From assembly GCF_014075995.1 (NCBI RefSeq), contig NZ_CP055153.1:6200001-6264000 (forward strand): a stretch of DNA of 64,000 nt, read 5' to 3'. Both the position numbers and the translations under genes were made by a program. Below the pieces are notes generated by a model. It searched no databases. It was not told the DNA's origin and worked only from the letters and a program-made list of their open reading frames with translations. The first letter of the stretch is position 1, and each line of letters opens with the position of its first letter. Below are positions 1 through 64,000 of the stretch, piece after piece. Source of the stretch: Adhaeribacter radiodurans (GTDB taxonomy: Bacteria > Bacteroidota > Bacteroidia > Cytophagales > Hymenobacteraceae).

Positions 1-46
1 GACTAACACTGGTGCTCAAACAGCTAAGCTTTTACTAGATCGGTAA
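1..46 (+). CDS. C-terminal tail of a T9SS-sorted secreted protein (partial)
   Basis: Reading from base 2, the sequence encodes the last 14 residues of a protein ending in LLLDR and a TAA stop. These 46 bases are identical to bases 4232-4277, the end of the large secreted protein that starts at 705. The sequences diverge right after the stop. The window therefore opens inside a paralog of that protein, and the fragment is the end of a type A T9SS sorting domain (GAQTAKLLL is typical). The rest of the gene lies outside the window, so its N-terminal domains are unknown. Confidence 0.7.
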   Translation, partial: TNTGAQTAKLLLDR

Positions 47-133
47 ATTCTATGTTCTTAAGTTTAAAAGAGAACTACTTAATTAAAATAGAATCTATAT
101 CAATTTTGAAGTTTAATTATAAAAAGTATAACC

Positions 134-496
134 ATGAGATTTATCATTATAGCATTGTTCATCACTCTTCCATACTTTTCCTTTTCACAGGGACAAGGCA
201 AGGGGAAATTCAAAATAAAAATAAATGAAAAAGAATATGACACTGATAAAAGCCCTGATATCGTTGACGAATTTTTTCCCCAACGAATAGCTAAGTTTAA
301 GATTAAGAAAGAAAAAAATGGAGATCCTACCGGCCGCTATGTCGTGCTAATAGGAGAAGAAGAACGCACTTTTCAATCTGATGGCGAGTACCATGATGTT
401 GAATTCTCCCATGATATTAAAGAGTTAGGAATCTATATTTTGAACGAGAAACGAGCCTTAGCCGGTAAGCCTTTTCGACTCAAAAAGCGCAAATAA
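134..496 (+). CDS. Small secreted hypothetical protein
   Basis: 120 residues. Residues 1-18 form a clear signal peptide with a hydrophobic core (FIIIALFITL) ending in SFSQ, so the mature chain is probably exported to the periplasm or beyond. The mature part is highly charged and rich in lysine and glutamate, with no cysteine and no membrane segment, and ends in a basic tail (RLKKRK). I recognise no family. The alternating hydrophobic stretches (RYVVLIG, GIYIL) suggest a small beta-rich fold. It lies between two paralogous T9SS-sorted proteins but lacks a sorting domain itself. The ATG at 134 is the only start that gives the signal peptide. Confidence 0.6.
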   Translation: MRFIIIALFITLPYFSFSQGQGKGKFKIKINEKEYDTDKSPDIVDEFFPQRIAKFKIKKEKNGDPTGRYVVLIGEEERTFQSDGEYHDVEFSHDIKELGIYILNEKRALAGKPFRLKKRK

Positions 497-704
497 CAAT
501 CGCCAGCTTGGTTAGAGTTGTAAAATTCCCCAATCAATGAAGCAGACTTTCCGGCAACCTATGAATCGCTTGTGCAGCTTTAGCAGGCTGTATCAATAGT
601 GAATAAATTGCTAGAAAGCTCTGCTGTCTTTCATGTAATTCACCAGCTTACAATTATAGAAAGTATCAAAAAGATAAAAACCTTCATTTAAAAACTAGTT
701 ACAT

Positions 705-3700
705 ATGAATACAACGCTTACTTGCAAAAGCCTGTTATTGGCTGGTGAATGTACTAAGGGAGAATCATGTATCAATTCTGCTAAAGCTTTCCTTAAAAAT
801 TATTCTTCAGGGAATGCTGCTTTTGTATTTCTGGTAATTCTTTCTTTGCTATTGAGTTTAGGCACCTTTAAGTTATCTGCCCAAAATGCTATTGTAACTG
901 AGAATGCCAAATCCGGAAATCCGAGTTCCGAATGGCAAATAAGCGGGGCGGGGGATATGTCCATACAAGGATTTGCTACAGACATTAGTTACAACAAAGG
1001 TACAACAGCACGATTCAAGATAAAAACCAATGCCAGGGCATATACCGTTAAAATTTACCGTCTGGGTTATTATCAAGGCAATGGCGCTAGATTGCAAGGC
1101 ACAGCTACCGTGACGGCTACCTTACCCCAGACTCAGCCAAGCTGCAGCACTAACTCAAGTACTGGGTTGCTTGACTGTGGTAATTGGGCTACTTCTGCCC
1201 AATGGGTTATTCCAAGCAACGCTGTATCGGGGGTTTATATTGCTAAGCTAACCCGAACTGATACACAAGGTTCAAGTCATATTGTGTTTATTGTTCGCGA
1301 TGATGCAAGTACTTCTAATTTGCTTTTCCAAACTTCTGATGCTACGTGGCAGGCATACAACATTTATGGTGATAACAATAATGGCAGAAGCCTTTACACC
1401 GGTACAGGTGGCAAAGCTGTAAAGGTAAGTTATAATAGACCATTCGTTACCCGTAGCGGCGGCGGTGGCGGCGGTGCAGAAGAAGACTGGATATTCAATG
1501 CTGAGTACCCCATGATCCGGTGGATTGAGTCAAATGGTTATGATGTAAGTTATACTACAGATGTGGATAGCGACCGCCGGGGAAATCTTATTGCTAATCA
1601 TAAAGTGTTTATGTCGGTTGGGCATGATGAGTACTGGTCAGGAGCCCAACGGGCTAATGTAACCGCTGCCCGTAACTCCGGAACAAACCTTGCCTTTTTT
1701 AGTGGTAATGAGGTATATTGGAAGACGCGTTGGGAAAACAGTATTGATGGCAGTGGTACTTCCCATCGCACTTTGGTCTGCTACAAAGAAGGTACCCAAG
1801 GTGAAAATGTTTGCGGGAACAACTGTGATCCTAGTCCAGAATGGACGGGTTTGTGGCGAAGTGGTTGTGAGATTGTAACAGGTAGCCAAATTAATGATGG
1901 TTGCCATCCGGAAAATGCTTTAACTGGGCAAATCAGTTGGGCCGAAAATACCGCCGCCCTAACGGTACCAAGTACTTTTAAAACTTTCCGTTTCTGGCGC
2001 AATACCAGTGTTGCTTCTTTGGAAAATGGGCAAACGGCTACCTTGACCAATGGCATTATTGGTTACGAGTGGGACTCAGAGCAGGAGGCTTACCGCTCCT
2101 CTTATCCAGCAGGCAGAGTGGTGCTTTCACGTACTGTTATAAATAGCCAGGTTCATAATTGTTCTCTCTATCGACACAGCAATGGGGCATTGATATTCGG
2201 GGCCGGCACAGTACAATACTCGTGGGGTTTAGACAGCAACCATGATCGGGGTAGTGCAGCGCCTAGTCGGGCCTTGCAGCAGGCAACCGTAAACTTGTTT
2301 GCTGATATGGGGGCGCAGCCCGGAAGTTTACAAACTGGTTTAGTAACTGCAACTGCATCAACAGATACTCAGGCTCCGGTCACCACAATTTTATCTCCAG
2401 CTGAGGGGGCCAGTTTACCAGCTGGTACAGCCGTAACAATCAGTGGCACGGCGACAGATGCAAATGTAGTAGCGGGAGTGGAAGTATCCACAGATGGCGG
2501 CACAACCTGGCGCTTAGCAAACGGGACTACTAACTGGACATTCTCTTGGACGCCTACCCTTCAAGGGCCAACTACAATTAAAAGCCGTGCTTTTGATGAT
2601 TTAGGAAATATGAGTTCGCCCATTACTAGGAATGTAACTATTATCGGTGGAAGTACTAGTTGCCCATGCACGGTATTCCAGGCGAGTGAGGTACCAACGG
2701 GCAGCTTGCAGGTAGACAATCCCGTGACCTTAGGTATGAAGTTTCGTTCTTCGAGCAGTGGTTCAATTACGGGGGTGCGCTTTTATAAACAGAGTGGCAA
2801 TAATGGTACTCATCGCGGGTTGCTCTACAGCAGCACTGGCACGCTGCTAGCAGAAGCCCCGTTCACAAGTGAGACCGCTACAGGCTGGCAGCAGGTGCCC
2901 TTTCCTGCAGCCGTTGCTATTACGGCCAATACCACCTACATTGTGGCTTTCCATAGCAGTGGGGGAACTTATTCGGAGACCAATGACTATTTTACCACGG
3001 CTAAGACCAACGGACCGCTCACCGGCTTAGCCAATGGAACGGATGGTCCCAATGGAGTATACGGGTACGGCAGTTCCCCGGCTTTCCCCGGCTCCACTTA
3101 TCAGGCAACGAATTACTGGGTCGACGTGGTATTTAACAATGGTGCTCCACCTTCTAATCCAGCCCCAACAGTGGCGATTACCTCACCGGCAAATGGGGCT
3201 ACGTTTACGGCGCCCGCTTCCATTACCATCAATGCCAATGCGGCGGATACGAGTCCGGGCACAGTAAGCAAGGTAGATTTCTATAATGGTACCACCCTGT
3301 TGGGCACGGATGTCAGTAGCCCTTATAGCTTTGCTTGGAGCAATGTCGCGGCCGGCACTTACTCGCTCACGGCCCGGGCAACGGATAATGGCGGGACTAC
3401 CACCACTTCAGCGGCCGTGAGTATAACGGTTAATGGAAGTAACCCGCCCTCAACGTGCCCCTGCACGGTATTCCGGCCTACGGATGTGCCGGGTGGTACT
3501 ATCCAGAATGATGGGCAGAGCGTGCAGTTGGGCATGAAGTTTCGTTCCTCGGTCAATGGAAATGTAACCGCTGTGCGCTTTTACAAGCAGACAGGCAATA
3601 CCGGTACCCACATTGGGCAACTCTACAGCAGCACCGGCACACTGCTAGCGCAGGCTACGTTTATTAATGAGACAGCCTCAGGTTGGCAGGAGGTAAATTT

Positions 3701-4277
3701 CAGCTCACCAGTATCTATTACCGCTAATACCACCTATGTCATTACTTACCACAGTAGTGAGGGCCATTATTCTGTCAATGATTTTGGCTTTACTAGTTCC
3801 ATTGTCAACGGGCCACTTACTGGCTTACAAAATGGGTTTGATGGCCGCAATGGAGTTTACCTGTATACAGCCACACCAGCCTACCCTACCGAGAACTACG
3901 AGGCCAGTAACTATTATGTGGACGCGGTATTTAACACTGTGAGTTCGGCGGCTAGTACCGCCTCCCGCCTAAACATTGCTACCCCAGAAGTAGGAGCACA
4001 AGTAAAGTTAACGCAAGCAGAAGGAATGATGGTTTATCCTAACCCGGTTACTCATAAGGCGAAGGTGCAGTTTGTGCTGGTGGAAGGTGGAGCTTACACC
4101 CTAGACCTCTACGATGCGCAAGGCAGGCTGGTCAAGGTGCTTAGGCAGGGAAAGGTCAACGCGGGAGAACTGAATATAATAGAAGTAGACGGAGCTAAAC
4201 TGGCTAAAGGATTGTACCTGGTGCGGCTGCAGACTAACACTGGTGCTCAAACAGCTAAGCTTTTACTAGATCGGTAA
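705..4277 (+). CDS. Secreted N,N-dimethylformamidase-beta-like protein with Ig-like and DUF4082 modules and T9SS sorting domain
   Basis: 1190 residues. An N-terminal hydrophobic segment (about 40-58) ends in LSAQ and acts as signal peptide. Residues about 61-545 match the large-subunit fold of N,N-dimethylformamidase, with the family's conserved VGHDEYWS motif (H307-W311) followed by a conserved FFSGNEVYWK stretch. Then come an Ig-like domain (about 551-645), a DUF4082 module (about 650-812), a second Ig-like domain (about 820-912), a second DUF4082 module (about 915-1075) and a type A T9SS sorting domain (from about 1105; YPNPV, ending LLLDR). The two DUF4082 copies are close duplicates, each opening with CPCTVF and carrying LGMKFRS and SSTGTLLA. 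A glycine run lies near residue 250. Amidase activity is not shown: in Bacteroidota this domain is often found in large surface or adhesion proteins. A paralog ends at base 46, so this is one of a tandem pair. Confidence 0.8.
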   Translation: MNTTLTCKSLLLAGECTKGESCINSAKAFLKNYSSGNAAFVFLVILSLLLSLGTFKLSAQNAIVTENAKSGNPSSEWQISGAGDMSIQGFATDISYNKGTTARFKIKTNARAYTVKIYRLGYYQGNGARLQGTATVTATLPQTQPSCSTNSSTGLLDCGNWATSAQWVIPSNAVSGVYIAKLTRTDTQGSSHIVFIVRDDASTSNLLFQTSDATWQAYNIYGDNNNGRSLYTGTGGKAVKVSYNRPFVTRSGGGGGGAEEDWIFNAEYPMIRWIESNGYDVSYTTDVDSDRRGNLIANHKVFMSVGHDEYWSGAQRANVTAARNSGTNLAFFSGNEVYWKTRWENSIDGSGTSHRTLVCYKEGTQGENVCGNNCDPSPEWTGLWRSGCEIVTGSQINDGCHPENALTGQISWAENTAALTVPSTFKTFRFWRNTSVASLENGQTATLTNGIIGYEWDSEQEAYRSSYPAGRVVLSRTVINSQVHNCSLYRHSNGALIFGAGTVQYSWGLDSNHDRGSAAPSRALQQATVNLFADMGAQPGSLQTGLVTATASTDTQAPVTTILSPAEGASLPAGTAVTISGTATDANVVAGVEVSTDGGTTWRLANGTTNWTFSWTPTLQGPTTIKSRAFDDLGNMSSPITRNVTIIGGSTSCPCTVFQASEVPTGSLQVDNPVTLGMKFRSSSSGSITGVRFYKQSGNNGTHRGLLYSSTGTLLAEAPFTSETATGWQQVPFPAAVAITANTTYIVAFHSSGGTYSETNDYFTTAKTNGPLTGLANGTDGPNGVYGYGSSPAFPGSTYQATNYWVDVVFNNGAPPSNPAPTVAITSPANGATFTAPASITINANAADTSPGTVSKVDFYNGTTLLGTDVSSPYSFAWSNVAAGTYSLTARATDNGGTTTTSAAVSITVNGSNPPSTCPCTVFRPTDVPGGTIQNDGQSVQLGMKFRSSVNGNVTAVRFYKQTGNTGTHIGQLYSSTGTLLAQATFINETASGWQEVNFSSPVSITANTTYVITYHSSEGHYSVNDFGFTSSIVNGPLTGLQNGFDGRNGVYLYTATPAYPTENYEASNYYVDAVFNTVSSAASTASRLNIATPEVGAQVKLTQAEGMMVYPNPVTHKAKVQFVLVEGGAYTLDLYDAQGRLVKVLRQGKVNAGELNIIEVDGAKLAKGLYLVRLQTNTGAQTAKLLLDR

Positions 4278-5164
4278 ATGTAATTAGTAAGACTCAAATT
4301 GTTATTATGTCTTCTACTCTGCAATTAATGGGTAACGGGATCTACCAGTATTAAATTATAAAATAGATAACCTATAAAGCAACGTGTTAAGAAGAAATTC
4401 TAGGTTTTAAATCAGGTTAATTAATGTAATATCCCACTTAACCACATTGAACACTATTAGAATATAGTAAAACCTAGATTATGCATCAGCTTCTAAAGAG
4501 GATTATCCTTTTTCCAGCAGCAATTGCATTACTCAGGTAAAGCAAACTTAAGAAATAGAATTAAGTTTCTCGGGCTTCTTATGTTTAGTGACTGCTAAAG
4601 TTAGCTGAGGGTGTCTAGCTAAAGATGTTTTTAAGGTAAAGTTGGCTCTGCCAACTTTACCTTAAAAACATCTTTTTTGAATTAGTAAATTCCAGGTTAG
4701 GCCAACAAATGTAGCAAAACATTCCGCTACAATAATAACTAGTTCCAAAGCTTTTTATACCATTATCAGATATTTTACCTTTCCGAAGTGAAAAACCTAC
4801 GTGCTTAGAAGTTTTGCGTGAGCAATGGACTCCCTTGTGCAGGCATTCCTCTATCGGAAGTCGAAGCTAAAGAATGGGTATATAGCTAAGTGTAGACTTT
4901 TTAGAACCTTTGTAAGTTGATTATGATTTAAATGTTTACTGTGAGGTTGCTCTATGGATGGGTGGGAATTGGCAGAATACCGAGATGAAGGTTGTGAATG
5001 GGGTTCTCTCTTTTATTTGACGCTTGGCTCTTTTTACATAACTAGTTTTTGCCATGTTTTCCGTTCTTAACTCAGAAAAGTGTATTTTCCAGGAAATACA
5101 CTGCAGAATGATCCTACTATTCGATTCTATCCAGCCTGCATAAAAAACATTAGAATAGGATTCT
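4278..5164. other. Intergenic region with one long hairpin
   Basis: About 890 AT-rich bases between the DMFase-like gene and the IS630 element. The only structure I see is the hairpin at 4621-4678. Short ORFs on either strand lack signal peptides or recognisable motifs and are not called. Confidence 0.5.
4621..4678 (+). terminator. Perfect 26-bp inverted repeat, terminator-like
   Basis: Bases 4621-4646 pair perfectly with 4650-4675 around a three-base loop (TCT), and the downstream arm runs into a T tract. It could end transcription from upstream, but it lies about 340 bases past the stop at 4277 and its stem is longer than that of an ordinary terminator. It may instead be a remnant of a palindromic mobile sequence. 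Confidence 0.55.
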
Positions 5165-5189
5165 AAGTAAGTAGACAAAAATAAACGAA
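5165..5189 (+). repeat. Left terminal inverted repeat of the IS630-type element
   Basis: 25 bases that match the reverse complement of 6179-6203 at 21 of 25 positions, including the block CAAAAATAA. A TA dinucleotide at 5164-5165 corresponds to the TA at 6203-6204, as expected for IS630/Tc1-mariner target duplication. Confidence 0.7.
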
Positions 5190-6202
5190 CAATGGTATAG
5201 AACAGGATGCGAGTAATAAAATTGACGGAAGAAGAACAAGCCCTGCTCAAGAGACACTACCAGACGAGTAAAGATGGTACGGTTCGCAAACGGAGTCAAT
5301 GTTTGTTGTTGTCCCACCAAGGGATGCGTATCCAAGCCTTGTCCGAGACCTTTGGCGTGCAACGGGCGACGATTAGTCGCTGGTTTAACAGCTGGGAAAC
5401 CACCAAGGCATTAGCCATCAGCTGCGGACGAGGACGCAAAAAGAAACTGTCTGGGTTAGATGGAAAGCTGTTAAAAGAGTATGTCACTCAAAGCAGCCGG
5501 TCTTTAGACACAGGGATAGCCCAGTTGGCGCAGACCCACGGGGTGCAGATAAGCAAGAAAACGTTGCAACGCTTTTTAAAAACAAGAGCAGTATAGTTTT
5601 AGAAGAATCCGCCAAAGTTTAAAGTCGAGGCGCAACCAGCAAGCGTTTGACCAGGCCGCCCTTCAGGTACAGGCGTTAGAATCGCTGGCCGGGCAGCAGT
5701 GGTTGGATGTGTATTTTTACGATGCAAGTGGTTTCTCGCTGACCTCCTGTTTGCCCTACGCCTGGCAAGAGAAAGGCTAACAGATAAGCCTGTTACCGAG
5801 GAAAGGCAAACGGATTAATGTCGCGGGTTTCTATACTAAAACAGGTAAATTTATCTACCAAACCCAAGTAAATAGCTTTAACCACCAAGATTTGATTTTG
5901 TTCTTTGACCACTTTTGCACCAGCATCGATAAAAGAACCATTGTGGTGCTGGATAATGCGCCCACTCACCGTGGCAAAGCTTTTCAGGCCAAGAGGAAAG
6001 AATGGCAGCAGCAAGATTTATACCTCTACTTTCTGCCCCCGTATTCCCCGGAGTTGAATGCAATTGAATTACTCTGGCGACAGATCAAATACCAATGGCT
6101 CTATTTGAAGGCCTTCCTTAACTTCGATTCTTTATCTTTTTATCTGCACCAAGTACTCGATAATATCAATACTAAATATTCGATTATTTTTGACTAACTA
6201 CT
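5166..6202 (+). mobile_element. IS630-family insertion sequence, decayed
   Basis: About 1037 bp, bounded by 25-bp imperfect inverted repeats and flanked by TA on both sides. It encodes a single transposase broken by a frameshift and a stop codon. The length is typical of the family. It is presumably immobile unless an intact copy acts in trans. Confidence 0.75.
5207..6197 (+). pseudogene. IS630-family transposase, frameshifted and interrupted
   Basis: The first frame (5207-5596, 129 aa) gives the N-terminal helix-turn-helix region (RIQALSETFGVQRATISRWF) and stops early. The homologous reading continues in another frame from about 5583 through a DDE endonuclease domain: YFYDASGFSL, then VVLDNAPTHRGKAF, then LPPYSPELNAIELLW. 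These supply the catalytic D, D and E. An in-frame TAA at 5778-5780 interrupts the second part. With one frameshift near 5575-5585 plus the stop, no full transposase can be made. The next coding DNA downstream converges on it from the minus strand. Confidence 0.8.
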
Positions 6203-6203
6203 T
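6179..6203 (-). repeat. Right terminal inverted repeat of the IS630-type element
   Basis: Reverse complement of the left repeat at 5165-5189 with four mismatches. It overlaps the end of the transposase reading frame. Confidence 0.7.
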
Positions 6204-6417
6204 ATGTAATAGTTTGATAATACCAGGAAGTATTTGTTAGCACCAACAACCAATAGCTTTCTGAAACAGCATGGCTAATTCAAGCTAATATTGGCCTAGA
6301 GAACCTAAGTTAGAGGAGAGCACACAATAATAAAGAAGCTAACTGGCTCAAGTTTATTACTTGTACTCAGGCCAGCTTGTTACACCAAGTTAGTCACAGA
6401 AAATAGCCTGCAAGAAC

Positions 6418-9400
6418 TCAGCGAGAAAGCAAGAGCTTAGTGGTGTAGCTCTTACCAAAAGTATGCAATTGTATCAGATATAGCCCTGTTGCTTGGTTTC
6501 CTGTGTGCCATTCGAGTTGATAGTGATAGGATTGGTTCGCTTGAACTTGGCCTTGAAACAAAGTCTTTAATTCTCTTCCCTGTATATCATACAATTTTAC
6601 TTTTACATATTGTGATTCAGGCAAATTGAAATGGATAGTTAACTTATCTTTAAAAGGATTTGGATACGCTTTCAATAGGGTTAGTTCTGTTTTGGGCACT
6701 GGTTCTTTAAATATGATTGTTTCTCTCGCCGCTATCACTGATGTAGTCTCAGGGGCTACTTTCACCAACCAGTAATCACTACTGCCTTGGCTAGCCTGCG
6801 TTCTGTCGCCACTTACCCCAGAATAAGAACGGCCACCGAGTAAAAAACCACCATCATTGCTTTGAAACACAGTGCGTAATTCGTCCTTGTCATTGCCTCC
6901 GAACCGTTGATCTCCTACTACCTGTCCATTTTCATCCACCTTCACTATCCAATAATCACTTCCACCGTGGCTAGCTTGCGTTTTGTCGCCGCTAATTCCC
7001 GAGTATGAGGAACCAGCCAGTACATACAAACCTTTATCCGTGTAAGTACTAGCTTGTAACTTTTCGTCTTTACTTCCCCCAAATCGCTTGTCCCACACTT
7101 TGTTGCCGTTATGATCTAGTTTAAGCAACCAATAGTCTTGGCCACCTTGGCTATATTGGCTTTTGTCCCCATTAGCACCTGATGCACTCGTACCCGCCAT
7201 GAAGTAGCTATCACCACTACGACCAACTGAGTAAGCCTTCTCTTCTCCACTTCCTCCAAAGGTTTTATCCCAAACCTTATTGCCGTCCTTATCAATACGT
7301 ACTATCCAGTAATCACTTCCACCTCTGCTAGTCTGGCTTTTATCCCCGCTGATTCCAGATAAAGAATTGCCTGCCAATAAAAAGCCCCCTTCCGGAGTCT
7401 GCGTAAAGCTGCCTAGTATTTCCTCTGATGAACCTCCGTAACGCTTATCCCAGATTTTGGCACCGGTGCTGCTGATTTTTATTAACCAGTAATCATTACC
7501 CCCTTGGCTACCTTGACTTTTTTCACCATCGGCCGGCGAGTTGCTGTAACCGCCTAACACGTATTCTCCAGTGCTAAGTTGCACGACTTTCTCCAGTTCA
7601 TCCGAACCACTACCTCCAAAGGCTTTATCCCATTGTAGATTACCGTTACCATCTACTTTTACTAACCAGTAATCCCGCAAGCCGCGGCTTTTTTCCGTCT
7701 TGTCTCCGTCTTTACCTGACAAAGAACTACCGGCTAATAAATATCCTCCATCTTTAGTTTGAATAACTCGGTTGAGGTAATCATCAGCACTACCGCCAAA
7801 CCGTTTATCCCAGAGCTTTTTACCATTTTTATCACTTTTTACAATCCAAAAGTCGTTTTTGCCTTGTCTGCTTTGAGTCTTATCACCACTTATGTCTGAA
7901 TTAGAGTAACCACCGAATAAGTAGCCTCCGTCTGAAGTTTTAATAGCTGTGGTAAAGTTGTCGCTACCTGAGCCACCAAAACGCATATCCCATTGGGTAG
8001 TAGTAGATTGTTCTTCTCTTATCTTCACCAACCAGTAGTCTGAGAAACCTCTAGAATCCTCGGATTTATCGCCGCTGATTCCAGAACTGGAAGTTCCCCC
8101 TAAAATATAGCTACCATCACTCGTTTGCTGAATAGAAGACATAGCATCGTTGGCAGGCCCGCCAAGGGTCTTGTCCCACTCTTTATGCCCGGTAGCATCT
8201 AACTTCACCGTCCAGTAATCACCAGGACACTCGAAGAAAAAACAATCTCCTTTATTATCTTCAGTTTTATCCCCGCCTTTATTAGAAACAGAGTAACCAC
8301 CTAAGATATAACCCTCATTAATGGTTTGTTGAAGAGATGTAAGCTCATCGTAATTATTTCCTCCTAAGGTTTTGTCCCATTGCTTTTTGCCAGCTGCATC
8401 CACTTTTATTATCCAGAAATCCATCAATCCTCTTGAAACTTCTGATTTGTCTCCACTAATGGAGGAAACGGAAGCTCCACCCAGGATATAGCCACCATCT
8501 CTGGTCTGCTGAAGAGAGTTAAGTAAATCACTACTGTTCCCCCCTAAAGTTTTATCCCACTGTTTTTCGCCAGTAGCATTCAGTTTTACCAACCAGAAGT
8601 CCAGGTAACCTTTTGATTCTTCTGTTTTACTTCCACTAATAGGTGAACTGGAATGTCCGCCCAAAATAAAACCATTATCCGTAGTTTGTTGAAGAGAAGA
8701 AAGTTCCTCCCAGTCACTTCCCCCAAAAGTTTTATCCCATTGCTTTTTACCGGTTGCATCCACTTTTATAATCCAGTAATCATTACTTCCTTTGGAAGCT
8801 TCTGTCTTATCTCCACTAATATCAGAGAGGGAATTTCCACCTAGGATATAGCCCCCATCACTGGTCTGCTGCAAAGAAGTAAGAAAATCGCTGCTAATTC
8901 CCCCAAAAGTTTTATCCCATTGCTTTTTACCGGTTGCATCCACTTTTATAATCCAGTAATCATTACTTCCTTTGGAAGCTTCTGTCTTATCTCCACTAAT
9001 ATCAGAGAGGGAATTTCCACCTAGGATATAGCCCCCATCACTGGTCTGCTGCAAAGAAGTAAGAAAATCGCTGCTAATTCCCCCAAAAGTTTTATCCCAT
9101 TGCTTTTTACCAGTTGCATCCACTTTTATAATCCAGTAATCTCCTACTCCCCTTGGAGCTTCAGTTTTATCTCCACTGATTTCAGAATAGGAATTTCCAC
9201 CTAGAATATAGCCACCATCAATGGTCCTCTGCAAAGAGGTAAGTTCATCCAGGTCACTGCCACCTAATGTTTTGTCCCATTCTTTAATTTGTCCAGAGGT
9301 TATAGAAGGATAATATATTAAAAACAAAAAAATAAATATTACTCGCAATCGCCAGTACTTAAGTAAGACAATAAAAGTATCCAAACTTAATTGTGATAAT

Positions 9401-9420
9401 AGTGTTTTCATAAAAATCAA
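6418..9420 (-). CDS. Secreted repeat protein, two predicted seven-bladed propellers, T9SS sorting domain
   Basis: 1000 residues on the minus strand, opposite to the rest of the family. The signal peptide ends near residue 43 (ITSGQ). The start may be the second Met (base 9411), which matches the MK start of the paralogs. Fourteen WDK-type units follow: seven from about residue 47 and seven from about 476, separated by a short linker (KIREEQSTTTQ). Units 2 and 3 are exact copies. One unit has a CX4C pair (CFFFEC) just before its DYW strand. The last 85 residues are a type A sorting domain (AYPNPF near 918, ending LLLSR) that directs export through T9SS and usually anchoring to the cell surface. 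It is flanked by the IS630 and IS5 elements, so it may have been separated and inverted from the main array. The ligand is unknown. Confidence 0.85.
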   Translation of the reverse strand: MIFMKTLLSQLSLDTFIVLLKYWRLRVIFIFLFLIYYPSITSGQIKEWDKTLGGSDLDELTSLQRTIDGGYILGGNSYSEISGDKTEAPRGVGDYWIIKVDATGKKQWDKTFGGISSDFLTSLQQTSDGGYILGGNSLSDISGDKTEASKGSNDYWIIKVDATGKKQWDKTFGGISSDFLTSLQQTSDGGYILGGNSLSDISGDKTEASKGSNDYWIIKVDATGKKQWDKTFGGSDWEELSSLQQTTDNGFILGGHSSSPISGSKTEESKGYLDFWLVKLNATGEKQWDKTLGGNSSDLLNSLQQTRDGGYILGGASVSSISGDKSEVSRGLMDFWIIKVDAAGKKQWDKTLGGNNYDELTSLQQTINEGYILGGYSVSNKGGDKTEDNKGDCFFFECPGDYWTVKLDATGHKEWDKTLGGPANDAMSSIQQTSDGSYILGGTSSSGISGDKSEDSRGFSDYWLVKIREEQSTTTQWDMRFGGSGSDNFTTAIKTSDGGYLFGGYSNSDISGDKTQSRQGKNDFWIVKSDKNGKKLWDKRFGGSADDYLNRVIQTKDGGYLLAGSSLSGKDGDKTEKSRGLRDYWLVKVDGNGNLQWDKAFGGSGSDELEKVVQLSTGEYVLGGYSNSPADGEKSQGSQGGNDYWLIKISSTGAKIWDKRYGGSSEEILGSFTQTPEGGFLLAGNSLSGISGDKSQTSRGGSDYWIVRIDKDGNKVWDKTFGGSGEEKAYSVGRSGDSYFMAGTSASGANGDKSQYSQGGQDYWLLKLDHNGNKVWDKRFGGSKDEKLQASTYTDKGLYVLAGSSYSGISGDKTQASHGGSDYWIVKVDENGQVVGDQRFGGNDKDELRTVFQSNDGGFLLGGRSYSGVSGDRTQASQGSSDYWLVKVAPETTSVIAARETIIFKEPVPKTELTLLKAYPNPFKDKLTIHFNLPESQYVKVKLYDIQGRELKTLFQGQVQANQSYHYQLEWHTGNQATGLYLIQLHTFGKSYTTKLLLSR
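8718..9111 (-). repeat. Exact 180-bp tandem duplication of one repeat unit
   Basis: Bases 8718-8931 are identical to 8898-9111, a 214-base match at a spacing of 180. This duplicates one 60-residue unit (units 2 and 3 of the protein). Neighbouring units differ at many positions, so this copy event is recent compared with the age of the array. Confidence 0.9.
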
Positions 9421-9733
9421 ATTTCTTTATTAGAAGTATATCAAGAATTACAACTAATGAACTATAATGAAGACAAGTTCTGGAAAAAGATAAATCGAAA
9501 TGAAGCCGATTATTGTAAGTTGCAAAGAGAAAACAATTAGCTTGGTTTAATTAGTAATAGCTATCTGTCAAATATTAATAGGCCCCTCCGAATTAGTTTA
9601 AAAGAAGCAATTAGAAGAACTCAAAAGAGAAAGTAATAAAATCAGCGTTTGCTTCTTTATGGAATATTTATCTTAAAAGTAAATGGTTACTAACCTAAAC
9701 CTGAATACAGCTATTATATATGATTTTAATTAT
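9421..9733. other. Upstream region of the minus-strand repeat protein
   Basis: About 310 AT-rich bases between the start of the minus-strand repeat gene and the left end of the IS5 element. It must hold that gene's promoter, but I see no convincing Bacteroidota -33/-7 pair and no other gene. Confidence 0.4.
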
Positions 9734-9751
9734 GAACTTGTTTAGAGTTTT
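9734..9751 (+). repeat. Left terminal inverted repeat of the IS5 element
   Basis: 18 bases, reverse complement of 10636-10653 with one mismatch. Confidence 0.65.
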
Positions 9752-10602
9752 GGTTTATTAGGGATTTTACGAATAAATAAGACGGAGAAAGCAATTAAAA
9801 TAAGCACGAACCAGTGTAGTGCTTTGGTTTCGAATCGAATGAGCAAAGCTTTGAAGCTGTCCATCCAGGCGTTAGCTCTTTCAATGGCATTTCTCTGCTT
9901 AAAGAGTTGTTCATCAAAATAAATATATTCATCCGTGATTTGGCCATTCCTGGGATTAGTGGCAATATTAGCTTCTATTTTCATTTCTGAACATATACTT
10001 CTAAAAGCTTGGGAATCAAATCCGGCATCGGCATTTAAGAATAAACCTTTAGTTTCAATACCTGCTTCTTTCAATAAATTACATAATTCTTTAAATACTA
10101 CTTCAATCTCATACAAGTCATGGTGGGCTCCTGATACTGGTAAACTACAAGCCAGCATCTGCCCTTTGTTATCAGCTAAAAACAGGCTATTGCAACTATT
10201 GGCCGCTTTCCTGTTTTGATAACCAATGCATTCCCCTCCCTGCTTACAGATAGTCTGACTACCATCTAACTGAACACCTGATAAATCTAGTAAGCAACGC
10301 TGGCTTTTTAGTAGGCCAAGCCATACATTCTTAAAACTCCCATCATTTACCCACTTTCGAAAATGATGATACACGCCTTGCCAGCTAATGGTTGGGCCAG
10401 TAAATATTTCTTTTAGGGGTAACTCTCGCCATTGACAGCCTGTTTTCAACCGATATAAAATACCTGAAATAATGGCTGCTGGTGCTACTTGTAATTTACT
10501 GCCTCTCTTTCCTTGGCTCAAATATGGAACTATCCACCGATTTATTTTATCTTCGCTTAATACTGCCATTGAAATAGGAACTTGTGTAAAGTGTCTTTGC
10601 AA
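9742..10602 (-). CDS. IS5-family transposase
   Basis: 286 residues. The N-terminal part has the DUF4096-type region (RLKTGCQWRELP, followed by WQGVYHHFRKWVNDGSF) seen in IS5 transposases. The DDE nuclease follows: LDGSQT supplies the first D, NADAGFDSQ the second, and the C-terminal IERANAWMDSF region the glutamate, with RFE downstream. The C-terminus is hydrophobic (WFVLILIAFSVLF). The length is normal for a single-ORF IS5 transposase. An alternative start at Met13 (base 10566) would leave the domain intact. Confidence 0.85.
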   Translation of the reverse strand: MQRHFTQVPISMAVLSEDKINRWIVPYLSQGKRGSKLQVAPAAIISGILYRLKTGCQWRELPLKEIFTGPTISWQGVYHHFRKWVNDGSFKNVWLGLLKSQRCLLDLSGVQLDGSQTICKQGGECIGYQNRKAANSCNSLFLADNKGQMLACSLPVSGAHHDLYEIEVVFKELCNLLKEAGIETKGLFLNADAGFDSQAFRSICSEMKIEANIATNPRNGQITDEYIYFDEQLFKQRNAIERANAWMDSFKALLIRFETKALHWFVLILIAFSVLFIRKIPNKPKL

Positions 10603-10635
10603 ACTCTTTTACACTCCTATTTCTTTGGTAGTTTT

Positions 10636-10653
10636 AAAACTCTAAACAACTTC
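10636..10653 (-). repeat. Right terminal inverted repeat of the IS5 element
   Basis: Pairs with 9734-9751 and lies 34 bases upstream of the transposase start. Confidence 0.65.
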
Positions 10654-10827
10654 TTTATAATATTAGCTATATTCTTTATTGTTATAAAAACTGTATCTGT
10701 AATAACCAAAAGTAAAACGAGAAAGGTTAAATATTGTACGCAGATTATACAACTAATCTATTCAGTTACACCATCCAGTTAAGTAAAGAGACAAATTAAA
10801 TGATAGATAATAAGTTGGATAATAGCT

Positions 10828-10849
10828 CCCCTCCTAAGTTTAGGAGGGG
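10828..10849. repeat. Short GC-rich palindrome
   Basis: A 9-bp perfect stem (CCCCTCCTA / TAGGAGGGG) with a four-base loop, followed by GTAGGTGTGG. The GC-rich palindrome stands out in AT-rich surroundings. Similar short palindromes occur as dispersed intergenic repeats in Bacteroidota; I see only this copy here. Confidence 0.5.
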
Positions 10850-10878
10850 TAGGTGTGGTTGTTTTTCCACTAAAACTA

Positions 10879-10916
10879 CGCGTGAGAATGTATATTTATT
10901 TTTGTCCAGGTACTTA
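10879..10916 (+). repeat. 38-bp direct repeat, copy 1, resembling an IS630-type end
   Basis: Matches 12228-12265 at 37 of 38 bases. The core TTTATTTTTGTC followed by TACTTA also occurs in the reverse complement of the IS630 left end at 5165-5189. The two copies may therefore be solo ends of a related element. They lie on either side of the IS3 element. Confidence 0.6.
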
Positions 10917-11078
10917 ACTAACATAAAATTACATTATTTATTTTTAATGCTTTAATATAGAAAGATTAATTACAATACAAAAGTACATATTTAAGCTTTT
11001 TTAAATATGTACTTTGTAAGCTTCCCCAAAAATAGAACTGTTCAGGAAGAGGAAAAAACTTAACTTAGAACAGTACTT

Positions 11079-11345
11079 ATGAAAAGAAAGATCTTTAGTC
11101 CCCAACAAATTGCTAAAATTCTCAAGGAATTTGAGGATGGTAAAAGTGCGGCCGAGATTAGCCGAGAGCATGGAGTGAGTCAAGCGGCTTTTTACAAATG
11201 GCGGCAACGTTACAACGGTATGGATGCGACCGAGCTGAAGCGGCTCAAGGATTTAGAAGAAGAGAACCGGCGGTTGAAAGCCATGTATGCGGAACTAGCC
11301 TTAGACTTAAAATTAGCGAAGGAGATCATCGAAAAAAAGCTTTGA
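11079..11345 (+). CDS. IS3 transposase OrfA (HTH_Tnp_1)
   Basis: 88 residues. A helix-turn-helix ([13 protein letters not shown], then [15 protein letters not shown], then FYKWRQRY) binds the element ends. Residues about 50-85 form a leucine-zipper-like coiled coil ([16 protein letters not shown]) for multimerisation. It ends in EKKL at TGA 11343-11345, directly after the slippery site that joins it to OrfB. Confidence 0.88.
11333..11339 (+). promoter_or_regulatory. Programmed -1 frameshift site (A AAA AAG)
   Basis: The heptamer A AAA AAG sits in the correct phase of orfA, four bases before its TGA. Slipping back one base continues directly into orfB, which lies in the -1 frame. This is the standard IS3-family way of making the OrfAB transposase. 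Confidence 0.8.
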
Positions 11346-12178
11346 AGCCCTGCCAAAAGCGACAGCTGGTGGAAGAGGTTTACCAGCAACCACAAGCCGG
11401 CATCAGCAGGGCGTGCCGGGTATTGAGCTTAAGCAAGTCGGTTTACTATTATCAAGCTGTTAAAGAGGACCAACCGGTGGAAGAAGCTTTACGGCAGAAA
11501 GCCGAGCAGCATCCCCGAGAAGGTTTTTGGAAGGTCTATGTACGGTTACGTAAAGAAGGCCATCTTTGGAATCATAAACGGGTTTATCGCATCTACACCG
11601 CTTTGGGTTTAAACCTGCGTCGTAAAGCGAAAAAGCGTCTACCCGCCCGCATCCAACAGCCCCTGCAAGTACCGCAGACATTGAACTATACTTGGTCGAT
11701 TGATTTTATGAGTGATGCTTTGCTGAACGGGCGAAAGTTCCGCTCTTTCCATGTGCTAGATGATTATAACCGGGAAATCTTGCATATTGAAGTGGACTTT
11801 TCTTTGAAAAGCAACCGGGTAGTTTGGGTACTGAATCACCTATTAAAGCGAAGAGAAAAACCAAAACAGATCCGAATGGATAACGGACCAGAGTTTGTGG
11901 CTAGCTTAATGAAGGAATGGAGTCAGGTCCAAGGGATAGAATTTAAATATATTCAACCCGGCAAGCCAACGCAAAACGCCTTTGTAGAACGGTTTAACGG
12001 TACCTTCCGCCGAAATGTACTTAATGCTTACTTATTTGAAAACCTGGAGGAAGTAAGAGAAATTACGGCGACTTGGCTCGAGGATTACAACCATAAAAGA
12101 CCACATGATGCTTTGAATGGAATGGCTCCCGTTGAATATGCTAGAAAAAAGCAGCTTAGTAAAGTAGTATCACCTTAA
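11336..12178 (+). CDS. IS3 transposase OrfB (rve integrase core), made as OrfAB fusion
   Basis: In the -1 frame relative to orfA, about 280 residues. It begins with an HTH_21-type region ([20 protein letters not shown]), then the rve core: SIDFMSD (first D), IRMDNGPEF (second D) and [11 protein letters not shown] (E), followed by [14 protein letters not shown]. This pattern, including [15 protein letters not shown], fits the IS407/IS3 subgroups. The frame is open further upstream to 11198, but that part overlaps orfA and has no domain, so translation most likely enters by frameshifting. The frame ends at TAA 12176-12178, inside the element. Confidence 0.85.
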
Positions 12179-12227
12179 TTAGAATTTATAATTGTAACCA
12201 GTTCTAAAAACGGGAAGCTTACAGCTG

Positions 12228-12265
12228 CGCGTGAGAATGAATATTTATTTTTGTCCAGGTACTTA
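12228..12265 (+). repeat. 38-bp direct repeat, copy 2, resembling an IS630-type end
   Basis: Second copy of 10879-10916 with one mismatch. It begins five bases beyond the right end of the IS3 element and is far too long to be its target-site duplication. Confidence 0.6.
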
Positions 12266-12517
12266 TGTATGTATCTTCAGCTTGGTTCTAATTTAAGTTT
12301 TATTCCTCTTTTATTTACTATTTTCTGGTATAAAGCTCTTTTAAAAGGTGCTTACTGGCTGTTGTAAGCGGGGGAGTTGGGTTTTGTTCTTAGCTAGCTA
12401 ACTTGATGCAATTGCCTTAATCGCCTTTTCCTAAATCTGACCTTTACCTTCTATCTAGTCAGCATCAATCTTTCCGGTAATTCTGCTTATCTTTTACGCG
12501 AAAACAGCTACCAGTAT

Positions 12518-13786
12518 ATGCGTCGACTCTCCCGGAACCTTACCTTTCAGGTTTTACTAGCTATTTTTTTAGGAATCCTTACCGGTATTTTATTCCCGGA
12601 AACCGCTGCTCAACTCCGCCCTATCAGCGAGGTATTTATTAACCTGATTAAAATGGTAATTGCACCCATTATCTTTTTAACCATTGTATTGGGCATTGGC
12701 AACATGGGTAATCTTAAAAAAGTGGGTCGGGTAGGGGGCAAAGCATTATTGTACTTTGAAGTAGTAACTACGTTTGCTTTAATAATTGGGGTAGTAGCCT
12801 CTAATGCTTTAAAACCCGGTGCGGGCATTAACATATCGGCGCTGGCGAAAGGCGATATCAGTACGTATACCAAGCAAGCTGCCGAAATTAACTGGGTAGA
12901 GTATTTTACGCATATTGTACCTTCTACGGTAATAGGTGCTTTTGCCCAGGGCGATATCTTACAGGTGCTTTTTTTCTCAGTATTATTTGGGGTGGCACTT
13001 ACCCGGGTAGGCGAAGCCGCTCCCACTATTATTTCTGTTTTCGAAAAATTATCCGCGGTTTTCTTCCGGATTCTGGCCATGATTATGAAACTGGCCCCGC
13101 TGGGTGCCTTTGGCGGGATGGCCTTTACCATAGGCAAATACGGAATTAGTACTTTACTGCCTTTGGGCAAACTTATGCTCACGGTTTACCTAACCATGTT
13201 TTTGTTCATTTTCGTGGTGCTCAACTTAATTATGGCGTACTACAAAGTAAGTTTGTGGCAGTATTTAAAATTCATAAAAGAAGAACTTCTGCTGGTATTG
13301 GGTACCTCGTCGTCGGAGTCGGCGTTACCGCAATTAATGCGCAAACTGGAGCGGTTAGGCTGTTCCCGGTCGGTGGTGGGTTTAGTGGTACCTACCGGTT
13401 ATTCTTTTAACCTCGATGGCACGAGTATTTACCTGAGCATTGCTGTTATTTTTCTGGCTCAGGTGTTTAGTATTAATTTAACGTTGGCGCAGGAAGCTAC
13501 CGTTATTGCCATTCTTATGCTTACTTCTAAAGGAGCAGCGGGTATTACCGGCAGCGGTTTTATTGTGCTGGCCTCTACCATTACCGCTACTAAAATCATT
13601 CCCGTGGAAGGACTGGCTTTATTGCTCGGCGTCGACCGCTTTATGTCCGAAGCCCGGGCCATTACCAATATCATCGGCAACGGCGTAGCCACTATTGTTA
13701 TTGCTAAAAGCGAAAACGAGTTCGACCCAATAAAGCAGCGGCTAGCTTTCTCGGGTGTGGTTTCGGAGGAAGAAGTACTGGCTTAG
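12518..13786 (+). CDS. dctA: C4-dicarboxylate/cation symporter, DctA type (DAACS family)
   Basis: 422 residues, close to the usual 420-440 of the family. It is an inner-membrane symporter that takes up succinate, fumarate or malate (possibly also an acidic amino acid) with protons or sodium. Hydrophobic segments run through the protein. The re-entrant loop and transport-site signatures are present: GTSSSES from residue 262 (HP1), [14 protein letters not shown] from residue 292 (TM7), and [19 protein letters not shown] near the C-terminus (TM8). The last two favour DctA over glutamate carriers. It starts at ATG 12518 in a region also changed by the nearby IS3 insertion, stands alone, and is unrelated to the secreted repeat genes around it. 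Confidence 0.85.
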
Positions 13787-14480
13787 CGAGAATAGTGTGG
13801 AGGAAGTTTTAGGAAATATGCACGGGCAGATATACTCGCAGAATCTTGTTTGCTTTTAAAAATTTACTAAATAGCTGTTAAATAGGAAGATTAATTTATT
13901 CTCTATTCCTACTAACAAAAATGAACTCATATTTGTAAATATTCTAATAAAATTTTTTATATTTTAAGGTAACAATTTGCCTATCTGCCAGATGTATAGA
14001 TAAATCCGCGGAATGGAAATATTCATTTCAGCTACTTAACACTACCTCATGATGGAAAAAGCTTTTATTCAACAGAAGAATAGAATAAATTTCGTACTGT
14101 TTTCTCTTCTAAGCCTCCCTTCTCAGAGAATGCAATTACATCTAAGAAGTAAGCATCCCCGCTCAATCCCCGAGTTCCTATTAGTTAAAAAAGGCATTTT
14201 ACCCTGAACCTTATTCCTTTTCCTGGAGATTTTTAATGTAAGTAAGCACTGTTGGTTTTCTTGCATTCCAGTTTACTAGCATCTTAGCTAAAGTTGAGCA
14301 TAAAAGATGCGAGAAATTACATCAGCCTTCTGTTGGAATAGGCTTATTTCTTCCTTTTAGTTTAAAGCTCTTCCACTGGCTGGCAAAATAAAATTGCACC
14401 AGCTAACTTTTCCTCTGCTCCTTTTGGGCTATCCATTTATCTAACTCAAACTTTTACTTAAAACACTTTTCGCAAAGCGT
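13787..14480. other. Intergenic region, no gene seen
   Basis: About 690 AT-rich bases between the symporter and the first plus-strand array gene. I see no coding sequence, RNA gene or strong hairpin. It presumably holds the promoter of the array gene at 14481. Confidence 0.4.
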
Positions 14481-17400
14481 ATGAAAAAGCTTTTACCTTC
14501 TCTTCTCCACCATATTCAATGGTATCAACTCTATTTCTTTAAAATCAAGGGAAATCTGCCTGGCAGTAACTTGTTGCTGAAAATCACTTTTGTTTCACTT
14601 TTTGTCGTCAATTTTGAGTTTATAGCGTCCGCGCAGCTCATAAAGCAGTGGGACAAGACTTATGGGGGTATAAGAAGTGTAGTAACGGATGAAGAGGGAG
14701 TGGGAATTTGTGATACGGGTATTTCTTCCCTGCGCACGATAATACGAACCCCGGATGGGGGCTATTTATTAGGCGGATCTTCCGATTCCCAACAAGGAGG
14801 AGATAAAACCCAGGATAGCGAAGGGGATTGTAATCCAATCGAGAATGAGGGTGATCTGGACTATTGGGTAGTGAAGGTAGATAGTAAAGGTAATAAAACT
14901 TGGGATAAAACTTTTGCGGGCGGCACTAAGTTTGACCAACTTCAGGAAGTGGTAGCTACTCCCGATGGAGGCTATTTACTAGGAGGCTCCCTTGATCTGT
15001 ATGCTTTTTGGGTAGTAAAGATAGATGGAAAAGGTAATAAAATTTGGGACAAAACTTATGATGGGGGTTGGAAGTTGACTTCTTTAGTAGTTACGTCAGA
15101 TGGAAATTATTTAGTAGGAGGGTATTCTCAAACCGATAAAGAAGGAGACAAAAGTGAACCTAACAAAGGAGGAAATGATTATTGGTTGCTAAAAATTGAT
15201 CCGAATGGGAAGAAAATCTGGGATAAAACCTTAGGAGGAACTTCAGATGATTATCTTAAAAGTATCCTTGTTACCTCTGATGGAGGCTATTTAGTCGGAG
15301 GCTCTTCTACATCCGGTAATAGTGGTGATAAAACGGAAGGAACCAGGGATTCCCCTGAAAGTGATTATCCCTCTGACTTTTGGGTGGTAAAAATCGATGG
15401 CAATGGTAAAAAGCTTTGGGACAAGACTTTTGGGGGTGGGGAACATGATGATCTTTCAGATATAATTGCTACGGCTGATGGTGGGTATTTATTAGGTGGT
15501 ACATCTGCTTCTGGCAGGGAAGGAGATAAGAGTGATTTCCCGAAGGGCATTACTGATTATTGGGTTATAAAGATCAATGCAAACGGAAACAAAATTTGGG
15601 ATAAAACTTTGGGGGGGAAAGACCGGGAGATTCTTAATGATTTGGAGGCTACTCCGGATGGAGGCTACCTTCTAGGAGGTTCTTCCAGTTCGGGTAAAGG
15701 CTATGATAAGAGTGAAGATAATAGGCATGAGGTAGGATATGGGGATAATGATTATTGGTTTATCAAGATTGACCAGAATGGAAGTAAGCTTTGGGATAAA
15801 AGCTATGGAGGGAACGACTCGGATGAACTGGTGGCAATACGCTCTACTTCGGATGGCGGTTATGTGCTAGCAGGTACTTCCAGTTCCTATTCAGGAGGAG
15901 ATAAGAGTGATTTCCCGAAGGGCATTACTGATTATTGGGTGATTAAAATAAAAGAATCCAATCCTGCTACCTGGAACCTGCGCCACGGCGGTACGGGGAA
16001 CGACGGCATTACGGCTATGGTTAAAACAGCCGATGGCGGATACTTGCTGGGTGGAACTTCCGATTCAGGTACATCGGGCGATAAAAGCCAAGCCAGTAAA
16101 GGAAATCAGGATTACTGGATCGTAAAAACCGATAAACAAGGTAAGAAGTTGTGGGATAAAACTATTGGGGGGAGCGGTATGGATAATCTGACCGCTATAA
16201 TCGTTACTGCCGATGGAGGCTATTTGCTGGGGGGGTATTCCGACTCTGGTATTAGTGGGGATAAAAGTCAGCCTAGCCGGGGAGGAGTCGATTATTGGCT
16301 GGTGAAAGTGGATGGCACGGGTAAAAAGCTTTGGGATAAGGTTTACGGTGGTAATAATAGCGATAACTTAACAACACTGTTGTCTACTATGGACGGGGGT
16401 TATTTGCTGGGTGGCTCATCAGCTTCGGGTAGGAGTGGCGAGAAAAGTGAGGCAGGAAAAGGCAATACTGACTTTTGGATTTTAAAAATAGATGCTTTAG
16501 GTAAGAAAGTATGGGATAAAACCTATGGGAGTAATAAAAATGATAATCTCGCTGCTCTGATTAATACTTCGAATGGTGGTTATCTGTTGGGTGGCTCCTC
16601 TGCTTCGGGTATTTCCGGCGACAAGAGTCAAGGTTTGCGCGGAATGCAAGATTATTGGGTAATCCGCTTAAATGAGAATGGTTCTAAACTGTGGGACAAA
16701 ACCTATGGCGGAGTTAAGGACTTGTACTCACAAACATGGTGCGACCCTGGAATGGGTAACGATTGCCAAGTGGAATTTGGTAGTTCCATTCTTTCCGGGT
16801 TAGTACCTACCACAGATGGAGGTTTTTTGCTTGCCGGATCATCTAACGCCGATAAAGGCGGGGAAAAAAGTGAGGAAAATTTATTGTGGAATGATTATGA
16901 AGAAACGGCTCGATTAAGAGACTATTGGGTAGTAAAGATTGACGGGCAAGGAAATAAGAAGTGGGATAAAATTTATGGAGGAATCCATCAGTTTGAGTAC
17001 AATGATTATGGGACTTACTACTATACCGGTGATTCGGAGCTTAAATCAATAATTCCAACGTCAAATAACGAATTTATACTGGCAGGTACGTCTGATTCAG
17101 ACATAGGTAAGGACAAAAGTGAAAATAGCAGACGCGACATCGAAACCGAAAAAATTGATCAGCGATTGTATGACTATTGGGTAGTGAAGATTGACGGGAG
17201 TGGCCAGAAGAAGTGGGATAAAACAATTGGAGGATTAAACAATGACTTTTTAGCGGCTATTCTGCCTGTTTCAGAGAATGAGTATTTGCTAGGGGGCACG
17301 TCGGTATCGGGAATAGGGGGGGATAAGAGTGAGTCTAGTCGGGGAAATCAGGATTACTGGCTGGTAAAAGTAAAAGATTTAACGGCACCTGTTTCCGATG

Positions 17401-18971
17401 CTTGGAACCTGCGCTACGGCGGCACCGGCAACGAAGGCTTTACGGCTATTATAAAAACTTCTGATGGCGGGTACTTATCCGGCGGTTACACGAACTCGGG
17501 CGTGAGTGGTGATAAAACGCAAAGCAGCCAGGGCAAGAACGACTTCTGGATAGTCAAAAGTGATGCGGCCGGTAAAAAGCTCTGGGATAAACGCTACGGT
17601 GGCTCTCAGGAGGAATACCTCAACCGTATTATTCAAACTTCGGATGGTGGTTACTTGCTGGCCGGTTCTTCCCTTTCTGAAATCAGTGGCGATAAAACCC
17701 AGGCGAGTAGGGGCGGGCGGGATTACTGGATTGTCAAAATCAGTAATACCGGGGTAAAGCAATGGGACAAACGCTTTGGCGGCAGCGGCTACGACGAACT
17801 CAAAAAAGTAATTCAGCTCTCGACCGGCGAATATATTTTAGCCGGCTACAGCAACTCCCCGGCTGGCGGGAACAAAAGCCAGGCGAGCCGGGGAGGGTAC
17901 GATTACTGGATTATCAAAATTAGCAGCACCGGTACGCAGGTATGGGACAAGCGCTATGGGGGCAGTTCCGATGAAATATTAAGCGGCATTGTGTTAACGC
18001 CTGACAACGGCTTTTTACTGGGGGGCCATTCCTGGTCGGGAAAGAACGGCGACAAAAGCCAGGTAAGCCGAGGAGGGAGCGATTTCTGGGTGATTAGTCT
18101 GGATAAGAACGGCAACAAACTCTGGGATAAAACCTACGGGGGCAGCGGCGAAGACGAAGCCTATTCTTTAGGTCGGAGCGGCAAAGACTACTTTATCTCG
18201 GGCCAAAGTGATTCACCGGCGGGTGGGGATAAAACCCGCGGAAGCCAGGGAGGTAAAGATTTCTGGTTTATTAAGTTTAATAGCACCGGAGCGAAAATCT
18301 GGGACAAACGTTTTGGCGGAACCTTAGATGAAGAACTACGGGCCAGTGTACAGACCAGCGATGGAGGATATCTGTTAGCAGGTAAGTCTTTCTCCAACAA
18401 AAGCGGAAATAAATCGCAAAATAGTCAGGGAAGTAGTGATTACTGGATTGTAAAAACCGATAAAGATGGCATGTACCAGTGGGACAAACGCTACGGCGGC
18501 AGCGGGGCAGAAGAACTGCGGGCTGTGATCCAGACCAGCGATGGGGGTTTACTCTTAGCCGGGAAGTCCGACTCGGGGGTAAGTGGCGACAGAACCCAGC
18601 CCAGCCAAGGCGGTACCGACTTCTGGTTAGTAAAAGTAGCGCCCGAAACTTCTCCTATGGTAGCAGCCAGAGAAGCTACGGAAATTTCTGTTCCGGAAAA
18701 AGAAGTGCCGCTAAACTTACTGCGGGCTTATCCCAACCCGTTTAAAGAGCAGGTAACCATTAGCTTTACTTTACCCGATACGCAAAGGACTATCTTAAAA
18801 GTTTATGATAGCCAGGGCCGCGAAATTAGCACTTTGTTTAACGAAGAAGCGCAAGCCCAGCACACGTATGAAATAAGCTGGCCAGCTAATAAACAGGCTA
18901 CGGGCATGTACCTGTTACAATTACAAACGCCTACGCTTCGGCAGCAACAAAAATTACTTTTAACTAAGTAA
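14481..18971 (+). CDS. Giant secreted repeat protein, three predicted seven-bladed propellers, T9SS sorting domain
   Basis: 1496 residues. The signal peptide is long and ends near 53 (EFIASAQ). 21 units follow: 1-7 from about residue 56, 8-14 from about 497 (linker KIKESNPAT), 15-21 from about 974 (linker KVKDLTAPVSDA). Unlike its relatives it has no Ig-like domain between propellers 1 and 2. Units 12 and 13 carry long insertions, one with a Cys pair (WCDPGMGNDC); the gene at 20280 shares this feature at the same two blades. A type A sorting domain starts near 1410 (AYPNPF, ending LLLTK). A perfect 20-bp hairpin follows the stop. Role: exported, surface-exposed or released multi-propeller protein; ligand or enzymatic activity unknown. 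Confidence 0.88.
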   Translation: MKKLLPSLLHHIQWYQLYFFKIKGNLPGSNLLLKITFVSLFVVNFEFIASAQLIKQWDKTYGGIRSVVTDEEGVGICDTGISSLRTIIRTPDGGYLLGGSSDSQQGGDKTQDSEGDCNPIENEGDLDYWVVKVDSKGNKTWDKTFAGGTKFDQLQEVVATPDGGYLLGGSLDLYAFWVVKIDGKGNKIWDKTYDGGWKLTSLVVTSDGNYLVGGYSQTDKEGDKSEPNKGGNDYWLLKIDPNGKKIWDKTLGGTSDDYLKSILVTSDGGYLVGGSSTSGNSGDKTEGTRDSPESDYPSDFWVVKIDGNGKKLWDKTFGGGEHDDLSDIIATADGGYLLGGTSASGREGDKSDFPKGITDYWVIKINANGNKIWDKTLGGKDREILNDLEATPDGGYLLGGSSSSGKGYDKSEDNRHEVGYGDNDYWFIKIDQNGSKLWDKSYGGNDSDELVAIRSTSDGGYVLAGTSSSYSGGDKSDFPKGITDYWVIKIKESNPATWNLRHGGTGNDGITAMVKTADGGYLLGGTSDSGTSGDKSQASKGNQDYWIVKTDKQGKKLWDKTIGGSGMDNLTAIIVTADGGYLLGGYSDSGISGDKSQPSRGGVDYWLVKVDGTGKKLWDKVYGGNNSDNLTTLLSTMDGGYLLGGSSASGRSGEKSEAGKGNTDFWILKIDALGKKVWDKTYGSNKNDNLAALINTSNGGYLLGGSSASGISGDKSQGLRGMQDYWVIRLNENGSKLWDKTYGGVKDLYSQTWCDPGMGNDCQVEFGSSILSGLVPTTDGGFLLAGSSNADKGGEKSEENLLWNDYEETARLRDYWVVKIDGQGNKKWDKIYGGIHQFEYNDYGTYYYTGDSELKSIIPTSNNEFILAGTSDSDIGKDKSENSRRDIETEKIDQRLYDYWVVKIDGSGQKKWDKTIGGLNNDFLAAILPVSENEYLLGGTSVSGIGGDKSESSRGNQDYWLVKVKDLTAPVSDAWNLRYGGTGNEGFTAIIKTSDGGYLSGGYTNSGVSGDKTQSSQGKNDFWIVKSDAAGKKLWDKRYGGSQEEYLNRIIQTSDGGYLLAGSSLSEISGDKTQASRGGRDYWIVKISNTGVKQWDKRFGGSGYDELKKVIQLSTGEYILAGYSNSPAGGNKSQASRGGYDYWIIKISSTGTQVWDKRYGGSSDEILSGIVLTPDNGFLLGGHSWSGKNGDKSQVSRGGSDFWVISLDKNGNKLWDKTYGGSGEDEAYSLGRSGKDYFISGQSDSPAGGDKTRGSQGGKDFWFIKFNSTGAKIWDKRFGGTLDEELRASVQTSDGGYLLAGKSFSNKSGNKSQNSQGSSDYWIVKTDKDGMYQWDKRYGGSGAEELRAVIQTSDGGLLLAGKSDSGVSGDRTQPSQGGTDFWLVKVAPETSPMVAAREATEISVPEKEVPLNLLRAYPNPFKEQVTISFTLPDTQRTILKVYDSQGREISTLFNEEAQAQHTYEISWPANKQATGMYLLQLQTPTLRQQQKLLLTK

Positions 18972-18986
18972 TGGCACCTAAATCCT

Positions 18987-19036
18987 AAAAGTTAAAGCCG
19001 GTTAGAGAATCTTCTAACCGGCTTTAACTTTTAAGT
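18987..19036 (+). terminator. Rho-independent terminator, 20-bp stem
   Basis: Bases 18987-19006 pair perfectly with 19013-19032 around a six-base loop, 16 bases past the stop. The stem contains AAAGCCGG, the core shared by most array terminators. Confidence 0.85.
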
Positions 19037-19657
19037 AAAATCAAGAAGATTGTTCGCGCTGGTTGTGTGGCAATCAATCTGTTGTTTCTTACACCAATGA
19101 TGGCGAAAAGCCCCGATTGTTATTTTCCCGGATTAGCTGGTTACTAGTTTAGTAATGTTCCTCTTCTATTTGTTGAATTCCGGGTAAAAAGAACACTATT
19201 AAAATCGTCCGGTAACTGCTCAACAGCCCTGGTTCCCGTTTTAGAAATTTTCTCACAAAATATTCACTCAAACCAGGTAACAATTTAACTCTTCAAGGAA
19301 TGTATAAGTTGAGGAGGTATCTGTTTAAACAGGCACAGGTTTCTATGGCAATTGTTTAAGATTAAAATAAGAAGAAAAAACTTTTGGATAACGGAAACTT
19401 TAGTAATTCAGCTAATTCCGGTTAGGTTCTAATTTAGAATAACACTTGCTTACTAAAAATTATTGACCTGATAAGGAGCCCCATATAAATACTTAAAAGT
19501 AGAAGCTCTCCTATAATATATCGCCTCTCTAAGAAGGAACAAAGTAATGGCAAAAATATAAATATCTCCATAATCCTGAATCTATGCTAATACTTACCAC
19601 TTTTAGTAATTCTTCCTGAAATACAGTATTTTATTAAAAAATAACTTTACAAAATTT
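19037..19657. other. Intergenic region, no gene seen
   Basis: About 620 AT-rich bases between a terminator and a gene relic. I find no recognisable coding sequence or structured RNA. Confidence 0.4.
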
Positions 19658-19923
19658 ATGAAAATATTTCTACCTCCTCTAAGCCAAGTAAATCCACTTA
19701 AAAATAGGTGACTTTTACTTTTTTATGCATTACTCTAACTCACCCAGTTAAACTCTTTGCCCAGGAAAAAATCCGGGACAAAACTATTGGTGGTAATCAG
19801 TTTGATGCTTTATACTCCGTTCAGCAAACAAGTGATGGCGGTTACATGTTAGGCGGAACTTCCCGATCCGGAAAATCGGGGGATAAAATCGAAGCAAATC
19901 AGGATACTCCTACTACGTGTTAG
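19658..19923 (+). pseudogene. Relic of an array gene: signal peptide and first repeat unit only
   Basis: An ATG at 19658 opens like the array genes (MKIFLPP) but hits TGA at 19709. The homologous reading resumes in another frame (GTG at 19708), giving the end of a signal peptide (KLFAQ) and one unit (QQTSDGGYMLGGTSRSG, then KSGDK), then stops at 19921-19923. WDK has become RDK. It is a 5' remnant left by deletion of the rest of the gene. A 71-residue secreted peptide could be made from the GTG, but nothing suggests a function. Confidence 0.75.
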
Positions 19924-20279
19924 CAACTAAAACTGTTCTTGACTAAATAAATGGGAATAATTTAAGGAGAGTACCAACTATAACAAAAGCTCTGTTTGGT
20001 ACTTTCCTTAAAAAAATAACAAAAGCGTTGTAGCCTATTTTGTATAATTTCTTAGACAAAACCGGTTTTACTTTCCGGATTATTTGTTATTCCATCGGGT
20101 TCGATTAATCTGCTAATTAGCTAAAACATAATAAAATACTTTAAAAAATACCCAATTTTAGGTATAGGAACATGGAAGCCAACTATTTACATTTACCAGG
20201 TCTCTAATTAATTAGCCATTGCGCTAAAGAACATTCACCAACTAATTCCACTACTTCATTATTTAAATTTTTACTTCCC
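19924..20279. other. Intergenic region with a hairpin
   Basis: About 355 bases. Bases 19962-19977 pair with 19995-20010 (15 of 16) without a T tract on the plus strand. It may be a leftover terminator of the deleted gene. The remainder is AT-rich leader for the next gene. Confidence 0.45.
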
Positions 20280-23200
20280 ATGAAAATACATTTATCTCCT
20301 GGTAGCCTGGTTTCAGAGAACCGGGTAACCGCTCATTGGTGGCGCGCACTAGGCGCCATTTTACTTCTTAACCTAACTTGTATAGTAGCAACTTATGCCC
20401 AGAATAAAATTTGGGATAAGACCATTGGGGGTAAATCGGAAGATCAATTAACCGTTGTCCGGCAAACAAAAGACGGCGGCTATATCTTAGGCGGTTGGTC
20501 TAAATCGGGAATTAACGGCAATAAAACTACGGCCAAAAAAGGGGGGAGTGATTACTGGATAGTAAAGCTGAAAGCCGATGGTACCAAAGCCTGGGACAAG
20601 ACCTTTGGCGGGAACAAAGACGACCTATTAACCTCATTGCAACAAACCAACGATGGTGGTTATATTTTAGGTGGATATTCTTTCTCGGGCAAAAGTGGCG
20701 ATAAATCAGAAGCTAACCGGGATAATAAGAATAATATTGAATTTCTCACGGGGGACTATTGGATTGTAAAACTAAACGCCAACGGTAATAAATTATGGGA
20801 CAAAACCATTGGTGGAGATAGCAGAGATGAATTACAATTAATTCGGCAGACCAGCGATGGCGGTTATATTGTGGGTGGCACTTCGCTATCTAATAAATCA
20901 GGAGATAAATCTGAAAACACAATTGGAACGAAAGATACAGATACCGGTGATTACTGGGTAGTAAAGCTAAAAGCCGATGGCACCAAAGCATGGGATAATA
21001 CAATTGGCGGAAGCAGGGGAGATAAGCTTAGTTCGGTGCAGCAAACCAACGATGGCGGTTACCTGGTGGGTGGCTCTTCCGAGTCTGACATTAGCGGCGA
21101 TAAAACCGAAGATAATAAAGAAGCGGCTAATTTTAACTCCTCCGATTATTGGATAGTAAAGTTAACATCCAATGGCAAGAAAGCTTGGGATAAAACTTTG
21201 GGCGGGGAAAACAATGATGAACTACGTTCTCTGCAACAGACGAATGATGGTGGATATATCCTGGGCGGCTCTTCTAATTCCGATAAGAGCGGCGATAAAA
21301 CCCAAGCCAGAAAAGGAGGAATTAATAGCGGAGGTGATCCTACCCGGGATTACTGGGTGGTAAAGATTAATGGAGCGGGTAGTAAAGTATGGGATAAAAC
21401 CCTTGGGGGTGGAAACGACGATTATCTACGCGCTATCCAGCAGACCAAGGATGGTGGTTATATTTTAGGCGGTTATTCCGATTCAGATATAAGTGGAGAT
21501 AAATCTGAAAAATTTAAAAGATCCGAAACATTTTATGATCCGAACGATTTTTGGGTAGTAAAACTAAACGCTACAGGTAGTAAGGTATGGGATAAAACAC
21601 TTGGTGGGAACGCCGGCGATTATTTATCTTCCTTGCAACAGACCATTGATGGTAACTATATATTAGGTGGTTCTTCCAATTCAAGCAAAAGTAATGATAA
21701 AACCCAGGCTAAACTCGGTGAATGTACCTCTACTGTTTGCACTTCCGATTACTGGGTAGTAAAAATCGATAACCGCGGTACTAACCTTAACCAGAATATT
21801 ACCTTTGCCCCTATTACCTATAAAACTTTCGGCGATGCGTCTTTCACCATTTCTGCCACCGCTAGTTCTGGCTTACCCGTTACTTTTAGCATTGTATCCG
21901 GGCCGGCTACCATAAAAGGTAATATTGTTACTTTAACAGGAGTAGGTAAAGTTACGGTAAAAGCCCGTCAGGCCGGCAATGACACCTATAAACCAGCAGA
22001 AGCCACCCAAACCTTTTTGGTGATGGAGCCATCGTTGGTACGCAAGGGTTGGGAAAAAACTTTTGGGGGTAAATACGAGGATAGACTTACTGCCATGGTT
22101 GCTACCTCCGATGGGGGCTATTTAATGGGCGGCACTTCAAACTCGGGTAAGTCCGGTGACAGAAGCCATGCCGGCCAGGGAAATTCAAAGGACTACTGGA
22201 TCATAAAAACGGACCATTTAGGAAATAAGCTTTGGGATAGAAGTTATGGCGGCAGCTACCAGGATAAATTGGCAGCTATTATTGCAACATCCGATGGCGG
22301 TTATTTGCTGGGTGGTACTTCCGAATCAGATATTTCCGGCGATAAAACCCAAGCCAATCGGGGAGATGCCGATTTTTGGGTCGTGAAAATAGATGCCGAT
22401 GGAAACAAGCAATGGGATAAAACCTTTGGCGGCGCGAACGAAGATATTTTTACGGCTTTAATCGCCACCCCCGATGGTGGTTACCTATTAGGTGGTACTT
22501 CCGAATCCGGTATTTCTGGTGATAAAAGTGAAGCCGTTCGGGGTGGAATAGATTATTGGGTAGTTAAATTAGATGAAACCGGAAAAAAACTCTGGGATAA
22601 AACGCTTGGTGGAGTAGGCGTAGATAATCTGGCTGCCTTGGCCGTTGGAACCAACGGCGATTATTTGCTGGGTGGTTCTTCGGTTTCGGGCTATAGTGGC
22701 GATAAAACCCAGGCAAAGCGGGCCTTAACCGATTACTGGGTAGTTCGTATTAAGCCAACCGGCACCAAAGTATGGGACAAAGCTTATAGCGGTATTAAAG
22801 GCACTTACACTGATCCTTGGTGCACTACTAACTGTAATGTAACTACTTATGGCGAATCGGTGCTTTCGGGGCTGATTACCACACCGGACGGCGGATTCTT
22901 ACTGGGAGGTACTTCTACAACAGAACCAGGAGCCGAAAAAAGTGAAGATAATTTGAGTGATAAGTATGCCAACCTCAGAAAGTATTGGGTAGTAAAAATA
23001 AACGACCAGGGAAATAAAGAATGGGATAAAACTTACGCTGGCGGTCTTACAACGTCTACTCTCCAATTTGTTGATAGTACTTACACCATATACGGGGGCA
23101 GTGCTAACCTTAGATCTCTTATTTCTACTCCGGATGGCGGTTTCTTATTGGCCGGTGATTCTGATTTTGGAAAAGGTGCTGACAAGAGCGAAGACGTCCG

Positions 23201-25052
23201 AAAAATGGATTATGAATTAGTGGATTATTGGGCCGTGAAAATTGATGCCCAAGGCGTTAAAAAGTGGGACAAAACTTTGGGTGGCTTTAACTACGATTTC
23301 CTGTCGGCCGCTGCTGTTAGTTCATCGGGGAATTATATATTGGGTGGCTCGTCCGAATCGGGTATTGGGGGCGATAAAAGCGAAGCTCCCCGGGATACCA
23401 CCAATATAAACTTTGAATTTTCGCCAACTGACTACTGGGTAGTAGAAATAAAAGACGAAACCTCCTCCAATAACTCTGCCTGGAATATGCGTTATGGTGG
23501 TTCCGGCTACGATGTTTTAACTTCCGTTATCAAGACGGCAGATGGCGGTTACTTATCCGGGGGCTATTCTCCTTCTGGTATTAGCGGGGATAAAACCCAA
23601 GCCAGCCGGGGCAAGAACGACTTCTGGATTGTAAAAACCAATGCGAATGGCAAGAAGCTTTGGGATAAACGTTATGGCGGAAGCGGCGATGACTACCTAA
23701 ACCGGGTGATTCAGACACAAGACGGAGGCTATTTACTGGCGGGTTCTTCCCTCTCAGGCACCAGTGGTGATAAAACGCAGGCTACCCGCGGTGACCGGGA
23801 TTATTGGATTGTCAAAATCAGCAACACTGGAGCGAAACAATGGGATAAACGTTACGGTGGCACAGGGTACGACGAACTCAAAAAAGTAATTCAACTCTCT
23901 ACCGGCGAGTATATCTTGGCGGGTTACAGCAACTCTCCGGCCGGTGGTAACAAAAGTCAGGCAAGCCAGGGCGGTTTGGATTACTGGATTGTAAAGGTTA
24001 ACAGTACCGGTTCGCAGTTATGGGACAAAACTTACGGTGGTACGTTAAATGAAACGTTAACTGGCATCGTGCAGGCATCCAACGGTGGCTTTCTGCTGGG
24101 GGGTAGTTCTTTATCGGATAAGGGCGGCAACAAGAGTGAGGTAAGCCGGGGCGGCAGTGATTTCTGGCTGGTGCGGGTAGATAAAAATGGCAACCAAGTA
24201 TGGGATAAAACCTACGGGGGCAGCGGCCAGGACGAAGCCTATTCTTTAGGTCGGAGTGGCAAAAGCGATTACTTTATTTCAGGTCAGAGCGATTCACCAG
24301 TGGGTGCTGATAAAACCCGGGACAGCCAGGGCTTTAAAGATTTCTGGTTCTTGAAAATAAATAGCACCGGCGGTAAGATATGGGACAAGCGTTTTGGTGG
24401 TAACTTTGACGACGAAGTCCGGGCCAGTATCCAGACCCAGGATGGCGGATATTTGCTGGCAGGTATGTCGGCTTCCCGTAAGAGCGGCAATAAAACCCAA
24501 GATAGCCAGGGAAGCAGCGATTATTGGATCGTGAAAACCGATGCGGATGGCATGTACCAGTGGGACAAACGCTTCGGCGGTAGTACTGTGGAAGAACTAC
24601 GAGCCGTTATTCAAACGGATGATGGCGGCTACCTGCTGGCAGGTAAATCCCTTTCAGGCGCAAGCGGCGATAGGAAACAGCCTAGTCAGGGCGAATACGA
24701 TTACTGGCTGGTAAAAGTAGCCCCGGAAACTACTCCTATTATTGCCGCCAGAGAAGCGCAGCCCGTAACGGATCCGGTAAAGGAAACCAGGCTTAACTTG
24801 TTGAAGGCTTACCCCAATCCATTCGGTGAAAAAGTAACAATAAGCTTTACTTTACCGCAGACGCAACCAGCCAATGTAAAAGTATACGACAACCAGGGCT
24901 GGGAAATTACTACTCTGTTCCAGGGCGAAGCCAAAGCCAATCAGAAGTATGAAGTAAAATGGCAAGCCGGTAATAAACCCGCTGGTTTGTACTTCCTGCA
25001 ACTGCAAACACCTACTACGCGCCAGCAACAAAAATTACTTTTAAATAAATAA
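20280..25052 (+). CDS. Giant secreted repeat protein, three predicted propellers with Ig-like linker, T9SS sorting domain
   Basis: 1590 residues, the largest in the window. The signal peptide ends near 41 (VATYAQ). Units 1-7 run from about residue 44. An Ig-like domain at about 504-582 (ASSGLPVTFSIVSGP, followed by VTLTGVGKVTVKA) joins them to units 8-14 (from about 590). Units 15-21 start near 1068. Unit 7 has a CX4C pair (CTSTVC) before DYW; units 12 and 13 have long insertions, one with CTTNC, like the 14481 protein. The sorting domain begins near 1505 (AYPNPF, ending LLLNK). The stop is followed by a terminator, then by the start of an unrelated cassette. Confidence 0.88.
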   Translation: MKIHLSPGSLVSENRVTAHWWRALGAILLLNLTCIVATYAQNKIWDKTIGGKSEDQLTVVRQTKDGGYILGGWSKSGINGNKTTAKKGGSDYWIVKLKADGTKAWDKTFGGNKDDLLTSLQQTNDGGYILGGYSFSGKSGDKSEANRDNKNNIEFLTGDYWIVKLNANGNKLWDKTIGGDSRDELQLIRQTSDGGYIVGGTSLSNKSGDKSENTIGTKDTDTGDYWVVKLKADGTKAWDNTIGGSRGDKLSSVQQTNDGGYLVGGSSESDISGDKTEDNKEAANFNSSDYWIVKLTSNGKKAWDKTLGGENNDELRSLQQTNDGGYILGGSSNSDKSGDKTQARKGGINSGGDPTRDYWVVKINGAGSKVWDKTLGGGNDDYLRAIQQTKDGGYILGGYSDSDISGDKSEKFKRSETFYDPNDFWVVKLNATGSKVWDKTLGGNAGDYLSSLQQTIDGNYILGGSSNSSKSNDKTQAKLGECTSTVCTSDYWVVKIDNRGTNLNQNITFAPITYKTFGDASFTISATASSGLPVTFSIVSGPATIKGNIVTLTGVGKVTVKARQAGNDTYKPAEATQTFLVMEPSLVRKGWEKTFGGKYEDRLTAMVATSDGGYLMGGTSNSGKSGDRSHAGQGNSKDYWIIKTDHLGNKLWDRSYGGSYQDKLAAIIATSDGGYLLGGTSESDISGDKTQANRGDADFWVVKIDADGNKQWDKTFGGANEDIFTALIATPDGGYLLGGTSESGISGDKSEAVRGGIDYWVVKLDETGKKLWDKTLGGVGVDNLAALAVGTNGDYLLGGSSVSGYSGDKTQAKRALTDYWVVRIKPTGTKVWDKAYSGIKGTYTDPWCTTNCNVTTYGESVLSGLITTPDGGFLLGGTSTTEPGAEKSEDNLSDKYANLRKYWVVKINDQGNKEWDKTYAGGLTTSTLQFVDSTYTIYGGSANLRSLISTPDGGFLLAGDSDFGKGADKSEDVRKMDYELVDYWAVKIDAQGVKKWDKTLGGFNYDFLSAAAVSSSGNYILGGSSESGIGGDKSEAPRDTTNINFEFSPTDYWVVEIKDETSSNNSAWNMRYGGSGYDVLTSVIKTADGGYLSGGYSPSGISGDKTQASRGKNDFWIVKTNANGKKLWDKRYGGSGDDYLNRVIQTQDGGYLLAGSSLSGTSGDKTQATRGDRDYWIVKISNTGAKQWDKRYGGTGYDELKKVIQLSTGEYILAGYSNSPAGGNKSQASQGGLDYWIVKVNSTGSQLWDKTYGGTLNETLTGIVQASNGGFLLGGSSLSDKGGNKSEVSRGGSDFWLVRVDKNGNQVWDKTYGGSGQDEAYSLGRSGKSDYFISGQSDSPVGADKTRDSQGFKDFWFLKINSTGGKIWDKRFGGNFDDEVRASIQTQDGGYLLAGMSASRKSGNKTQDSQGSSDYWIVKTDADGMYQWDKRFGGSTVEELRAVIQTDDGGYLLAGKSLSGASGDRKQPSQGEYDYWLVKVAPETTPIIAAREAQPVTDPVKETRLNLLKAYPNPFGEKVTISFTLPQTQPANVKVYDNQGWEITTLFQGEAKANQKYEVKWQAGNKPAGLYFLQLQTPTTRQQQKLLLNK

Positions 25053-25070
25053 TTTGATCTTAATTCCTCA

Positions 25071-25113
25071 ACAAAGCCAGGTAGCAACAATGTTATCTGG
25101 CTTTGTTTTTTTT
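25071..25113 (+). terminator. Rho-independent terminator
   Basis: The stem ACAAAGCCAG / CTGGCTTTGT is followed by eight Ts, 18 bases past the stop. A near-identical terminator follows the gene relic at 28552-28965. Confidence 0.85.
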
Positions 25114-25240
25114 GATAAATCTAGCTCAGGCTTCAATAGCGTGGATATTTACTCAATTAACTTAAAAAGTATTATGCTCTTTTACTAACCAACTTTCAAA
25201 TAAACTTAAAATTCTATCAATGATTCTAAGCTAAATTTAT

Positions 25241-25708
25241 CCCTTACGGCAGGAAGGAGAACGTTTTCCGTTTATTGCTCCCCATGCCCACGGCTTTGAA
25301 CCAGACGGATTGTTTCCCGTGGAACGCTTTGTGGCAAATATGGAAGGAGTGGCTTATATAGAACGCTATGCCTTTGAAATAATTCAGCAACTTTCCGGCG
25401 AAAAAGTAAAAGCCATATACATGGCGGGCGGGGCCAGTAACAGCGATGCCTGGCTTACCATCCGCAGCAATGTGTTAAATTTGCCTATCTACAATAGGAG
25501 GTACGTTACGGGGGCGGTGGGAGCCGCGATAATTGCAGCTTCCAAAACGTATTTTACTTTTATGGGCGAAGCTACCAAAGCTTTAAAGCAAATCGAAAAA
25601 GAAGTGCATCTTACCCCTTACCTTAGCGCAAGCTATCAAAAAAGTTACGGTAAATTTCTGCAACTTTTGCAGGAGAAAAAATACATTACTGATTACCATT
25701 ATGCTTAA
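25241..25708 (+). pseudogene. FGGY-family carbohydrate kinase, C-terminal fragment
   Basis: About 155 residues of the C-terminal (FGGY_C) half of a sugar kinase. QEGERFPF begins the fragment and YMAGGASNSDAWLTI gives the conserved ATP-site GG-S region, followed by GAVGAAIIAA. The N-terminal domain with the sugar site is missing: in frame, TAA lies at 25232-25234, and similarity to the array leader runs up to about 25240. The break is therefore the junction between array DNA and this cassette. The longest possible product (TTG at 25310) would lack the first domain and be inactive. The last 8 bases overlap the next gene, showing an ancestral operon. Confidence 0.75.
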
Positions 25709-26300
25709 TATCTATTTACTGCGGCACGGCCAAACTGCCTGGAATGCCGATGGCAACCGTTACTGCGGCCGCACCGATTTGCCCTTAACCAGTAAAGGTT
25801 TAGAACAATCGCATCTGGCCGCCGATCAACTTAAAAATATTGATTTTGCTGCGGTTTATTCCTCGCCCTTAGAGCGGGCGCACCGTACGGCTTACATTGC
25901 CAGCGGTGGCCAAAACGTAATAACGGATGAACGGTTGATTGAAGCCGATTTCGGACAATGAGAAGGAAAACCAAAAGAAGTTTTTATCCCGGAAAATGAA
26001 CCGCTCTGGCAAAACTGGTGCGAAGACCCTATCCAAACCAAAGCCGGCGGCACCGGCGAGTCGGCGGGAGAAGTAATTAAGCGGGTAGATGATTTTTATC
26101 GAACGTTGCAGCAGAACCGTACCACGGGTAATATTCTGGTAGTAGCCCACAACGGGGTAAACCGTTTTTATTTAGCTTACAAGTTAGGTATGCCGGTAAA
26201 AAACTACCGCCAACTGGTAATCGATAATTCGTCTGTTACCATGTTTGAGTTGGATGCGGCCGGTGAACTTTACCTGGTACACTTAAATAGTAAATTATAA
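25701..26300 (+). pseudogene. Histidine phosphatase (phosphoglycerate-mutase-like), interrupted by one stop codon
   Basis: About 200 codons. The RHG motif with the catalytic histidine is at the start (LLRHGQTAWN), SSPLERAHRTA carries the second conserved arginine, and VVAHNGVNR supplies the C-terminal histidine. The family motif DFGxWEG reads DFGQ-stop-EG, because TGG has become TGA at 25959-25961. The remaining frame is intact to 26300. One base change explains everything, so this is either a recent pseudogene or a sequence error. It overlaps the kinase fragment by 8 bases. In this setting it probably removed phosphate from a sugar phosphate made by, or linked to, the kinase. Confidence 0.78.
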
Positions 26301-26338
26301 GCTCATTTCTTAACCGGAGCCTTAAGTCAGAAAATACC

Positions 26339-27316
26339 ATGAAATCTTTTATGAAAATCTTTTTCGGTAAGCGTTATGCGAGTGGTTTAGTAGGGGCTAT
26401 GTTGTTTGCCGGTATGTTTCATCAAACCTATGCCCAGCAAAAAGCACCGCTGCAAACTTTAAAAATTAAAAATACCCGGGAACTACATGACTTTTTTAAG
26501 TATACTGGTCAGGATGTACCAATTATTAGCGGGCACCGGGGTGGCACTACCAAAGGTTTTCCCGAAAACTGCATTGCCACTTTTGAAAATACCTTACGCC
26601 ATACCCCGGCTTTTTTCGAAATAGATCCGCGCCTCACCAAGGACAGTGTGGTAGTATTAATGCACGATGCCACCCTGAACCGGACTACCAACGGCACCGG
26701 CAAAGTATCGGATTATACTTGGGCAGAGTTAAAGCAATTTAAATTAAAAGACCCCGAAGGCAACGTAACGGCATACGGCATCCCTACTTTAGACGAAGTA
26801 ATTACCTGGAGTAAAGGCAAAACCATTATTAACCTGGATAAAAAAGACGTACCCCTGGCTACCACGATGAAAATATTAAAAAAACACAACGCCGCCGCTC
26901 ACGTGATGCTGACCGTGCACACGCCCGAACAAGCTAAATATTACTATGATAATATACCGGGTGTCATGTTCTCGGCTTTCGTGAAAACAAAAAAAGAACT
27001 GGAAGGATACGAAAAAGCCGGCGTGCCTTGGTCGAGTATTATGGCCTACGTAGGGCCGGAAAACAAACCCGAAAACAAAGAAATGTATGATTTGTTGCAT
27101 GCCCGCGGCGTAATGTGCATGATTTCGGCGGCCCCTACCTACGACAAATTAAAAGATCCCGAAGCCCGCAAACAAGCCTACCAGCAAACCTTTACCATGG
27201 GAGCCGATGTGCTGGAATCAGATTTACCTATTGAAGCCGCCGCTGCTATTCAGGAGCAGCTACCTAAAGCCAGTAAAAAAGCGAAATACTTTAACCGGAG
27301 TACCCCGGCCCAGTAA
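26339..27316 (+). CDS. Secreted glycerophosphodiester phosphodiesterase family protein
   Basis: 325 residues. The signal peptide ends near residue 33 (HQTYAQ). The GDPD TIM-barrel signatures are present: SGHRGGTTKGFPEN with His66, FEIDPRLTKD with Glu94 and Asp96 (metal ligands), and MHDATLNRTTNGTG with His109. It should hydrolyse glycerophosphodiesters to glycerol-3-phosphate and an alcohol in the periplasm, using a divalent metal. It starts 38 bases after the phosphatase relic and precedes a metallophosphoesterase, so it probably belongs to one phosphate-ester operon. It has no T9SS sorting domain, unlike the surrounding array. Confidence 0.88.
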   Translation: MKSFMKIFFGKRYASGLVGAMLFAGMFHQTYAQQKAPLQTLKIKNTRELHDFFKYTGQDVPIISGHRGGTTKGFPENCIATFENTLRHTPAFFEIDPRLTKDSVVVLMHDATLNRTTNGTGKVSDYTWAELKQFKLKDPEGNVTAYGIPTLDEVITWSKGKTIINLDKKDVPLATTMKILKKHNAAAHVMLTVHTPEQAKYYYDNIPGVMFSAFVKTKKELEGYEKAGVPWSSIMAYVGPENKPENKEMYDLLHARGVMCMISAAPTYDKLKDPEARKQAYQQTFTMGADVLESDLPIEAAAAIQEQLPKASKKAKYFNRSTPAQ

Positions 27317-27444
27317 AAATTTTGTTGTGGTAAAAGATTAAATTTAAGAATATATAAGGTGATAGTTCTATTTTTTTGATTGATTTAGAATTTATAATTC
27401 TATTTTACCAACTGAATGAATAATTTAATTAAAATTAATTTTAA

Positions 27445-28551
27445 ATGGTAAATATATCTTTAGGAAAGATGAACGCTAGATTTCAGATTAGCCTGGTTAT
27501 TTTCGTACTGTTTTCCTTATCCGTTTGCGCGCAGAAAAAATACGTAGCTCCGGCCTTAAGCACGCCCGGTTCCTGGTCCATGATTCTGGTTCCGGACCCG
27601 CAGTCTTATGTAAAATTTGAACGAAATCAGCCTATCCTGGAATTAATGACTTCCTGGGTAAAGGAAAATATTGACCCGTTAAATATTAAACTGGTACTAT
27701 GCACCGGGGATTTAGTGGAACAAAACGAAATAATTAATCCGGATGGTACCAAAGTAAACCAACCCAGTAAATTGCAATGGGAATCGGTGGCCCGCTCTTT
27801 TAACAAGCTGGATGGGCACGTACCATTTATTACCGCAGCGGGTAATCACGATTATGGCTACGCTAACATTAGCACCCGAAATACTAATTTTAACAAATAC
27901 TTCCCGATTGATAAAAACTTTCAAACCCAAAAACTGGTGCGGGAAGTGGCACAAAACGCCGAAAAAATTCCTACTCTGGAAAATGCAGCTTTTGATTTTA
28001 CTTCTCCCCACGGCAAGAAATTTTTAATTATTACTTTAGAATTTGCTCCCCGGGATACTATTCTGGCTTGGGCAAAGCAAGTGGTAAACCAGGAAAAATA
28101 TAAGAAGCATAAAGTAATTATATTAACCCATTCTTACCTGAACGCTAAGAATGAGCATACAGTAAAAGAAAATTATGCTATAACCGAAGGTAATTATGGA
28201 GCCGCTATCTGGCAAAAGCTGGTGCAGCCTTCTAAAAATATTCAATTGGTACTAGCCGGCCACATTGGCGCTCCGGATGACCCTAGGGCACACGTCGCTT
28301 TCCGGACAGATACCAATGCCGGTGGAAAAAAGGTGCAGCAAATGGTTTTTAATGCCCAGGCCATGGGCGGTGGTTGGTATGGCAATGGAGGCGATGGCTG
28401 GCTGCGTATTCTGGAATTTTTGCCTGATGGTAAAACAGTAAAAGTAAAAACGTTCTCGCCTTTTTTCGCCATTTCGCCTACTACCCAGCAATTTGCCTGG
28501 CGAACGGCCCCTTATGATGAATTTTCTTTTGAATTAGATGGAGCAGAATAG
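27445..28551 (+). CDS. Secreted metallophosphoesterase (calcineurin-like)
   Basis: 368 residues. The signal peptide ends near 29 (SVCAQ). An alternative start at Met9 would give a more typical signal. The metal-binding motifs are in order: D51-x-Q53 (where the family usually has DxH), GD at 88-89, GNHD at 133-136, H229 in LTHSY, and H273 in AGHIG. This variant resembles secreted phosphoesterases that act on phosphodiesters or phosphomonoesters outside the cell. The stop codon directly abuts array-derived DNA, so the original C-terminus may have been longer. It follows the GDPD gene by 128 bases. Confidence 0.82.
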   Translation: MVNISLGKMNARFQISLVIFVLFSLSVCAQKKYVAPALSTPGSWSMILVPDPQSYVKFERNQPILELMTSWVKENIDPLNIKLVLCTGDLVEQNEIINPDGTKVNQPSKLQWESVARSFNKLDGHVPFITAAGNHDYGYANISTRNTNFNKYFPIDKNFQTQKLVREVAQNAEKIPTLENAAFDFTSPHGKKFLIITLEFAPRDTILAWAKQVVNQEKYKKHKVIILTHSYLNAKNEHTVKENYAITEGNYGAAIWQKLVQPSKNIQLVLAGHIGAPDDPRAHVAFRTDTNAGGKKVQQMVFNAQAMGGGWYGNGGDGWLRILEFLPDGKTVKVKTFSPFFAISPTTQQFAWRTAPYDEFSFELDGAE

Positions 28552-28965
28552 TATATTCTAGGGGATTACTCTTCTTCAGGTATTTTTGGCAATAAATCGG
28601 AAGCTACTATTAAATTTGATAATGATTATTGGGTAGTGAATGTAGCGCCTCTTACCCGTTCTACCATTGCAGTCCGAGAAGCAATGGCCAGGCCAAAGGA
28701 AGAAATAAAAAGTAAATTTACTCCAGGCTTATCCTAATTCACCAATCCATTCGTAAACCAAACCTTACCGCAAACATAGCTAACTGACGTGAAAGTGTAC
28801 GATAGTCAGGGCAGAGAAATCACTACTTTGTTTCAGGGCGAAGCGAAAACCCATCAGAAGTATAAAGCAAAACTGCAAGCTCCTAACAAAGCTGCCGGTT
28901 TGCACTTCCTTCAACTGCAAACGCCTAGGCAACGCTATCAGCAGGGATTGGTTTTGAATAAATAA
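28552..28965 (+). pseudogene. Relic of an array gene: last repeat unit and T9SS sorting domain
   Basis: Starts inside the YILGG motif of a final repeat unit and continues through GNKSEA, DYWVVNVAP and a sorting domain (VKVYDSQGREITTLF, then GLHFLQLQTP), ending in LVLNK and TAA. Stop codons and small indels lie around the expected AYPNPF region. There is no start. With the intact gene at 20280 it brackets the kinase-to-phosphoesterase cassette, and its nearest full-length relative is the gene at 29239. Confidence 0.85.
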
Positions 28966-28982
28966 CTGATCTTAGTTCCTCA

Positions 28983-29023
28983 ACAAAGCCAGAAAGCAAC
29001 AATGTTATCTGGCTTTGTTTTTT
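28983..29023 (+). terminator. Rho-independent terminator behind the relic
   Basis: The stem ACAAAGCCAG / CTGGCTTTGT plus a T run is nearly the same as the terminator at 25071-25113. The similarity continues about 100 bases further downstream. Confidence 0.8.
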
Positions 29024-29238
29024 GATAAACCTGTTTCGGAATTTAAATGAGTAGATATCTACCAAATTTCAAATAAACTTAGAATTTTATTACTAATTCT
29101 GGGCTAAATACCTATATTTAAGTATAAAGCAAATATTACCACCTGCTTTTAGCTTAGCTATTAAGCTCAAAATGCTATAAAAGTGAGCTTTAATATGTAG
29201 TTATTTACTTTTTTGCTATCTGCTATCCCCTTCTTCTT

Positions 29239-32200
29239 ATGAAACCACATTTATCCTTCTCACGTCTAGTCTTATCAAACCAAGTAAACACACTTCGATG
29301 GCGCCTTTTAAGTATTCTTCTGCTATTGTTGTACTTAAACTTATCGCCTGTAACCTTCGCCCAAAATATAGTTTGGGATAAAACCTTAGGCGGCGATAGT
29401 TATGATGACTTAGTCGCCGTGCAGCAAACCCGAGATAAAGGCTATATTCTGGGAGGAAGTTCTAATTCTGGTATTAACGGGGATAAAAGCCAAGCGAATA
29501 AGGGTCCTTGTTACGATGAATACTGCCCTACTGATTACTGGATAGTAAAATTAAAGGCCAATGGCACCAAAGAATGGGATAAAACTTTTGGCGGCGACCA
29601 GCCTGACGATTTAGTTACGCTATTGCAGACCAGTGATGGGGGCTACATCCTGGGGGGAAATTCTTATTCAGGAATCAGCGGTGATAAAACAGAAACTAAT
29701 AAAGGTGGTACCGATTTCTGGATAATAAAGCTAAAAGCCGATAGCACTAAACAATGGGATAAAACAATTGGTGGAAATGAAGATGATAATTTATCATCTA
29801 TCCAGCAAACCAGTGATGGCGCTTATATTCTGGGAGGCACTTCTAGGTCCGAGAAAAGTGGAGACAAATCTGCCGGTAATTATGGTCCTTGGTTTACCTC
29901 TGATTACTGGCTAATTAAGTTAAAGGCCGATGGTACAATAGTATGGGATAAAACTTTTGGTAGCATGGGAGATGATAACCTACGTACGGTTCAACTGACT
30001 AAAGATGGGGGCTATATTTTAGGAGGATATTCCAACTCCGGTAAGAGTGGCGATAAAACAGAAGATAATCATGGGAAAAAGGATGACTTTGGTGTTGGTT
30101 ATTATCCTCCTGATTACTGGGTATTGAAGTTGAAAGCGAATGGCGGTAAAGAATGGGACAAAACGATTGGGGGAGAACGAAACGATCAGCTCGCATCTAT
30201 CCAACAGACTTTTGATGGCAGCTATATTCTGGGCGGTTCTTCCAACTCCGACATTAGCGGTGACAAAACTCAAGCGAGTAAAGGCGGGAAGGATGCTATA
30301 GGGCAACCAACTGCTGATTATTGGCTAGTAAAACTAAAGGCAAACGGTGCTAAAGATTGGGATAAAGCTTTTGGAGGGAACAACCAAGATGAATTAGTTT
30401 CTCTGCAATTAACCCTGGATGGAAGCTTGTTATTAGGTGGCCAGTCTTTATCCGGTAAGAGCGGAGATAAAACCGAAGTTAGAAGGGGAGGAGCAGATTT
30501 TTGGATATTAAAATTAAAGTCCGATGGTGCCAAAGAATGGGATAAAACTATTGGCGGGAATGAAGGCGAAAATTTATCATCGCTTCAACAAACACGAGAT
30601 GGGGAATATATGTTAGGAGGAACTTCTTGGTCCGGCAAAAGTGGGGATAAATCCCAAGACAGGAAAGGTTCAACAATCTCTACCGATTATTGGATCGTGA
30701 AACTCGCTAATGACGAACTAGGTATGACTCAAAAAATTAAGTTCGCTCCTATTTTATATAAAACAGTAAAAGATGCTCCTTTTACGGTGTCAGCTACTGC
30801 TTCTTCGGGCTTACCAGTTACTTTTAAGATTGTATCGGGCCCGGCAAAAATAAAGAACAATCTAATCACCATTACTGGTATGGGAAGGGTTAAGGTAAAA
30901 GCTTCTCAGGCAGGTAATGCTTTGTATCAACCCGCAGAAGCTACCCAATCCTTTCTAGTAGAAGCGGCTACCGTTGTCAAAATACAATGGGATAAAACCT
31001 TGGGTGGCAACCAAGATGATAATTTACGTTCTGTTTGGCAAACCAATGATGGAGGCTTTATCCTGGGTGGCGATTCAGAGTCGAGCAAAAGTGGAGATAA
31101 ATCCGAAGCAAATTTAGGAGCCTGGATAGTAAAAGTAAATTCTAATGGTAAAAAGGAATGGGATAAAACTGTTTTAGGAGGTGGTATGACCGTGTTACAA
31201 CCCACTCGGGAGGGTGGCTATATTCTGGGAGGGAGATCAGACAATGGGGGTAACTATAGTTTAACGGATTACCGGGTGATAAAGCTCAACCCCGATGGTA
31301 GTAAAGCTTGGGAAAAAACTTTTGGCGGTAATAAGCGGGATGAATTAACCGCCTTGCAGCCGACCCGTGATGGAGGGTATCTTCTGGGAGGATATTCTTA
31401 TTCGGATATCAGCGGTGATAAAACGGAGCCTAATAGAGGAGGCAGTAACGAGAATAGTCCGGTTAGTGATTTTTGGGTAGTAAAGTTGGATGCTAATGGT
31501 AACAAAGAATGGGATAAAACTTACGGCGGAACTAGTTATGATAATTTAAGTTCCATGCAACAAACTAGCGATGGAGGGTATATCTTAGGAGGAAGTTCTA
31601 GCTCTGGTCTAAGTGGCGATAAAACGGAAAATAACAGAGGTTCTATTGGCTATCCAGATTATTGGATAGTTAAAATAAAAGCGGATGGTAGTAAAGAATG
31701 GGATAAAACATACGGCGGCAGCGAAAATGATAACTTAAGTTCTCTCCAACAAACCAGCGATGGAGGCTATATTCTGGGAGGTAACTCCGAACCCAGCGAA
31801 TCAGGGGATATCTCTGAAGCATCAAAAGGATTTGAGGATTATTGGATTGTTAAGCTGAATGCTGCCGGCAAAAAAGAATGGGATAAAATTATTGGGGGAG
31901 ATAGTTATGATTACTTGACTTCGGTACACCAGACCAGCGACGGAGGATTTACTCTAAGCGGATCTTCGTACTCTGGAATAAGTGGAGATAAATCTCAAGG
32001 TTGGCGAGATATAAACATTAACTCCGGCGCAGGAGGTGGCGATTACTGGGTAGTGAAGCTAGATGCTGCTGGCAACAAAGTTTGGGATAAAACTATTGGG
32101 GGCGATGAGGCAGAGCGATTAACCTGCGCCCAACTAACGATGGATGGCGGCTACATCCTAGGGGGACTTTCCCTATCTACTCGCAGTGGCGATAAATCGG

Positions 32201-33840
32201 AAAATAGTAGAGGTGGTACTGATTATTGGATTGTAAAGCTCAAAGAAGAACAGCCTTATAAAACGACTTGGGACCTACGCTATGGCGGTACTGATCAGGA
32301 TAATCTTACTTCTGTTATTAAAACCAGTGATGGCGGCTACTTATCGGGTGGCTATACCAACTCGAGCAGCAGCGGCGACAAAAGCCAGGCAAGTCAAGGC
32401 AAGAACGACTATTGGGTAGTGAAAAGCGATAAGAATGGTAAGAAGTTGTGGGATAAACGTTATGGTGGCTCTGCCGATGATTACCTCAACCGCATTATTC
32501 AAACCCAGGACGGCGGTTACCTCTTAGGTGGTTCTTCCCTCTCAGGTAAGAGTGGTGATAAGTCCGAAAGTAATAAAGGCGAACGGGATTATTGGATTGT
32601 GAAAGTAGATGCGCAAGGTAAGAAAGAGTGGGACAAAACTTTTGGAGGTAGTGGGCCCGACGAACTAATAAAAGTAGCGCAACTTGCTACGGGCGAGTAC
32701 GTGCTGGGCGGGCACAGTGGTTCTCCGGTGAGCGGTGATAAAAGCCAAGATAGTCAAGGAAAAAATGATTACTGGATAATTAAGATTGGCCGCAAAGGCG
32801 AGAAACTCTGGGATAAACGTTACGGAGGTAATCAGGATGAAGTATTAGGCAGTTTTACCGACACCAAAGACGGAGGCTTTTTGCTAGGCGGTAGTTCCTG
32901 GTCAGGCAAAAGCGGCGATAAAGGTCAGGCTAGCAAAGGCAGCAGTGATTACTGGGTAGTTAAAGTAGATAAAGACGGCAATTTACTTTGGGAGAAAACT
33001 TTTGGCGGCAGCGATAGGGATGAAGTATATTCCGTAGGCAGAAGTCACGACTCTAACTTATTTATTGCTGGTACGAGTAGCTCAGGTAAAAGCGGCGACA
33101 AAACGCAGGAAAGCCGGGGTGGCAAAGATTACTGGTTAATCAAACTGGATGAAAAAGGAATCAAGTTGTGGGACAAGAGCTTTGGCGGCAACCAAGACGA
33201 TGAATTAAGAGCTAGTACTTTCACCCACGCAGGGCATTATATCTTAGCGGGTACTTCTTACTCCAATATTAGTGGCGACAAAACGCAAGTTAGCCAAGGA
33301 ACAAGTGATTACTGGGTAGTAGAAGTAGCGCCGAGTGGCGAGAAAATAGCCGATCAACGATTGGGGGGAGGTGAGCAAGAAGAACTTAGAACTGTGTTTC
33401 AGACCTATGACGGTGGTTTGCTCTTAGGAGGCCACTCGGCTTCGGGCGTAAGTGGGGATAGAACCCAGCCCAGTCAAGGGAGTACGGATTACTGGCTGGT
33501 GAAAGTAGCACCAATAACTAGCCCGATAGTAGCCACAAGAGAAGCTATGATAATAGCCGGGCCAAAGGGAGAAATAAAAGTAAATTTACTCCAAGCTTAT
33601 CCCAATCCATTTAGAAACCAAGTAAAAGTAAACTTTACCTTACCGCAAACCCAGCAGGCCGATGTGAAAGTATACGATAGTCAAGGCCGGGAAACCACCG
33701 CTTTGTTCCAGGGCGAAGCCCAAGCCAATCAGAAATATGAAGTAGAATGGCAATCCGGTACTAAACCCGCTGGCATGTACCTGTTAAAACTACAAACACC
33801 TACTCTTCGGCAGCATCAGAAATTGCTTTTAAGCAGGTAA
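29239..33840 (+). CDS. Giant secreted repeat protein, three predicted propellers with Ig-like linker, T9SS sorting domain
   Basis: 1533 residues. The signal peptide ends near 42 (VTFAQ). Units 1-7 from about residue 46; Ig-like domain about 497-575 (ASSGLPVTFKIVSGP); units 8-14 from about 584; units 15-21 from about 1011. Unit 1 has a CX4C pair (CYDEYC) before its DYW strand. Unit 8 is shortened to GAWIVK and unit 9 is also irregular (VLGGGMTV). The C-terminal propeller is of the subtype with LLWEKTFGG and ADQRLGG in its last blades, shared with 38692 and 52041. Sorting domain from about 1450 (AYPNPF, ending LLLSR). I see no clear terminator after the stop. Confidence 0.88.
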   Translation: MKPHLSFSRLVLSNQVNTLRWRLLSILLLLLYLNLSPVTFAQNIVWDKTLGGDSYDDLVAVQQTRDKGYILGGSSNSGINGDKSQANKGPCYDEYCPTDYWIVKLKANGTKEWDKTFGGDQPDDLVTLLQTSDGGYILGGNSYSGISGDKTETNKGGTDFWIIKLKADSTKQWDKTIGGNEDDNLSSIQQTSDGAYILGGTSRSEKSGDKSAGNYGPWFTSDYWLIKLKADGTIVWDKTFGSMGDDNLRTVQLTKDGGYILGGYSNSGKSGDKTEDNHGKKDDFGVGYYPPDYWVLKLKANGGKEWDKTIGGERNDQLASIQQTFDGSYILGGSSNSDISGDKTQASKGGKDAIGQPTADYWLVKLKANGAKDWDKAFGGNNQDELVSLQLTLDGSLLLGGQSLSGKSGDKTEVRRGGADFWILKLKSDGAKEWDKTIGGNEGENLSSLQQTRDGEYMLGGTSWSGKSGDKSQDRKGSTISTDYWIVKLANDELGMTQKIKFAPILYKTVKDAPFTVSATASSGLPVTFKIVSGPAKIKNNLITITGMGRVKVKASQAGNALYQPAEATQSFLVEAATVVKIQWDKTLGGNQDDNLRSVWQTNDGGFILGGDSESSKSGDKSEANLGAWIVKVNSNGKKEWDKTVLGGGMTVLQPTREGGYILGGRSDNGGNYSLTDYRVIKLNPDGSKAWEKTFGGNKRDELTALQPTRDGGYLLGGYSYSDISGDKTEPNRGGSNENSPVSDFWVVKLDANGNKEWDKTYGGTSYDNLSSMQQTSDGGYILGGSSSSGLSGDKTENNRGSIGYPDYWIVKIKADGSKEWDKTYGGSENDNLSSLQQTSDGGYILGGNSEPSESGDISEASKGFEDYWIVKLNAAGKKEWDKIIGGDSYDYLTSVHQTSDGGFTLSGSSYSGISGDKSQGWRDININSGAGGGDYWVVKLDAAGNKVWDKTIGGDEAERLTCAQLTMDGGYILGGLSLSTRSGDKSENSRGGTDYWIVKLKEEQPYKTTWDLRYGGTDQDNLTSVIKTSDGGYLSGGYTNSSSSGDKSQASQGKNDYWVVKSDKNGKKLWDKRYGGSADDYLNRIIQTQDGGYLLGGSSLSGKSGDKSESNKGERDYWIVKVDAQGKKEWDKTFGGSGPDELIKVAQLATGEYVLGGHSGSPVSGDKSQDSQGKNDYWIIKIGRKGEKLWDKRYGGNQDEVLGSFTDTKDGGFLLGGSSWSGKSGDKGQASKGSSDYWVVKVDKDGNLLWEKTFGGSDRDEVYSVGRSHDSNLFIAGTSSSGKSGDKTQESRGGKDYWLIKLDEKGIKLWDKSFGGNQDDELRASTFTHAGHYILAGTSYSNISGDKTQVSQGTSDYWVVEVAPSGEKIADQRLGGGEQEELRTVFQTYDGGLLLGGHSASGVSGDRTQPSQGSTDYWLVKVAPITSPIVATREAMIIAGPKGEIKVNLLQAYPNPFRNQVKVNFTLPQTQQADVKVYDSQGRETTALFQGEAQANQKYEVEWQSGTKPAGMYLLKLQTPTLRQHQKLLLSR

Positions 33841-34827
33841 TATCTGTTTCGGCTATTTCAAAAATTATCCATAATACTTATTCGGTAAATCTTATTTTTA
33901 CTTCAGATGTTTTGCGTAAAGATCATCGAAGCAGCATTAGCAGAAAAGAAAGTATTTTCGGATATTATATCAACTTCAATGGCTTTTGTTAATTCATCAT
34001 TTACTTTTATCAAAGAATAATACTCTTAAAAATAAGTAAAAATACCTAAGTTTTGGTATTGTTCTGCATAATTACATCCGCTACATTGCGACCCATTTAA
34101 GCTTTCAAACAAATACTGTTAATAATAAGATATTTGTATTAGAAAGTAAATAAATGCTTATGAATCCTCTGTAACATGTTCCAATATTGCTGAACGGTTT
34201 TCGTGTACCATTACATTTTATTATTTTACTTTAAATTATTAGTTTATGAAAATACGCGTACCTTAACTTCCCTCAACCAGGTTCATCTCAATCAGGTAAT
34301 TACGCATAGTTGACTCCTCAACACTATTCTGTTGTTTTAATTCGTTTTTTCAGTCGTTCATTTATCGCAGCCAACTTTTAAATCATCCGAAAAATAATGG
34401 TAGTAAGCTACTGCAGTTTCTTCGGCAATTGATTAGGGGAGAGCTACATTTAAATAAAGTAACTTCTTTTGGTAGCCGCCGTGCCAGGCAGCTTCTAAAG
34501 GCAGGCTTATGGAACTGCAAAAAAGAATAAAGTAGGAAACAAAATCTGCCGCAATAGTAGTAGCCATAATTTTCTGTGTTCATTCTTACTTCCTATTTCC
34601 ACGGGTTATCCGGTTGCGCTCTGGCTTTTTGCGTTCGAAAAAATTAAGAAGTTAGGCTGCCCAGAAACTAGCGCCTACAGAATGGTAAAAAATAATACCG
34701 CTGAAATCAATATTTAACTAAAAACAATTTTTAATACCCGCATCTACTGCTAGCATCTAAGCAGGAAAAGGTTCTTAAACAGAGTTTCACCTGGCTCTTT
34801 TATTAAAAAGTATACTTATTAAATAAT
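33841..34827. other. Intergenic region, no gene seen
   Basis: Nearly 1 kb of AT-rich DNA, the longest gap in the array. Short ORFs on both strands have no recognisable motif. It precedes a gene whose N-terminus is unlike that of its neighbours, so it may hold decayed sequence from the event that brought that gene in. Confidence 0.4.
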
Positions 34828-37800
34828 ATGAAAAACTTTTATAAATGCTTTTATTTCTTTTTGTGCTGGCTGGGATTAACCGTGCCTCTAAAGGCTCAAA
34901 CACCAATTAACTTAGGTAAAACCGCCGACTTGCTAGCTGCTTATCGGACAAAAGCTAATGCCAAAACTACAAATGCAATTTCTTTATATAATCAAATTAA
35001 GCATTCATTGCCGGGTCATGGCGCATTGACTTTACACGTAAATGTGCGCAAAAAAGAAGGACCCACCGAATTATTTATGGGAAGTATTGCGGCTCAAACA
35101 AATGGCTCTTTTTTTCTGAAAGCTGCCGGTAATAACCTGTCTGGTAACATTATTTTACCGGACCAGAAAAAAGCGTACCAATATTTATCAACCAGTAACG
35201 GCCAGGCCTACTTACAAGAAGTAGATATAGATAAAGTAATTTGTGTAGGTCTGGAACCGCAACTTGAACCTAAAGGAATATTAAACAACCAGGCGGCCGC
35301 TCCGGCTACAAAAGTTGTACCTATGCTGGAAAGTTTGCCTGGGGCTAGTGCAGTAGTATTACTTGATTTTGATGGACAAACCGTGAGCGGAACTCCTTGG
35401 AATGGGGGCAATCCCATTAATGCAGCACCCTCTACTTTAACTACCCAAGAAATAATAGAGGCATGGGAAATTATAAGTGAAGATTATCGTCCTTACGCGC
35501 TCAACATTACTACCAACGAATCGGTGTTTCTGCGTGTTCCCGCCGAACGCCGGATGCGGGTAATTTTTACCCCTACTTATGAATGGTACAAACCTGTTGG
35601 CGGCACTGCTTACGTAGGATCTTTTAACTGGAACGATAATTCCCCTTGCTGGGTATTTAATACTGGGGCAAAAGGAGCCGGCGATACGGGTTCGCATGAA
35701 GTGGGCCATACTTTAAAATTGCACCACGATGGCAGAATTTCACCGGTTGAAACTTACTTTTATGGCCAGGAAAACTGGGCCCCCATTATGGGCGCTTCTT
35801 TTTATTCGCCGCAGGCGCAATGGAGTAAGGGCGAGTACCCTTCGGCCGATAATACCGAAGATGACTTAGCAATTATTGCTACAAATGGCTTTAACTTCCG
35901 GGCCGATGATCATAGTAACACGTACAAAGATGCTACCCGCATTATAAAAGATGTGAACGGAACGGTGCTGCCGGAAAAAAACAAAGGCGTTATTACTACC
36001 CGGACGGATACGGATGTTTTTTCTTTTACTACCGAAGGCGGCATTCTTTCCTTAACCGTAACATCCCATTCAAGCCATCCTGATTTAGATGTGCGACTAA
36101 CTCTTAAAAATGAAGCTCTTACCACGGTTGCCGTAGCTGATTCTGCCAGTATATCGGCTTCCATGAACAGGACTTTAACGGCGGGCACCTATTATTTATA
36201 CATTGATGGGGCGAAGGGTACGCTAGGAGCCAATTCTAACTATGGTTCGCTGGGCGAGTATTTTATTTCCGGGTCCATAACTTCCAACTATAAATCAGCC
36301 TACTGCATTCCTGCCATTAAAACGGCTTGCGGTAACAATATCAGCATCACCGATTTTAGCTTACATACTTTAGTAAATAATGCTTCCGGCTGCAACGGCA
36401 ACAAGAATGCTTACATTAATTATAATCCTGCTGGTAGTTTAACTGCTACCCTGGAAAGAGGTCAAAAGTACCCGATCAGACTTCAGTCTAATTCTGCTTA
36501 CCAGCAAGGTTTTGGCATCTGGATCGATTATAACAGTGATGGTGACTTTAACGATGCCGGAGAATTTGTTTATACCGGTGTAGCAACTGCTAAAAATATT
36601 TTAAACGGTACTATTACAATTCCAATGGGTGTTACCGATGGGGTACGCCGGCTACGGGTACGTACGCAAAACCAAAATCCCTTTGCTAGCACCGGCGCGT
36701 GTACGGCCACAGATAACGGCGAAACGGAAGATTATACCATTACCATTAAGGAACCGGTTGTATCCAACATTCAATGGGATAGTCGTTTCGGTGGGTCCGG
36801 CGACGAAGGGTTTAGCGTAGTAATTAGAACTCCCGACGGAGGTTATTTATCCGGCGGCTCTTCTCCTTCTACGTTGAGCGGCGACAAAACGCAAAGCAGC
36901 CGGGGCCGCAACGACTACTGGATTGTAAAAAGCGACAAAGATGGCAAAAAGCTGTGGGACAAACGTTACGGTGGCTCCCAGGATGATTATCTTGCTACTA
37001 TTGTGCCCACCCTTGATGGCGGCTACCTGCTGGGTGGTACTTCCTTATCCGGCAACAACGGCGATAAAAGCGAAGCTAGCCGGGGTGATCGTGATTTTTG
37101 GCTTGTCAAAATTTCCGGTACTGGTGCTAAACTCTGGGATAAACGTTACGGGGGCAGTGGTTTTGATGAGTTAAAGCAAATCCAGGAATTAGCCAACGGT
37201 AACATTGTGCTGGCGGGTAACAGCAACTCGCCCTCTGGAGGCAATAAAAGTCAGAACAGCCGGGGCGGAAAAGATTATTGGGTGATAAAAATCAATGGCA
37301 AGGGCTCACCGTTATGGGACAAACGGTATGGCGGCTCCTTAGACGAAAATCTGGAAAGTATTACGCTTACACTTAATGGCGGATTTTTGCTGGGCGGAAG
37401 TTCGCTGTCAGGTAAAAACGGCGACAAAACGCAAGCGAGCCAGGGTGGTAGCGATTATTGGCTCGTGCGGGTAGACGGCAACGGAAACAAAGTTTGGGAC
37501 AAACGTTACGGTGGTGCCGGCGAAGACAACCTGATGGACCTGGGTAGCACGGGCACTTCTACGGGCAACTTCTTTTTGGCGGGTCATAGTACCTCCGGCA
37601 TAGGCGGCGATAAGAGCCAGACGAGTCAGGGCGGCAAAGACTTCTGGATGATCAAAATAAACGATAATGGTACTAAAATATTCGATAAGCGCTTTGGGGG
37701 CAACGGCCAAGAAGGTTTACGCAAGATTTTATTAACGCCGGATGGCGGCTACTTACTGGCGGGCCGTTCCGAATCTGGCGTAAGCGGTGACAAAACGCAA

Positions 37801-38358
37801 ACTAACCAGGGTTCGAGTGATTACTGGATCGTTAAAACTTCCAGCACGGGAATAAAAGAATGGGATAAACGCTTTGGTGGCAGCAGCTACGACGAAATCC
37901 GGACGGCATTAGTAACCAGTGATGGGGGTTATTTACTGGGCGGCCGCTCCAACTCAGGTGTGAGCGCGGATAGAACGCAACCCAGCCAGGGAGGTATTGA
38001 TTACTGGCTGGTAAAAGTGGCGCCTATATCCATTGGCGCGCCAAAAGTAGCTGCCCGGAAAACTACCCCCGCACAAGCATCCGTTGTAAATAAGGAATTA
38101 GGTAAACTAAATGCTTTTCCCAATCCATTTGCCGGTCGGTTAACCATTCATTTTACCTTACCCCAAACCGAACCCGCGCAGGTAAAGGTGTTCGACCTTC
38201 AAGGTAAGGAGATTGTTACTTTGTTTAACGGTCAGGCGCAAGCCAATCAGAAATATGAAGTAGAATGGCAAGCCAGCAACAAACCGGCCGGTATGTACTT
38301 GCTGCAATTGCAAACCCCTACACTGCGTCAGCAACAGAAATTATTGCTCACCAAGTAA
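34828..38358 (+). CDS. Secreted zinc metalloprotease fused to PPC, GEVED and one predicted propeller, T9SS sorting domain
   Basis: 1176 residues. The signal peptide ends near 24 (PLKAQ). A zincin domain holds SHEVGHTLKLHHD: His290, Glu291 and His294 of HExxH plus a third His six residues on (HExxHxxxxxH, metzincin-like though lacking its usual Gly). A pre-peptidase C-terminal-like beta domain follows (about 390-485; TDTDVFSF). A GEVED domain spans about 540-640 (FGIWIDYNSDGDFNDAGEF, ending GETEDYTITI). Seven repeat units (from about 650) match the C-terminal propeller of the other array proteins. The sorting domain is at about 1090-1176 (AFPNPF, ending LLLTK). Probably a secreted or surface protease whose propeller is a targeting or binding module. 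The substrate is unknown. Confidence 0.87.
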   Translation: MKNFYKCFYFFLCWLGLTVPLKAQTPINLGKTADLLAAYRTKANAKTTNAISLYNQIKHSLPGHGALTLHVNVRKKEGPTELFMGSIAAQTNGSFFLKAAGNNLSGNIILPDQKKAYQYLSTSNGQAYLQEVDIDKVICVGLEPQLEPKGILNNQAAAPATKVVPMLESLPGASAVVLLDFDGQTVSGTPWNGGNPINAAPSTLTTQEIIEAWEIISEDYRPYALNITTNESVFLRVPAERRMRVIFTPTYEWYKPVGGTAYVGSFNWNDNSPCWVFNTGAKGAGDTGSHEVGHTLKLHHDGRISPVETYFYGQENWAPIMGASFYSPQAQWSKGEYPSADNTEDDLAIIATNGFNFRADDHSNTYKDATRIIKDVNGTVLPEKNKGVITTRTDTDVFSFTTEGGILSLTVTSHSSHPDLDVRLTLKNEALTTVAVADSASISASMNRTLTAGTYYLYIDGAKGTLGANSNYGSLGEYFISGSITSNYKSAYCIPAIKTACGNNISITDFSLHTLVNNASGCNGNKNAYINYNPAGSLTATLERGQKYPIRLQSNSAYQQGFGIWIDYNSDGDFNDAGEFVYTGVATAKNILNGTITIPMGVTDGVRRLRVRTQNQNPFASTGACTATDNGETEDYTITIKEPVVSNIQWDSRFGGSGDEGFSVVIRTPDGGYLSGGSSPSTLSGDKTQSSRGRNDYWIVKSDKDGKKLWDKRYGGSQDDYLATIVPTLDGGYLLGGTSLSGNNGDKSEASRGDRDFWLVKISGTGAKLWDKRYGGSGFDELKQIQELANGNIVLAGNSNSPSGGNKSQNSRGGKDYWVIKINGKGSPLWDKRYGGSLDENLESITLTLNGGFLLGGSSLSGKNGDKTQASQGGSDYWLVRVDGNGNKVWDKRYGGAGEDNLMDLGSTGTSTGNFFLAGHSTSGIGGDKSQTSQGGKDFWMIKINDNGTKIFDKRFGGNGQEGLRKILLTPDGGYLLAGRSESGVSGDKTQTNQGSSDYWIVKTSSTGIKEWDKRFGGSSYDEIRTALVTSDGGYLLGGRSNSGVSADRTQPSQGGIDYWLVKVAPISIGAPKVAARKTTPAQASVVNKELGKLNAFPNPFAGRLTIHFTLPQTEPAQVKVFDLQGKEIVTLFNGQAQANQKYEVEWQASNKPAGMYLLQLQTPTLRQQQKLLLTK

Positions 38359-38372
38359 ACTGGTAATTTACT

Positions 38373-38422
38373 AAACGAACAAAGCCGGATAGAAGGGTTC
38401 TATCCGGCTTTGTTCGTTTAAA
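38373..38422 (+). terminator. Rho-independent terminator, 22-bp stem
   Basis: Bases 38373-38394 pair perfectly with 38398-38419 around a GGG loop. It contains AAAGCCGGATAG, the core shared with later array terminators. Confidence 0.88.
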
Positions 38423-38510
38423 GTCAAAAGTATTGAATTAGTGCCGTTTAACAGATTAAGCTATTCTTCTGCTAAGCAAGTTCAGGAATATGCCATTTAG
38501 TAAAACATTT

Positions 38511-38691
38511 ATATAAATATTTTACTAAATTATAAAATATTACCAACCTAAAAGATAGGAAGTAGGTAAGCGGCTCATTATATTTATCCATTCTCCCTTG
38601 AGTTAGCAGACCTATACCTGCTTTTTTAAGTAGCGCCAAACTAGTATTTGCAAGCACTGTTCTTATCTCACCAATCCTAATCCTAAAATTT
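38511..38691 (+). promoter_or_regulatory. Conserved leader region upstream of array gene
   Basis: About 180 bases similar to 43424-43616 and, less closely, to 56695-56881. The 50 bases before the ATG are essentially identical between the first two (GCAAGCACTG, then CACCAATCCTAATCC). It probably holds a common promoter and 5' untranslated region, so the three genes may be co-regulated. I cannot place a -33/-7 pair with confidence. Confidence 0.55.
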
Positions 38692-41600
38692 ATGCAAAAA
38701 CTTTTATCTCTTTTCTATCAAGTGCTACTTAACCGGAAAGTGCTGCTCCATTGGCGGGTTATAAACTTAGTTCTGTTTCTATATCTAAGTCTTTCAGCGA
38801 ATGTTTCTGCCCAAAATAAAATTTGGGATAAAACCTTTGGCGGGGATAATGGCGATGGATTAGGCGCTTTGCAACAGACTCGGGATGGCGGGTATATTCT
38901 GGGAGGCTATTCTGGTTCGGACATCAGCGGCGATAAAACCGAAGCTAGTAAAGGCGAGAGCGATTACTGGGTAGTAAAGTTAAGGGCCGACGGCAGTAAA
39001 GAATGGGATAAAACCATAGGTGGTGATAGGAACGACTTTTTATCCTCCTTGCAACAAACCAAAGATGGCGGCTACATTCTGGGTGGATGGTCTGATTCCA
39101 GAAAGAGCGGCGATAGGACTCAGGATAATAGAGGGGAGGATTATACCACCGATTATTGGATAGTAAAGTTAAATGCCGATGGCAACAAAGAATGGGATAA
39201 GACCTTTGGGGGAGGCTGGAATGATTATTTACAATCTATCCAACAAACTCCGGATGGAGGCTACATTATAGGAGGCACTTCTATGTCCGGCCTCAGCGGT
39301 GATAAAACGGAAGCGGAAATCGGGATCTGGCTGGTGAAGTTGAAAGCTGATGGAAACAAAGTTTGGGATAAAGTTATTGCTGGCGGGGAATTCTCTTCTC
39401 TCCACCAAAACAGGGATGGTAGTTATATTCTGGGTGGTACTTATTCTGACTATATTGATTTGAATACTTATGGTGATTTCTGGATAATAAAGCTTAAGGC
39501 GGATGGTAGTAAAATATGGGATAAAACCTTTGGCGGGAATAATGGCGAACACTTAAGTGCCTTGCAACAAACTAAAGATGACGGATATATTCTGGGGGGT
39601 ACTTCTTCTTCAGGTATCAGCGGAGATAAAACCGAAGCCAGTAAAGGCGAAGGCGATTACTGGGTAGTAAAGCTAAAGGCCGATGGTACCAAAGAGTGGG
39701 ACAAAACTTTTGGGGGAAGTACTCAGGACCGCTTAAGAGCCTTGCAACAGACCAGCGATGACAGCTATGTGTTAGGGGGTACTTCCGATTCCGGCATCAG
39801 CGGTGATAAGACAGAAGCAAATAGAGGCGGACAAGAAGACTTTGGAAGTCTTACCGATGACTATTGGTTAGTAAAAATAGATGCCAATGGCAGCAAAATA
39901 TGGGATAAAACCTTTGGCGGGAATGATAGCGATAGATTAAGTGCCTTGCAACAAACTAAGGATGGTAGTTTCATCTTGGGCGGAACTTCCCAATCCGGCA
40001 TTAGTGGAGATAAAACGGAAGCTAATAAAGGATGCTGTAATTACTGGATAATAAAGCTAGAAAACAGTGATACCAACATTAGCCAGTACGTTACCTTTGC
40101 TCCTATTTCTTATAAAAGTTTAGGCGAGGCGCCATTTACCTTAAAAGCTACCGCTAGTTCTGGGTTGCCGGTTACCTTTATTGTGGTTTCGGGGCCCGCC
40201 AAAGTAAAAGGTAATATCCTGACTCTCACCGGAACGGGCACCGTTACCTTGAAAGCTTACCAGGCAGGTAATGCTACCTACGGACCAGCCGAAGCAATCC
40301 AAACTATCGAAGTAGAAGCGCCATCCGTGTTGAAAAAGCAATGGGATAAAACCTATGGGGGATATGATCACGACGTGTTAACCTCATCGCAACAGACTCG
40401 GGATGGCGGTTATATTCTGGGTGGATATTCTTGGTCCGGCAAAAGCGGCGATAAAAGTGAACCGAATAAAGGGTGTGGGGATGGTGGCTGTTATACAGAT
40501 TACTGGGTAGTGAAGTTAAAGGCGGATGGCACCAAAGAATGGGATAAAACCATTGGTGGAACTTATATAGACTTCCTTGCTTCCATACAGCAGACCCGGG
40601 ATGGCGGCTATATTCTGGGAGGGAGTTCCCGGTCGGATAAGAGCGGAGATAAAAGCCAGGATTATGTAAATGATCCAAATGGTAATTGGACCTATGATTA
40701 TTGGATAGTGAAGTTAAAGGCGGATGGCACCAAAGAATGGGACAAAACCAGTGGAGGGAATAGTGATGATAACTTATCCTCGGTACAACAAACCAGCGAT
40801 GGCGGGTATATTCTGGGGGGGGCTTCTTCTTCCAACATTAGCAAGGACAAAACTGCCGGAAACAAGGGGGAAAAAGATATAAATGGTGTGCCTACTACTG
40901 ATTATTGGGTAGTAAAACTGAATGCTGCGGGCAACAAAGAATGGGATGAGACCATCGGGGGGAATAGTGGTGATAACTTATCCTCGGTACAACAGACCAG
41001 CGATGGCGGCTATATTTTAGGGGGTACTTCTTTTTCCGGCAAAAGCGCAGATAAATCAGAAGCTAGTAGAGGCAGTGGAGACTATTGGATAGTAAAGCTT
41101 AAAGCCAGTGGCAGCAAAGAATGGGATAAAACCTTTGGGGGGGATTATAGTGATGATTTATCTTCCATTAAACAGACGAATGACGGTGGGTATTTACTTG
41201 GAGGCACTTCTTTTTCGGGCAAAAGCGGAGATAAAACGGAATCTAATAAAGGAGAAAAAGACGGAAATGGTAATCCGACCCAAGATTACTGGGTAGTAAA
41301 ACTAATGGCCAACGGTACCAAAGTTTGGGACAAAACTCTGGGTGGTGTAAAGTCAGATTGGTTCTCCTCGGTCCAGCAGACGAACGATGGCGGGTATATT
41401 GTGGGTGGTACTTCTGATTCCGACATTAGCGGCGATAAAACCCATTTTAATAGGGGTAGTGGTGATTACTGGATTGTGAAACTGAGAGCTGATGGTAGCA
41501 AAGAATGGGATAAAACCATTGGGGGAGATGGTTGGGACGCATTAACCTCCTTGCAACAGACCCGGGATGGTGGCTATTTGCTGGGCGGCTATTCAGAGTC

Positions 41601-43278
41601 TGGCATCGGCCTGGATAAGAGTGAAGACATAGCACCATGTGGTTATGGTTGTGATCCTGACTATTGGATTGTGAAACTCATGGTGGACGAGCCTTTAGAG
41701 GTACAATGGGATATGCGCTACGGCGGGTTGGGTAAAGATAATCTTACTACGGTAATCAAGACCTCAGACGGCGGCTATCTCTCCGGTGGTTTTACTACTT
41801 CGGGCATCTCGGGCGATAAAACTCAGAGTAGCCAGGACAAGAACGACTACTGGATTGTAAAAAGCGATAAGAATGGCAAAAAACTTTGGGACAAGCGCTA
41901 CGGTGGAACGGGTGATGATTACCTGAACCGGGTGATTCAAACTTTGGATGGAGGTTATCTCTTAGGTGGTTCTTCTCTTTCCGGTAAAAGTGGCGACAAG
42001 AGTGAAGCTAGTCAGGGAGAACAGGATTACTGGGTTGTAAAACTAGATAAACAAGGCAAGAAAGAGTGGGATAAAACCTTTGGTGGTTCGGGTTATGACG
42101 AGTTGAAGAAAGTAGTTCAGTTAGCTTCCGGCGAGTACGTACTGGGTGGCACGAGCAACTCCCCGGTGAGCAGGGATATATCTCAAACTAGTCAAGGTAA
42201 CACGGATTACTGGCTGGTAAAAATTAGTAAATCCGGAGCTAAACTCTGGGATAAAACTTACGGCGGCAGTGCTGATGAAACCTTAGGCAGCTTTACCGAG
42301 ACAACCGATGGCGGCTTTTTCCTGGGTGGCAGCTCGGAGTCAGGAAAGAGCGGGGATAAAAACCAAGCCAGCCAAGGCAAGAGTGATTACTGGACCGTAA
42401 AGACCGACAAAGACGGCAACTTACTTTGGGAGAAAAGCTTCGGCGGCAGTGGAGTAGATGAAGTGTATTCTGTGGGTAGAAGCCATGGTGAGAACCTGTT
42501 TATAGCCGGCACCAGTAGTTCAGATAAAGAAGGGGATAAATCTCAAACTAGTCAGGGAGGCAAAGATTACTGGTTAATCAAGTTAGACGAGAACGGTACT
42601 AAACTCTGGGACAAAAGCTTTGGGGGCAGTAAAGACGATGAACTCCGCGCCAGTACTTTCACCGACGAAGGCCATTATATCTTAGCCGGCACTTCTTACT
42701 CCGATAATAGCGGCAACAAAAGCCAGGCCAGCCAGGGCACAAGTGATTACTGGGTAGTAGAAGTAGCCCCGAGTGGCGAGAAAGTAGCGGATCAACGCTT
42801 TGGCGGCAGTGGTCAAGATGAGCTAAGCACGGTCTTTCAGACAAGTGATGGCGGCTTGCTCTTAGGAGGCAGCTCTGACTCAGGCGTAAGTGGGAATAGA
42901 ACCCAGCCCAGCCAGGGCAGCACTGATTACTGGCTCGTGAAAGTAGCTCCTCCTACTACTTCTCTAGCAGCGGCCCGGGAAGTAATCGAGCCAGCAGAAC
43001 TCGCGCCAGCAACCAATTTAGTAAATTTAGCGGCTTATCCGAACCCTTTTAACGAGCAGGTAAAAGTAAGCTTTACCTTACCCCAAACTCAGCCAGTACA
43101 GGTGAAAGTCTACGACAGCCAAGGCAAAGAAATTACCACATTGTTCCGGGACGAAGCCAAAGCAGGACAGAAGTACGAGCTAGAGTGGCAAGCCAGCAAT
43201 AAACCCGCTGGCATATACCTATTGCAACTGCAAACTCCTACTCTCCGCCAACAACAGAAACTATTGCTTACCAAGTAA
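38692..43278 (+). CDS. Giant secreted repeat protein, three predicted propellers with Ig-like linker, T9SS sorting domain
   Basis: 1528 residues. The signal peptide ends near 41 (ANVSAQ) and is almost the same as in the genes at 43617 and 56882. Units 1-7 from about residue 45; Ig-like domain about 462-543; units 8-14 from about 550; units 15-21 from about 1006. Unit 7 has adjacent cysteines (GCCNYW), unit 8 a CX4C pair (CGDGGC) and unit 14 a CX3C pair (CGYGC), all just before the YW strand. Unit 4 is irregular (VIAGGEFSS). Sorting domain from about 1445 (AYPNPF, ending LLLTK). A strong terminator follows. Confidence 0.88.
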   Translation: MQKLLSLFYQVLLNRKVLLHWRVINLVLFLYLSLSANVSAQNKIWDKTFGGDNGDGLGALQQTRDGGYILGGYSGSDISGDKTEASKGESDYWVVKLRADGSKEWDKTIGGDRNDFLSSLQQTKDGGYILGGWSDSRKSGDRTQDNRGEDYTTDYWIVKLNADGNKEWDKTFGGGWNDYLQSIQQTPDGGYIIGGTSMSGLSGDKTEAEIGIWLVKLKADGNKVWDKVIAGGEFSSLHQNRDGSYILGGTYSDYIDLNTYGDFWIIKLKADGSKIWDKTFGGNNGEHLSALQQTKDDGYILGGTSSSGISGDKTEASKGEGDYWVVKLKADGTKEWDKTFGGSTQDRLRALQQTSDDSYVLGGTSDSGISGDKTEANRGGQEDFGSLTDDYWLVKIDANGSKIWDKTFGGNDSDRLSALQQTKDGSFILGGTSQSGISGDKTEANKGCCNYWIIKLENSDTNISQYVTFAPISYKSLGEAPFTLKATASSGLPVTFIVVSGPAKVKGNILTLTGTGTVTLKAYQAGNATYGPAEAIQTIEVEAPSVLKKQWDKTYGGYDHDVLTSSQQTRDGGYILGGYSWSGKSGDKSEPNKGCGDGGCYTDYWVVKLKADGTKEWDKTIGGTYIDFLASIQQTRDGGYILGGSSRSDKSGDKSQDYVNDPNGNWTYDYWIVKLKADGTKEWDKTSGGNSDDNLSSVQQTSDGGYILGGASSSNISKDKTAGNKGEKDINGVPTTDYWVVKLNAAGNKEWDETIGGNSGDNLSSVQQTSDGGYILGGTSFSGKSADKSEASRGSGDYWIVKLKASGSKEWDKTFGGDYSDDLSSIKQTNDGGYLLGGTSFSGKSGDKTESNKGEKDGNGNPTQDYWVVKLMANGTKVWDKTLGGVKSDWFSSVQQTNDGGYIVGGTSDSDISGDKTHFNRGSGDYWIVKLRADGSKEWDKTIGGDGWDALTSLQQTRDGGYLLGGYSESGIGLDKSEDIAPCGYGCDPDYWIVKLMVDEPLEVQWDMRYGGLGKDNLTTVIKTSDGGYLSGGFTTSGISGDKTQSSQDKNDYWIVKSDKNGKKLWDKRYGGTGDDYLNRVIQTLDGGYLLGGSSLSGKSGDKSEASQGEQDYWVVKLDKQGKKEWDKTFGGSGYDELKKVVQLASGEYVLGGTSNSPVSRDISQTSQGNTDYWLVKISKSGAKLWDKTYGGSADETLGSFTETTDGGFFLGGSSESGKSGDKNQASQGKSDYWTVKTDKDGNLLWEKSFGGSGVDEVYSVGRSHGENLFIAGTSSSDKEGDKSQTSQGGKDYWLIKLDENGTKLWDKSFGGSKDDELRASTFTDEGHYILAGTSYSDNSGNKSQASQGTSDYWVVEVAPSGEKVADQRFGGSGQDELSTVFQTSDGGLLLGGSSDSGVSGNRTQPSQGSTDYWLVKVAPPTTSLAAAREVIEPAELAPATNLVNLAAYPNPFNEQVKVSFTLPQTQPVQVKVYDSQGKEITTLFRDEAKAGQKYELEWQASNKPAGIYLLQLQTPTLRQQQKLLLTK

Positions 43279-43292
43279 GCTGGTAACTTACT

Positions 43293-43341
43293 AAACGAAC
43301 AAAGCCGCATAGAAGAGTTCTATCCGGCTTTGTTCGTTTAA
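43293..43341 (+). terminator. Rho-independent terminator
   Basis: Same structure as 38373-38422, with loop GAG and one mismatch in the stem. Confidence 0.85.
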
Positions 43342-43423
43342 AGCAAGAGTAGTGAAGCGGTGACGCTTAAAACCGCTAGCCATTTACTAAATAATTACAA
43401 AATCTAAATTCCATTTCTCACTT

Positions 43424-43616
43424 TTATAATTATTTTACTAAATTATTAAATAATACTAACCTAAAAAGTAGGATAAAGGTAAGTAGCTCTATATATTTAC
43501 TCACTCTTCTCTCTGGTTGCAGATCTATACCTGCTTACGATTAGCTTATTTAAAACAGAGCCAGATTAGTATTTGCAAGCACTGTTCTTATCTCACCAAT
43601 CCTAATCCTAAAATTT
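43424..43616 (+). promoter_or_regulatory. Conserved leader region upstream of array gene
   Basis: Second copy of the leader at 38511-38691; the last 50 bases before the ATG are essentially unchanged. Variation is concentrated in the middle of the region. Confidence 0.55.
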
Positions 43617-46600
43617 ATGCAAAAACTTTTATCCCCTTTCTATCAAGTGGTACTTAATCGAAAAATGCTACTCCGGTGGCGGGTTATAAATTTAGTTCTG
43701 TTTCTATATTTAAGTCTTTCAGCTAATGTTTTTGCCCAGAATAAAATTTGGGATAAAACTATTGGCGGAGTTGATTTTGACGAGTTAACTTCCATTCAGC
43801 AAACCAAGGATGGCGGCTATATTCTAGGGGGGACTTCCCGGTCGGGCAAAAGTGGTGATAAATCCGAAGGTGGTGACGTAGGAAGTCTGGAAAACTGGAT
43901 AGTAAAAGTAAGAGCAAATGGCAGCAAAGAATGGGATAAAACCTTTAAAGCAGATGGTGGCGACAATATATCATACTTCCTTTTATCATCTATTCTGCAA
44001 ACTAGTGATGGTGGCTATATTATAGGCGGTATTTATTCTGATTCTAATTATGAGTGGGATTACTGGCTAATGAAGCTAAATAGCAAGGGCAGCAAAGAAT
44101 GGGGTAAAACCATTGGTGGTTCCAGTTATGATGAATTAACTTCTCTGCAGCAAACCAGTGATGGCGGCTATATTTTAGGTGGTATCTCTTATTCTGATAT
44201 CAGTAGAGATAAAACCGAACCTAGTAGAAAAAGCGGAGATTATTGGGTAGTAAAAGTAAATGCTGTAGGAAATAAAGAATGGGATAAAACCATTGGTGGC
44301 AATAAAGATGATTATTTACGTTCTGTTCGGCAAACTAAGGATAACGGCTATATTCTGGGAGGGAATTCACAGTCCGGAAAAAGCGGCGACAAATCCGAAG
44401 CAAGCCGAGATGAATGTTTTGATGGTAACTGCGCTACTGATTATTGGGTAGTAAAGCTAAAAGCTAATGGTACAAAAGAATGGGATAAAACCATTGGTGG
44501 TGCTTGGGTAGATTATTTAGCTTCCGCGCAACAAACCAGTGATGGCGGCTATATTCTGGGGGGTACTTCTGAATCAGGTAAAAGTGGCGATAAAAGCCAG
44601 GATAATATACAAGATGCTTCTGGTAATCTCTACAGTGATTATTGGATAGTAAAGTTAAATGCCAACGGTAGCAAAGTCTGGGATAAGACTATCGGAGGTG
44701 TTAGTATAGACCAATTGGTCTCCTTGCAGCAGACAACCGATGGTGGCTATATTCTGGGGGGGACTTCTGACTCCAACATTGGCAGCGATAAATCGGAAGC
44801 TAGCCACGGAGAGTGTTATGATGGTACTTGTTCCGATGACTACTGGATAGTAAAGCTGAAGGCAGATGGGAGCAAAGAATGGGATAATTCATTGGGTGGT
44901 GATTTAACTGATAAATTAGCTTCATTGCAACAGACCAGCGATGGCGGCTATATTCTGGGGGGGACTTCAGGATCTAACAAAAGTGGCGATAAAAGCCAAA
45001 ATTCTAAAGGCCAGGATGATTACTGGATTATAAAATTAGATAATAAGGGCCGTAAAAATCAACTTATTACGTTCACACCTATTTCTAATAAATCCTTAGG
45101 TCAGTCTTTTGCACTTTCAGCGACAGCAACCTCTGGTTTGCCGGTTTCCTTCAGTGTAAAATCAGGTCCGGCCACTATTAAAGGCAATATTATAATGCTC
45201 ACCGGCTTAGGTACCGTTACGGTAAAAGGTTCGGTAGCTGGTAATAATGCTTATCAGCCCGCCGAAGCTACCATTTCATTCATCGTAGAGTCACCTTTAA
45301 TGGTTGAAAAAGAATGGGATAAAACCATTGGCGGCAGTAAAGACGATTTTTTATCTTTTATGCAACAAACCAGTGATGGCGGCTATATTCTGGGGGGTAC
45401 TACTTCGTCTGGCAAAAGCGGCAATAAAACCGAAGATAGTAAAGGAGGTAATGATTATTGGATTGTAAAGCTCAACGCCGATAGAACCAGAGCTTGGGAT
45501 AAAACCATAGGAGGAAATTTAAATGATCAATTAACTGCTGTGCAGCAAACCAGCGATGGCGGCTATATTCTGGGGGGAACTTCTAACTCTGATATCAACG
45601 GTGATAAATCGGAAGCCAGTAAAGGCGAAGAGGATTACTGGATAGTTAAACTAAATGCAGATGGCAGTAAAGCTTGGGATAAAACAATTGGAGGAAATAG
45701 AAGTGATATAATGGCTTCTATTCAATACATTTCAGATGGTAGCTATATTTTGGGCGGAACTACTTCTTCTGATTTTAAAGGTGATAAATCCCAATCGAGT
45801 AGAGGCCGCACGGATTACTGGGTGGTGAAACTTAGAGCTGACGGGACAAAAATCTGGGACAAAACTATTGGTGGAAATAGCTACGACTTATTACGGTCTA
45901 TTAATCTGACGCGAGATGGCGGCTATATTCTGGGAGGAACTTCTCGTTCCGATGATGGGGGAGACAAAACTGAAGCCAACAAAGGAGGGGATTATACTAC
46001 CGGAGATTACTGGATAGTAAAACTGAAAGCAAATGGTTCGAAAGAATGGGATAAAACGATAGGTAGTGGTTATTCTGATGATTTAGCCTCGGTGCAACAA
46101 ACCAGCGATGGCGGCTATATTTTAGGGGGCACTTCTCATTCCGATGATGGGGGAGACAAAACCGAAGCCAACAAAGGGGGAGATTATGAAGGGTATCTTC
46201 ACAGCGATTATTGGGTAGTGAAGTTAAAGGCGGATCGCAGCAAAGAATGGGATAAAACGATTGGCAAGCATGGGTATGATAATTTATTCTCCGTACAGCA
46301 AACCCATGATGGCGGTTATATTCTGGGGGGTGGATCAACGGAGGGAATTGACGGTGACAAAACAAAAAATGCTGGTGGAGGCTGGCTGGTGAAGTTACAA
46401 GCCGATGGTACTAAAATCTGGGACGAAAGCATTGGCGGAAATTATGGCGACTATATATTAATGGTACAACCAATCAGCAATAATGAATATCTACTGGGGA
46501 GTTCTACTTCTGCCGGGATTGGCGGATATAAAAGCGAAGCTAGCAGAGGTGGTTCTGATTTTTGGATCGTAAAGTTTAAAGAAAAGCAAATAGTAGCAGA

Positions 46601-48176
46601 TCAATGGAACATGCGCTACGGTGGTTCAGGCCAAGACAATCTTACTTCAATCATTAAGACAAAAGATGGCGGCTACTTATCCGGTGGTTACACCAACTCA
46701 AATAAGAATGGCGACAAAACTCAAGATAGCCAAGGCAAGAACGACTATTGGATTGTCAAATCAGACAAGAACGGCAAGAAAGAATGGGACAAACGCTATG
46801 GGGGTAGTGCAGACGATTACCTGAATTCGGTTATTTCAACCGGTGATGGCGGGTATTTACTAGCGGGCAGTTCTTTGTCAAGTAAAGGAGGGGATAAAAG
46901 CCAGGATTCTAGAGGAGAGCGGGATTACTGGATTGTGAAAGTAGATGCACAAGGCGATAAACAATGGGATAAACGCTATGGAGGCTCCGGTTACGATGAA
47001 CTCAAGCAAGTTATTCAACTGCCTTCCGGCCGCTATCTTCTGGCGGGCACGAGTAACTCTCCGGCCAGTGGCGACAAACACCCAGGTAGCCAGGGCGGAC
47101 AAGACTACTGGGTACTCAAAATCTCGGCTACCGGCGAGCGCATCTGGGACAAACGTTACGGGGGTTTTGGGGATGATGCCTTAGAAGGCCTTGCTTCTAC
47201 CTTGGATGGCGGCTTACTGCTGGGCGGCACTTCTACTTCAGGCGTAAGCGGAGACAAGACACAAGCTAGCCGCGGCAACTCTGATTTTTGGTTGGTGCGC
47301 ATTGATGGAGATGGAAACTTGCTTTGGGACAAACGCTATGGGGGCAGTGGGGAAGACCAGTTACTAACCCTGGGCAGCACCGGTACTAGTTCTGGCAACT
47401 TCTTTGTGGCCGGCACAAGTACGTCGGGTAAAGGCGGGGATAAAACGCAGCAGAGCCAGGGCGGCAAAGATTATTGGTTACTTAAAATAAACAGCAAAGG
47501 CGGTAAGCTCTGGGATAAAGTGTATGGCGGCAACCAGGATGAAGAACTCCGTTCGGTTATTCTCACCCAGGAGGGTGGCTACTTGCTAGGCGGCAGCTCT
47601 ACTTCCAGTAAGAGCGGCGACAAAACCCAGAATAGCCAAGGCAAGAAAGAGTACTGGCTGGTGAAAACGGATGACAAAGGTGTGCTACAATGGGACAAGC
47701 AACTCGGCGGCAACCAAGAAGAAGAACTACGCACGGTTCTGGAACTAGCTGAAGGCAGCTATGTGGCGGGTGGTCGATCCACCTCGGGGGTAAGTGGAAA
47801 TAGAACCCAGCCGAGTCAAGGCAGTACCGACTACTGGCTCGTGAAATTCTCTGCTCCAACCAGTTCGATCGTAGCCGAAAGAGAAGCTACTCCAGCTGAG
47901 GAAGCTGTTTCTGTTACTCGGACTTTGACTGCTTATCCTAATCCGTTCCAAAGCAAAGTAACCGTGCAATTTACCTTACCACAAAGCCAATCGGCAATCA
48001 TCAAAGTCTATGACAATCAAGGAAAAGAAATTACAACTTTGTTTAACAGCCAGGCGCAAGCTAATCTAACCTACCATGTAGAATGGCAAGCGAGTCAAAA
48101 ACCCGCTGGTTTGTATTTTATTCAACTGCAAACCCCTAGCCTCCTCCATCAGCAGAAACTGCTGCTCACTAAGTAA
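43617..48176 (+). CDS. Giant secreted repeat protein, three predicted propellers with Ig-like linker, T9SS sorting domain
   Basis: 1519 residues. The signal peptide ends near 41 (ANVFAQ). Units 1-7 from about residue 45; Ig-like domain about 480-560; units 8-14 from about 567; units 15-21 from about 997. Units 4 and 6 have CX4C pairs (CFDGNC and CYDGTC) before DYW. Units 11 and 12 share an almost identical loop (DDGGDKTEANKGGDY), a recent local copy. The last propeller is of the subtype with LGSTGTSSGNFFVAG in blade 5, and its 3' third is nearly identical to the gene at 56882. Sorting domain from about 1430 (AYPNPF, ending LLLTK). Confidence 0.88.
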   Translation: MQKLLSPFYQVVLNRKMLLRWRVINLVLFLYLSLSANVFAQNKIWDKTIGGVDFDELTSIQQTKDGGYILGGTSRSGKSGDKSEGGDVGSLENWIVKVRANGSKEWDKTFKADGGDNISYFLLSSILQTSDGGYIIGGIYSDSNYEWDYWLMKLNSKGSKEWGKTIGGSSYDELTSLQQTSDGGYILGGISYSDISRDKTEPSRKSGDYWVVKVNAVGNKEWDKTIGGNKDDYLRSVRQTKDNGYILGGNSQSGKSGDKSEASRDECFDGNCATDYWVVKLKANGTKEWDKTIGGAWVDYLASAQQTSDGGYILGGTSESGKSGDKSQDNIQDASGNLYSDYWIVKLNANGSKVWDKTIGGVSIDQLVSLQQTTDGGYILGGTSDSNIGSDKSEASHGECYDGTCSDDYWIVKLKADGSKEWDNSLGGDLTDKLASLQQTSDGGYILGGTSGSNKSGDKSQNSKGQDDYWIIKLDNKGRKNQLITFTPISNKSLGQSFALSATATSGLPVSFSVKSGPATIKGNIIMLTGLGTVTVKGSVAGNNAYQPAEATISFIVESPLMVEKEWDKTIGGSKDDFLSFMQQTSDGGYILGGTTSSGKSGNKTEDSKGGNDYWIVKLNADRTRAWDKTIGGNLNDQLTAVQQTSDGGYILGGTSNSDINGDKSEASKGEEDYWIVKLNADGSKAWDKTIGGNRSDIMASIQYISDGSYILGGTTSSDFKGDKSQSSRGRTDYWVVKLRADGTKIWDKTIGGNSYDLLRSINLTRDGGYILGGTSRSDDGGDKTEANKGGDYTTGDYWIVKLKANGSKEWDKTIGSGYSDDLASVQQTSDGGYILGGTSHSDDGGDKTEANKGGDYEGYLHSDYWVVKLKADRSKEWDKTIGKHGYDNLFSVQQTHDGGYILGGGSTEGIDGDKTKNAGGGWLVKLQADGTKIWDESIGGNYGDYILMVQPISNNEYLLGSSTSAGIGGYKSEASRGGSDFWIVKFKEKQIVADQWNMRYGGSGQDNLTSIIKTKDGGYLSGGYTNSNKNGDKTQDSQGKNDYWIVKSDKNGKKEWDKRYGGSADDYLNSVISTGDGGYLLAGSSLSSKGGDKSQDSRGERDYWIVKVDAQGDKQWDKRYGGSGYDELKQVIQLPSGRYLLAGTSNSPASGDKHPGSQGGQDYWVLKISATGERIWDKRYGGFGDDALEGLASTLDGGLLLGGTSTSGVSGDKTQASRGNSDFWLVRIDGDGNLLWDKRYGGSGEDQLLTLGSTGTSSGNFFVAGTSTSGKGGDKTQQSQGGKDYWLLKINSKGGKLWDKVYGGNQDEELRSVILTQEGGYLLGGSSTSSKSGDKTQNSQGKKEYWLVKTDDKGVLQWDKQLGGNQEEELRTVLELAEGSYVAGGRSTSGVSGNRTQPSQGSTDYWLVKFSAPTSSIVAEREATPAEEAVSVTRTLTAYPNPFQSKVTVQFTLPQSQSAIIKVYDNQGKEITTLFNSQAQANLTYHVEWQASQKPAGLYFIQLQTPSLLHQQKLLLTK

Positions 48177-48201
48177 AATAAGTAAATATATTAAGTCAAC
48201 C

Positions 48202-48235
48202 AAGCCGGATAGAAGATACTATCCGGCTTATTTCC
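48202..48235 (+). terminator. Rho-independent terminator
   Basis: 10-bp stem AAGCCGGATA / TATCCGGCTT, 25 bases after the stop, followed by a short T run; same core as the other array terminators. Confidence 0.75.
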
Positions 48236-48897
48236 ATCCGCTTAGCTTTTATAATAGATAAAGGAAGGTTAAGTGGTAATAGCCTGAAAAATCAGATATT
48301 GTAGACCTACATTAACCATCTCGAAATATTATTTACTAAAAAGGTCAATTTATGGGAGCTATTCTGCTTATTTTTCAGATAGCATTTAATTTAATCCATA
48401 AAAATTTCTTCTTTACAAAGTTTTTTTTAAATTTATTAGCAGTTAAGTCCTATATACAACTACTTTTTAAATTAAAAAACGTATCTAATACGCTTACATT
48501 TGTTTTACCCGAATAAATTATTTTCTATCTATTCTGGTATTAATATTATTTTCAGACGCGCTTTTTTAAATACTTAGTTATAACTAAGTTCTACTCTATC
48601 CAGTGATGTATTTAGCTCCTATGGGTTCTCTGCCCAATAATGAGCTTCTTTCTTTTATTGCAGTTAGAATTTAACGGGTCAACAATACTAAGTAGTTGTT
48701 TGTCCAAATGTGCTGATAGCGTTATCTCTTTCCCTTTTTAGTCTTTTTTTAAATAAAAAGTAAGTACCGGAAAATTATCCGCTTATACTTTAGTCATCAG
48801 ACTTCTTCTGGCTATTGCCGCTGTTTAAAACAGTTTTGCGCGTGCTTTTACCTTAGATTACCCTTATCAACAATAATCCTTATTAAACCAAAACAGC
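48236..48897. other. Intergenic region, no gene seen
   Basis: About 660 very AT-rich bases. No coding sequence or strong hairpin. It should contain the promoter for the gene at 48898 and perhaps also for the closely following gene at 52041. Confidence 0.4.
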
Positions 48898-51800
48898 ATG
48901 AAAACACTTGTACATCGTGGCAACGAGATTTGGGAAAATCATTCGTTGGCTAGTTTTTGGCGCTTTTTATTCCTGGTTTTACTTTTTCTGTATGGTTCTG
49001 CTCCGGCTGTATGGGCGCAAACCAAACAATGGGATAAAACTCTGGGGGGAAATGCAACCGAAGATTTTACCTCTATGGTTGTAACGCCCGATGGCGGCTA
49101 CTTACTGGGAGGTACCTCTACGTCCGGGGTGAGCGGCGATAAAACGCAAACTAGCCGCGGACAGGCCGATTATTGGATTGTAAAAGTAAATTCCAGCGGC
49201 AATATCGTCTGGAATAAAACCATTGGCACGAGCGGGTATGATTATTTCGAAGATTTAATTGCCACGCCCGATGGCGGCTATTTAGTAGGTGGTTCTACTT
49301 TCTCGGATGTAAGTGGCGACAAGACCGAAAAAAGCAAAGGCAGCTTTGATTACTGGCTCGTAAAATTAGATGCCGCCGGTAATAAGATGTGGGATAAAAC
49401 CCTGGGAGGAAGTAATTACGATTATTTTCAAGCAGTAGTACCTACCCAAGACGGCGGCTATTTAGTAGGAGGCACTTCTTTTTCGGGTAAAAGCGGCGAT
49501 AAGAGCCAAGCTGGGCGAGGCGGCCTCGACCGGGATTATTGGGTAATTAAAATTGATGAGAACGGTAAAAAAGTTTGGGATAAAACCATAACCGGCGACA
49601 GCGATGACCGACTGATGGAGGTAATGGCTACCCCGGATGGAGGTTTCTTGCTGGGCGGTAATTCTTACTCGGACATTGGCTACGATAAAACCGGCGAATC
49701 CAGAGGAGTGGATGATTATTGGGTAGTAAAACTGGACAGCACCGGAACCCAAGTGTGGGATAATACTTTTGGGGGAGCATCTACCGACAATATATATAGT
49801 TTGGCGCTCACGCAAGATGGAGGGTATTTGTTAGGAGGGTATTCCGATTCTGGTGTACAGGGCGATAAAACCGCTTCTGGAAAAGGAGGTTCAGATCTCT
49901 GGATTATAAAAGTAGACGCAAACGGGGCTAAAGTTTGGGATAAAACTTTTGGTAGTCGCACCTATGATTATTTTGCTGATTTAATTGCATTGCCGGGAGG
50001 CGGCTATATGCTCGGTGGTACTACGTCGGGGGGAATTGGCGGCGATAAAACGCAAATTACTCGGGGTGGCCAGGATTATTGGGTAGTAAAAATAAACGAA
50101 ACCGGTAACAAGGTTTGGGATAGAACTTTCGGGGGGAAAAATTCCGATGAATTACAAACCTTATTGTCTACCCCTGATGGCGGCTATTTATTGGGCGGTA
50201 GTTCTTTTTCCGGGATTAGTGGCGAAAAGAGCGCCGCTGGTAAAGGCGAAAGAGATTATTGGGTAGTAAAAGTAGAGGAAGATAATTTCCTGGATGCGCA
50301 GTGGAACTTTCGCTATGGGGGTTCGGGTAAAGATGGTTTTGCCACTTTAATCAGAACAGCCGATAGTGGTTTTTTATTCGGGGGATCTTCTTCTTCGGAT
50401 AACAGTGGCGATAGAACGCAACCTACCCGGGGCAAGAGTGATTTTTGGATTGTTAAAACCGATGAATCCGGTAAAAAAATCTGGGATCGCCGATACGGCG
50501 GCCCTTCAGACGATTATTTAAATTCAGTTATTCAAACAGTAGATGGGGGGTATTTGCTCGGGGGTACTTCGCTTTCGGGAGTAGGCGGCGATAAAACCCA
50601 GGCCGGCCGGGGCGAGCGCGACTATTGGGTAATAAAAGTAAATTCGGAAGGGGTAAAGGTGTGGGATAAACGTTTTGGCGGCAGTGGCGTCGATGACCTG
50701 AAGCAAGTCTTTCAACTGCCTTCCGGCAGGTATATTCTGGCCGGTACTAGTAATTCTACTGCCAATGGCGATAAAACCCAGGGTACTCGGGGCGGACAAG
50801 ACTATTGGGTCATAAAATTAAATAATAATGGCGCCATGATTTGGGATAAGCGGTACGGCGGCTCGCTCAACGATGCCCTGGAAAGCATAGCTCCTACCCT
50901 GGACGATGGTTTTCTGCTGGGCGGTTCTTCTTTTTCGGGGATTAGCGGCGATAGAACGCAAAGTACCCGGGGCAGCGCCGATTATTGGGTAGTCCGGATA
51001 AATGCGGATGGCGACGTTGTTTGGGATAAACGCTATGGCGGTTCTGGAGTAGACAACTTAATGTCGTTGGGTAGCACCGGTACCGCAACGGGCAACTTTT
51101 TTATTGCCGGCCACAGTACCTCCGGTGTAGGCGGCGACAAAACGCAAAGTAACCGCGGCGGCAAAGACTTTTGGATGATAAAAATTAGCGGAGACGGTGA
51201 TAAACTATGGGATAGCCGCTTCGGCGGCGATAAAGACGAAGGACTACGCTCCATTATTATTACAGCGGATGGTGGTTACTTGTTGGGCGGCCGTTCTGAA
51301 TCCGATATAAGCGGTGATAAAACCCAAAAAAGCCAGGGAGGTAGCGACTACTGGATTGTAAAAACCAACAGCGTGGGCGTTAAACAATGGGACAAACGCT
51401 TTGGCGGCAATGCTTATGATGAAATTCGGGCGGTACTGCAAACCCCCGATGGTGGTTATTTATTGGGTGGCCGTTCGGACTCCGGTATTAGCGGCGACCG
51501 AACCCAGGCTAGCCAGGGCAGCACCGATTATTGGCTGGTAAAAGTAGCCCCTGAAGTAATAGAAGCCCCAACCACCGTAACTGCTCCTACCACTATCGTG
51601 AGCGCAGCTAATCTCTCCGAAAGCAAAGTGGTAGAAGCAAGTCCCTCCTTAAGCGTAAAGGCTTATCCTAATCCGTTCCAGGGAAAAGTAACGGTGCAAT
51701 TTACTTTACCGCAAACGCAACCCACTCAGGTAAAGGTATACGATATCCAGGGTAAAGAAACGGCCATCTTGTTCCAGGGCGAAGCCCAAGCCAATCAAAC

Positions 51801-51906
51801 CTACCAGGTAGAATGGCAGGCGGACAAACAAGCGGCTGGTATGTATCTGCTGCAATTGCAAACCCCGTTCAAACGCAGCCAATACAAGCTGATGCTCTCC
51901 CGCTAA
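48898..51906 (+). CDS. Secreted repeat protein, two predicted seven-bladed propellers, T9SS sorting domain
   Basis: 1002 residues. The signal peptide ends near 41 (AVWAQ). Fourteen units: seven from about residue 45 and seven from about 469, after the linker VEEDNFLDAQ. There is no Ig-like domain. The second propeller is of the subtype with LGSTGTATGNFFIAG in blade 5, like 34828. The first propeller is not close to that of the minus-strand two-propeller protein, so the two arose separately or diverged early. The sorting domain starts near 918 (AYPNPF) after a Thr/Ala-rich linker and ends MLSR. Only 134 bases separate it from the next gene, with no clear terminator, so the two may be co-transcribed. 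Confidence 0.88.
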   Translation: MKTLVHRGNEIWENHSLASFWRFLFLVLLFLYGSAPAVWAQTKQWDKTLGGNATEDFTSMVVTPDGGYLLGGTSTSGVSGDKTQTSRGQADYWIVKVNSSGNIVWNKTIGTSGYDYFEDLIATPDGGYLVGGSTFSDVSGDKTEKSKGSFDYWLVKLDAAGNKMWDKTLGGSNYDYFQAVVPTQDGGYLVGGTSFSGKSGDKSQAGRGGLDRDYWVIKIDENGKKVWDKTITGDSDDRLMEVMATPDGGFLLGGNSYSDIGYDKTGESRGVDDYWVVKLDSTGTQVWDNTFGGASTDNIYSLALTQDGGYLLGGYSDSGVQGDKTASGKGGSDLWIIKVDANGAKVWDKTFGSRTYDYFADLIALPGGGYMLGGTTSGGIGGDKTQITRGGQDYWVVKINETGNKVWDRTFGGKNSDELQTLLSTPDGGYLLGGSSFSGISGEKSAAGKGERDYWVVKVEEDNFLDAQWNFRYGGSGKDGFATLIRTADSGFLFGGSSSSDNSGDRTQPTRGKSDFWIVKTDESGKKIWDRRYGGPSDDYLNSVIQTVDGGYLLGGTSLSGVGGDKTQAGRGERDYWVIKVNSEGVKVWDKRFGGSGVDDLKQVFQLPSGRYILAGTSNSTANGDKTQGTRGGQDYWVIKLNNNGAMIWDKRYGGSLNDALESIAPTLDDGFLLGGSSFSGISGDRTQSTRGSADYWVVRINADGDVVWDKRYGGSGVDNLMSLGSTGTATGNFFIAGHSTSGVGGDKTQSNRGGKDFWMIKISGDGDKLWDSRFGGDKDEGLRSIIITADGGYLLGGRSESDISGDKTQKSQGGSDYWIVKTNSVGVKQWDKRFGGNAYDEIRAVLQTPDGGYLLGGRSDSGISGDRTQASQGSTDYWLVKVAPEVIEAPTTVTAPTTIVSAANLSESKVVEASPSLSVKAYPNPFQGKVTVQFTLPQTQPTQVKVYDIQGKETAILFQGEAQANQTYQVEWQADKQAAGMYLLQLQTPFKRSQYKLMLSR

Positions 51907-52040
51907 GAAGTACAAGAAGCAGTATTCTGTTTTTACTTGTTTTTCTCTGCGGCTCTTTGGTGGCCAGTTGTCAGGTAGCTGGTCTTTTCGAATGAGTAAG
52001 TTCAATTTTAAAAATCACCTATTCGTTAACGTATACATTT

Positions 52041-55000
52041 ATGAAAATAGTAATATTTGGTTTCTGCCTGATTAAAAAGTATTGGGTAGGAACACCCGGG
52101 TGGCGCATTTTAGGAGCTACCCTGTTGCTAAATTTACTTTTTATGGCAGAAGCTTCTGCCCAGAACAAACTTTGGGATAAAACTATTGGCGGCAACAGCG
52201 ACGATTATTTAAGTTCGGTGCAACCTACCCGCGATGGGGGCTTTATCCTGGGAGGATTTTCTTACTCCAGCAAAAAATTTGATAAATCAGAAAATAATAA
52301 AGGTGGATATGATTACTGGATAGTAAAATTAAAGTCTGATGGTAGCAAAGAATGGGATCGAACTATTGGCAGTTCTGATTGGGATTATTTTCGTTTTGTC
52401 CAGCAAACCAGCGATGGCGGATATATACTAGGGGGGCATACTTATGGGGGGAAAAGCCGTGATAAATCTGGGTTTTCTAAAGGTGGTCAGGATTACTGGA
52501 TTGTAAAATTGAATGCTAAAGGAGATAAGGTTTGGGATAAGACTTTAGGAGGTAACGACAACGAAGAACTCCAGTCTTTGCAGCAAACCAAAGATGGAGG
52601 GTATATCATCTTGGGAAATTCTAATTCCAGCTTAAGTGGCGATAAATCGCAAGCTTCTAAAGGTGGTCAGGATTACTGGATTGTAAAATTAAAGGCCGAT
52701 GGGAGTAAAGCCTGGGACAAAACTATAGGAAGTAATAGCTATGATCAGGCAACTTCCATCCAACAAACTAAAAACGGCGGTTATATTGTAACTGGCGTTT
52801 CTTCTGCCAATATTAGTGGTGATAAATCGCAGGATAGTAAAGGGGGCGATGATTTTTGGGTAGTAAGTTTAAACGCGGATGGTAGTAAAGCTTGGGATCG
52901 AACCATTGGAGGTAATAATGGAGATGCCCCGACAGCGGTGCGGCAAACCAGTGATGGTGGTTATATTGTGGGTGGCTATTCTAGTTCCGGCATAAGCGAT
53001 GATAAAACCCAGGCAAGTAAAGGGAACAATGATTATTGGGTAGTGAAGTTGAATGCGGATGGCAGCAAAGAATGGGATAAAACCATTGGCAGCAACGGTT
53101 GGGATAATTTAACTGGTTTGCAGCAAAACAGCGATGGCAGTTATATCCTGGGTGGTAACTCTTCTTCGGGGATTGGTGGAAACAAAACGCAGATAAGTAA
53201 AGGCGGTAACGATTATTGGGTCGTGAAATTAAATACCGATGGTTCCATTGCCTGGGATAAAACCATTGGCGGCAACAGCGACGATAATCTTTCTTCTATC
53301 CTGCAGCTCTCGGATGGTAATTTCCTGCTAGGTGGTTTTTCGTATACAAGTAACAACGGCGACAAATCCGAAAAAAATAAAGGAGGCTATGATTATTGGG
53401 TGGTCAAACTAGATAACAGCGGCACCAACCTGAACCAGATTATTACTTTCGCGCCTATTCTTTATAAAAACGTAGACGATCCACCGCTTACTTTAGAAGC
53501 TACTACTAGCTCGGGCTTGCCCATTACGTATACCGTTGAATCTGGTCCGGCAACCATTAGCGATGGCAATAAATTAACTTTAACGGGATTGGGAACAGTT
53601 ACGGTAAAAGCAGCTCAACTAGGTACTACCATTTTCTTACCAGCTTCCGTTACTCGTTCCTTTTTGGTAGAGCCGCCTTCTATGGTGAAAAAACAGTGGG
53701 ATCAAACCATTGGCGGTAACTCCTCTGATCAGTTAGTTTCCGTGCAACAAACCAGCGATAAAGGGTATATTTTGGGGGGTAGCTCATCCTCTGGCAAAAA
53801 TGGCGATAAATCAGCAACGGGTAAAGGTGGTCAGGATTACTGGATCGTAAAATTAAGAGCTGACGGCAGTAAAGAATGGGATAAAACCATTGGCGGTAAT
53901 AGAGAAGACTATTTAAGCTCTGTTCAGCAAACCAAAGACGGTGGCTATATTCTGGGAGGTTATTCTTTTTCTGGTATGAGCGGCGATAAATCGCAGCCTA
54001 CCAAAGGCAGTTGGGATTACTGGGTAGTAAAACTCCGCGCAAATGGCACGAAAGAATGGGATCAAACCCTGGGCGGCCGAAATGAAGATTATTTAACCTC
54101 CGTGCAGCCAACCCAGGACGGTGGTTATATCCTGGGTGGCTATTCTACTTCCGGCATCGGGGCGAACAAAACCGAAGCGAACCGGGGCATTTCTGATTAT
54201 TGGGTAGTAAAATTAAAAGCCGATGGTAGCAAATCCTGGGATAAAACTATTGGCGGTCGGTACGAAGATGTTCTAACCTCTATCCAGCAAACCAAAGATA
54301 GCGGGTATATTTTGGGAGGTTATTCTTTATCGGGTATTAGCGGCGAAAAGTCTCAGGCCCGGATTGGCAGCACCGATTATTGGATTGTAAAATTAGAAGC
54401 GAACGGGGAGAAAACCTGGGATAAAACCATTGGTGGCACAGACGAAGATTATTTGTCATCCTTACAGCAAACCAGCGACGAAGGGTATATCTTGGGTGGG
54501 TATTCCTGGTCGGGCATTAGCGGCAATAAGAGCCAGGCTTCTATCGGCCAACACGATTACTGGATAGTAAAGTTAAAAACCGATGGTACCAAAGATTGGG
54601 ATAAAACTCTGGGCGGTAACGAAAGCGACGTATTAACGTCGGTGCGGCAGACCAGCGATGGCGGCTATATTGTAGGGGGAAATTCTTTTTCGGCTATTTC
54701 CGGCGACAAAACTCAGGTTCCGCGCGGTGCACCCGACTACGACTATTGGATAATTAAATTAAAAGCCGATGGCAGCAAAGTTTGGGATAAAACCTTGGGC
54801 GGTAACGATAACGATGTACTGGCTTCGGTACTCCCAACCGGCAACGGAGAATACATTTTAGGCGGCACCTCCAACTCCGCCGTTTTTGGCGATAAAAGTG
54901 AATCGAGTAAAGGTAACACCGACTTTTGGATTGTAAAGTTGAAAGAAGAAGTTACGCTGAATACCGTCTGGGATATGCGTTTCGGAGGTAATGGCCAAGA

Positions 55001-56540
55001 TAACTTAACCTCGGTGATCAAAACACGGGATGGTGGTTACTTATCGGGCGGTTATACCAATTCCGGCAACAACGGCGATAAGAGCCAAAATAGCCAGGGA
55101 ATGAACGACTACTGGATTGTAAAAAGTAATAAAAACGGCGAAAAAGAATGGGATAAACGCTACGGCGGCAGCGGGGAAGATTATCTCAACCGGGTTATTC
55201 AAACCTTAGATGGCGGGTATTTGCTGGCAGGTAATTCTTTGTCGGGCAAAAGCGGCGATAAGTCTCAAGCCAGTCAAGGCGATCGGGATTACTGGGTAAT
55301 AAAAGTTGATGGACAAGGCAATCAGGAATGGGATAAAACTTTCGGAGGCAGTGGCTCCGACGACCTGATTAAAGCAATCCAACTAGCTTCCGGAGAATAC
55401 GTGTTAGGCGGATACAGCAGTTCACCGCAGAGCGGCGATAAATCGCAGGACAACCAGGGCGGTAAAGATTACTGGTTAGTAAAAATGAGCAACACCGGCG
55501 AAAAGCTCTGGGATAAACGTTATGGCGGCAGCAAAGACGACAAGCTAGGCAGTTTCACCGACACCAGAGACGGCGGCTTTTTCCTGGGTGGCAGTTCTTA
55601 TTCTAACATCAGCGGCGACAAAACGCAAGAAAACCAGGGTAGCAGTGATTTTTGGGCCGTAAAAACCGACAAAGACGGTAATTTACTTTGGGAGAAAACT
55701 TTCGGCGGCAGCGGTCAGGATGAAGTTAACTCCGTGCGGCGTAGCCACGGCGATAACCTGTACCTGGCCGGCACCAGCGACTCTGATAAGAGTGGCGATA
55801 AAAGCCAGTCCAGTCTGGGTGGCAAAGATTACTGGCTGGTAAAAGTAAATCAACAAGGCGAAAAAGTTTGGGATCGTACTTTTGGGGGCACCAAAGATGA
55901 TGAACTGAAAGCCAGTTCCTACACCGACGAAGGCAACTACATTTTAGCGGGCACTTCTTACTCTGATGCCGGAGGCGATAAGAGCCAAGCCAGTCGGGGC
56001 AGTACGGATTACTGGATTGTGCAAGTAGATGAGAAAGGAAAAAGCTTAATTGATCAGCGGTTTGGTGGCAGCGGAGCCGAAGAACTACGCACCGTATTCC
56101 CGACCAGTGACGGAGGATGGCTCTTAGGTGGCCGCTCCGATTCCGGCGTAAGTGGCGATCGTTCTCAGTCCAGTCAGGGCGGCACCGATTACTGGCTGGT
56201 GAAAGTAGCGCCACTCAGCAGCGCTTTAGCTACTTCCCGGCAGGCTGTAGCAGAAGCAGAGCCAATATCCAACGCAACGTTTAACCTGCTCACCGCATCG
56301 CCAAACCCAGCCAAAGAACGGCTTACCGTTAGCTTTACTTTGCTGCAAAGCCAAACCGCTACTCTAAAAGTGTACGACATACAAGGCAAGCAGGTCGCTA
56401 CTTTGTTCCAGGGCCAGGTGCAAGCCAAACAACCGTACCGAGTAGAATGGCAAGCCGGTAATAAACCGGCGGGCATGTACTTACTACAACTTCAAACCCC
56501 CACTTTGCGCCAGCAACAAAAATTGTTAGTAACGAAGTAA
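52041..56540 (+). CDS. Giant secreted repeat protein, three predicted propellers with Ig-like linker, T9SS sorting domain
   Basis: 1499 residues. The signal peptide ends near 41 (EASAQ). Units 1-7 from about residue 45; Ig-like domain about 464-543; units 8-14 from about 553; units 15-21 from about 976. It has the most regular blades of the array, with few loop insertions and no cysteine pairs. The C-terminal propeller has the LLWEKTFGG and DQRFGG subtype. Sorting domain from about 1410, with ASPNPA in place of AYPNPF, ending LLVTK. A terminator follows. Confidence 0.88.
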   Translation: MKIVIFGFCLIKKYWVGTPGWRILGATLLLNLLFMAEASAQNKLWDKTIGGNSDDYLSSVQPTRDGGFILGGFSYSSKKFDKSENNKGGYDYWIVKLKSDGSKEWDRTIGSSDWDYFRFVQQTSDGGYILGGHTYGGKSRDKSGFSKGGQDYWIVKLNAKGDKVWDKTLGGNDNEELQSLQQTKDGGYIILGNSNSSLSGDKSQASKGGQDYWIVKLKADGSKAWDKTIGSNSYDQATSIQQTKNGGYIVTGVSSANISGDKSQDSKGGDDFWVVSLNADGSKAWDRTIGGNNGDAPTAVRQTSDGGYIVGGYSSSGISDDKTQASKGNNDYWVVKLNADGSKEWDKTIGSNGWDNLTGLQQNSDGSYILGGNSSSGIGGNKTQISKGGNDYWVVKLNTDGSIAWDKTIGGNSDDNLSSILQLSDGNFLLGGFSYTSNNGDKSEKNKGGYDYWVVKLDNSGTNLNQIITFAPILYKNVDDPPLTLEATTSSGLPITYTVESGPATISDGNKLTLTGLGTVTVKAAQLGTTIFLPASVTRSFLVEPPSMVKKQWDQTIGGNSSDQLVSVQQTSDKGYILGGSSSSGKNGDKSATGKGGQDYWIVKLRADGSKEWDKTIGGNREDYLSSVQQTKDGGYILGGYSFSGMSGDKSQPTKGSWDYWVVKLRANGTKEWDQTLGGRNEDYLTSVQPTQDGGYILGGYSTSGIGANKTEANRGISDYWVVKLKADGSKSWDKTIGGRYEDVLTSIQQTKDSGYILGGYSLSGISGEKSQARIGSTDYWIVKLEANGEKTWDKTIGGTDEDYLSSLQQTSDEGYILGGYSWSGISGNKSQASIGQHDYWIVKLKTDGTKDWDKTLGGNESDVLTSVRQTSDGGYIVGGNSFSAISGDKTQVPRGAPDYDYWIIKLKADGSKVWDKTLGGNDNDVLASVLPTGNGEYILGGTSNSAVFGDKSESSKGNTDFWIVKLKEEVTLNTVWDMRFGGNGQDNLTSVIKTRDGGYLSGGYTNSGNNGDKSQNSQGMNDYWIVKSNKNGEKEWDKRYGGSGEDYLNRVIQTLDGGYLLAGNSLSGKSGDKSQASQGDRDYWVIKVDGQGNQEWDKTFGGSGSDDLIKAIQLASGEYVLGGYSSSPQSGDKSQDNQGGKDYWLVKMSNTGEKLWDKRYGGSKDDKLGSFTDTRDGGFFLGGSSYSNISGDKTQENQGSSDFWAVKTDKDGNLLWEKTFGGSGQDEVNSVRRSHGDNLYLAGTSDSDKSGDKSQSSLGGKDYWLVKVNQQGEKVWDRTFGGTKDDELKASSYTDEGNYILAGTSYSDAGGDKSQASRGSTDYWIVQVDEKGKSLIDQRFGGSGAEELRTVFPTSDGGWLLGGRSDSGVSGDRSQSSQGGTDYWLVKVAPLSSALATSRQAVAEAEPISNATFNLLTASPNPAKERLTVSFTLLQSQTATLKVYDIQGKQVATLFQGQVQAKQPYRVEWQAGNKPAGMYLLQLQTPTLRQQQKLLVTK

Positions 56541-56561
56541 AAATTTAGTAAATAGTTACAT

Positions 56562-56600
56562 AAAGCCGGGTAGTTAAAGCACTATCCGGCTTTGTTTTTT
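56562..56600 (+). terminator. Rho-independent terminator
   Basis: 12-bp stem AAAGCCGGGTAG / CTATCCGGCTTT with one G-U pair, followed by a T-rich tract, 22 bases past the stop. Confidence 0.85.
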
Positions 56601-56694
56601 TAAACCACAAAACAGTAAATAATTTATGCATGCTTTAAAAGATTAGATCAACCTTTTATAAAACAGTCTGTATACACCTTCTAATTCTTATTTC

Positions 56695-56881
56695 TATAAA
56701 TATTTTACTAAAATATAAAACTAAACCATCCTTCAAAATAGGAAAGAGAGAAGTAATTTTCTATATTTAATTACTCTCCTCTCTGACAAGCGGCCTTAAA
56801 CTTACCTGCTGTTATCTTTTAAAAAAGCGAGACCTGCTTTGTGTTTTTTTTCTTACCTCACCAACCCTAATCCTATAATCA
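56695..56881 (+). promoter_or_regulatory. Conserved leader region upstream of array gene
   Basis: Third, more diverged copy of the leader found at 38511-38691 and 43424-43616 (shared TATTTTACTAAA near the start, and CACCAA followed by CCTAATCCTA before the ATG). Confidence 0.5.
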
Positions 56882-59800
56882 ATGCAAACACCTTTATCTC
56901 TTTTCTGCCAAGTGCTACTTAATCTAAAAATGCTGCTCCGGTGGTGGGTTATAAATTTAGTTGTGTTTCTATATTTAAGTCTTTCGGCGAATGTTTTTGC
57001 CCAGAATAAAATTTGGGATAAAACCTTTGGCGGAGATGGTTGGGATGAATTATCCGTAATACAGCAAACAAGCGATGGGGGCTATATTTTAGGAGGTACT
57101 TCTACTTCCGGCAAAAGTGGCGATAAATCGGAACCTAGTATTGGGGGAGAGCATTTTGGAACCCCTACTACTGATTACTGGGTAGTGAAGCTAAAAGCCG
57201 ATGGCAGTAAAGAGTGGGATAAAACCTACGGCGGCGATATTGATGACAAATTAACTTCTGTCCGACAGACCAACGATGGGGGCTATATTCTTGGAGGAAC
57301 ATCCCAAAAATGTGATAGAGATTACTGTCCTGGTTATTACTGGATAGTGAAGTTAAAACCGGATGGCAGCAAAGAATGGGATAAAACCTTTGGCAGTAAC
57401 TGGTTTGATGAGTTTACCTCTTTACAACAGACCAGCGATGGGGGCTATATTTTGGGAGGCAGTTCTGAGTCTGGCATCAGTGGCGATAAAACCCAGGCCA
57501 ATAAAGGCGGCTATGATTACTGGATAATAAAGGTGAAGGCCGATGGCAGTAAAGAATGGGATAAAGCTTATGGGGGAAGATATGATGATAAGTTAACCCA
57601 TTTAGAGCAAACGCGTGATAGCGGCTATATTCTAACAGGAAATTCTTATTCTCCCAAAAGTGGCGATAAATCTGAAGATTCTAGTGGTCAAGATTACTGG
57701 GTAGTGAAGTTAAAAGCCAATGGCAGTAAAGAATGGGATAAATCCTTTAGTGGAAGTGGTAGCGATGACTTGCGCTCTGTGGTGCAACAGACCCTGGATG
57801 GCGGCTATATTCTAGGAGGTTCCAGAGGCGGTAATACTAATTACTGGCTAGCGAAGTTAAAAGTCGATGGCAATAAAGAATGGGTTAAATCCTTGGGAGG
57901 TAACGGACTTGATGGCTTCACTTCACTGCAGCAGACGAGTGATGGCGGGTATCTGCTGGGTGGTACTTCTGAATCCGGAGTTAGTGGAAATAAGACGGAA
58001 GGATGCCGAGGAACTGACAGATATGGCTATTGCCAGAAGGATTACTGGCTCGTAAAGATAAAAGCCAATGGCAGCAAAGAGTGGGATAGAACCATTGGGG
58101 GTAAAGAGCAAGATAGACTTTTTTCTCTTCAACAAACTCTAGATGGCGGCTATATTTTGGGCGGTTCCTCCGAATCCGGCAAGAGTGGGGATAAAACGCA
58201 GGCTAATAAAGGCGGTACCGATTATTGGGTAGTAAAGCTGGATAGATTTATTACTAAAAATCAAACTATTACTTTCCCGCCCATTACGAATAAAACCTTA
58301 GGTCAGGCACCTTTTACCCTATCAGCTACGGCTAGTTCGGGTTTGCCGGTGAGCTTTCAAGTTATGTCTGGGCCGGCTACCATTAATAAAAATATAATAA
58401 CACTCACTGCCGCTGGGACCGTGAAGGTAAAAGCCTTTGTATTGGGCACGGATACTTACCGACCAGCTGAAGCTATTGTTTCCTTTTTCGTAGATCCTCC
58501 GGGAGCTGTCAGAAAAGAATGGGATAAAACCTTAGGGGGCAGTAATAACGAATTTGGATTATTTTTTCAACTCTCTCTTGATGGCGGTTATATTCTGGGG
58601 GGGTATTCTAATTCGGGTAAAAGCGGTGATAAATCTGAAGAAGTATCAGGCACCTGGATTGTAAAGATAAAATCGGATGGCAGCAAGGACTGGGATAAAG
58701 TTATTTATAGCGGCGGTAGTGATAATTTATACTCCCTGCAACAAACCAATGATGGAGGCTATATTCTGGGGGGTAGTGGCAGTGATTACAGGATAATGAA
58801 GCTAAAAGCCGACGGTAGCATAGAATGGGACAAAACTATCGGGGGTAGTGGCTTGGATAACTTAAGTTTGGTTAAACAGAGTAGCGATGGGGGCTATATT
58901 TTGGTTGGGTATTCTTACTCAGGCAAAAGCAGAGATAAAACTGAAGCTTCTTATGGTGCTTGGGTAGTGAAGATAACAGCGGATGGTACGAAAGAATGGG
59001 ATAAAGTTATTAGTCGTATTAGGATAACCTCACTCCAACCCACTCGCGACGGGGGGTATATCCTGGGAGGAGGTTCTGTTGATTATTGGGTAGCGAAGCT
59101 AAAGGCCGATGGCAGCATGGAATGGGATAAAACCATTGGGGGAGCAGGTGAGGATGCTTTACGCGTAGTGCATCAGATCCGCGATGGCAGCTATATTCTT
59201 GGGGGGTATTCTTATTCGGGAATATCTGGCGATAAATCCGAAGATAGTAAAGGTGACTATGATTATTGGATTGTCAAGTTAAAGGTGGATGGCAGCAAGG
59301 AATGGGATAAAACTATTGGCGGAAACCGTAGTGATAATTTAAACTCCCTGCAACAAACCAATGATGGAGGTTATATTCTGGGTGGGAATTCAAATTCTGG
59401 CATCAGCGGCGATAAATCACAAGTAAGTAGAGGTAGGGATGATTATTGGATTGTAAAACTGAATACCAGTGGAGCTAAAATTTGGGATAAAACCTTTGGC
59501 GGAGATAAAAATGATTACTTAGGTACAGTACAACAAACTTTGGATGGGGGATATATTCTTGGGGGCGCGTCTGAATCGGGTAAAAATGGCGATAAATCCG
59601 AAGCTACTAATGGGTATATGGATTACTGGGTAATAAAAATAAAAGAAGAGGAACCTCTAACGTCTCAATGGAATATGCGCTACGGGGGTTCGGGCCAGGA
59701 TAACTTTACTACAGTAATTAAGACAAAGGATGGTGGTTACTTATCCGGTGGTTACACCAACTCAAATAAGAGTGGGGATAAAACACAAGCAAGCCAAGGG

Positions 59801-60856
59801 AAGCAAGATTACTGGATTGTCAAATCAGATAAGAACGGCAAAAAAGAATGGGACCAACGTTATGGGGGTAGTGGCGAGGATTACCTGAATTCTATTATTT
59901 CAACCAGTGATGGCGGGTATTTACTGGCGGGCAGTTCTTTGTCGGATAAAAGCGGAGATAAAAGCCAGACCAGCCAAGGCGATCGGGATTACTGGATTGT
60001 TAAGATAGATGCCCAAGGCACGAAGCAGTGGGACAAACGCTATGGCGGCTCGGATTACGATGAGCTCAAGCAAGTTATTCAACTACCTTCTGGCCGCTAT
60101 CTTCTGGCTGGTACGAGCAGTTCTCCGGCCAGTGGCGACAAACGTCCGGGTAGTCAGGGCGGACAAGACTACTGGGTACTCAAAATCTCGGCTACCGGGG
60201 AGAAGATCTGGGACAAACGTTACGGGGGTTCCGGTGAAGACGTACTGGAAGGTTTGGCTCCTACCCTGGACGGCGGCTTGTTGCTGGGCGGCACTTCTAC
60301 TTCAGGCGTAAGCGGGGATAAAACCCAGGCCAGCCGCGGCAACTCTGATTTTTGGCTGGTGCGCATTGATGGAGATGGAAACTTGCTTTGGGACAAACGC
60401 TATGGGGGCAGTGGGGAAGACCAGTTACTAGCCCTGGGCAGCACCGGTACTAGTTCGGGTAACTTCTTTGTGGCGGGCACAAGTACGTCGGGTAAAGGCG
60501 GCGATAAAACGCAGGCCGGTCAAGGAGGCAAAGATTATTGGTTCTTGAAGCTCAACAGCAAAGGCGGTAAGCTCTGGGATAAAGTGTATGGCGGCAGCCA
60601 GGACGAAGAACTCCGTTCGGTTATTCTCACTCAGGAGGGCGGTTACTTGCTAGGCGGAAGTTCAACTTCTAATAAGAGCGGCGACAAAACGGAAGCAAGT
60701 CAAGGTAAGAAAGATTACTGGCTGGTGAAAACCAATGACAAAGGCCAACTGCAATGGGATAAGCAATTAGGCGGAAGTGGCGAAGAAGAACTACGCACGG
60801 TTCTGGAACTAGCTGAAGGCAGCTATGTGGCGGGTGGTCGTTCCACCTCGGGGTAA
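56882..60856 (+). CDS. Giant secreted repeat protein, three predicted propellers with Ig-like linker; frameshift removes its sorting domain
   Basis: 1324 residues as read. The signal peptide ends near 41 (ANVFAQ). Units 1-7 from about residue 45; Ig-like domain about 459-540; units 8-14 from about 547; units 15-21 from about 930. Unit 2 has a CX4C pair (CDRDYC) and unit 6 a wider pair (CRGTDRYGYC). Several middle blades (units 9-11) are short and lack the GDKs loop. The frame ends in STSG-stop inside the last unit, because a run of four Gs at 60850-60853 stands where the close paralog at 43617 has five. Restoring one G gives 1452 residues with the full last unit and sorting domain. As it stands the product should fail T9SS export. 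Confidence 0.85.
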   Translation: MQTPLSLFCQVLLNLKMLLRWWVINLVVFLYLSLSANVFAQNKIWDKTFGGDGWDELSVIQQTSDGGYILGGTSTSGKSGDKSEPSIGGEHFGTPTTDYWVVKLKADGSKEWDKTYGGDIDDKLTSVRQTNDGGYILGGTSQKCDRDYCPGYYWIVKLKPDGSKEWDKTFGSNWFDEFTSLQQTSDGGYILGGSSESGISGDKTQANKGGYDYWIIKVKADGSKEWDKAYGGRYDDKLTHLEQTRDSGYILTGNSYSPKSGDKSEDSSGQDYWVVKLKANGSKEWDKSFSGSGSDDLRSVVQQTLDGGYILGGSRGGNTNYWLAKLKVDGNKEWVKSLGGNGLDGFTSLQQTSDGGYLLGGTSESGVSGNKTEGCRGTDRYGYCQKDYWLVKIKANGSKEWDRTIGGKEQDRLFSLQQTLDGGYILGGSSESGKSGDKTQANKGGTDYWVVKLDRFITKNQTITFPPITNKTLGQAPFTLSATASSGLPVSFQVMSGPATINKNIITLTAAGTVKVKAFVLGTDTYRPAEAIVSFFVDPPGAVRKEWDKTLGGSNNEFGLFFQLSLDGGYILGGYSNSGKSGDKSEEVSGTWIVKIKSDGSKDWDKVIYSGGSDNLYSLQQTNDGGYILGGSGSDYRIMKLKADGSIEWDKTIGGSGLDNLSLVKQSSDGGYILVGYSYSGKSRDKTEASYGAWVVKITADGTKEWDKVISRIRITSLQPTRDGGYILGGGSVDYWVAKLKADGSMEWDKTIGGAGEDALRVVHQIRDGSYILGGYSYSGISGDKSEDSKGDYDYWIVKLKVDGSKEWDKTIGGNRSDNLNSLQQTNDGGYILGGNSNSGISGDKSQVSRGRDDYWIVKLNTSGAKIWDKTFGGDKNDYLGTVQQTLDGGYILGGASESGKNGDKSEATNGYMDYWVIKIKEEEPLTSQWNMRYGGSGQDNFTTVIKTKDGGYLSGGYTNSNKSGDKTQASQGKQDYWIVKSDKNGKKEWDQRYGGSGEDYLNSIISTSDGGYLLAGSSLSDKSGDKSQTSQGDRDYWIVKIDAQGTKQWDKRYGGSDYDELKQVIQLPSGRYLLAGTSSSPASGDKRPGSQGGQDYWVLKISATGEKIWDKRYGGSGEDVLEGLAPTLDGGLLLGGTSTSGVSGDKTQASRGNSDFWLVRIDGDGNLLWDKRYGGSGEDQLLALGSTGTSSGNFFVAGTSTSGKGGDKTQAGQGGKDYWFLKLNSKGGKLWDKVYGGSQDEELRSVILTQEGGYLLGGSSTSNKSGDKTEASQGKKDYWLVKTNDKGQLQWDKQLGGSGEEELRTVLELAEGSYVAGGRSTSG

Positions 60857-61239
60857 GTGGAGATAGAACCCAGCCGAGTCAAGGCAGTACCGACTACTGG
60901 CTCGTGAAATTCTCTGCTCCAACCAGTTCGATCGTAGCCGAAAGAGAAGCTACTCCAGCTGAGGAAGCTGTTTCTGTTACTCGGACTTTGACTGCTTATC
61001 CGAACCCGTTCCAAGGCAGAGTAACCGTGCAATTTACCTTACCACAAAGCCAATCGGCAATCATCAAAGTCTATGACAATCAAGGAAAAGAAATTACAAC
61101 TTTGTTTAACAGCCAGGCGCAAGCTAATCTAACCTACCATGTAGAATGGCAAGCAAGTACAAAACCCGCTGGTTTGTACTTACTGCAACTGCAAACACCT
61201 AGCCTCCGCCAACAGGAGAAATTGATTTTAGTTAAATAA
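60857..61239 (+). pseudogene. Detached end of the preceding gene: rest of last repeat unit and T9SS sorting domain
   Basis: In the shifted frame the sequence continues as VSGDRTQPSQGSTDYWLVKF, then a linker and a complete sorting domain (AYPNPF, VKVYDNQGKEITTLF, ending LILVK). It is nearly identical in DNA to 47780-48176. It has no ribosome entry of its own and would only be expressed if the frame were restored. Confidence 0.85.
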
Positions 61240-61469
61240 TTTCACTTTGCAACCAACCAGCAGTTCTGCTTTCTGGCTTGGCTGCAGAGTACCCCTTTTA
61301 ATAATTTAATAGTTAGCAAAACCTTTGAACAAGAAATCTTGGCAGTAATTTTTTAGATTTTTGCGGATTTCTTAACTGGAATTTGAATCCTGTTATAGTA
61401 CTACTAATTAAATATCGATAAATTTCTTTAACTTATTTGTCTTTCCACACACCTTTAAATCCCACTATT

Positions 61470-63833
61470 ATGAAACAAGTTTTACTTTGTTCTGGGCAAG
61501 CCCCAAGTGGTTATATCCGGAACCTTTACCAGCAGTTGTGCCCGTTAAGGCAAAAAGGTTTGCTGTTATTAATGGAGAATAAGCCATTAAAAATAAAGAT
61601 CTTATCCCCATTATTTGTAAACCTTATTCTACTTTTTACTTTATTATCTTCCTCTAATCCTGCTTTCTCCCAATATAAAAAGGTAGTACCAGCCAAAGCT
61701 CCCGTAACCGTTTCTATCCCCGCTGATAAGGACAATGCTATATCTTCGACTAATTCTACAAAAAATGAAGGCTCCCTAGTCAATCTTCATGTAGGCAGAA
61801 CCGGAACCCAGGGCGGGAATACAGTACAAAGAGCCTTATTTCACTTTGACCTTAGCCGCATTCCGGCCGGAAGTAAAATTAATGCCGCTACTCTTACCTT
61901 AACTGTAACGAGAGCCAAGGGAATGGTTCCGGTAGCTTTGCATAAATTAACCGCCAATTGGGGAGAATTAGAGTCCACCTGGAGCCATGCTTCTTTACCT
62001 GGTACCCCCTGGACTACCCCCGGCGGCGATTTTAATCCAACGGCTTCTGCCAGTACGGGTGATGTTGCAACAGGTCCTTTGGTTATTTCTGATTTAACCG
62101 CTGATGTTCAAGCCTGGGTAGATAACCCAGCGGGTAACTTTGGGTGGCTTTTAAAAGTAGTAAACGAGGAACCTACCTTTACGGCTAAGCTCATTGCTTC
62201 ACGAGAAAATACTGTTGAATCCCTCCGGCCCATTCTGAGTATCACCTATACCCTTAACGAAGGCTGGGACCAGCGCTATGGCGGTTTGGGCAACGAAGGC
62301 TTTACCACTATTATTAAAACAGCGGATGGCGGCTATTTATCCGGTGGTTATACCAACTCTAACGTGAGCGGCGATAAAACCCAACCTAGTCAGGGCAAAA
62401 ATGATTATTGGATTGTAAAAAGTGATGACTTGGGCAAGAAACTCTGGGACAAACGCTTTGGGGGTACGGATGATGATTACCTGAATCGCATTATTCAAAC
62501 GAAAGACGGCGGTTTCTTATTAGCGGGGTCTTCCTTATCGGGTAAAAATGGCGATAAAACAGAGACAAGCCGGGGAAACCGGGATTACTGGGTAGTAAAA
62601 ATAAATAAGGAGGGCACTAAGCAATGGGATAAACGGTACGGAGGCTCGGGCTACGACGAGCTCAAAAAAGTTATTCAACTTTCTACCGGCGAATACATTT
62701 TAGCAGGTTACAGCAACTCCCCGGCTGGCGGCGATAAAAGCCAAAATAGCCAGGGCAAAAACGACTTCTGGATTGTTAAAATAAACAATACAGGTAGCAA
62801 AATTTGGGATAAACGCTACGGTGGTAACTTAGATGAGGCTTTAGGAGGCATTGTGCAGACCTCAGATGAGGGCTATTTGTTAGGTGGCAGTTCCTTATCA
62901 GGCAAGAGCGGCGATAAAAGCAGAGTAAACCGTGGAGGCAACGATTTCTGGTTAATCCGGTTGGATAAAGATGGTACTAAAATCTGGGATAAAACCTATG
63001 GTGGCAGCGGTCACGACGAAGTTTATTCTGTCGGAAAAGTAGGCAACAATTTCTTTATCTCTGGCCAGAGTAATTCTCCCGCCGGCGGCGATAAAACGTT
63101 GGGCAGTCAGGGCGGTAAAGATTTTTGGTTGATGAAAATTTCGAGTACAGGTGCTAAAGTGTGGGACCAGCGCTATGGCGGCAGTTTAGACGAAGAATTA
63201 CGGGCTAGTATCCAGACGCGGGATGGCGGGTATTTACTGGCTGGTAAATCGTTCTCAAATAAAAGTGGCGACAAAACCCAAGACAGCCAAGGCAGTAGCG
63301 ATTACTGGATCGTGAAAACCGATGCCAACGGCAAATACCAGTGGGATAAACGCTACGGGGGCATCGATGCCGAAGAACTTCGGGCAGTTATTCAAGGAAA
63401 TGACGGTAGCTTCTTGCTGGCCGGTAAATCAACCTCGGGGGTGAGTGGCAATCGAACCCAACCCAGCCAGGGCGGTTATGATTTTTGGCTGGTGAAGGTA
63501 GCCCCGGAAACTACACCCATTGTAACAGCCAGAGAAATCATGTTGGTAGCAGAACCGGCAGCAGAAGCAACACTCAGTCTGCTCCAGGCTCACCCCAATC
63601 CGTCTTCGGGTACGTTTATAATTAGTTTTGCTTTGCCCCAAACGCAACCTGCTCAAGTAAAAGTGTACAATAGCCAAGGCGGGGAAGTAGCCAATTTGTT
63701 TACCGGTGAGGCGCAAGCCAACCAAAAATATCAGGTTGAATGGCAAGCCGGAAAGCAAGCATCTGGAATGTATCTATTGCAACTACAAACCCCAACGCAA
63801 AAGCAACAACAGAAATTACTATTAACGAAGTAA
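61470..63833 (+). CDS. Secreted DNRLRE-domain protein with one predicted propeller and T9SS sorting domain
   Basis: 787 residues from ATG 61470. The frame is open further up to a TTG at 61437, and the ATG at 61572 would give the most typical signal peptide (FVNLILLFTLLSSS, then PAFSQ). A DNRLRE-type beta domain follows (about 70-260: RALFHFDLSRIPAGSKI, then ATLTLTV and LTADVQAWV), a carbohydrate-associated fold often found in secreted proteins. Seven repeat units start near 266 and match the C-terminal propeller of the array, subtype with VGNNFFISGQSNS in blade 5. The sorting domain starts near 705 (AHPNPS instead of AYPNPF), ending LLLTK. It shows the terminal propeller being combined with an unrelated N-terminal domain. 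Confidence 0.85.
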   Translation: MKQVLLCSGQAPSGYIRNLYQQLCPLRQKGLLLLMENKPLKIKILSPLFVNLILLFTLLSSSNPAFSQYKKVVPAKAPVTVSIPADKDNAISSTNSTKNEGSLVNLHVGRTGTQGGNTVQRALFHFDLSRIPAGSKINAATLTLTVTRAKGMVPVALHKLTANWGELESTWSHASLPGTPWTTPGGDFNPTASASTGDVATGPLVISDLTADVQAWVDNPAGNFGWLLKVVNEEPTFTAKLIASRENTVESLRPILSITYTLNEGWDQRYGGLGNEGFTTIIKTADGGYLSGGYTNSNVSGDKTQPSQGKNDYWIVKSDDLGKKLWDKRFGGTDDDYLNRIIQTKDGGFLLAGSSLSGKNGDKTETSRGNRDYWVVKINKEGTKQWDKRYGGSGYDELKKVIQLSTGEYILAGYSNSPAGGDKSQNSQGKNDFWIVKINNTGSKIWDKRYGGNLDEALGGIVQTSDEGYLLGGSSLSGKSGDKSRVNRGGNDFWLIRLDKDGTKIWDKTYGGSGHDEVYSVGKVGNNFFISGQSNSPAGGDKTLGSQGGKDFWLMKISSTGAKVWDQRYGGSLDEELRASIQTRDGGYLLAGKSFSNKSGDKTQDSQGSSDYWIVKTDANGKYQWDKRYGGIDAEELRAVIQGNDGSFLLAGKSTSGVSGNRTQPSQGGYDFWLVKVAPETTPIVTAREIMLVAEPAAEATLSLLQAHPNPSSGTFIISFALPQTQPAQVKVYNSQGGEVANLFTGEAQANQKYQVEWQAGKQASGMYLLQLQTPTQKQQQKLLLTK

Positions 63834-63858
63834 TAAAAGTAAATATATGCGTCTCATA

Positions 63859-63891
63859 AAGCCGGGTAGTATCTTCTATCCGGCTTAATTT
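63859..63891 (+). terminator. Rho-independent terminator
   Basis: Stem AAGCCGGGTAG / CTATCCGGCTT with one G-U pair, followed by AATTTT, 25 bases after the stop; same core as the other array terminators. Confidence 0.8.
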
Positions 63892-64000
63892 TGTGATACA
63901 GTTTTTAAATATTTTTGGCAGTTAGGGCTCATCCATTACAATAAAAAGTACTCTAAAATTTATCCTTTCGCTACCTACTATCAGCCTGGTTGCGCCTCTT

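Follow-up and report, generated by a model that had tools for sequence, protein, structure and literature searches.

A large family of type IX secretion cargo proteins in Adhaeribacter radiodurans, predicted to be strings of seven-bladed beta-propellers with a distinct base propeller

The main question raised by this part of the Adhaeribacter radiodurans genome is why eleven neighbouring loci code for repeat proteins whose unit numbers are all multiples of seven. The window, i.e. the whole stretch of DNA that was analysed, comprises 64,000 nucleotides (contig NZ_CP055153.1, positions 6,200,001 to 6,264,000), and loci are named here by their first position in it. The original prediction had read 189 WDK-type units in 27 blocks of seven from these letters, with 7, 14 or 21 units per locus. 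A unit profile made from 110 window units bears this out: with split matches merged by eye, it finds 189 units in the eleven loci, which in window order is 14, 21, 21, 21, 7, 21, 21, 14, 21, 21 and 7, the last block of 56882 being cut by a frame break. The raw output was 194 matches over the eleven loci; units split by loop insertions were merged in 14481 (24 raw matches) and 20280 (22 raw matches), and one match of -3.5 bits was discarded in 34828. A unit has about 60 residues and the consensus WDKTYGGSGDDELTSLIQTSDGGYLLGGSSNSGKSGDKSQASRG..DYWLVKIDANGNK, and the Asp residues at unit positions 11, 37 and 45 are conserved to 74 to 92%. If counts could vary freely, the probability that all eleven are multiples of seven would be about (1/7)^11, a figure to be read with the reservation that paralogs are not independent.

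Table 1. Repeat genes and remnants in the window. "Base" is the propeller adjoining the T9SS tail (type IX secretion sorting domain).
Feature	Position	Strand	Parts and matches
14-unit gene	6418..9420	(-)	distal propeller 7996-9279; base 6745-7992; T9SS tail 6421-6744 (Por_Secre_tail 7.5e-11)
21-unit gene	14481..18971	(+)	propellers 14649-15962, 15972-17387; base 17403-18647; T9SS tail 18648-18968
Remnant	19708..19920	(+)	short open frame; most of one unit (60.9 bits)
21-unit gene	20280..25052	(+)	propellers 20412-21791, 22050-23468; Ig-like linker 21792-22049; base 23481-24728; T9SS tail 24729-25049
Remnant	28552..28734	(+)	short open frame; second half of a last unit (28 bits) and residues resembling those after the last block in paralogs
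21-unit gene	29239..33840	(+)	propellers 29374-30720, 30988-32256; Ig-like linker 30721-30987; base 32269-33510; T9SS tail from 33511
7-unit gene	34828..38358	(+)	N-terminal half with weak sub-threshold Reprolysin_3 match; GEVED domain; base 36775-38025; T9SS tail from 38026
21-unit gene	38692..43278	(+)	propellers 38824-40077, 40342-41691; Ig-like linker 40078-40341; base 41707-42954; T9SS tail from 42955
21-unit gene	43617..48176	(+)	propellers 43749-45062, 45315-46592; Ig-like linker 45063-45314; base 46605-47861; T9SS tail from 47862
14-unit gene	48898..51906	(+)	propeller 49030-50289; base 50302-51555; T9SS tail from 51556; whole product modelled, moderate confidence
21-unit gene	52041..56540	(+)	propellers 52173-53435 (modelled), 53697-54956; Ig-like linker 53436-53696; base 54969-56216; T9SS tail from 56217
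21-unit gene, broken in last unit	56882..61239	(+)	propellers 57014-58252, 58520-59656; Ig-like linker 58253-58519; base 59669 to stop 60856
T9SS tail of broken 56882 locus	60904-61239	(+)	different frame from 56882 product; frame left unmended
7-unit gene	61437..63833	(+)	DNRLRE domain (7.1e-24); base 62265-63509; T9SS tail from 63510

Mapping of the block limits in the window proteins places linkers, Ig-like segments and foreign N-terminal domains at block borders, as had been claimed from the letters; "Ig-like" is here a reading of the sequence, with no family match behind the label. The borders were also judged independently of any counting, by the junction spacing in 85 ORFs that come from several genomes and have 14, 21 or 28 units. 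The standard unit-to-unit connection length is present at 1256 of 1392 junctions within blocks, versus 3 of 147 after unit 7, 14 or 21. With a looser text pattern, 9 of 85 borders behind unit 7 and 18 of 61 behind unit 14 still passed in the same ORFs, and an earlier test on profile end positions gave no sharp border. In eight of the eleven products, a hydrophobic stretch that by eye resembles a signal peptide ends in Ala-Gln a few residues before block 1. The two short open frames between intact genes appear to be leftovers of further copies. The left part of the cluster also contains a gene for an HTH protein (5207-5596), an IS4/5-type transposase (9742-10602) and an integrase-core transposase (11198-12178), and at 705-4277 the window codes for another T9SS cargo protein, with DMFA2_C, Big_7 and DUF4082 domains and a sorting domain.

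What fold do these blocks adopt? The first block of the 52041 product, which is the one of 27 window blocks that was modelled alone, from an alignment with the other 25 unbroken window blocks, is predicted to have 28 strands, i.e. seven blades of four strands, with a pLDDT of 93.5 and a pTM of 0.90. A short strand at WDKT opens the modelled block and a strand at DYWVVKL closes it, as expected if the N-terminus supplies the last blade with its outermost strand. One unit would then consist of strand d of one blade and strands a, b and c of the next, and the block would open with strand d and close with strand c (velcro closure), so that the count must be seven. In a Foldseek search with the modelled block, CylK is the top match, with a TM of 0.86 over 430 columns, which is the whole block, 25% identity and an E-value near 1e-24, and the next propeller follows at 1e-7. 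CylK is also reached by phmmer, at 4.2e-32 with the 61437 product and at 9e-24 with the modelled block. The model of the whole 48898 product, made with eight sequences, has a pLDDT of 75.6 and a pTM of 0.52; part of it overlays CylK with 2.6 A over 424 columns, and its next structural matches, at low TM values of 0.22 to 0.27, are large proteins with two propellers in tandem. Single seven-bladed rings, one closed propeller per block as originally predicted, are well supported by the 28-strand model, the end-to-end CylK overlay and the counts in homologs given below, with ring closure being read from the model and the CylK match.

The solved structure of the CylK C-terminal domain (PDB 7fh6, 7ron) is described as a propeller of seven blades, with internal loops that are long and calcium at every junction between blades (PMC8916777). 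The window blocks resemble it in fold, in the number of blades and, by a significant match over the full block, in sequence, and they may likewise bind calcium. In CylK, one propeller stands behind a calcium-binding N-terminal domain in an alkylating enzyme, whereas the window proteins carry up to three propellers in a row, apparently four in one protein of G006, on T9SS cargo. With CylK as the nearest solved relative, the propellers could in principle be enzymes or enzyme parts, as in CylK, where the active site is located between the top face of the propeller and another domain, and one paralog has a subtilase domain and another a weak metallopeptidase match. However, most paralogs in the window's genome are made up of propellers and a sorting tail, often with an Ig-like linker, and lack a second large domain, and we regard an enzymatic role of this kind as very improbable.

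Beyond the window, unit counts in homologs are likewise multiples of seven, with few exceptions. By the profile alone, 109 of 115 complete ORFs from ten genomes have 7n units. This count follows a fixed completeness rule, excludes 23 ORFs without head or tail (pieces of broken genes and remnants) as well as all ORFs that touch a locus edge, and takes in, for G003, G005, G006 and G028, the stretches around part of the matches listed; among the 109 fitting ORFs, 4107163 and 4108818 are two halves of one frameshifted gene. The gene 3065721-3070274 of the window's genome (G000), which spans two overlapping loci, was counted by hand as 21 units. Four of the six misfits contain a diverged stretch of 45 to 65 residues where a unit is expected, which we read as the absent unit, one stems from a broken gene, of which it is the second half, and the last one, L028 (G000 C2 3536755-3540885), is a real exception, as this intact ORF has a five-unit first block followed by 7 and 7. 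The rule also holds for 78 of 80 complete ORFs in 79 loci of named genomes (Hymenobacter, Pontibacter, Flavobacterium, Dyadobacter, Cyclobacterium and others), 73 of the 80 being single blocks of seven; this set is biased, since it comprises the 79 loci that best match a query of seven units, and it partially overlaps with the G genomes (e.g. L140). Five further ORFs were excluded from it as incomplete, including L178 (7 units and a spurious eighth match) and two pieces of L152. The two named misfits are L173, with 13 units and one diverged stretch of 65 residues, and L130, with six near-identical units in a draft assembly, in which the repeat has possibly collapsed; together with the five-unit block of L028, the six units of L130 are the genuine departures from seven. 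At the other end of the range, L085 (G006 C1 4230564-4236599) codes for a 28-unit protein with apparently four propellers and two Ig-like linkers. Distant SBBP-like loci of the order (L055, L056, L058 to L063) give 8 to 23 bits per unit and raw counts of 3 to 6; as the profile misses units there, they were counted neither for nor against the rule.

Within the window's genome, by-hand reading gives 47 intact genes, 46 of them with 7, 14 or 21 units, and 7 of 54 loci that are broken or remnant. Two of the broken loci depart from seven, 1749929/1752419 with 1+7+7 units and 1754060 to 1758579 with 8+6+7, which fits what loss of constraint would give, the number being small. Blade turnover is ongoing: in the first propeller of the 6418 product, units 2 and 3 have the same DNA sequence at 180 of 180 bases, and the block still has seven units. 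It might be argued that the repeats form an open solenoid and that the multiples of seven stem from duplication of a seven-unit gene segment, without any structural need. Whole-block duplication has clearly occurred, and block counts are thus partly inherited, but such a history would not lead one to expect the high-confidence propeller model with its full-length match to a solved closed propeller, the predominance of single blocks in the named genomes, or the fact that the two departures just mentioned fall in broken genes. We consider an open solenoid extremely improbable, and the propeller model and the CylK overlay in effect rule it out.

The original prediction knew of no named family for the unit, and this has to be revised, as named relatives exist in the CylK propeller and in the LipL53 family SBBP repeat lipoprotein (NCBIfam NF047494), with which similarity extends over multiple units and reaches an E-value of 1.4e-38. 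The scores against NF047494 are 68 to 133 bits in five of six scanned proteins, versus a cut-off of 400 bits, and the sixth, 34828, gave no match to this model. LipL53 is, going by its name, a family of Leptospira lipoproteins, whereas the window proteins carry T9SS tails instead. The SBBP repeat is characterized by a glycine pair and a D before a hydrophobic strand, with seven blades in its name, and the window unit shares with it the glycine pair and the D before the hydrophobic strand. Of the likeness to SBBP and delta-60 repeats that had been suspected, the SBBP part holds by way of LipL53, below the cut-off of that family, while the delta-60 part does not (E 0.034 to 0.11). The delta-60 repeat (TIGR02608) has a unit of similar length, and membership was rejected, as three of six proteins reached 12.4 to 14 bits, versus a cut-off of 76.5 bits, and the others gave no match. 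Pfam reported no repeat family in the eleven window proteins, giving weak sub-threshold matches to unrelated models alone, and SBBP repeat PF06739 was not among the reported models at E-values up to 0.1. Judged by these comparisons, the family is related in sequence to CylK and LipL53, scores below the LipL53 cut-off, and went unreported by the Pfam repeat models in these scans.

As to localization, ten ORFs and the separate tail of the eleventh locus (56882) have the T9SS C-terminal sorting domain PF18962 above cut-off, and PorU, the only component of the machinery that was sought, is present in the window's genome with 1383.6 bits versus a cut-off of 420. The proteins thus have the features of type A T9SS cargo, with the machinery judged by PorU, and the sorting domain points to export by the type IX secretion system. 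In known systems, type A sorting domains lead to attachment via anionic lipopolysaccharide (PMC9143113). Going by the sorting domain, it is most likely that the proteins are held at the cell surface.

A central observation is that the propeller adjoining the secretion tail, here termed base, is a distinct lineage in the window's genome. In a midpoint-rooted tree of 187 blocks, a clade of 44 members (support 0.92; 0.997 for the inner 43) unites all 38 last blocks of multi-propeller proteins of this genome with 6 of its 10 single blocks, and no block from the 64 distal ones or the 75 named homologs falls in it. Of the four single blocks placed elsewhere, one is half of a broken gene and three are propellers that do not adjoin the sorting tail. 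In a tree of 344 blocks, also midpoint-rooted, the best clade has 136 members (support 0.985) and takes in 103 of the 106 tail-adjacent blocks of the G genomes and not one of their 152 other blocks; three tail-adjacent G blocks lie outside, two being halves of broken genes and one, G003 949913, a real exception. This clade also holds 33 named blocks, largely of Hymenobacter and Adhaeribacter, 19 being not tail-adjacent. The base lineage is therefore not confined to multi-propeller proteins but includes single-propeller proteins of other genomes, and the larger tree indicates that the wider lineage to which the base belongs is made up mostly of single-propeller proteins, while distal propellers belong to other lineages. 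In five single-block genes of the window's genome, a subtilase with GEVED, a GEVED or a DNRLRE domain lies N-terminal to a lone base propeller, and the base may therefore be a general mounting module.

The base also differs from the distal propellers in its variability. Among 26 three-propeller genes, which include the broken 56882, mean identity is 61% for the base, 50% for block 1 and 48% for block 2, and the length SD is 5, 15 and 26 residues, respectively. Pairwise identities of the three blocks are weakly correlated (0.36 to 0.46), which indicates that their histories are in part separate. A comparison of 325 pairs gives a pN of 0.25 in the base versus 0.34 and 0.35 in blocks 1 and 2, and synonymous differences are close to saturation in each of the three blocks (mean pS about 0.73 to 0.77). 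Recent homogenisation as sole cause of the likeness of the bases is excluded for most pairs, with a base pS mean of 0.77, as elsewhere. Four pairs were scanned along their length (6243554/6256879, 6285144/6290078, 3051260/3056011 and 6275451/6285144); in each of them, DNA identity rises where the base propeller begins, one stretch of 3051260/3056011 having an identity of 1.00 over 50 codons, and local gene conversion is therefore likely in these four pairs. Insertions cluster after unit position 44, which is the b-c loop. Three or more extra residues are found in this loop in 136 of 448 distal units, in 3 of 266 last-block units, and in 1 of 42 and 2 of 28 units of single blocks, and insertions in the d-a loop occur in 21 of 448 distal units versus 0 of 266 last-block units. 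By propeller convention, the b-c loop is on the top, the ligand-binding face.

What alternatives exist for a binding function of such variable propellers? The main rival is that the strings are structural spacers or coat material, which would keep other domains at a distance from the cell or cover its surface, and that the distal blocks have diversified by drift because constraint on them is relaxed. Such relaxation would produce the same pN pattern, pS being near saturation, and a spacer role also agrees with the other domains that stand on a lone base in five genes and with the breakage of 7 of 54 loci. However, the insertions are found mainly in one loop of the distal blades instead of being spread around the whole blade, and the unit number is an exact multiple of seven in 46 of 47 intact genes, and we therefore think a spacer role unlikely, albeit worth serious consideration. 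The broken loci and the two window remnants fit dispensable genes or a reserve of variants equally well.

The family is large in the window's genome (6.9 Mb, two contigs): searches of this genome, with 146 matches listed and 27 of 177 candidates unscored, gave at least 54 loci, which make up 3.1% of the bases, many of them in clusters near 1.27-1.30, 1.75, 3.04-3.07, 4.08-4.13 and 6.21-6.29 Mb. Breaks by in-frame stop or frameshift like that of 56882 are present at several other loci of this genome and also in G003, G005 and G006. At L013 (G000 C2 3041286-3050968), two adjoining 21-unit genes have one in-frame stop each (TAG, TGA), in both cases in unit 6 of the first propeller, at slightly different positions. 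At L018 (G000 C2 4113019-4113456), a remnant of 146 residues combines an N-terminal leader, part of a unit and part of a sorting domain, a shape as left by internal deletion. The expansion is patchy: among the matches listed, which are pieces and not genes, there are at least 46 in the congeners G003, G005 and G006 versus 3 to 8 in G001, G002, G004 and G007 (G007 is 78% complete), and outside the taxonomic family many are found in G026 (58) and G028 (46).

Taken as a whole, we hold it to be on balance probable that these are T9SS-exported surface proteins built from closed seven-blade blocks, with a constant base propeller and variable binding heads, forming a repertoire of at least 54 loci. 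The base would be a conserved module that carries either one or two distal propellers or an unrelated domain, and the top-face loops of the distal propellers would bind a ligand. The constancy of the base, together with diverged distal propellers that carry b-c insertions on their top face, is what suggests such a repertoire, and the paralogs may be surface adhesins or recognition proteins whose diversity could have been favoured by selection. Blades and base propellers would at times be exchanged or copied, with the count of seven being kept. More tentatively, and with considerable reserve, one may think of an expanding T9SS surface-receptor repertoire with a conserved base and interchangeable, diversified heads, in which exchange of blades and propellers preserves seven, and which would be a counterpart of constant- and variable-region proteins.

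Seven-bladed propellers, SBBP-type repeats and blade amplification are already known, and to our knowledge there is no precedent in Bacteroidota for a diversified surface repertoire with constant base and variable heads. Among the literature matches listed, titles and abstract openings hold no name for this family and no base/distal arrangement, nor do they hold T9SS-cargo strings or a family of this size. Recently amplified beta-propellers are alike in blade duplication within propellers and in a preferred blade number per lineage (PMC9218822); a constant base with variable distal propellers, as present in the window's genome, is not mentioned in the portion of that survey covered here. The fold is known, yet about 3% of one genome is devoted to a family for which the Pfam scans made here reported no repeat model. 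The near-strict seven in some 300 natural propellers, together with a fresh blade duplication, provides a data set on the upkeep of blade number. If the reading with constant base and variable heads is true, the family would represent a diversified surface repertoire of this organism, and it would be a source of modular propeller strings for protein design.
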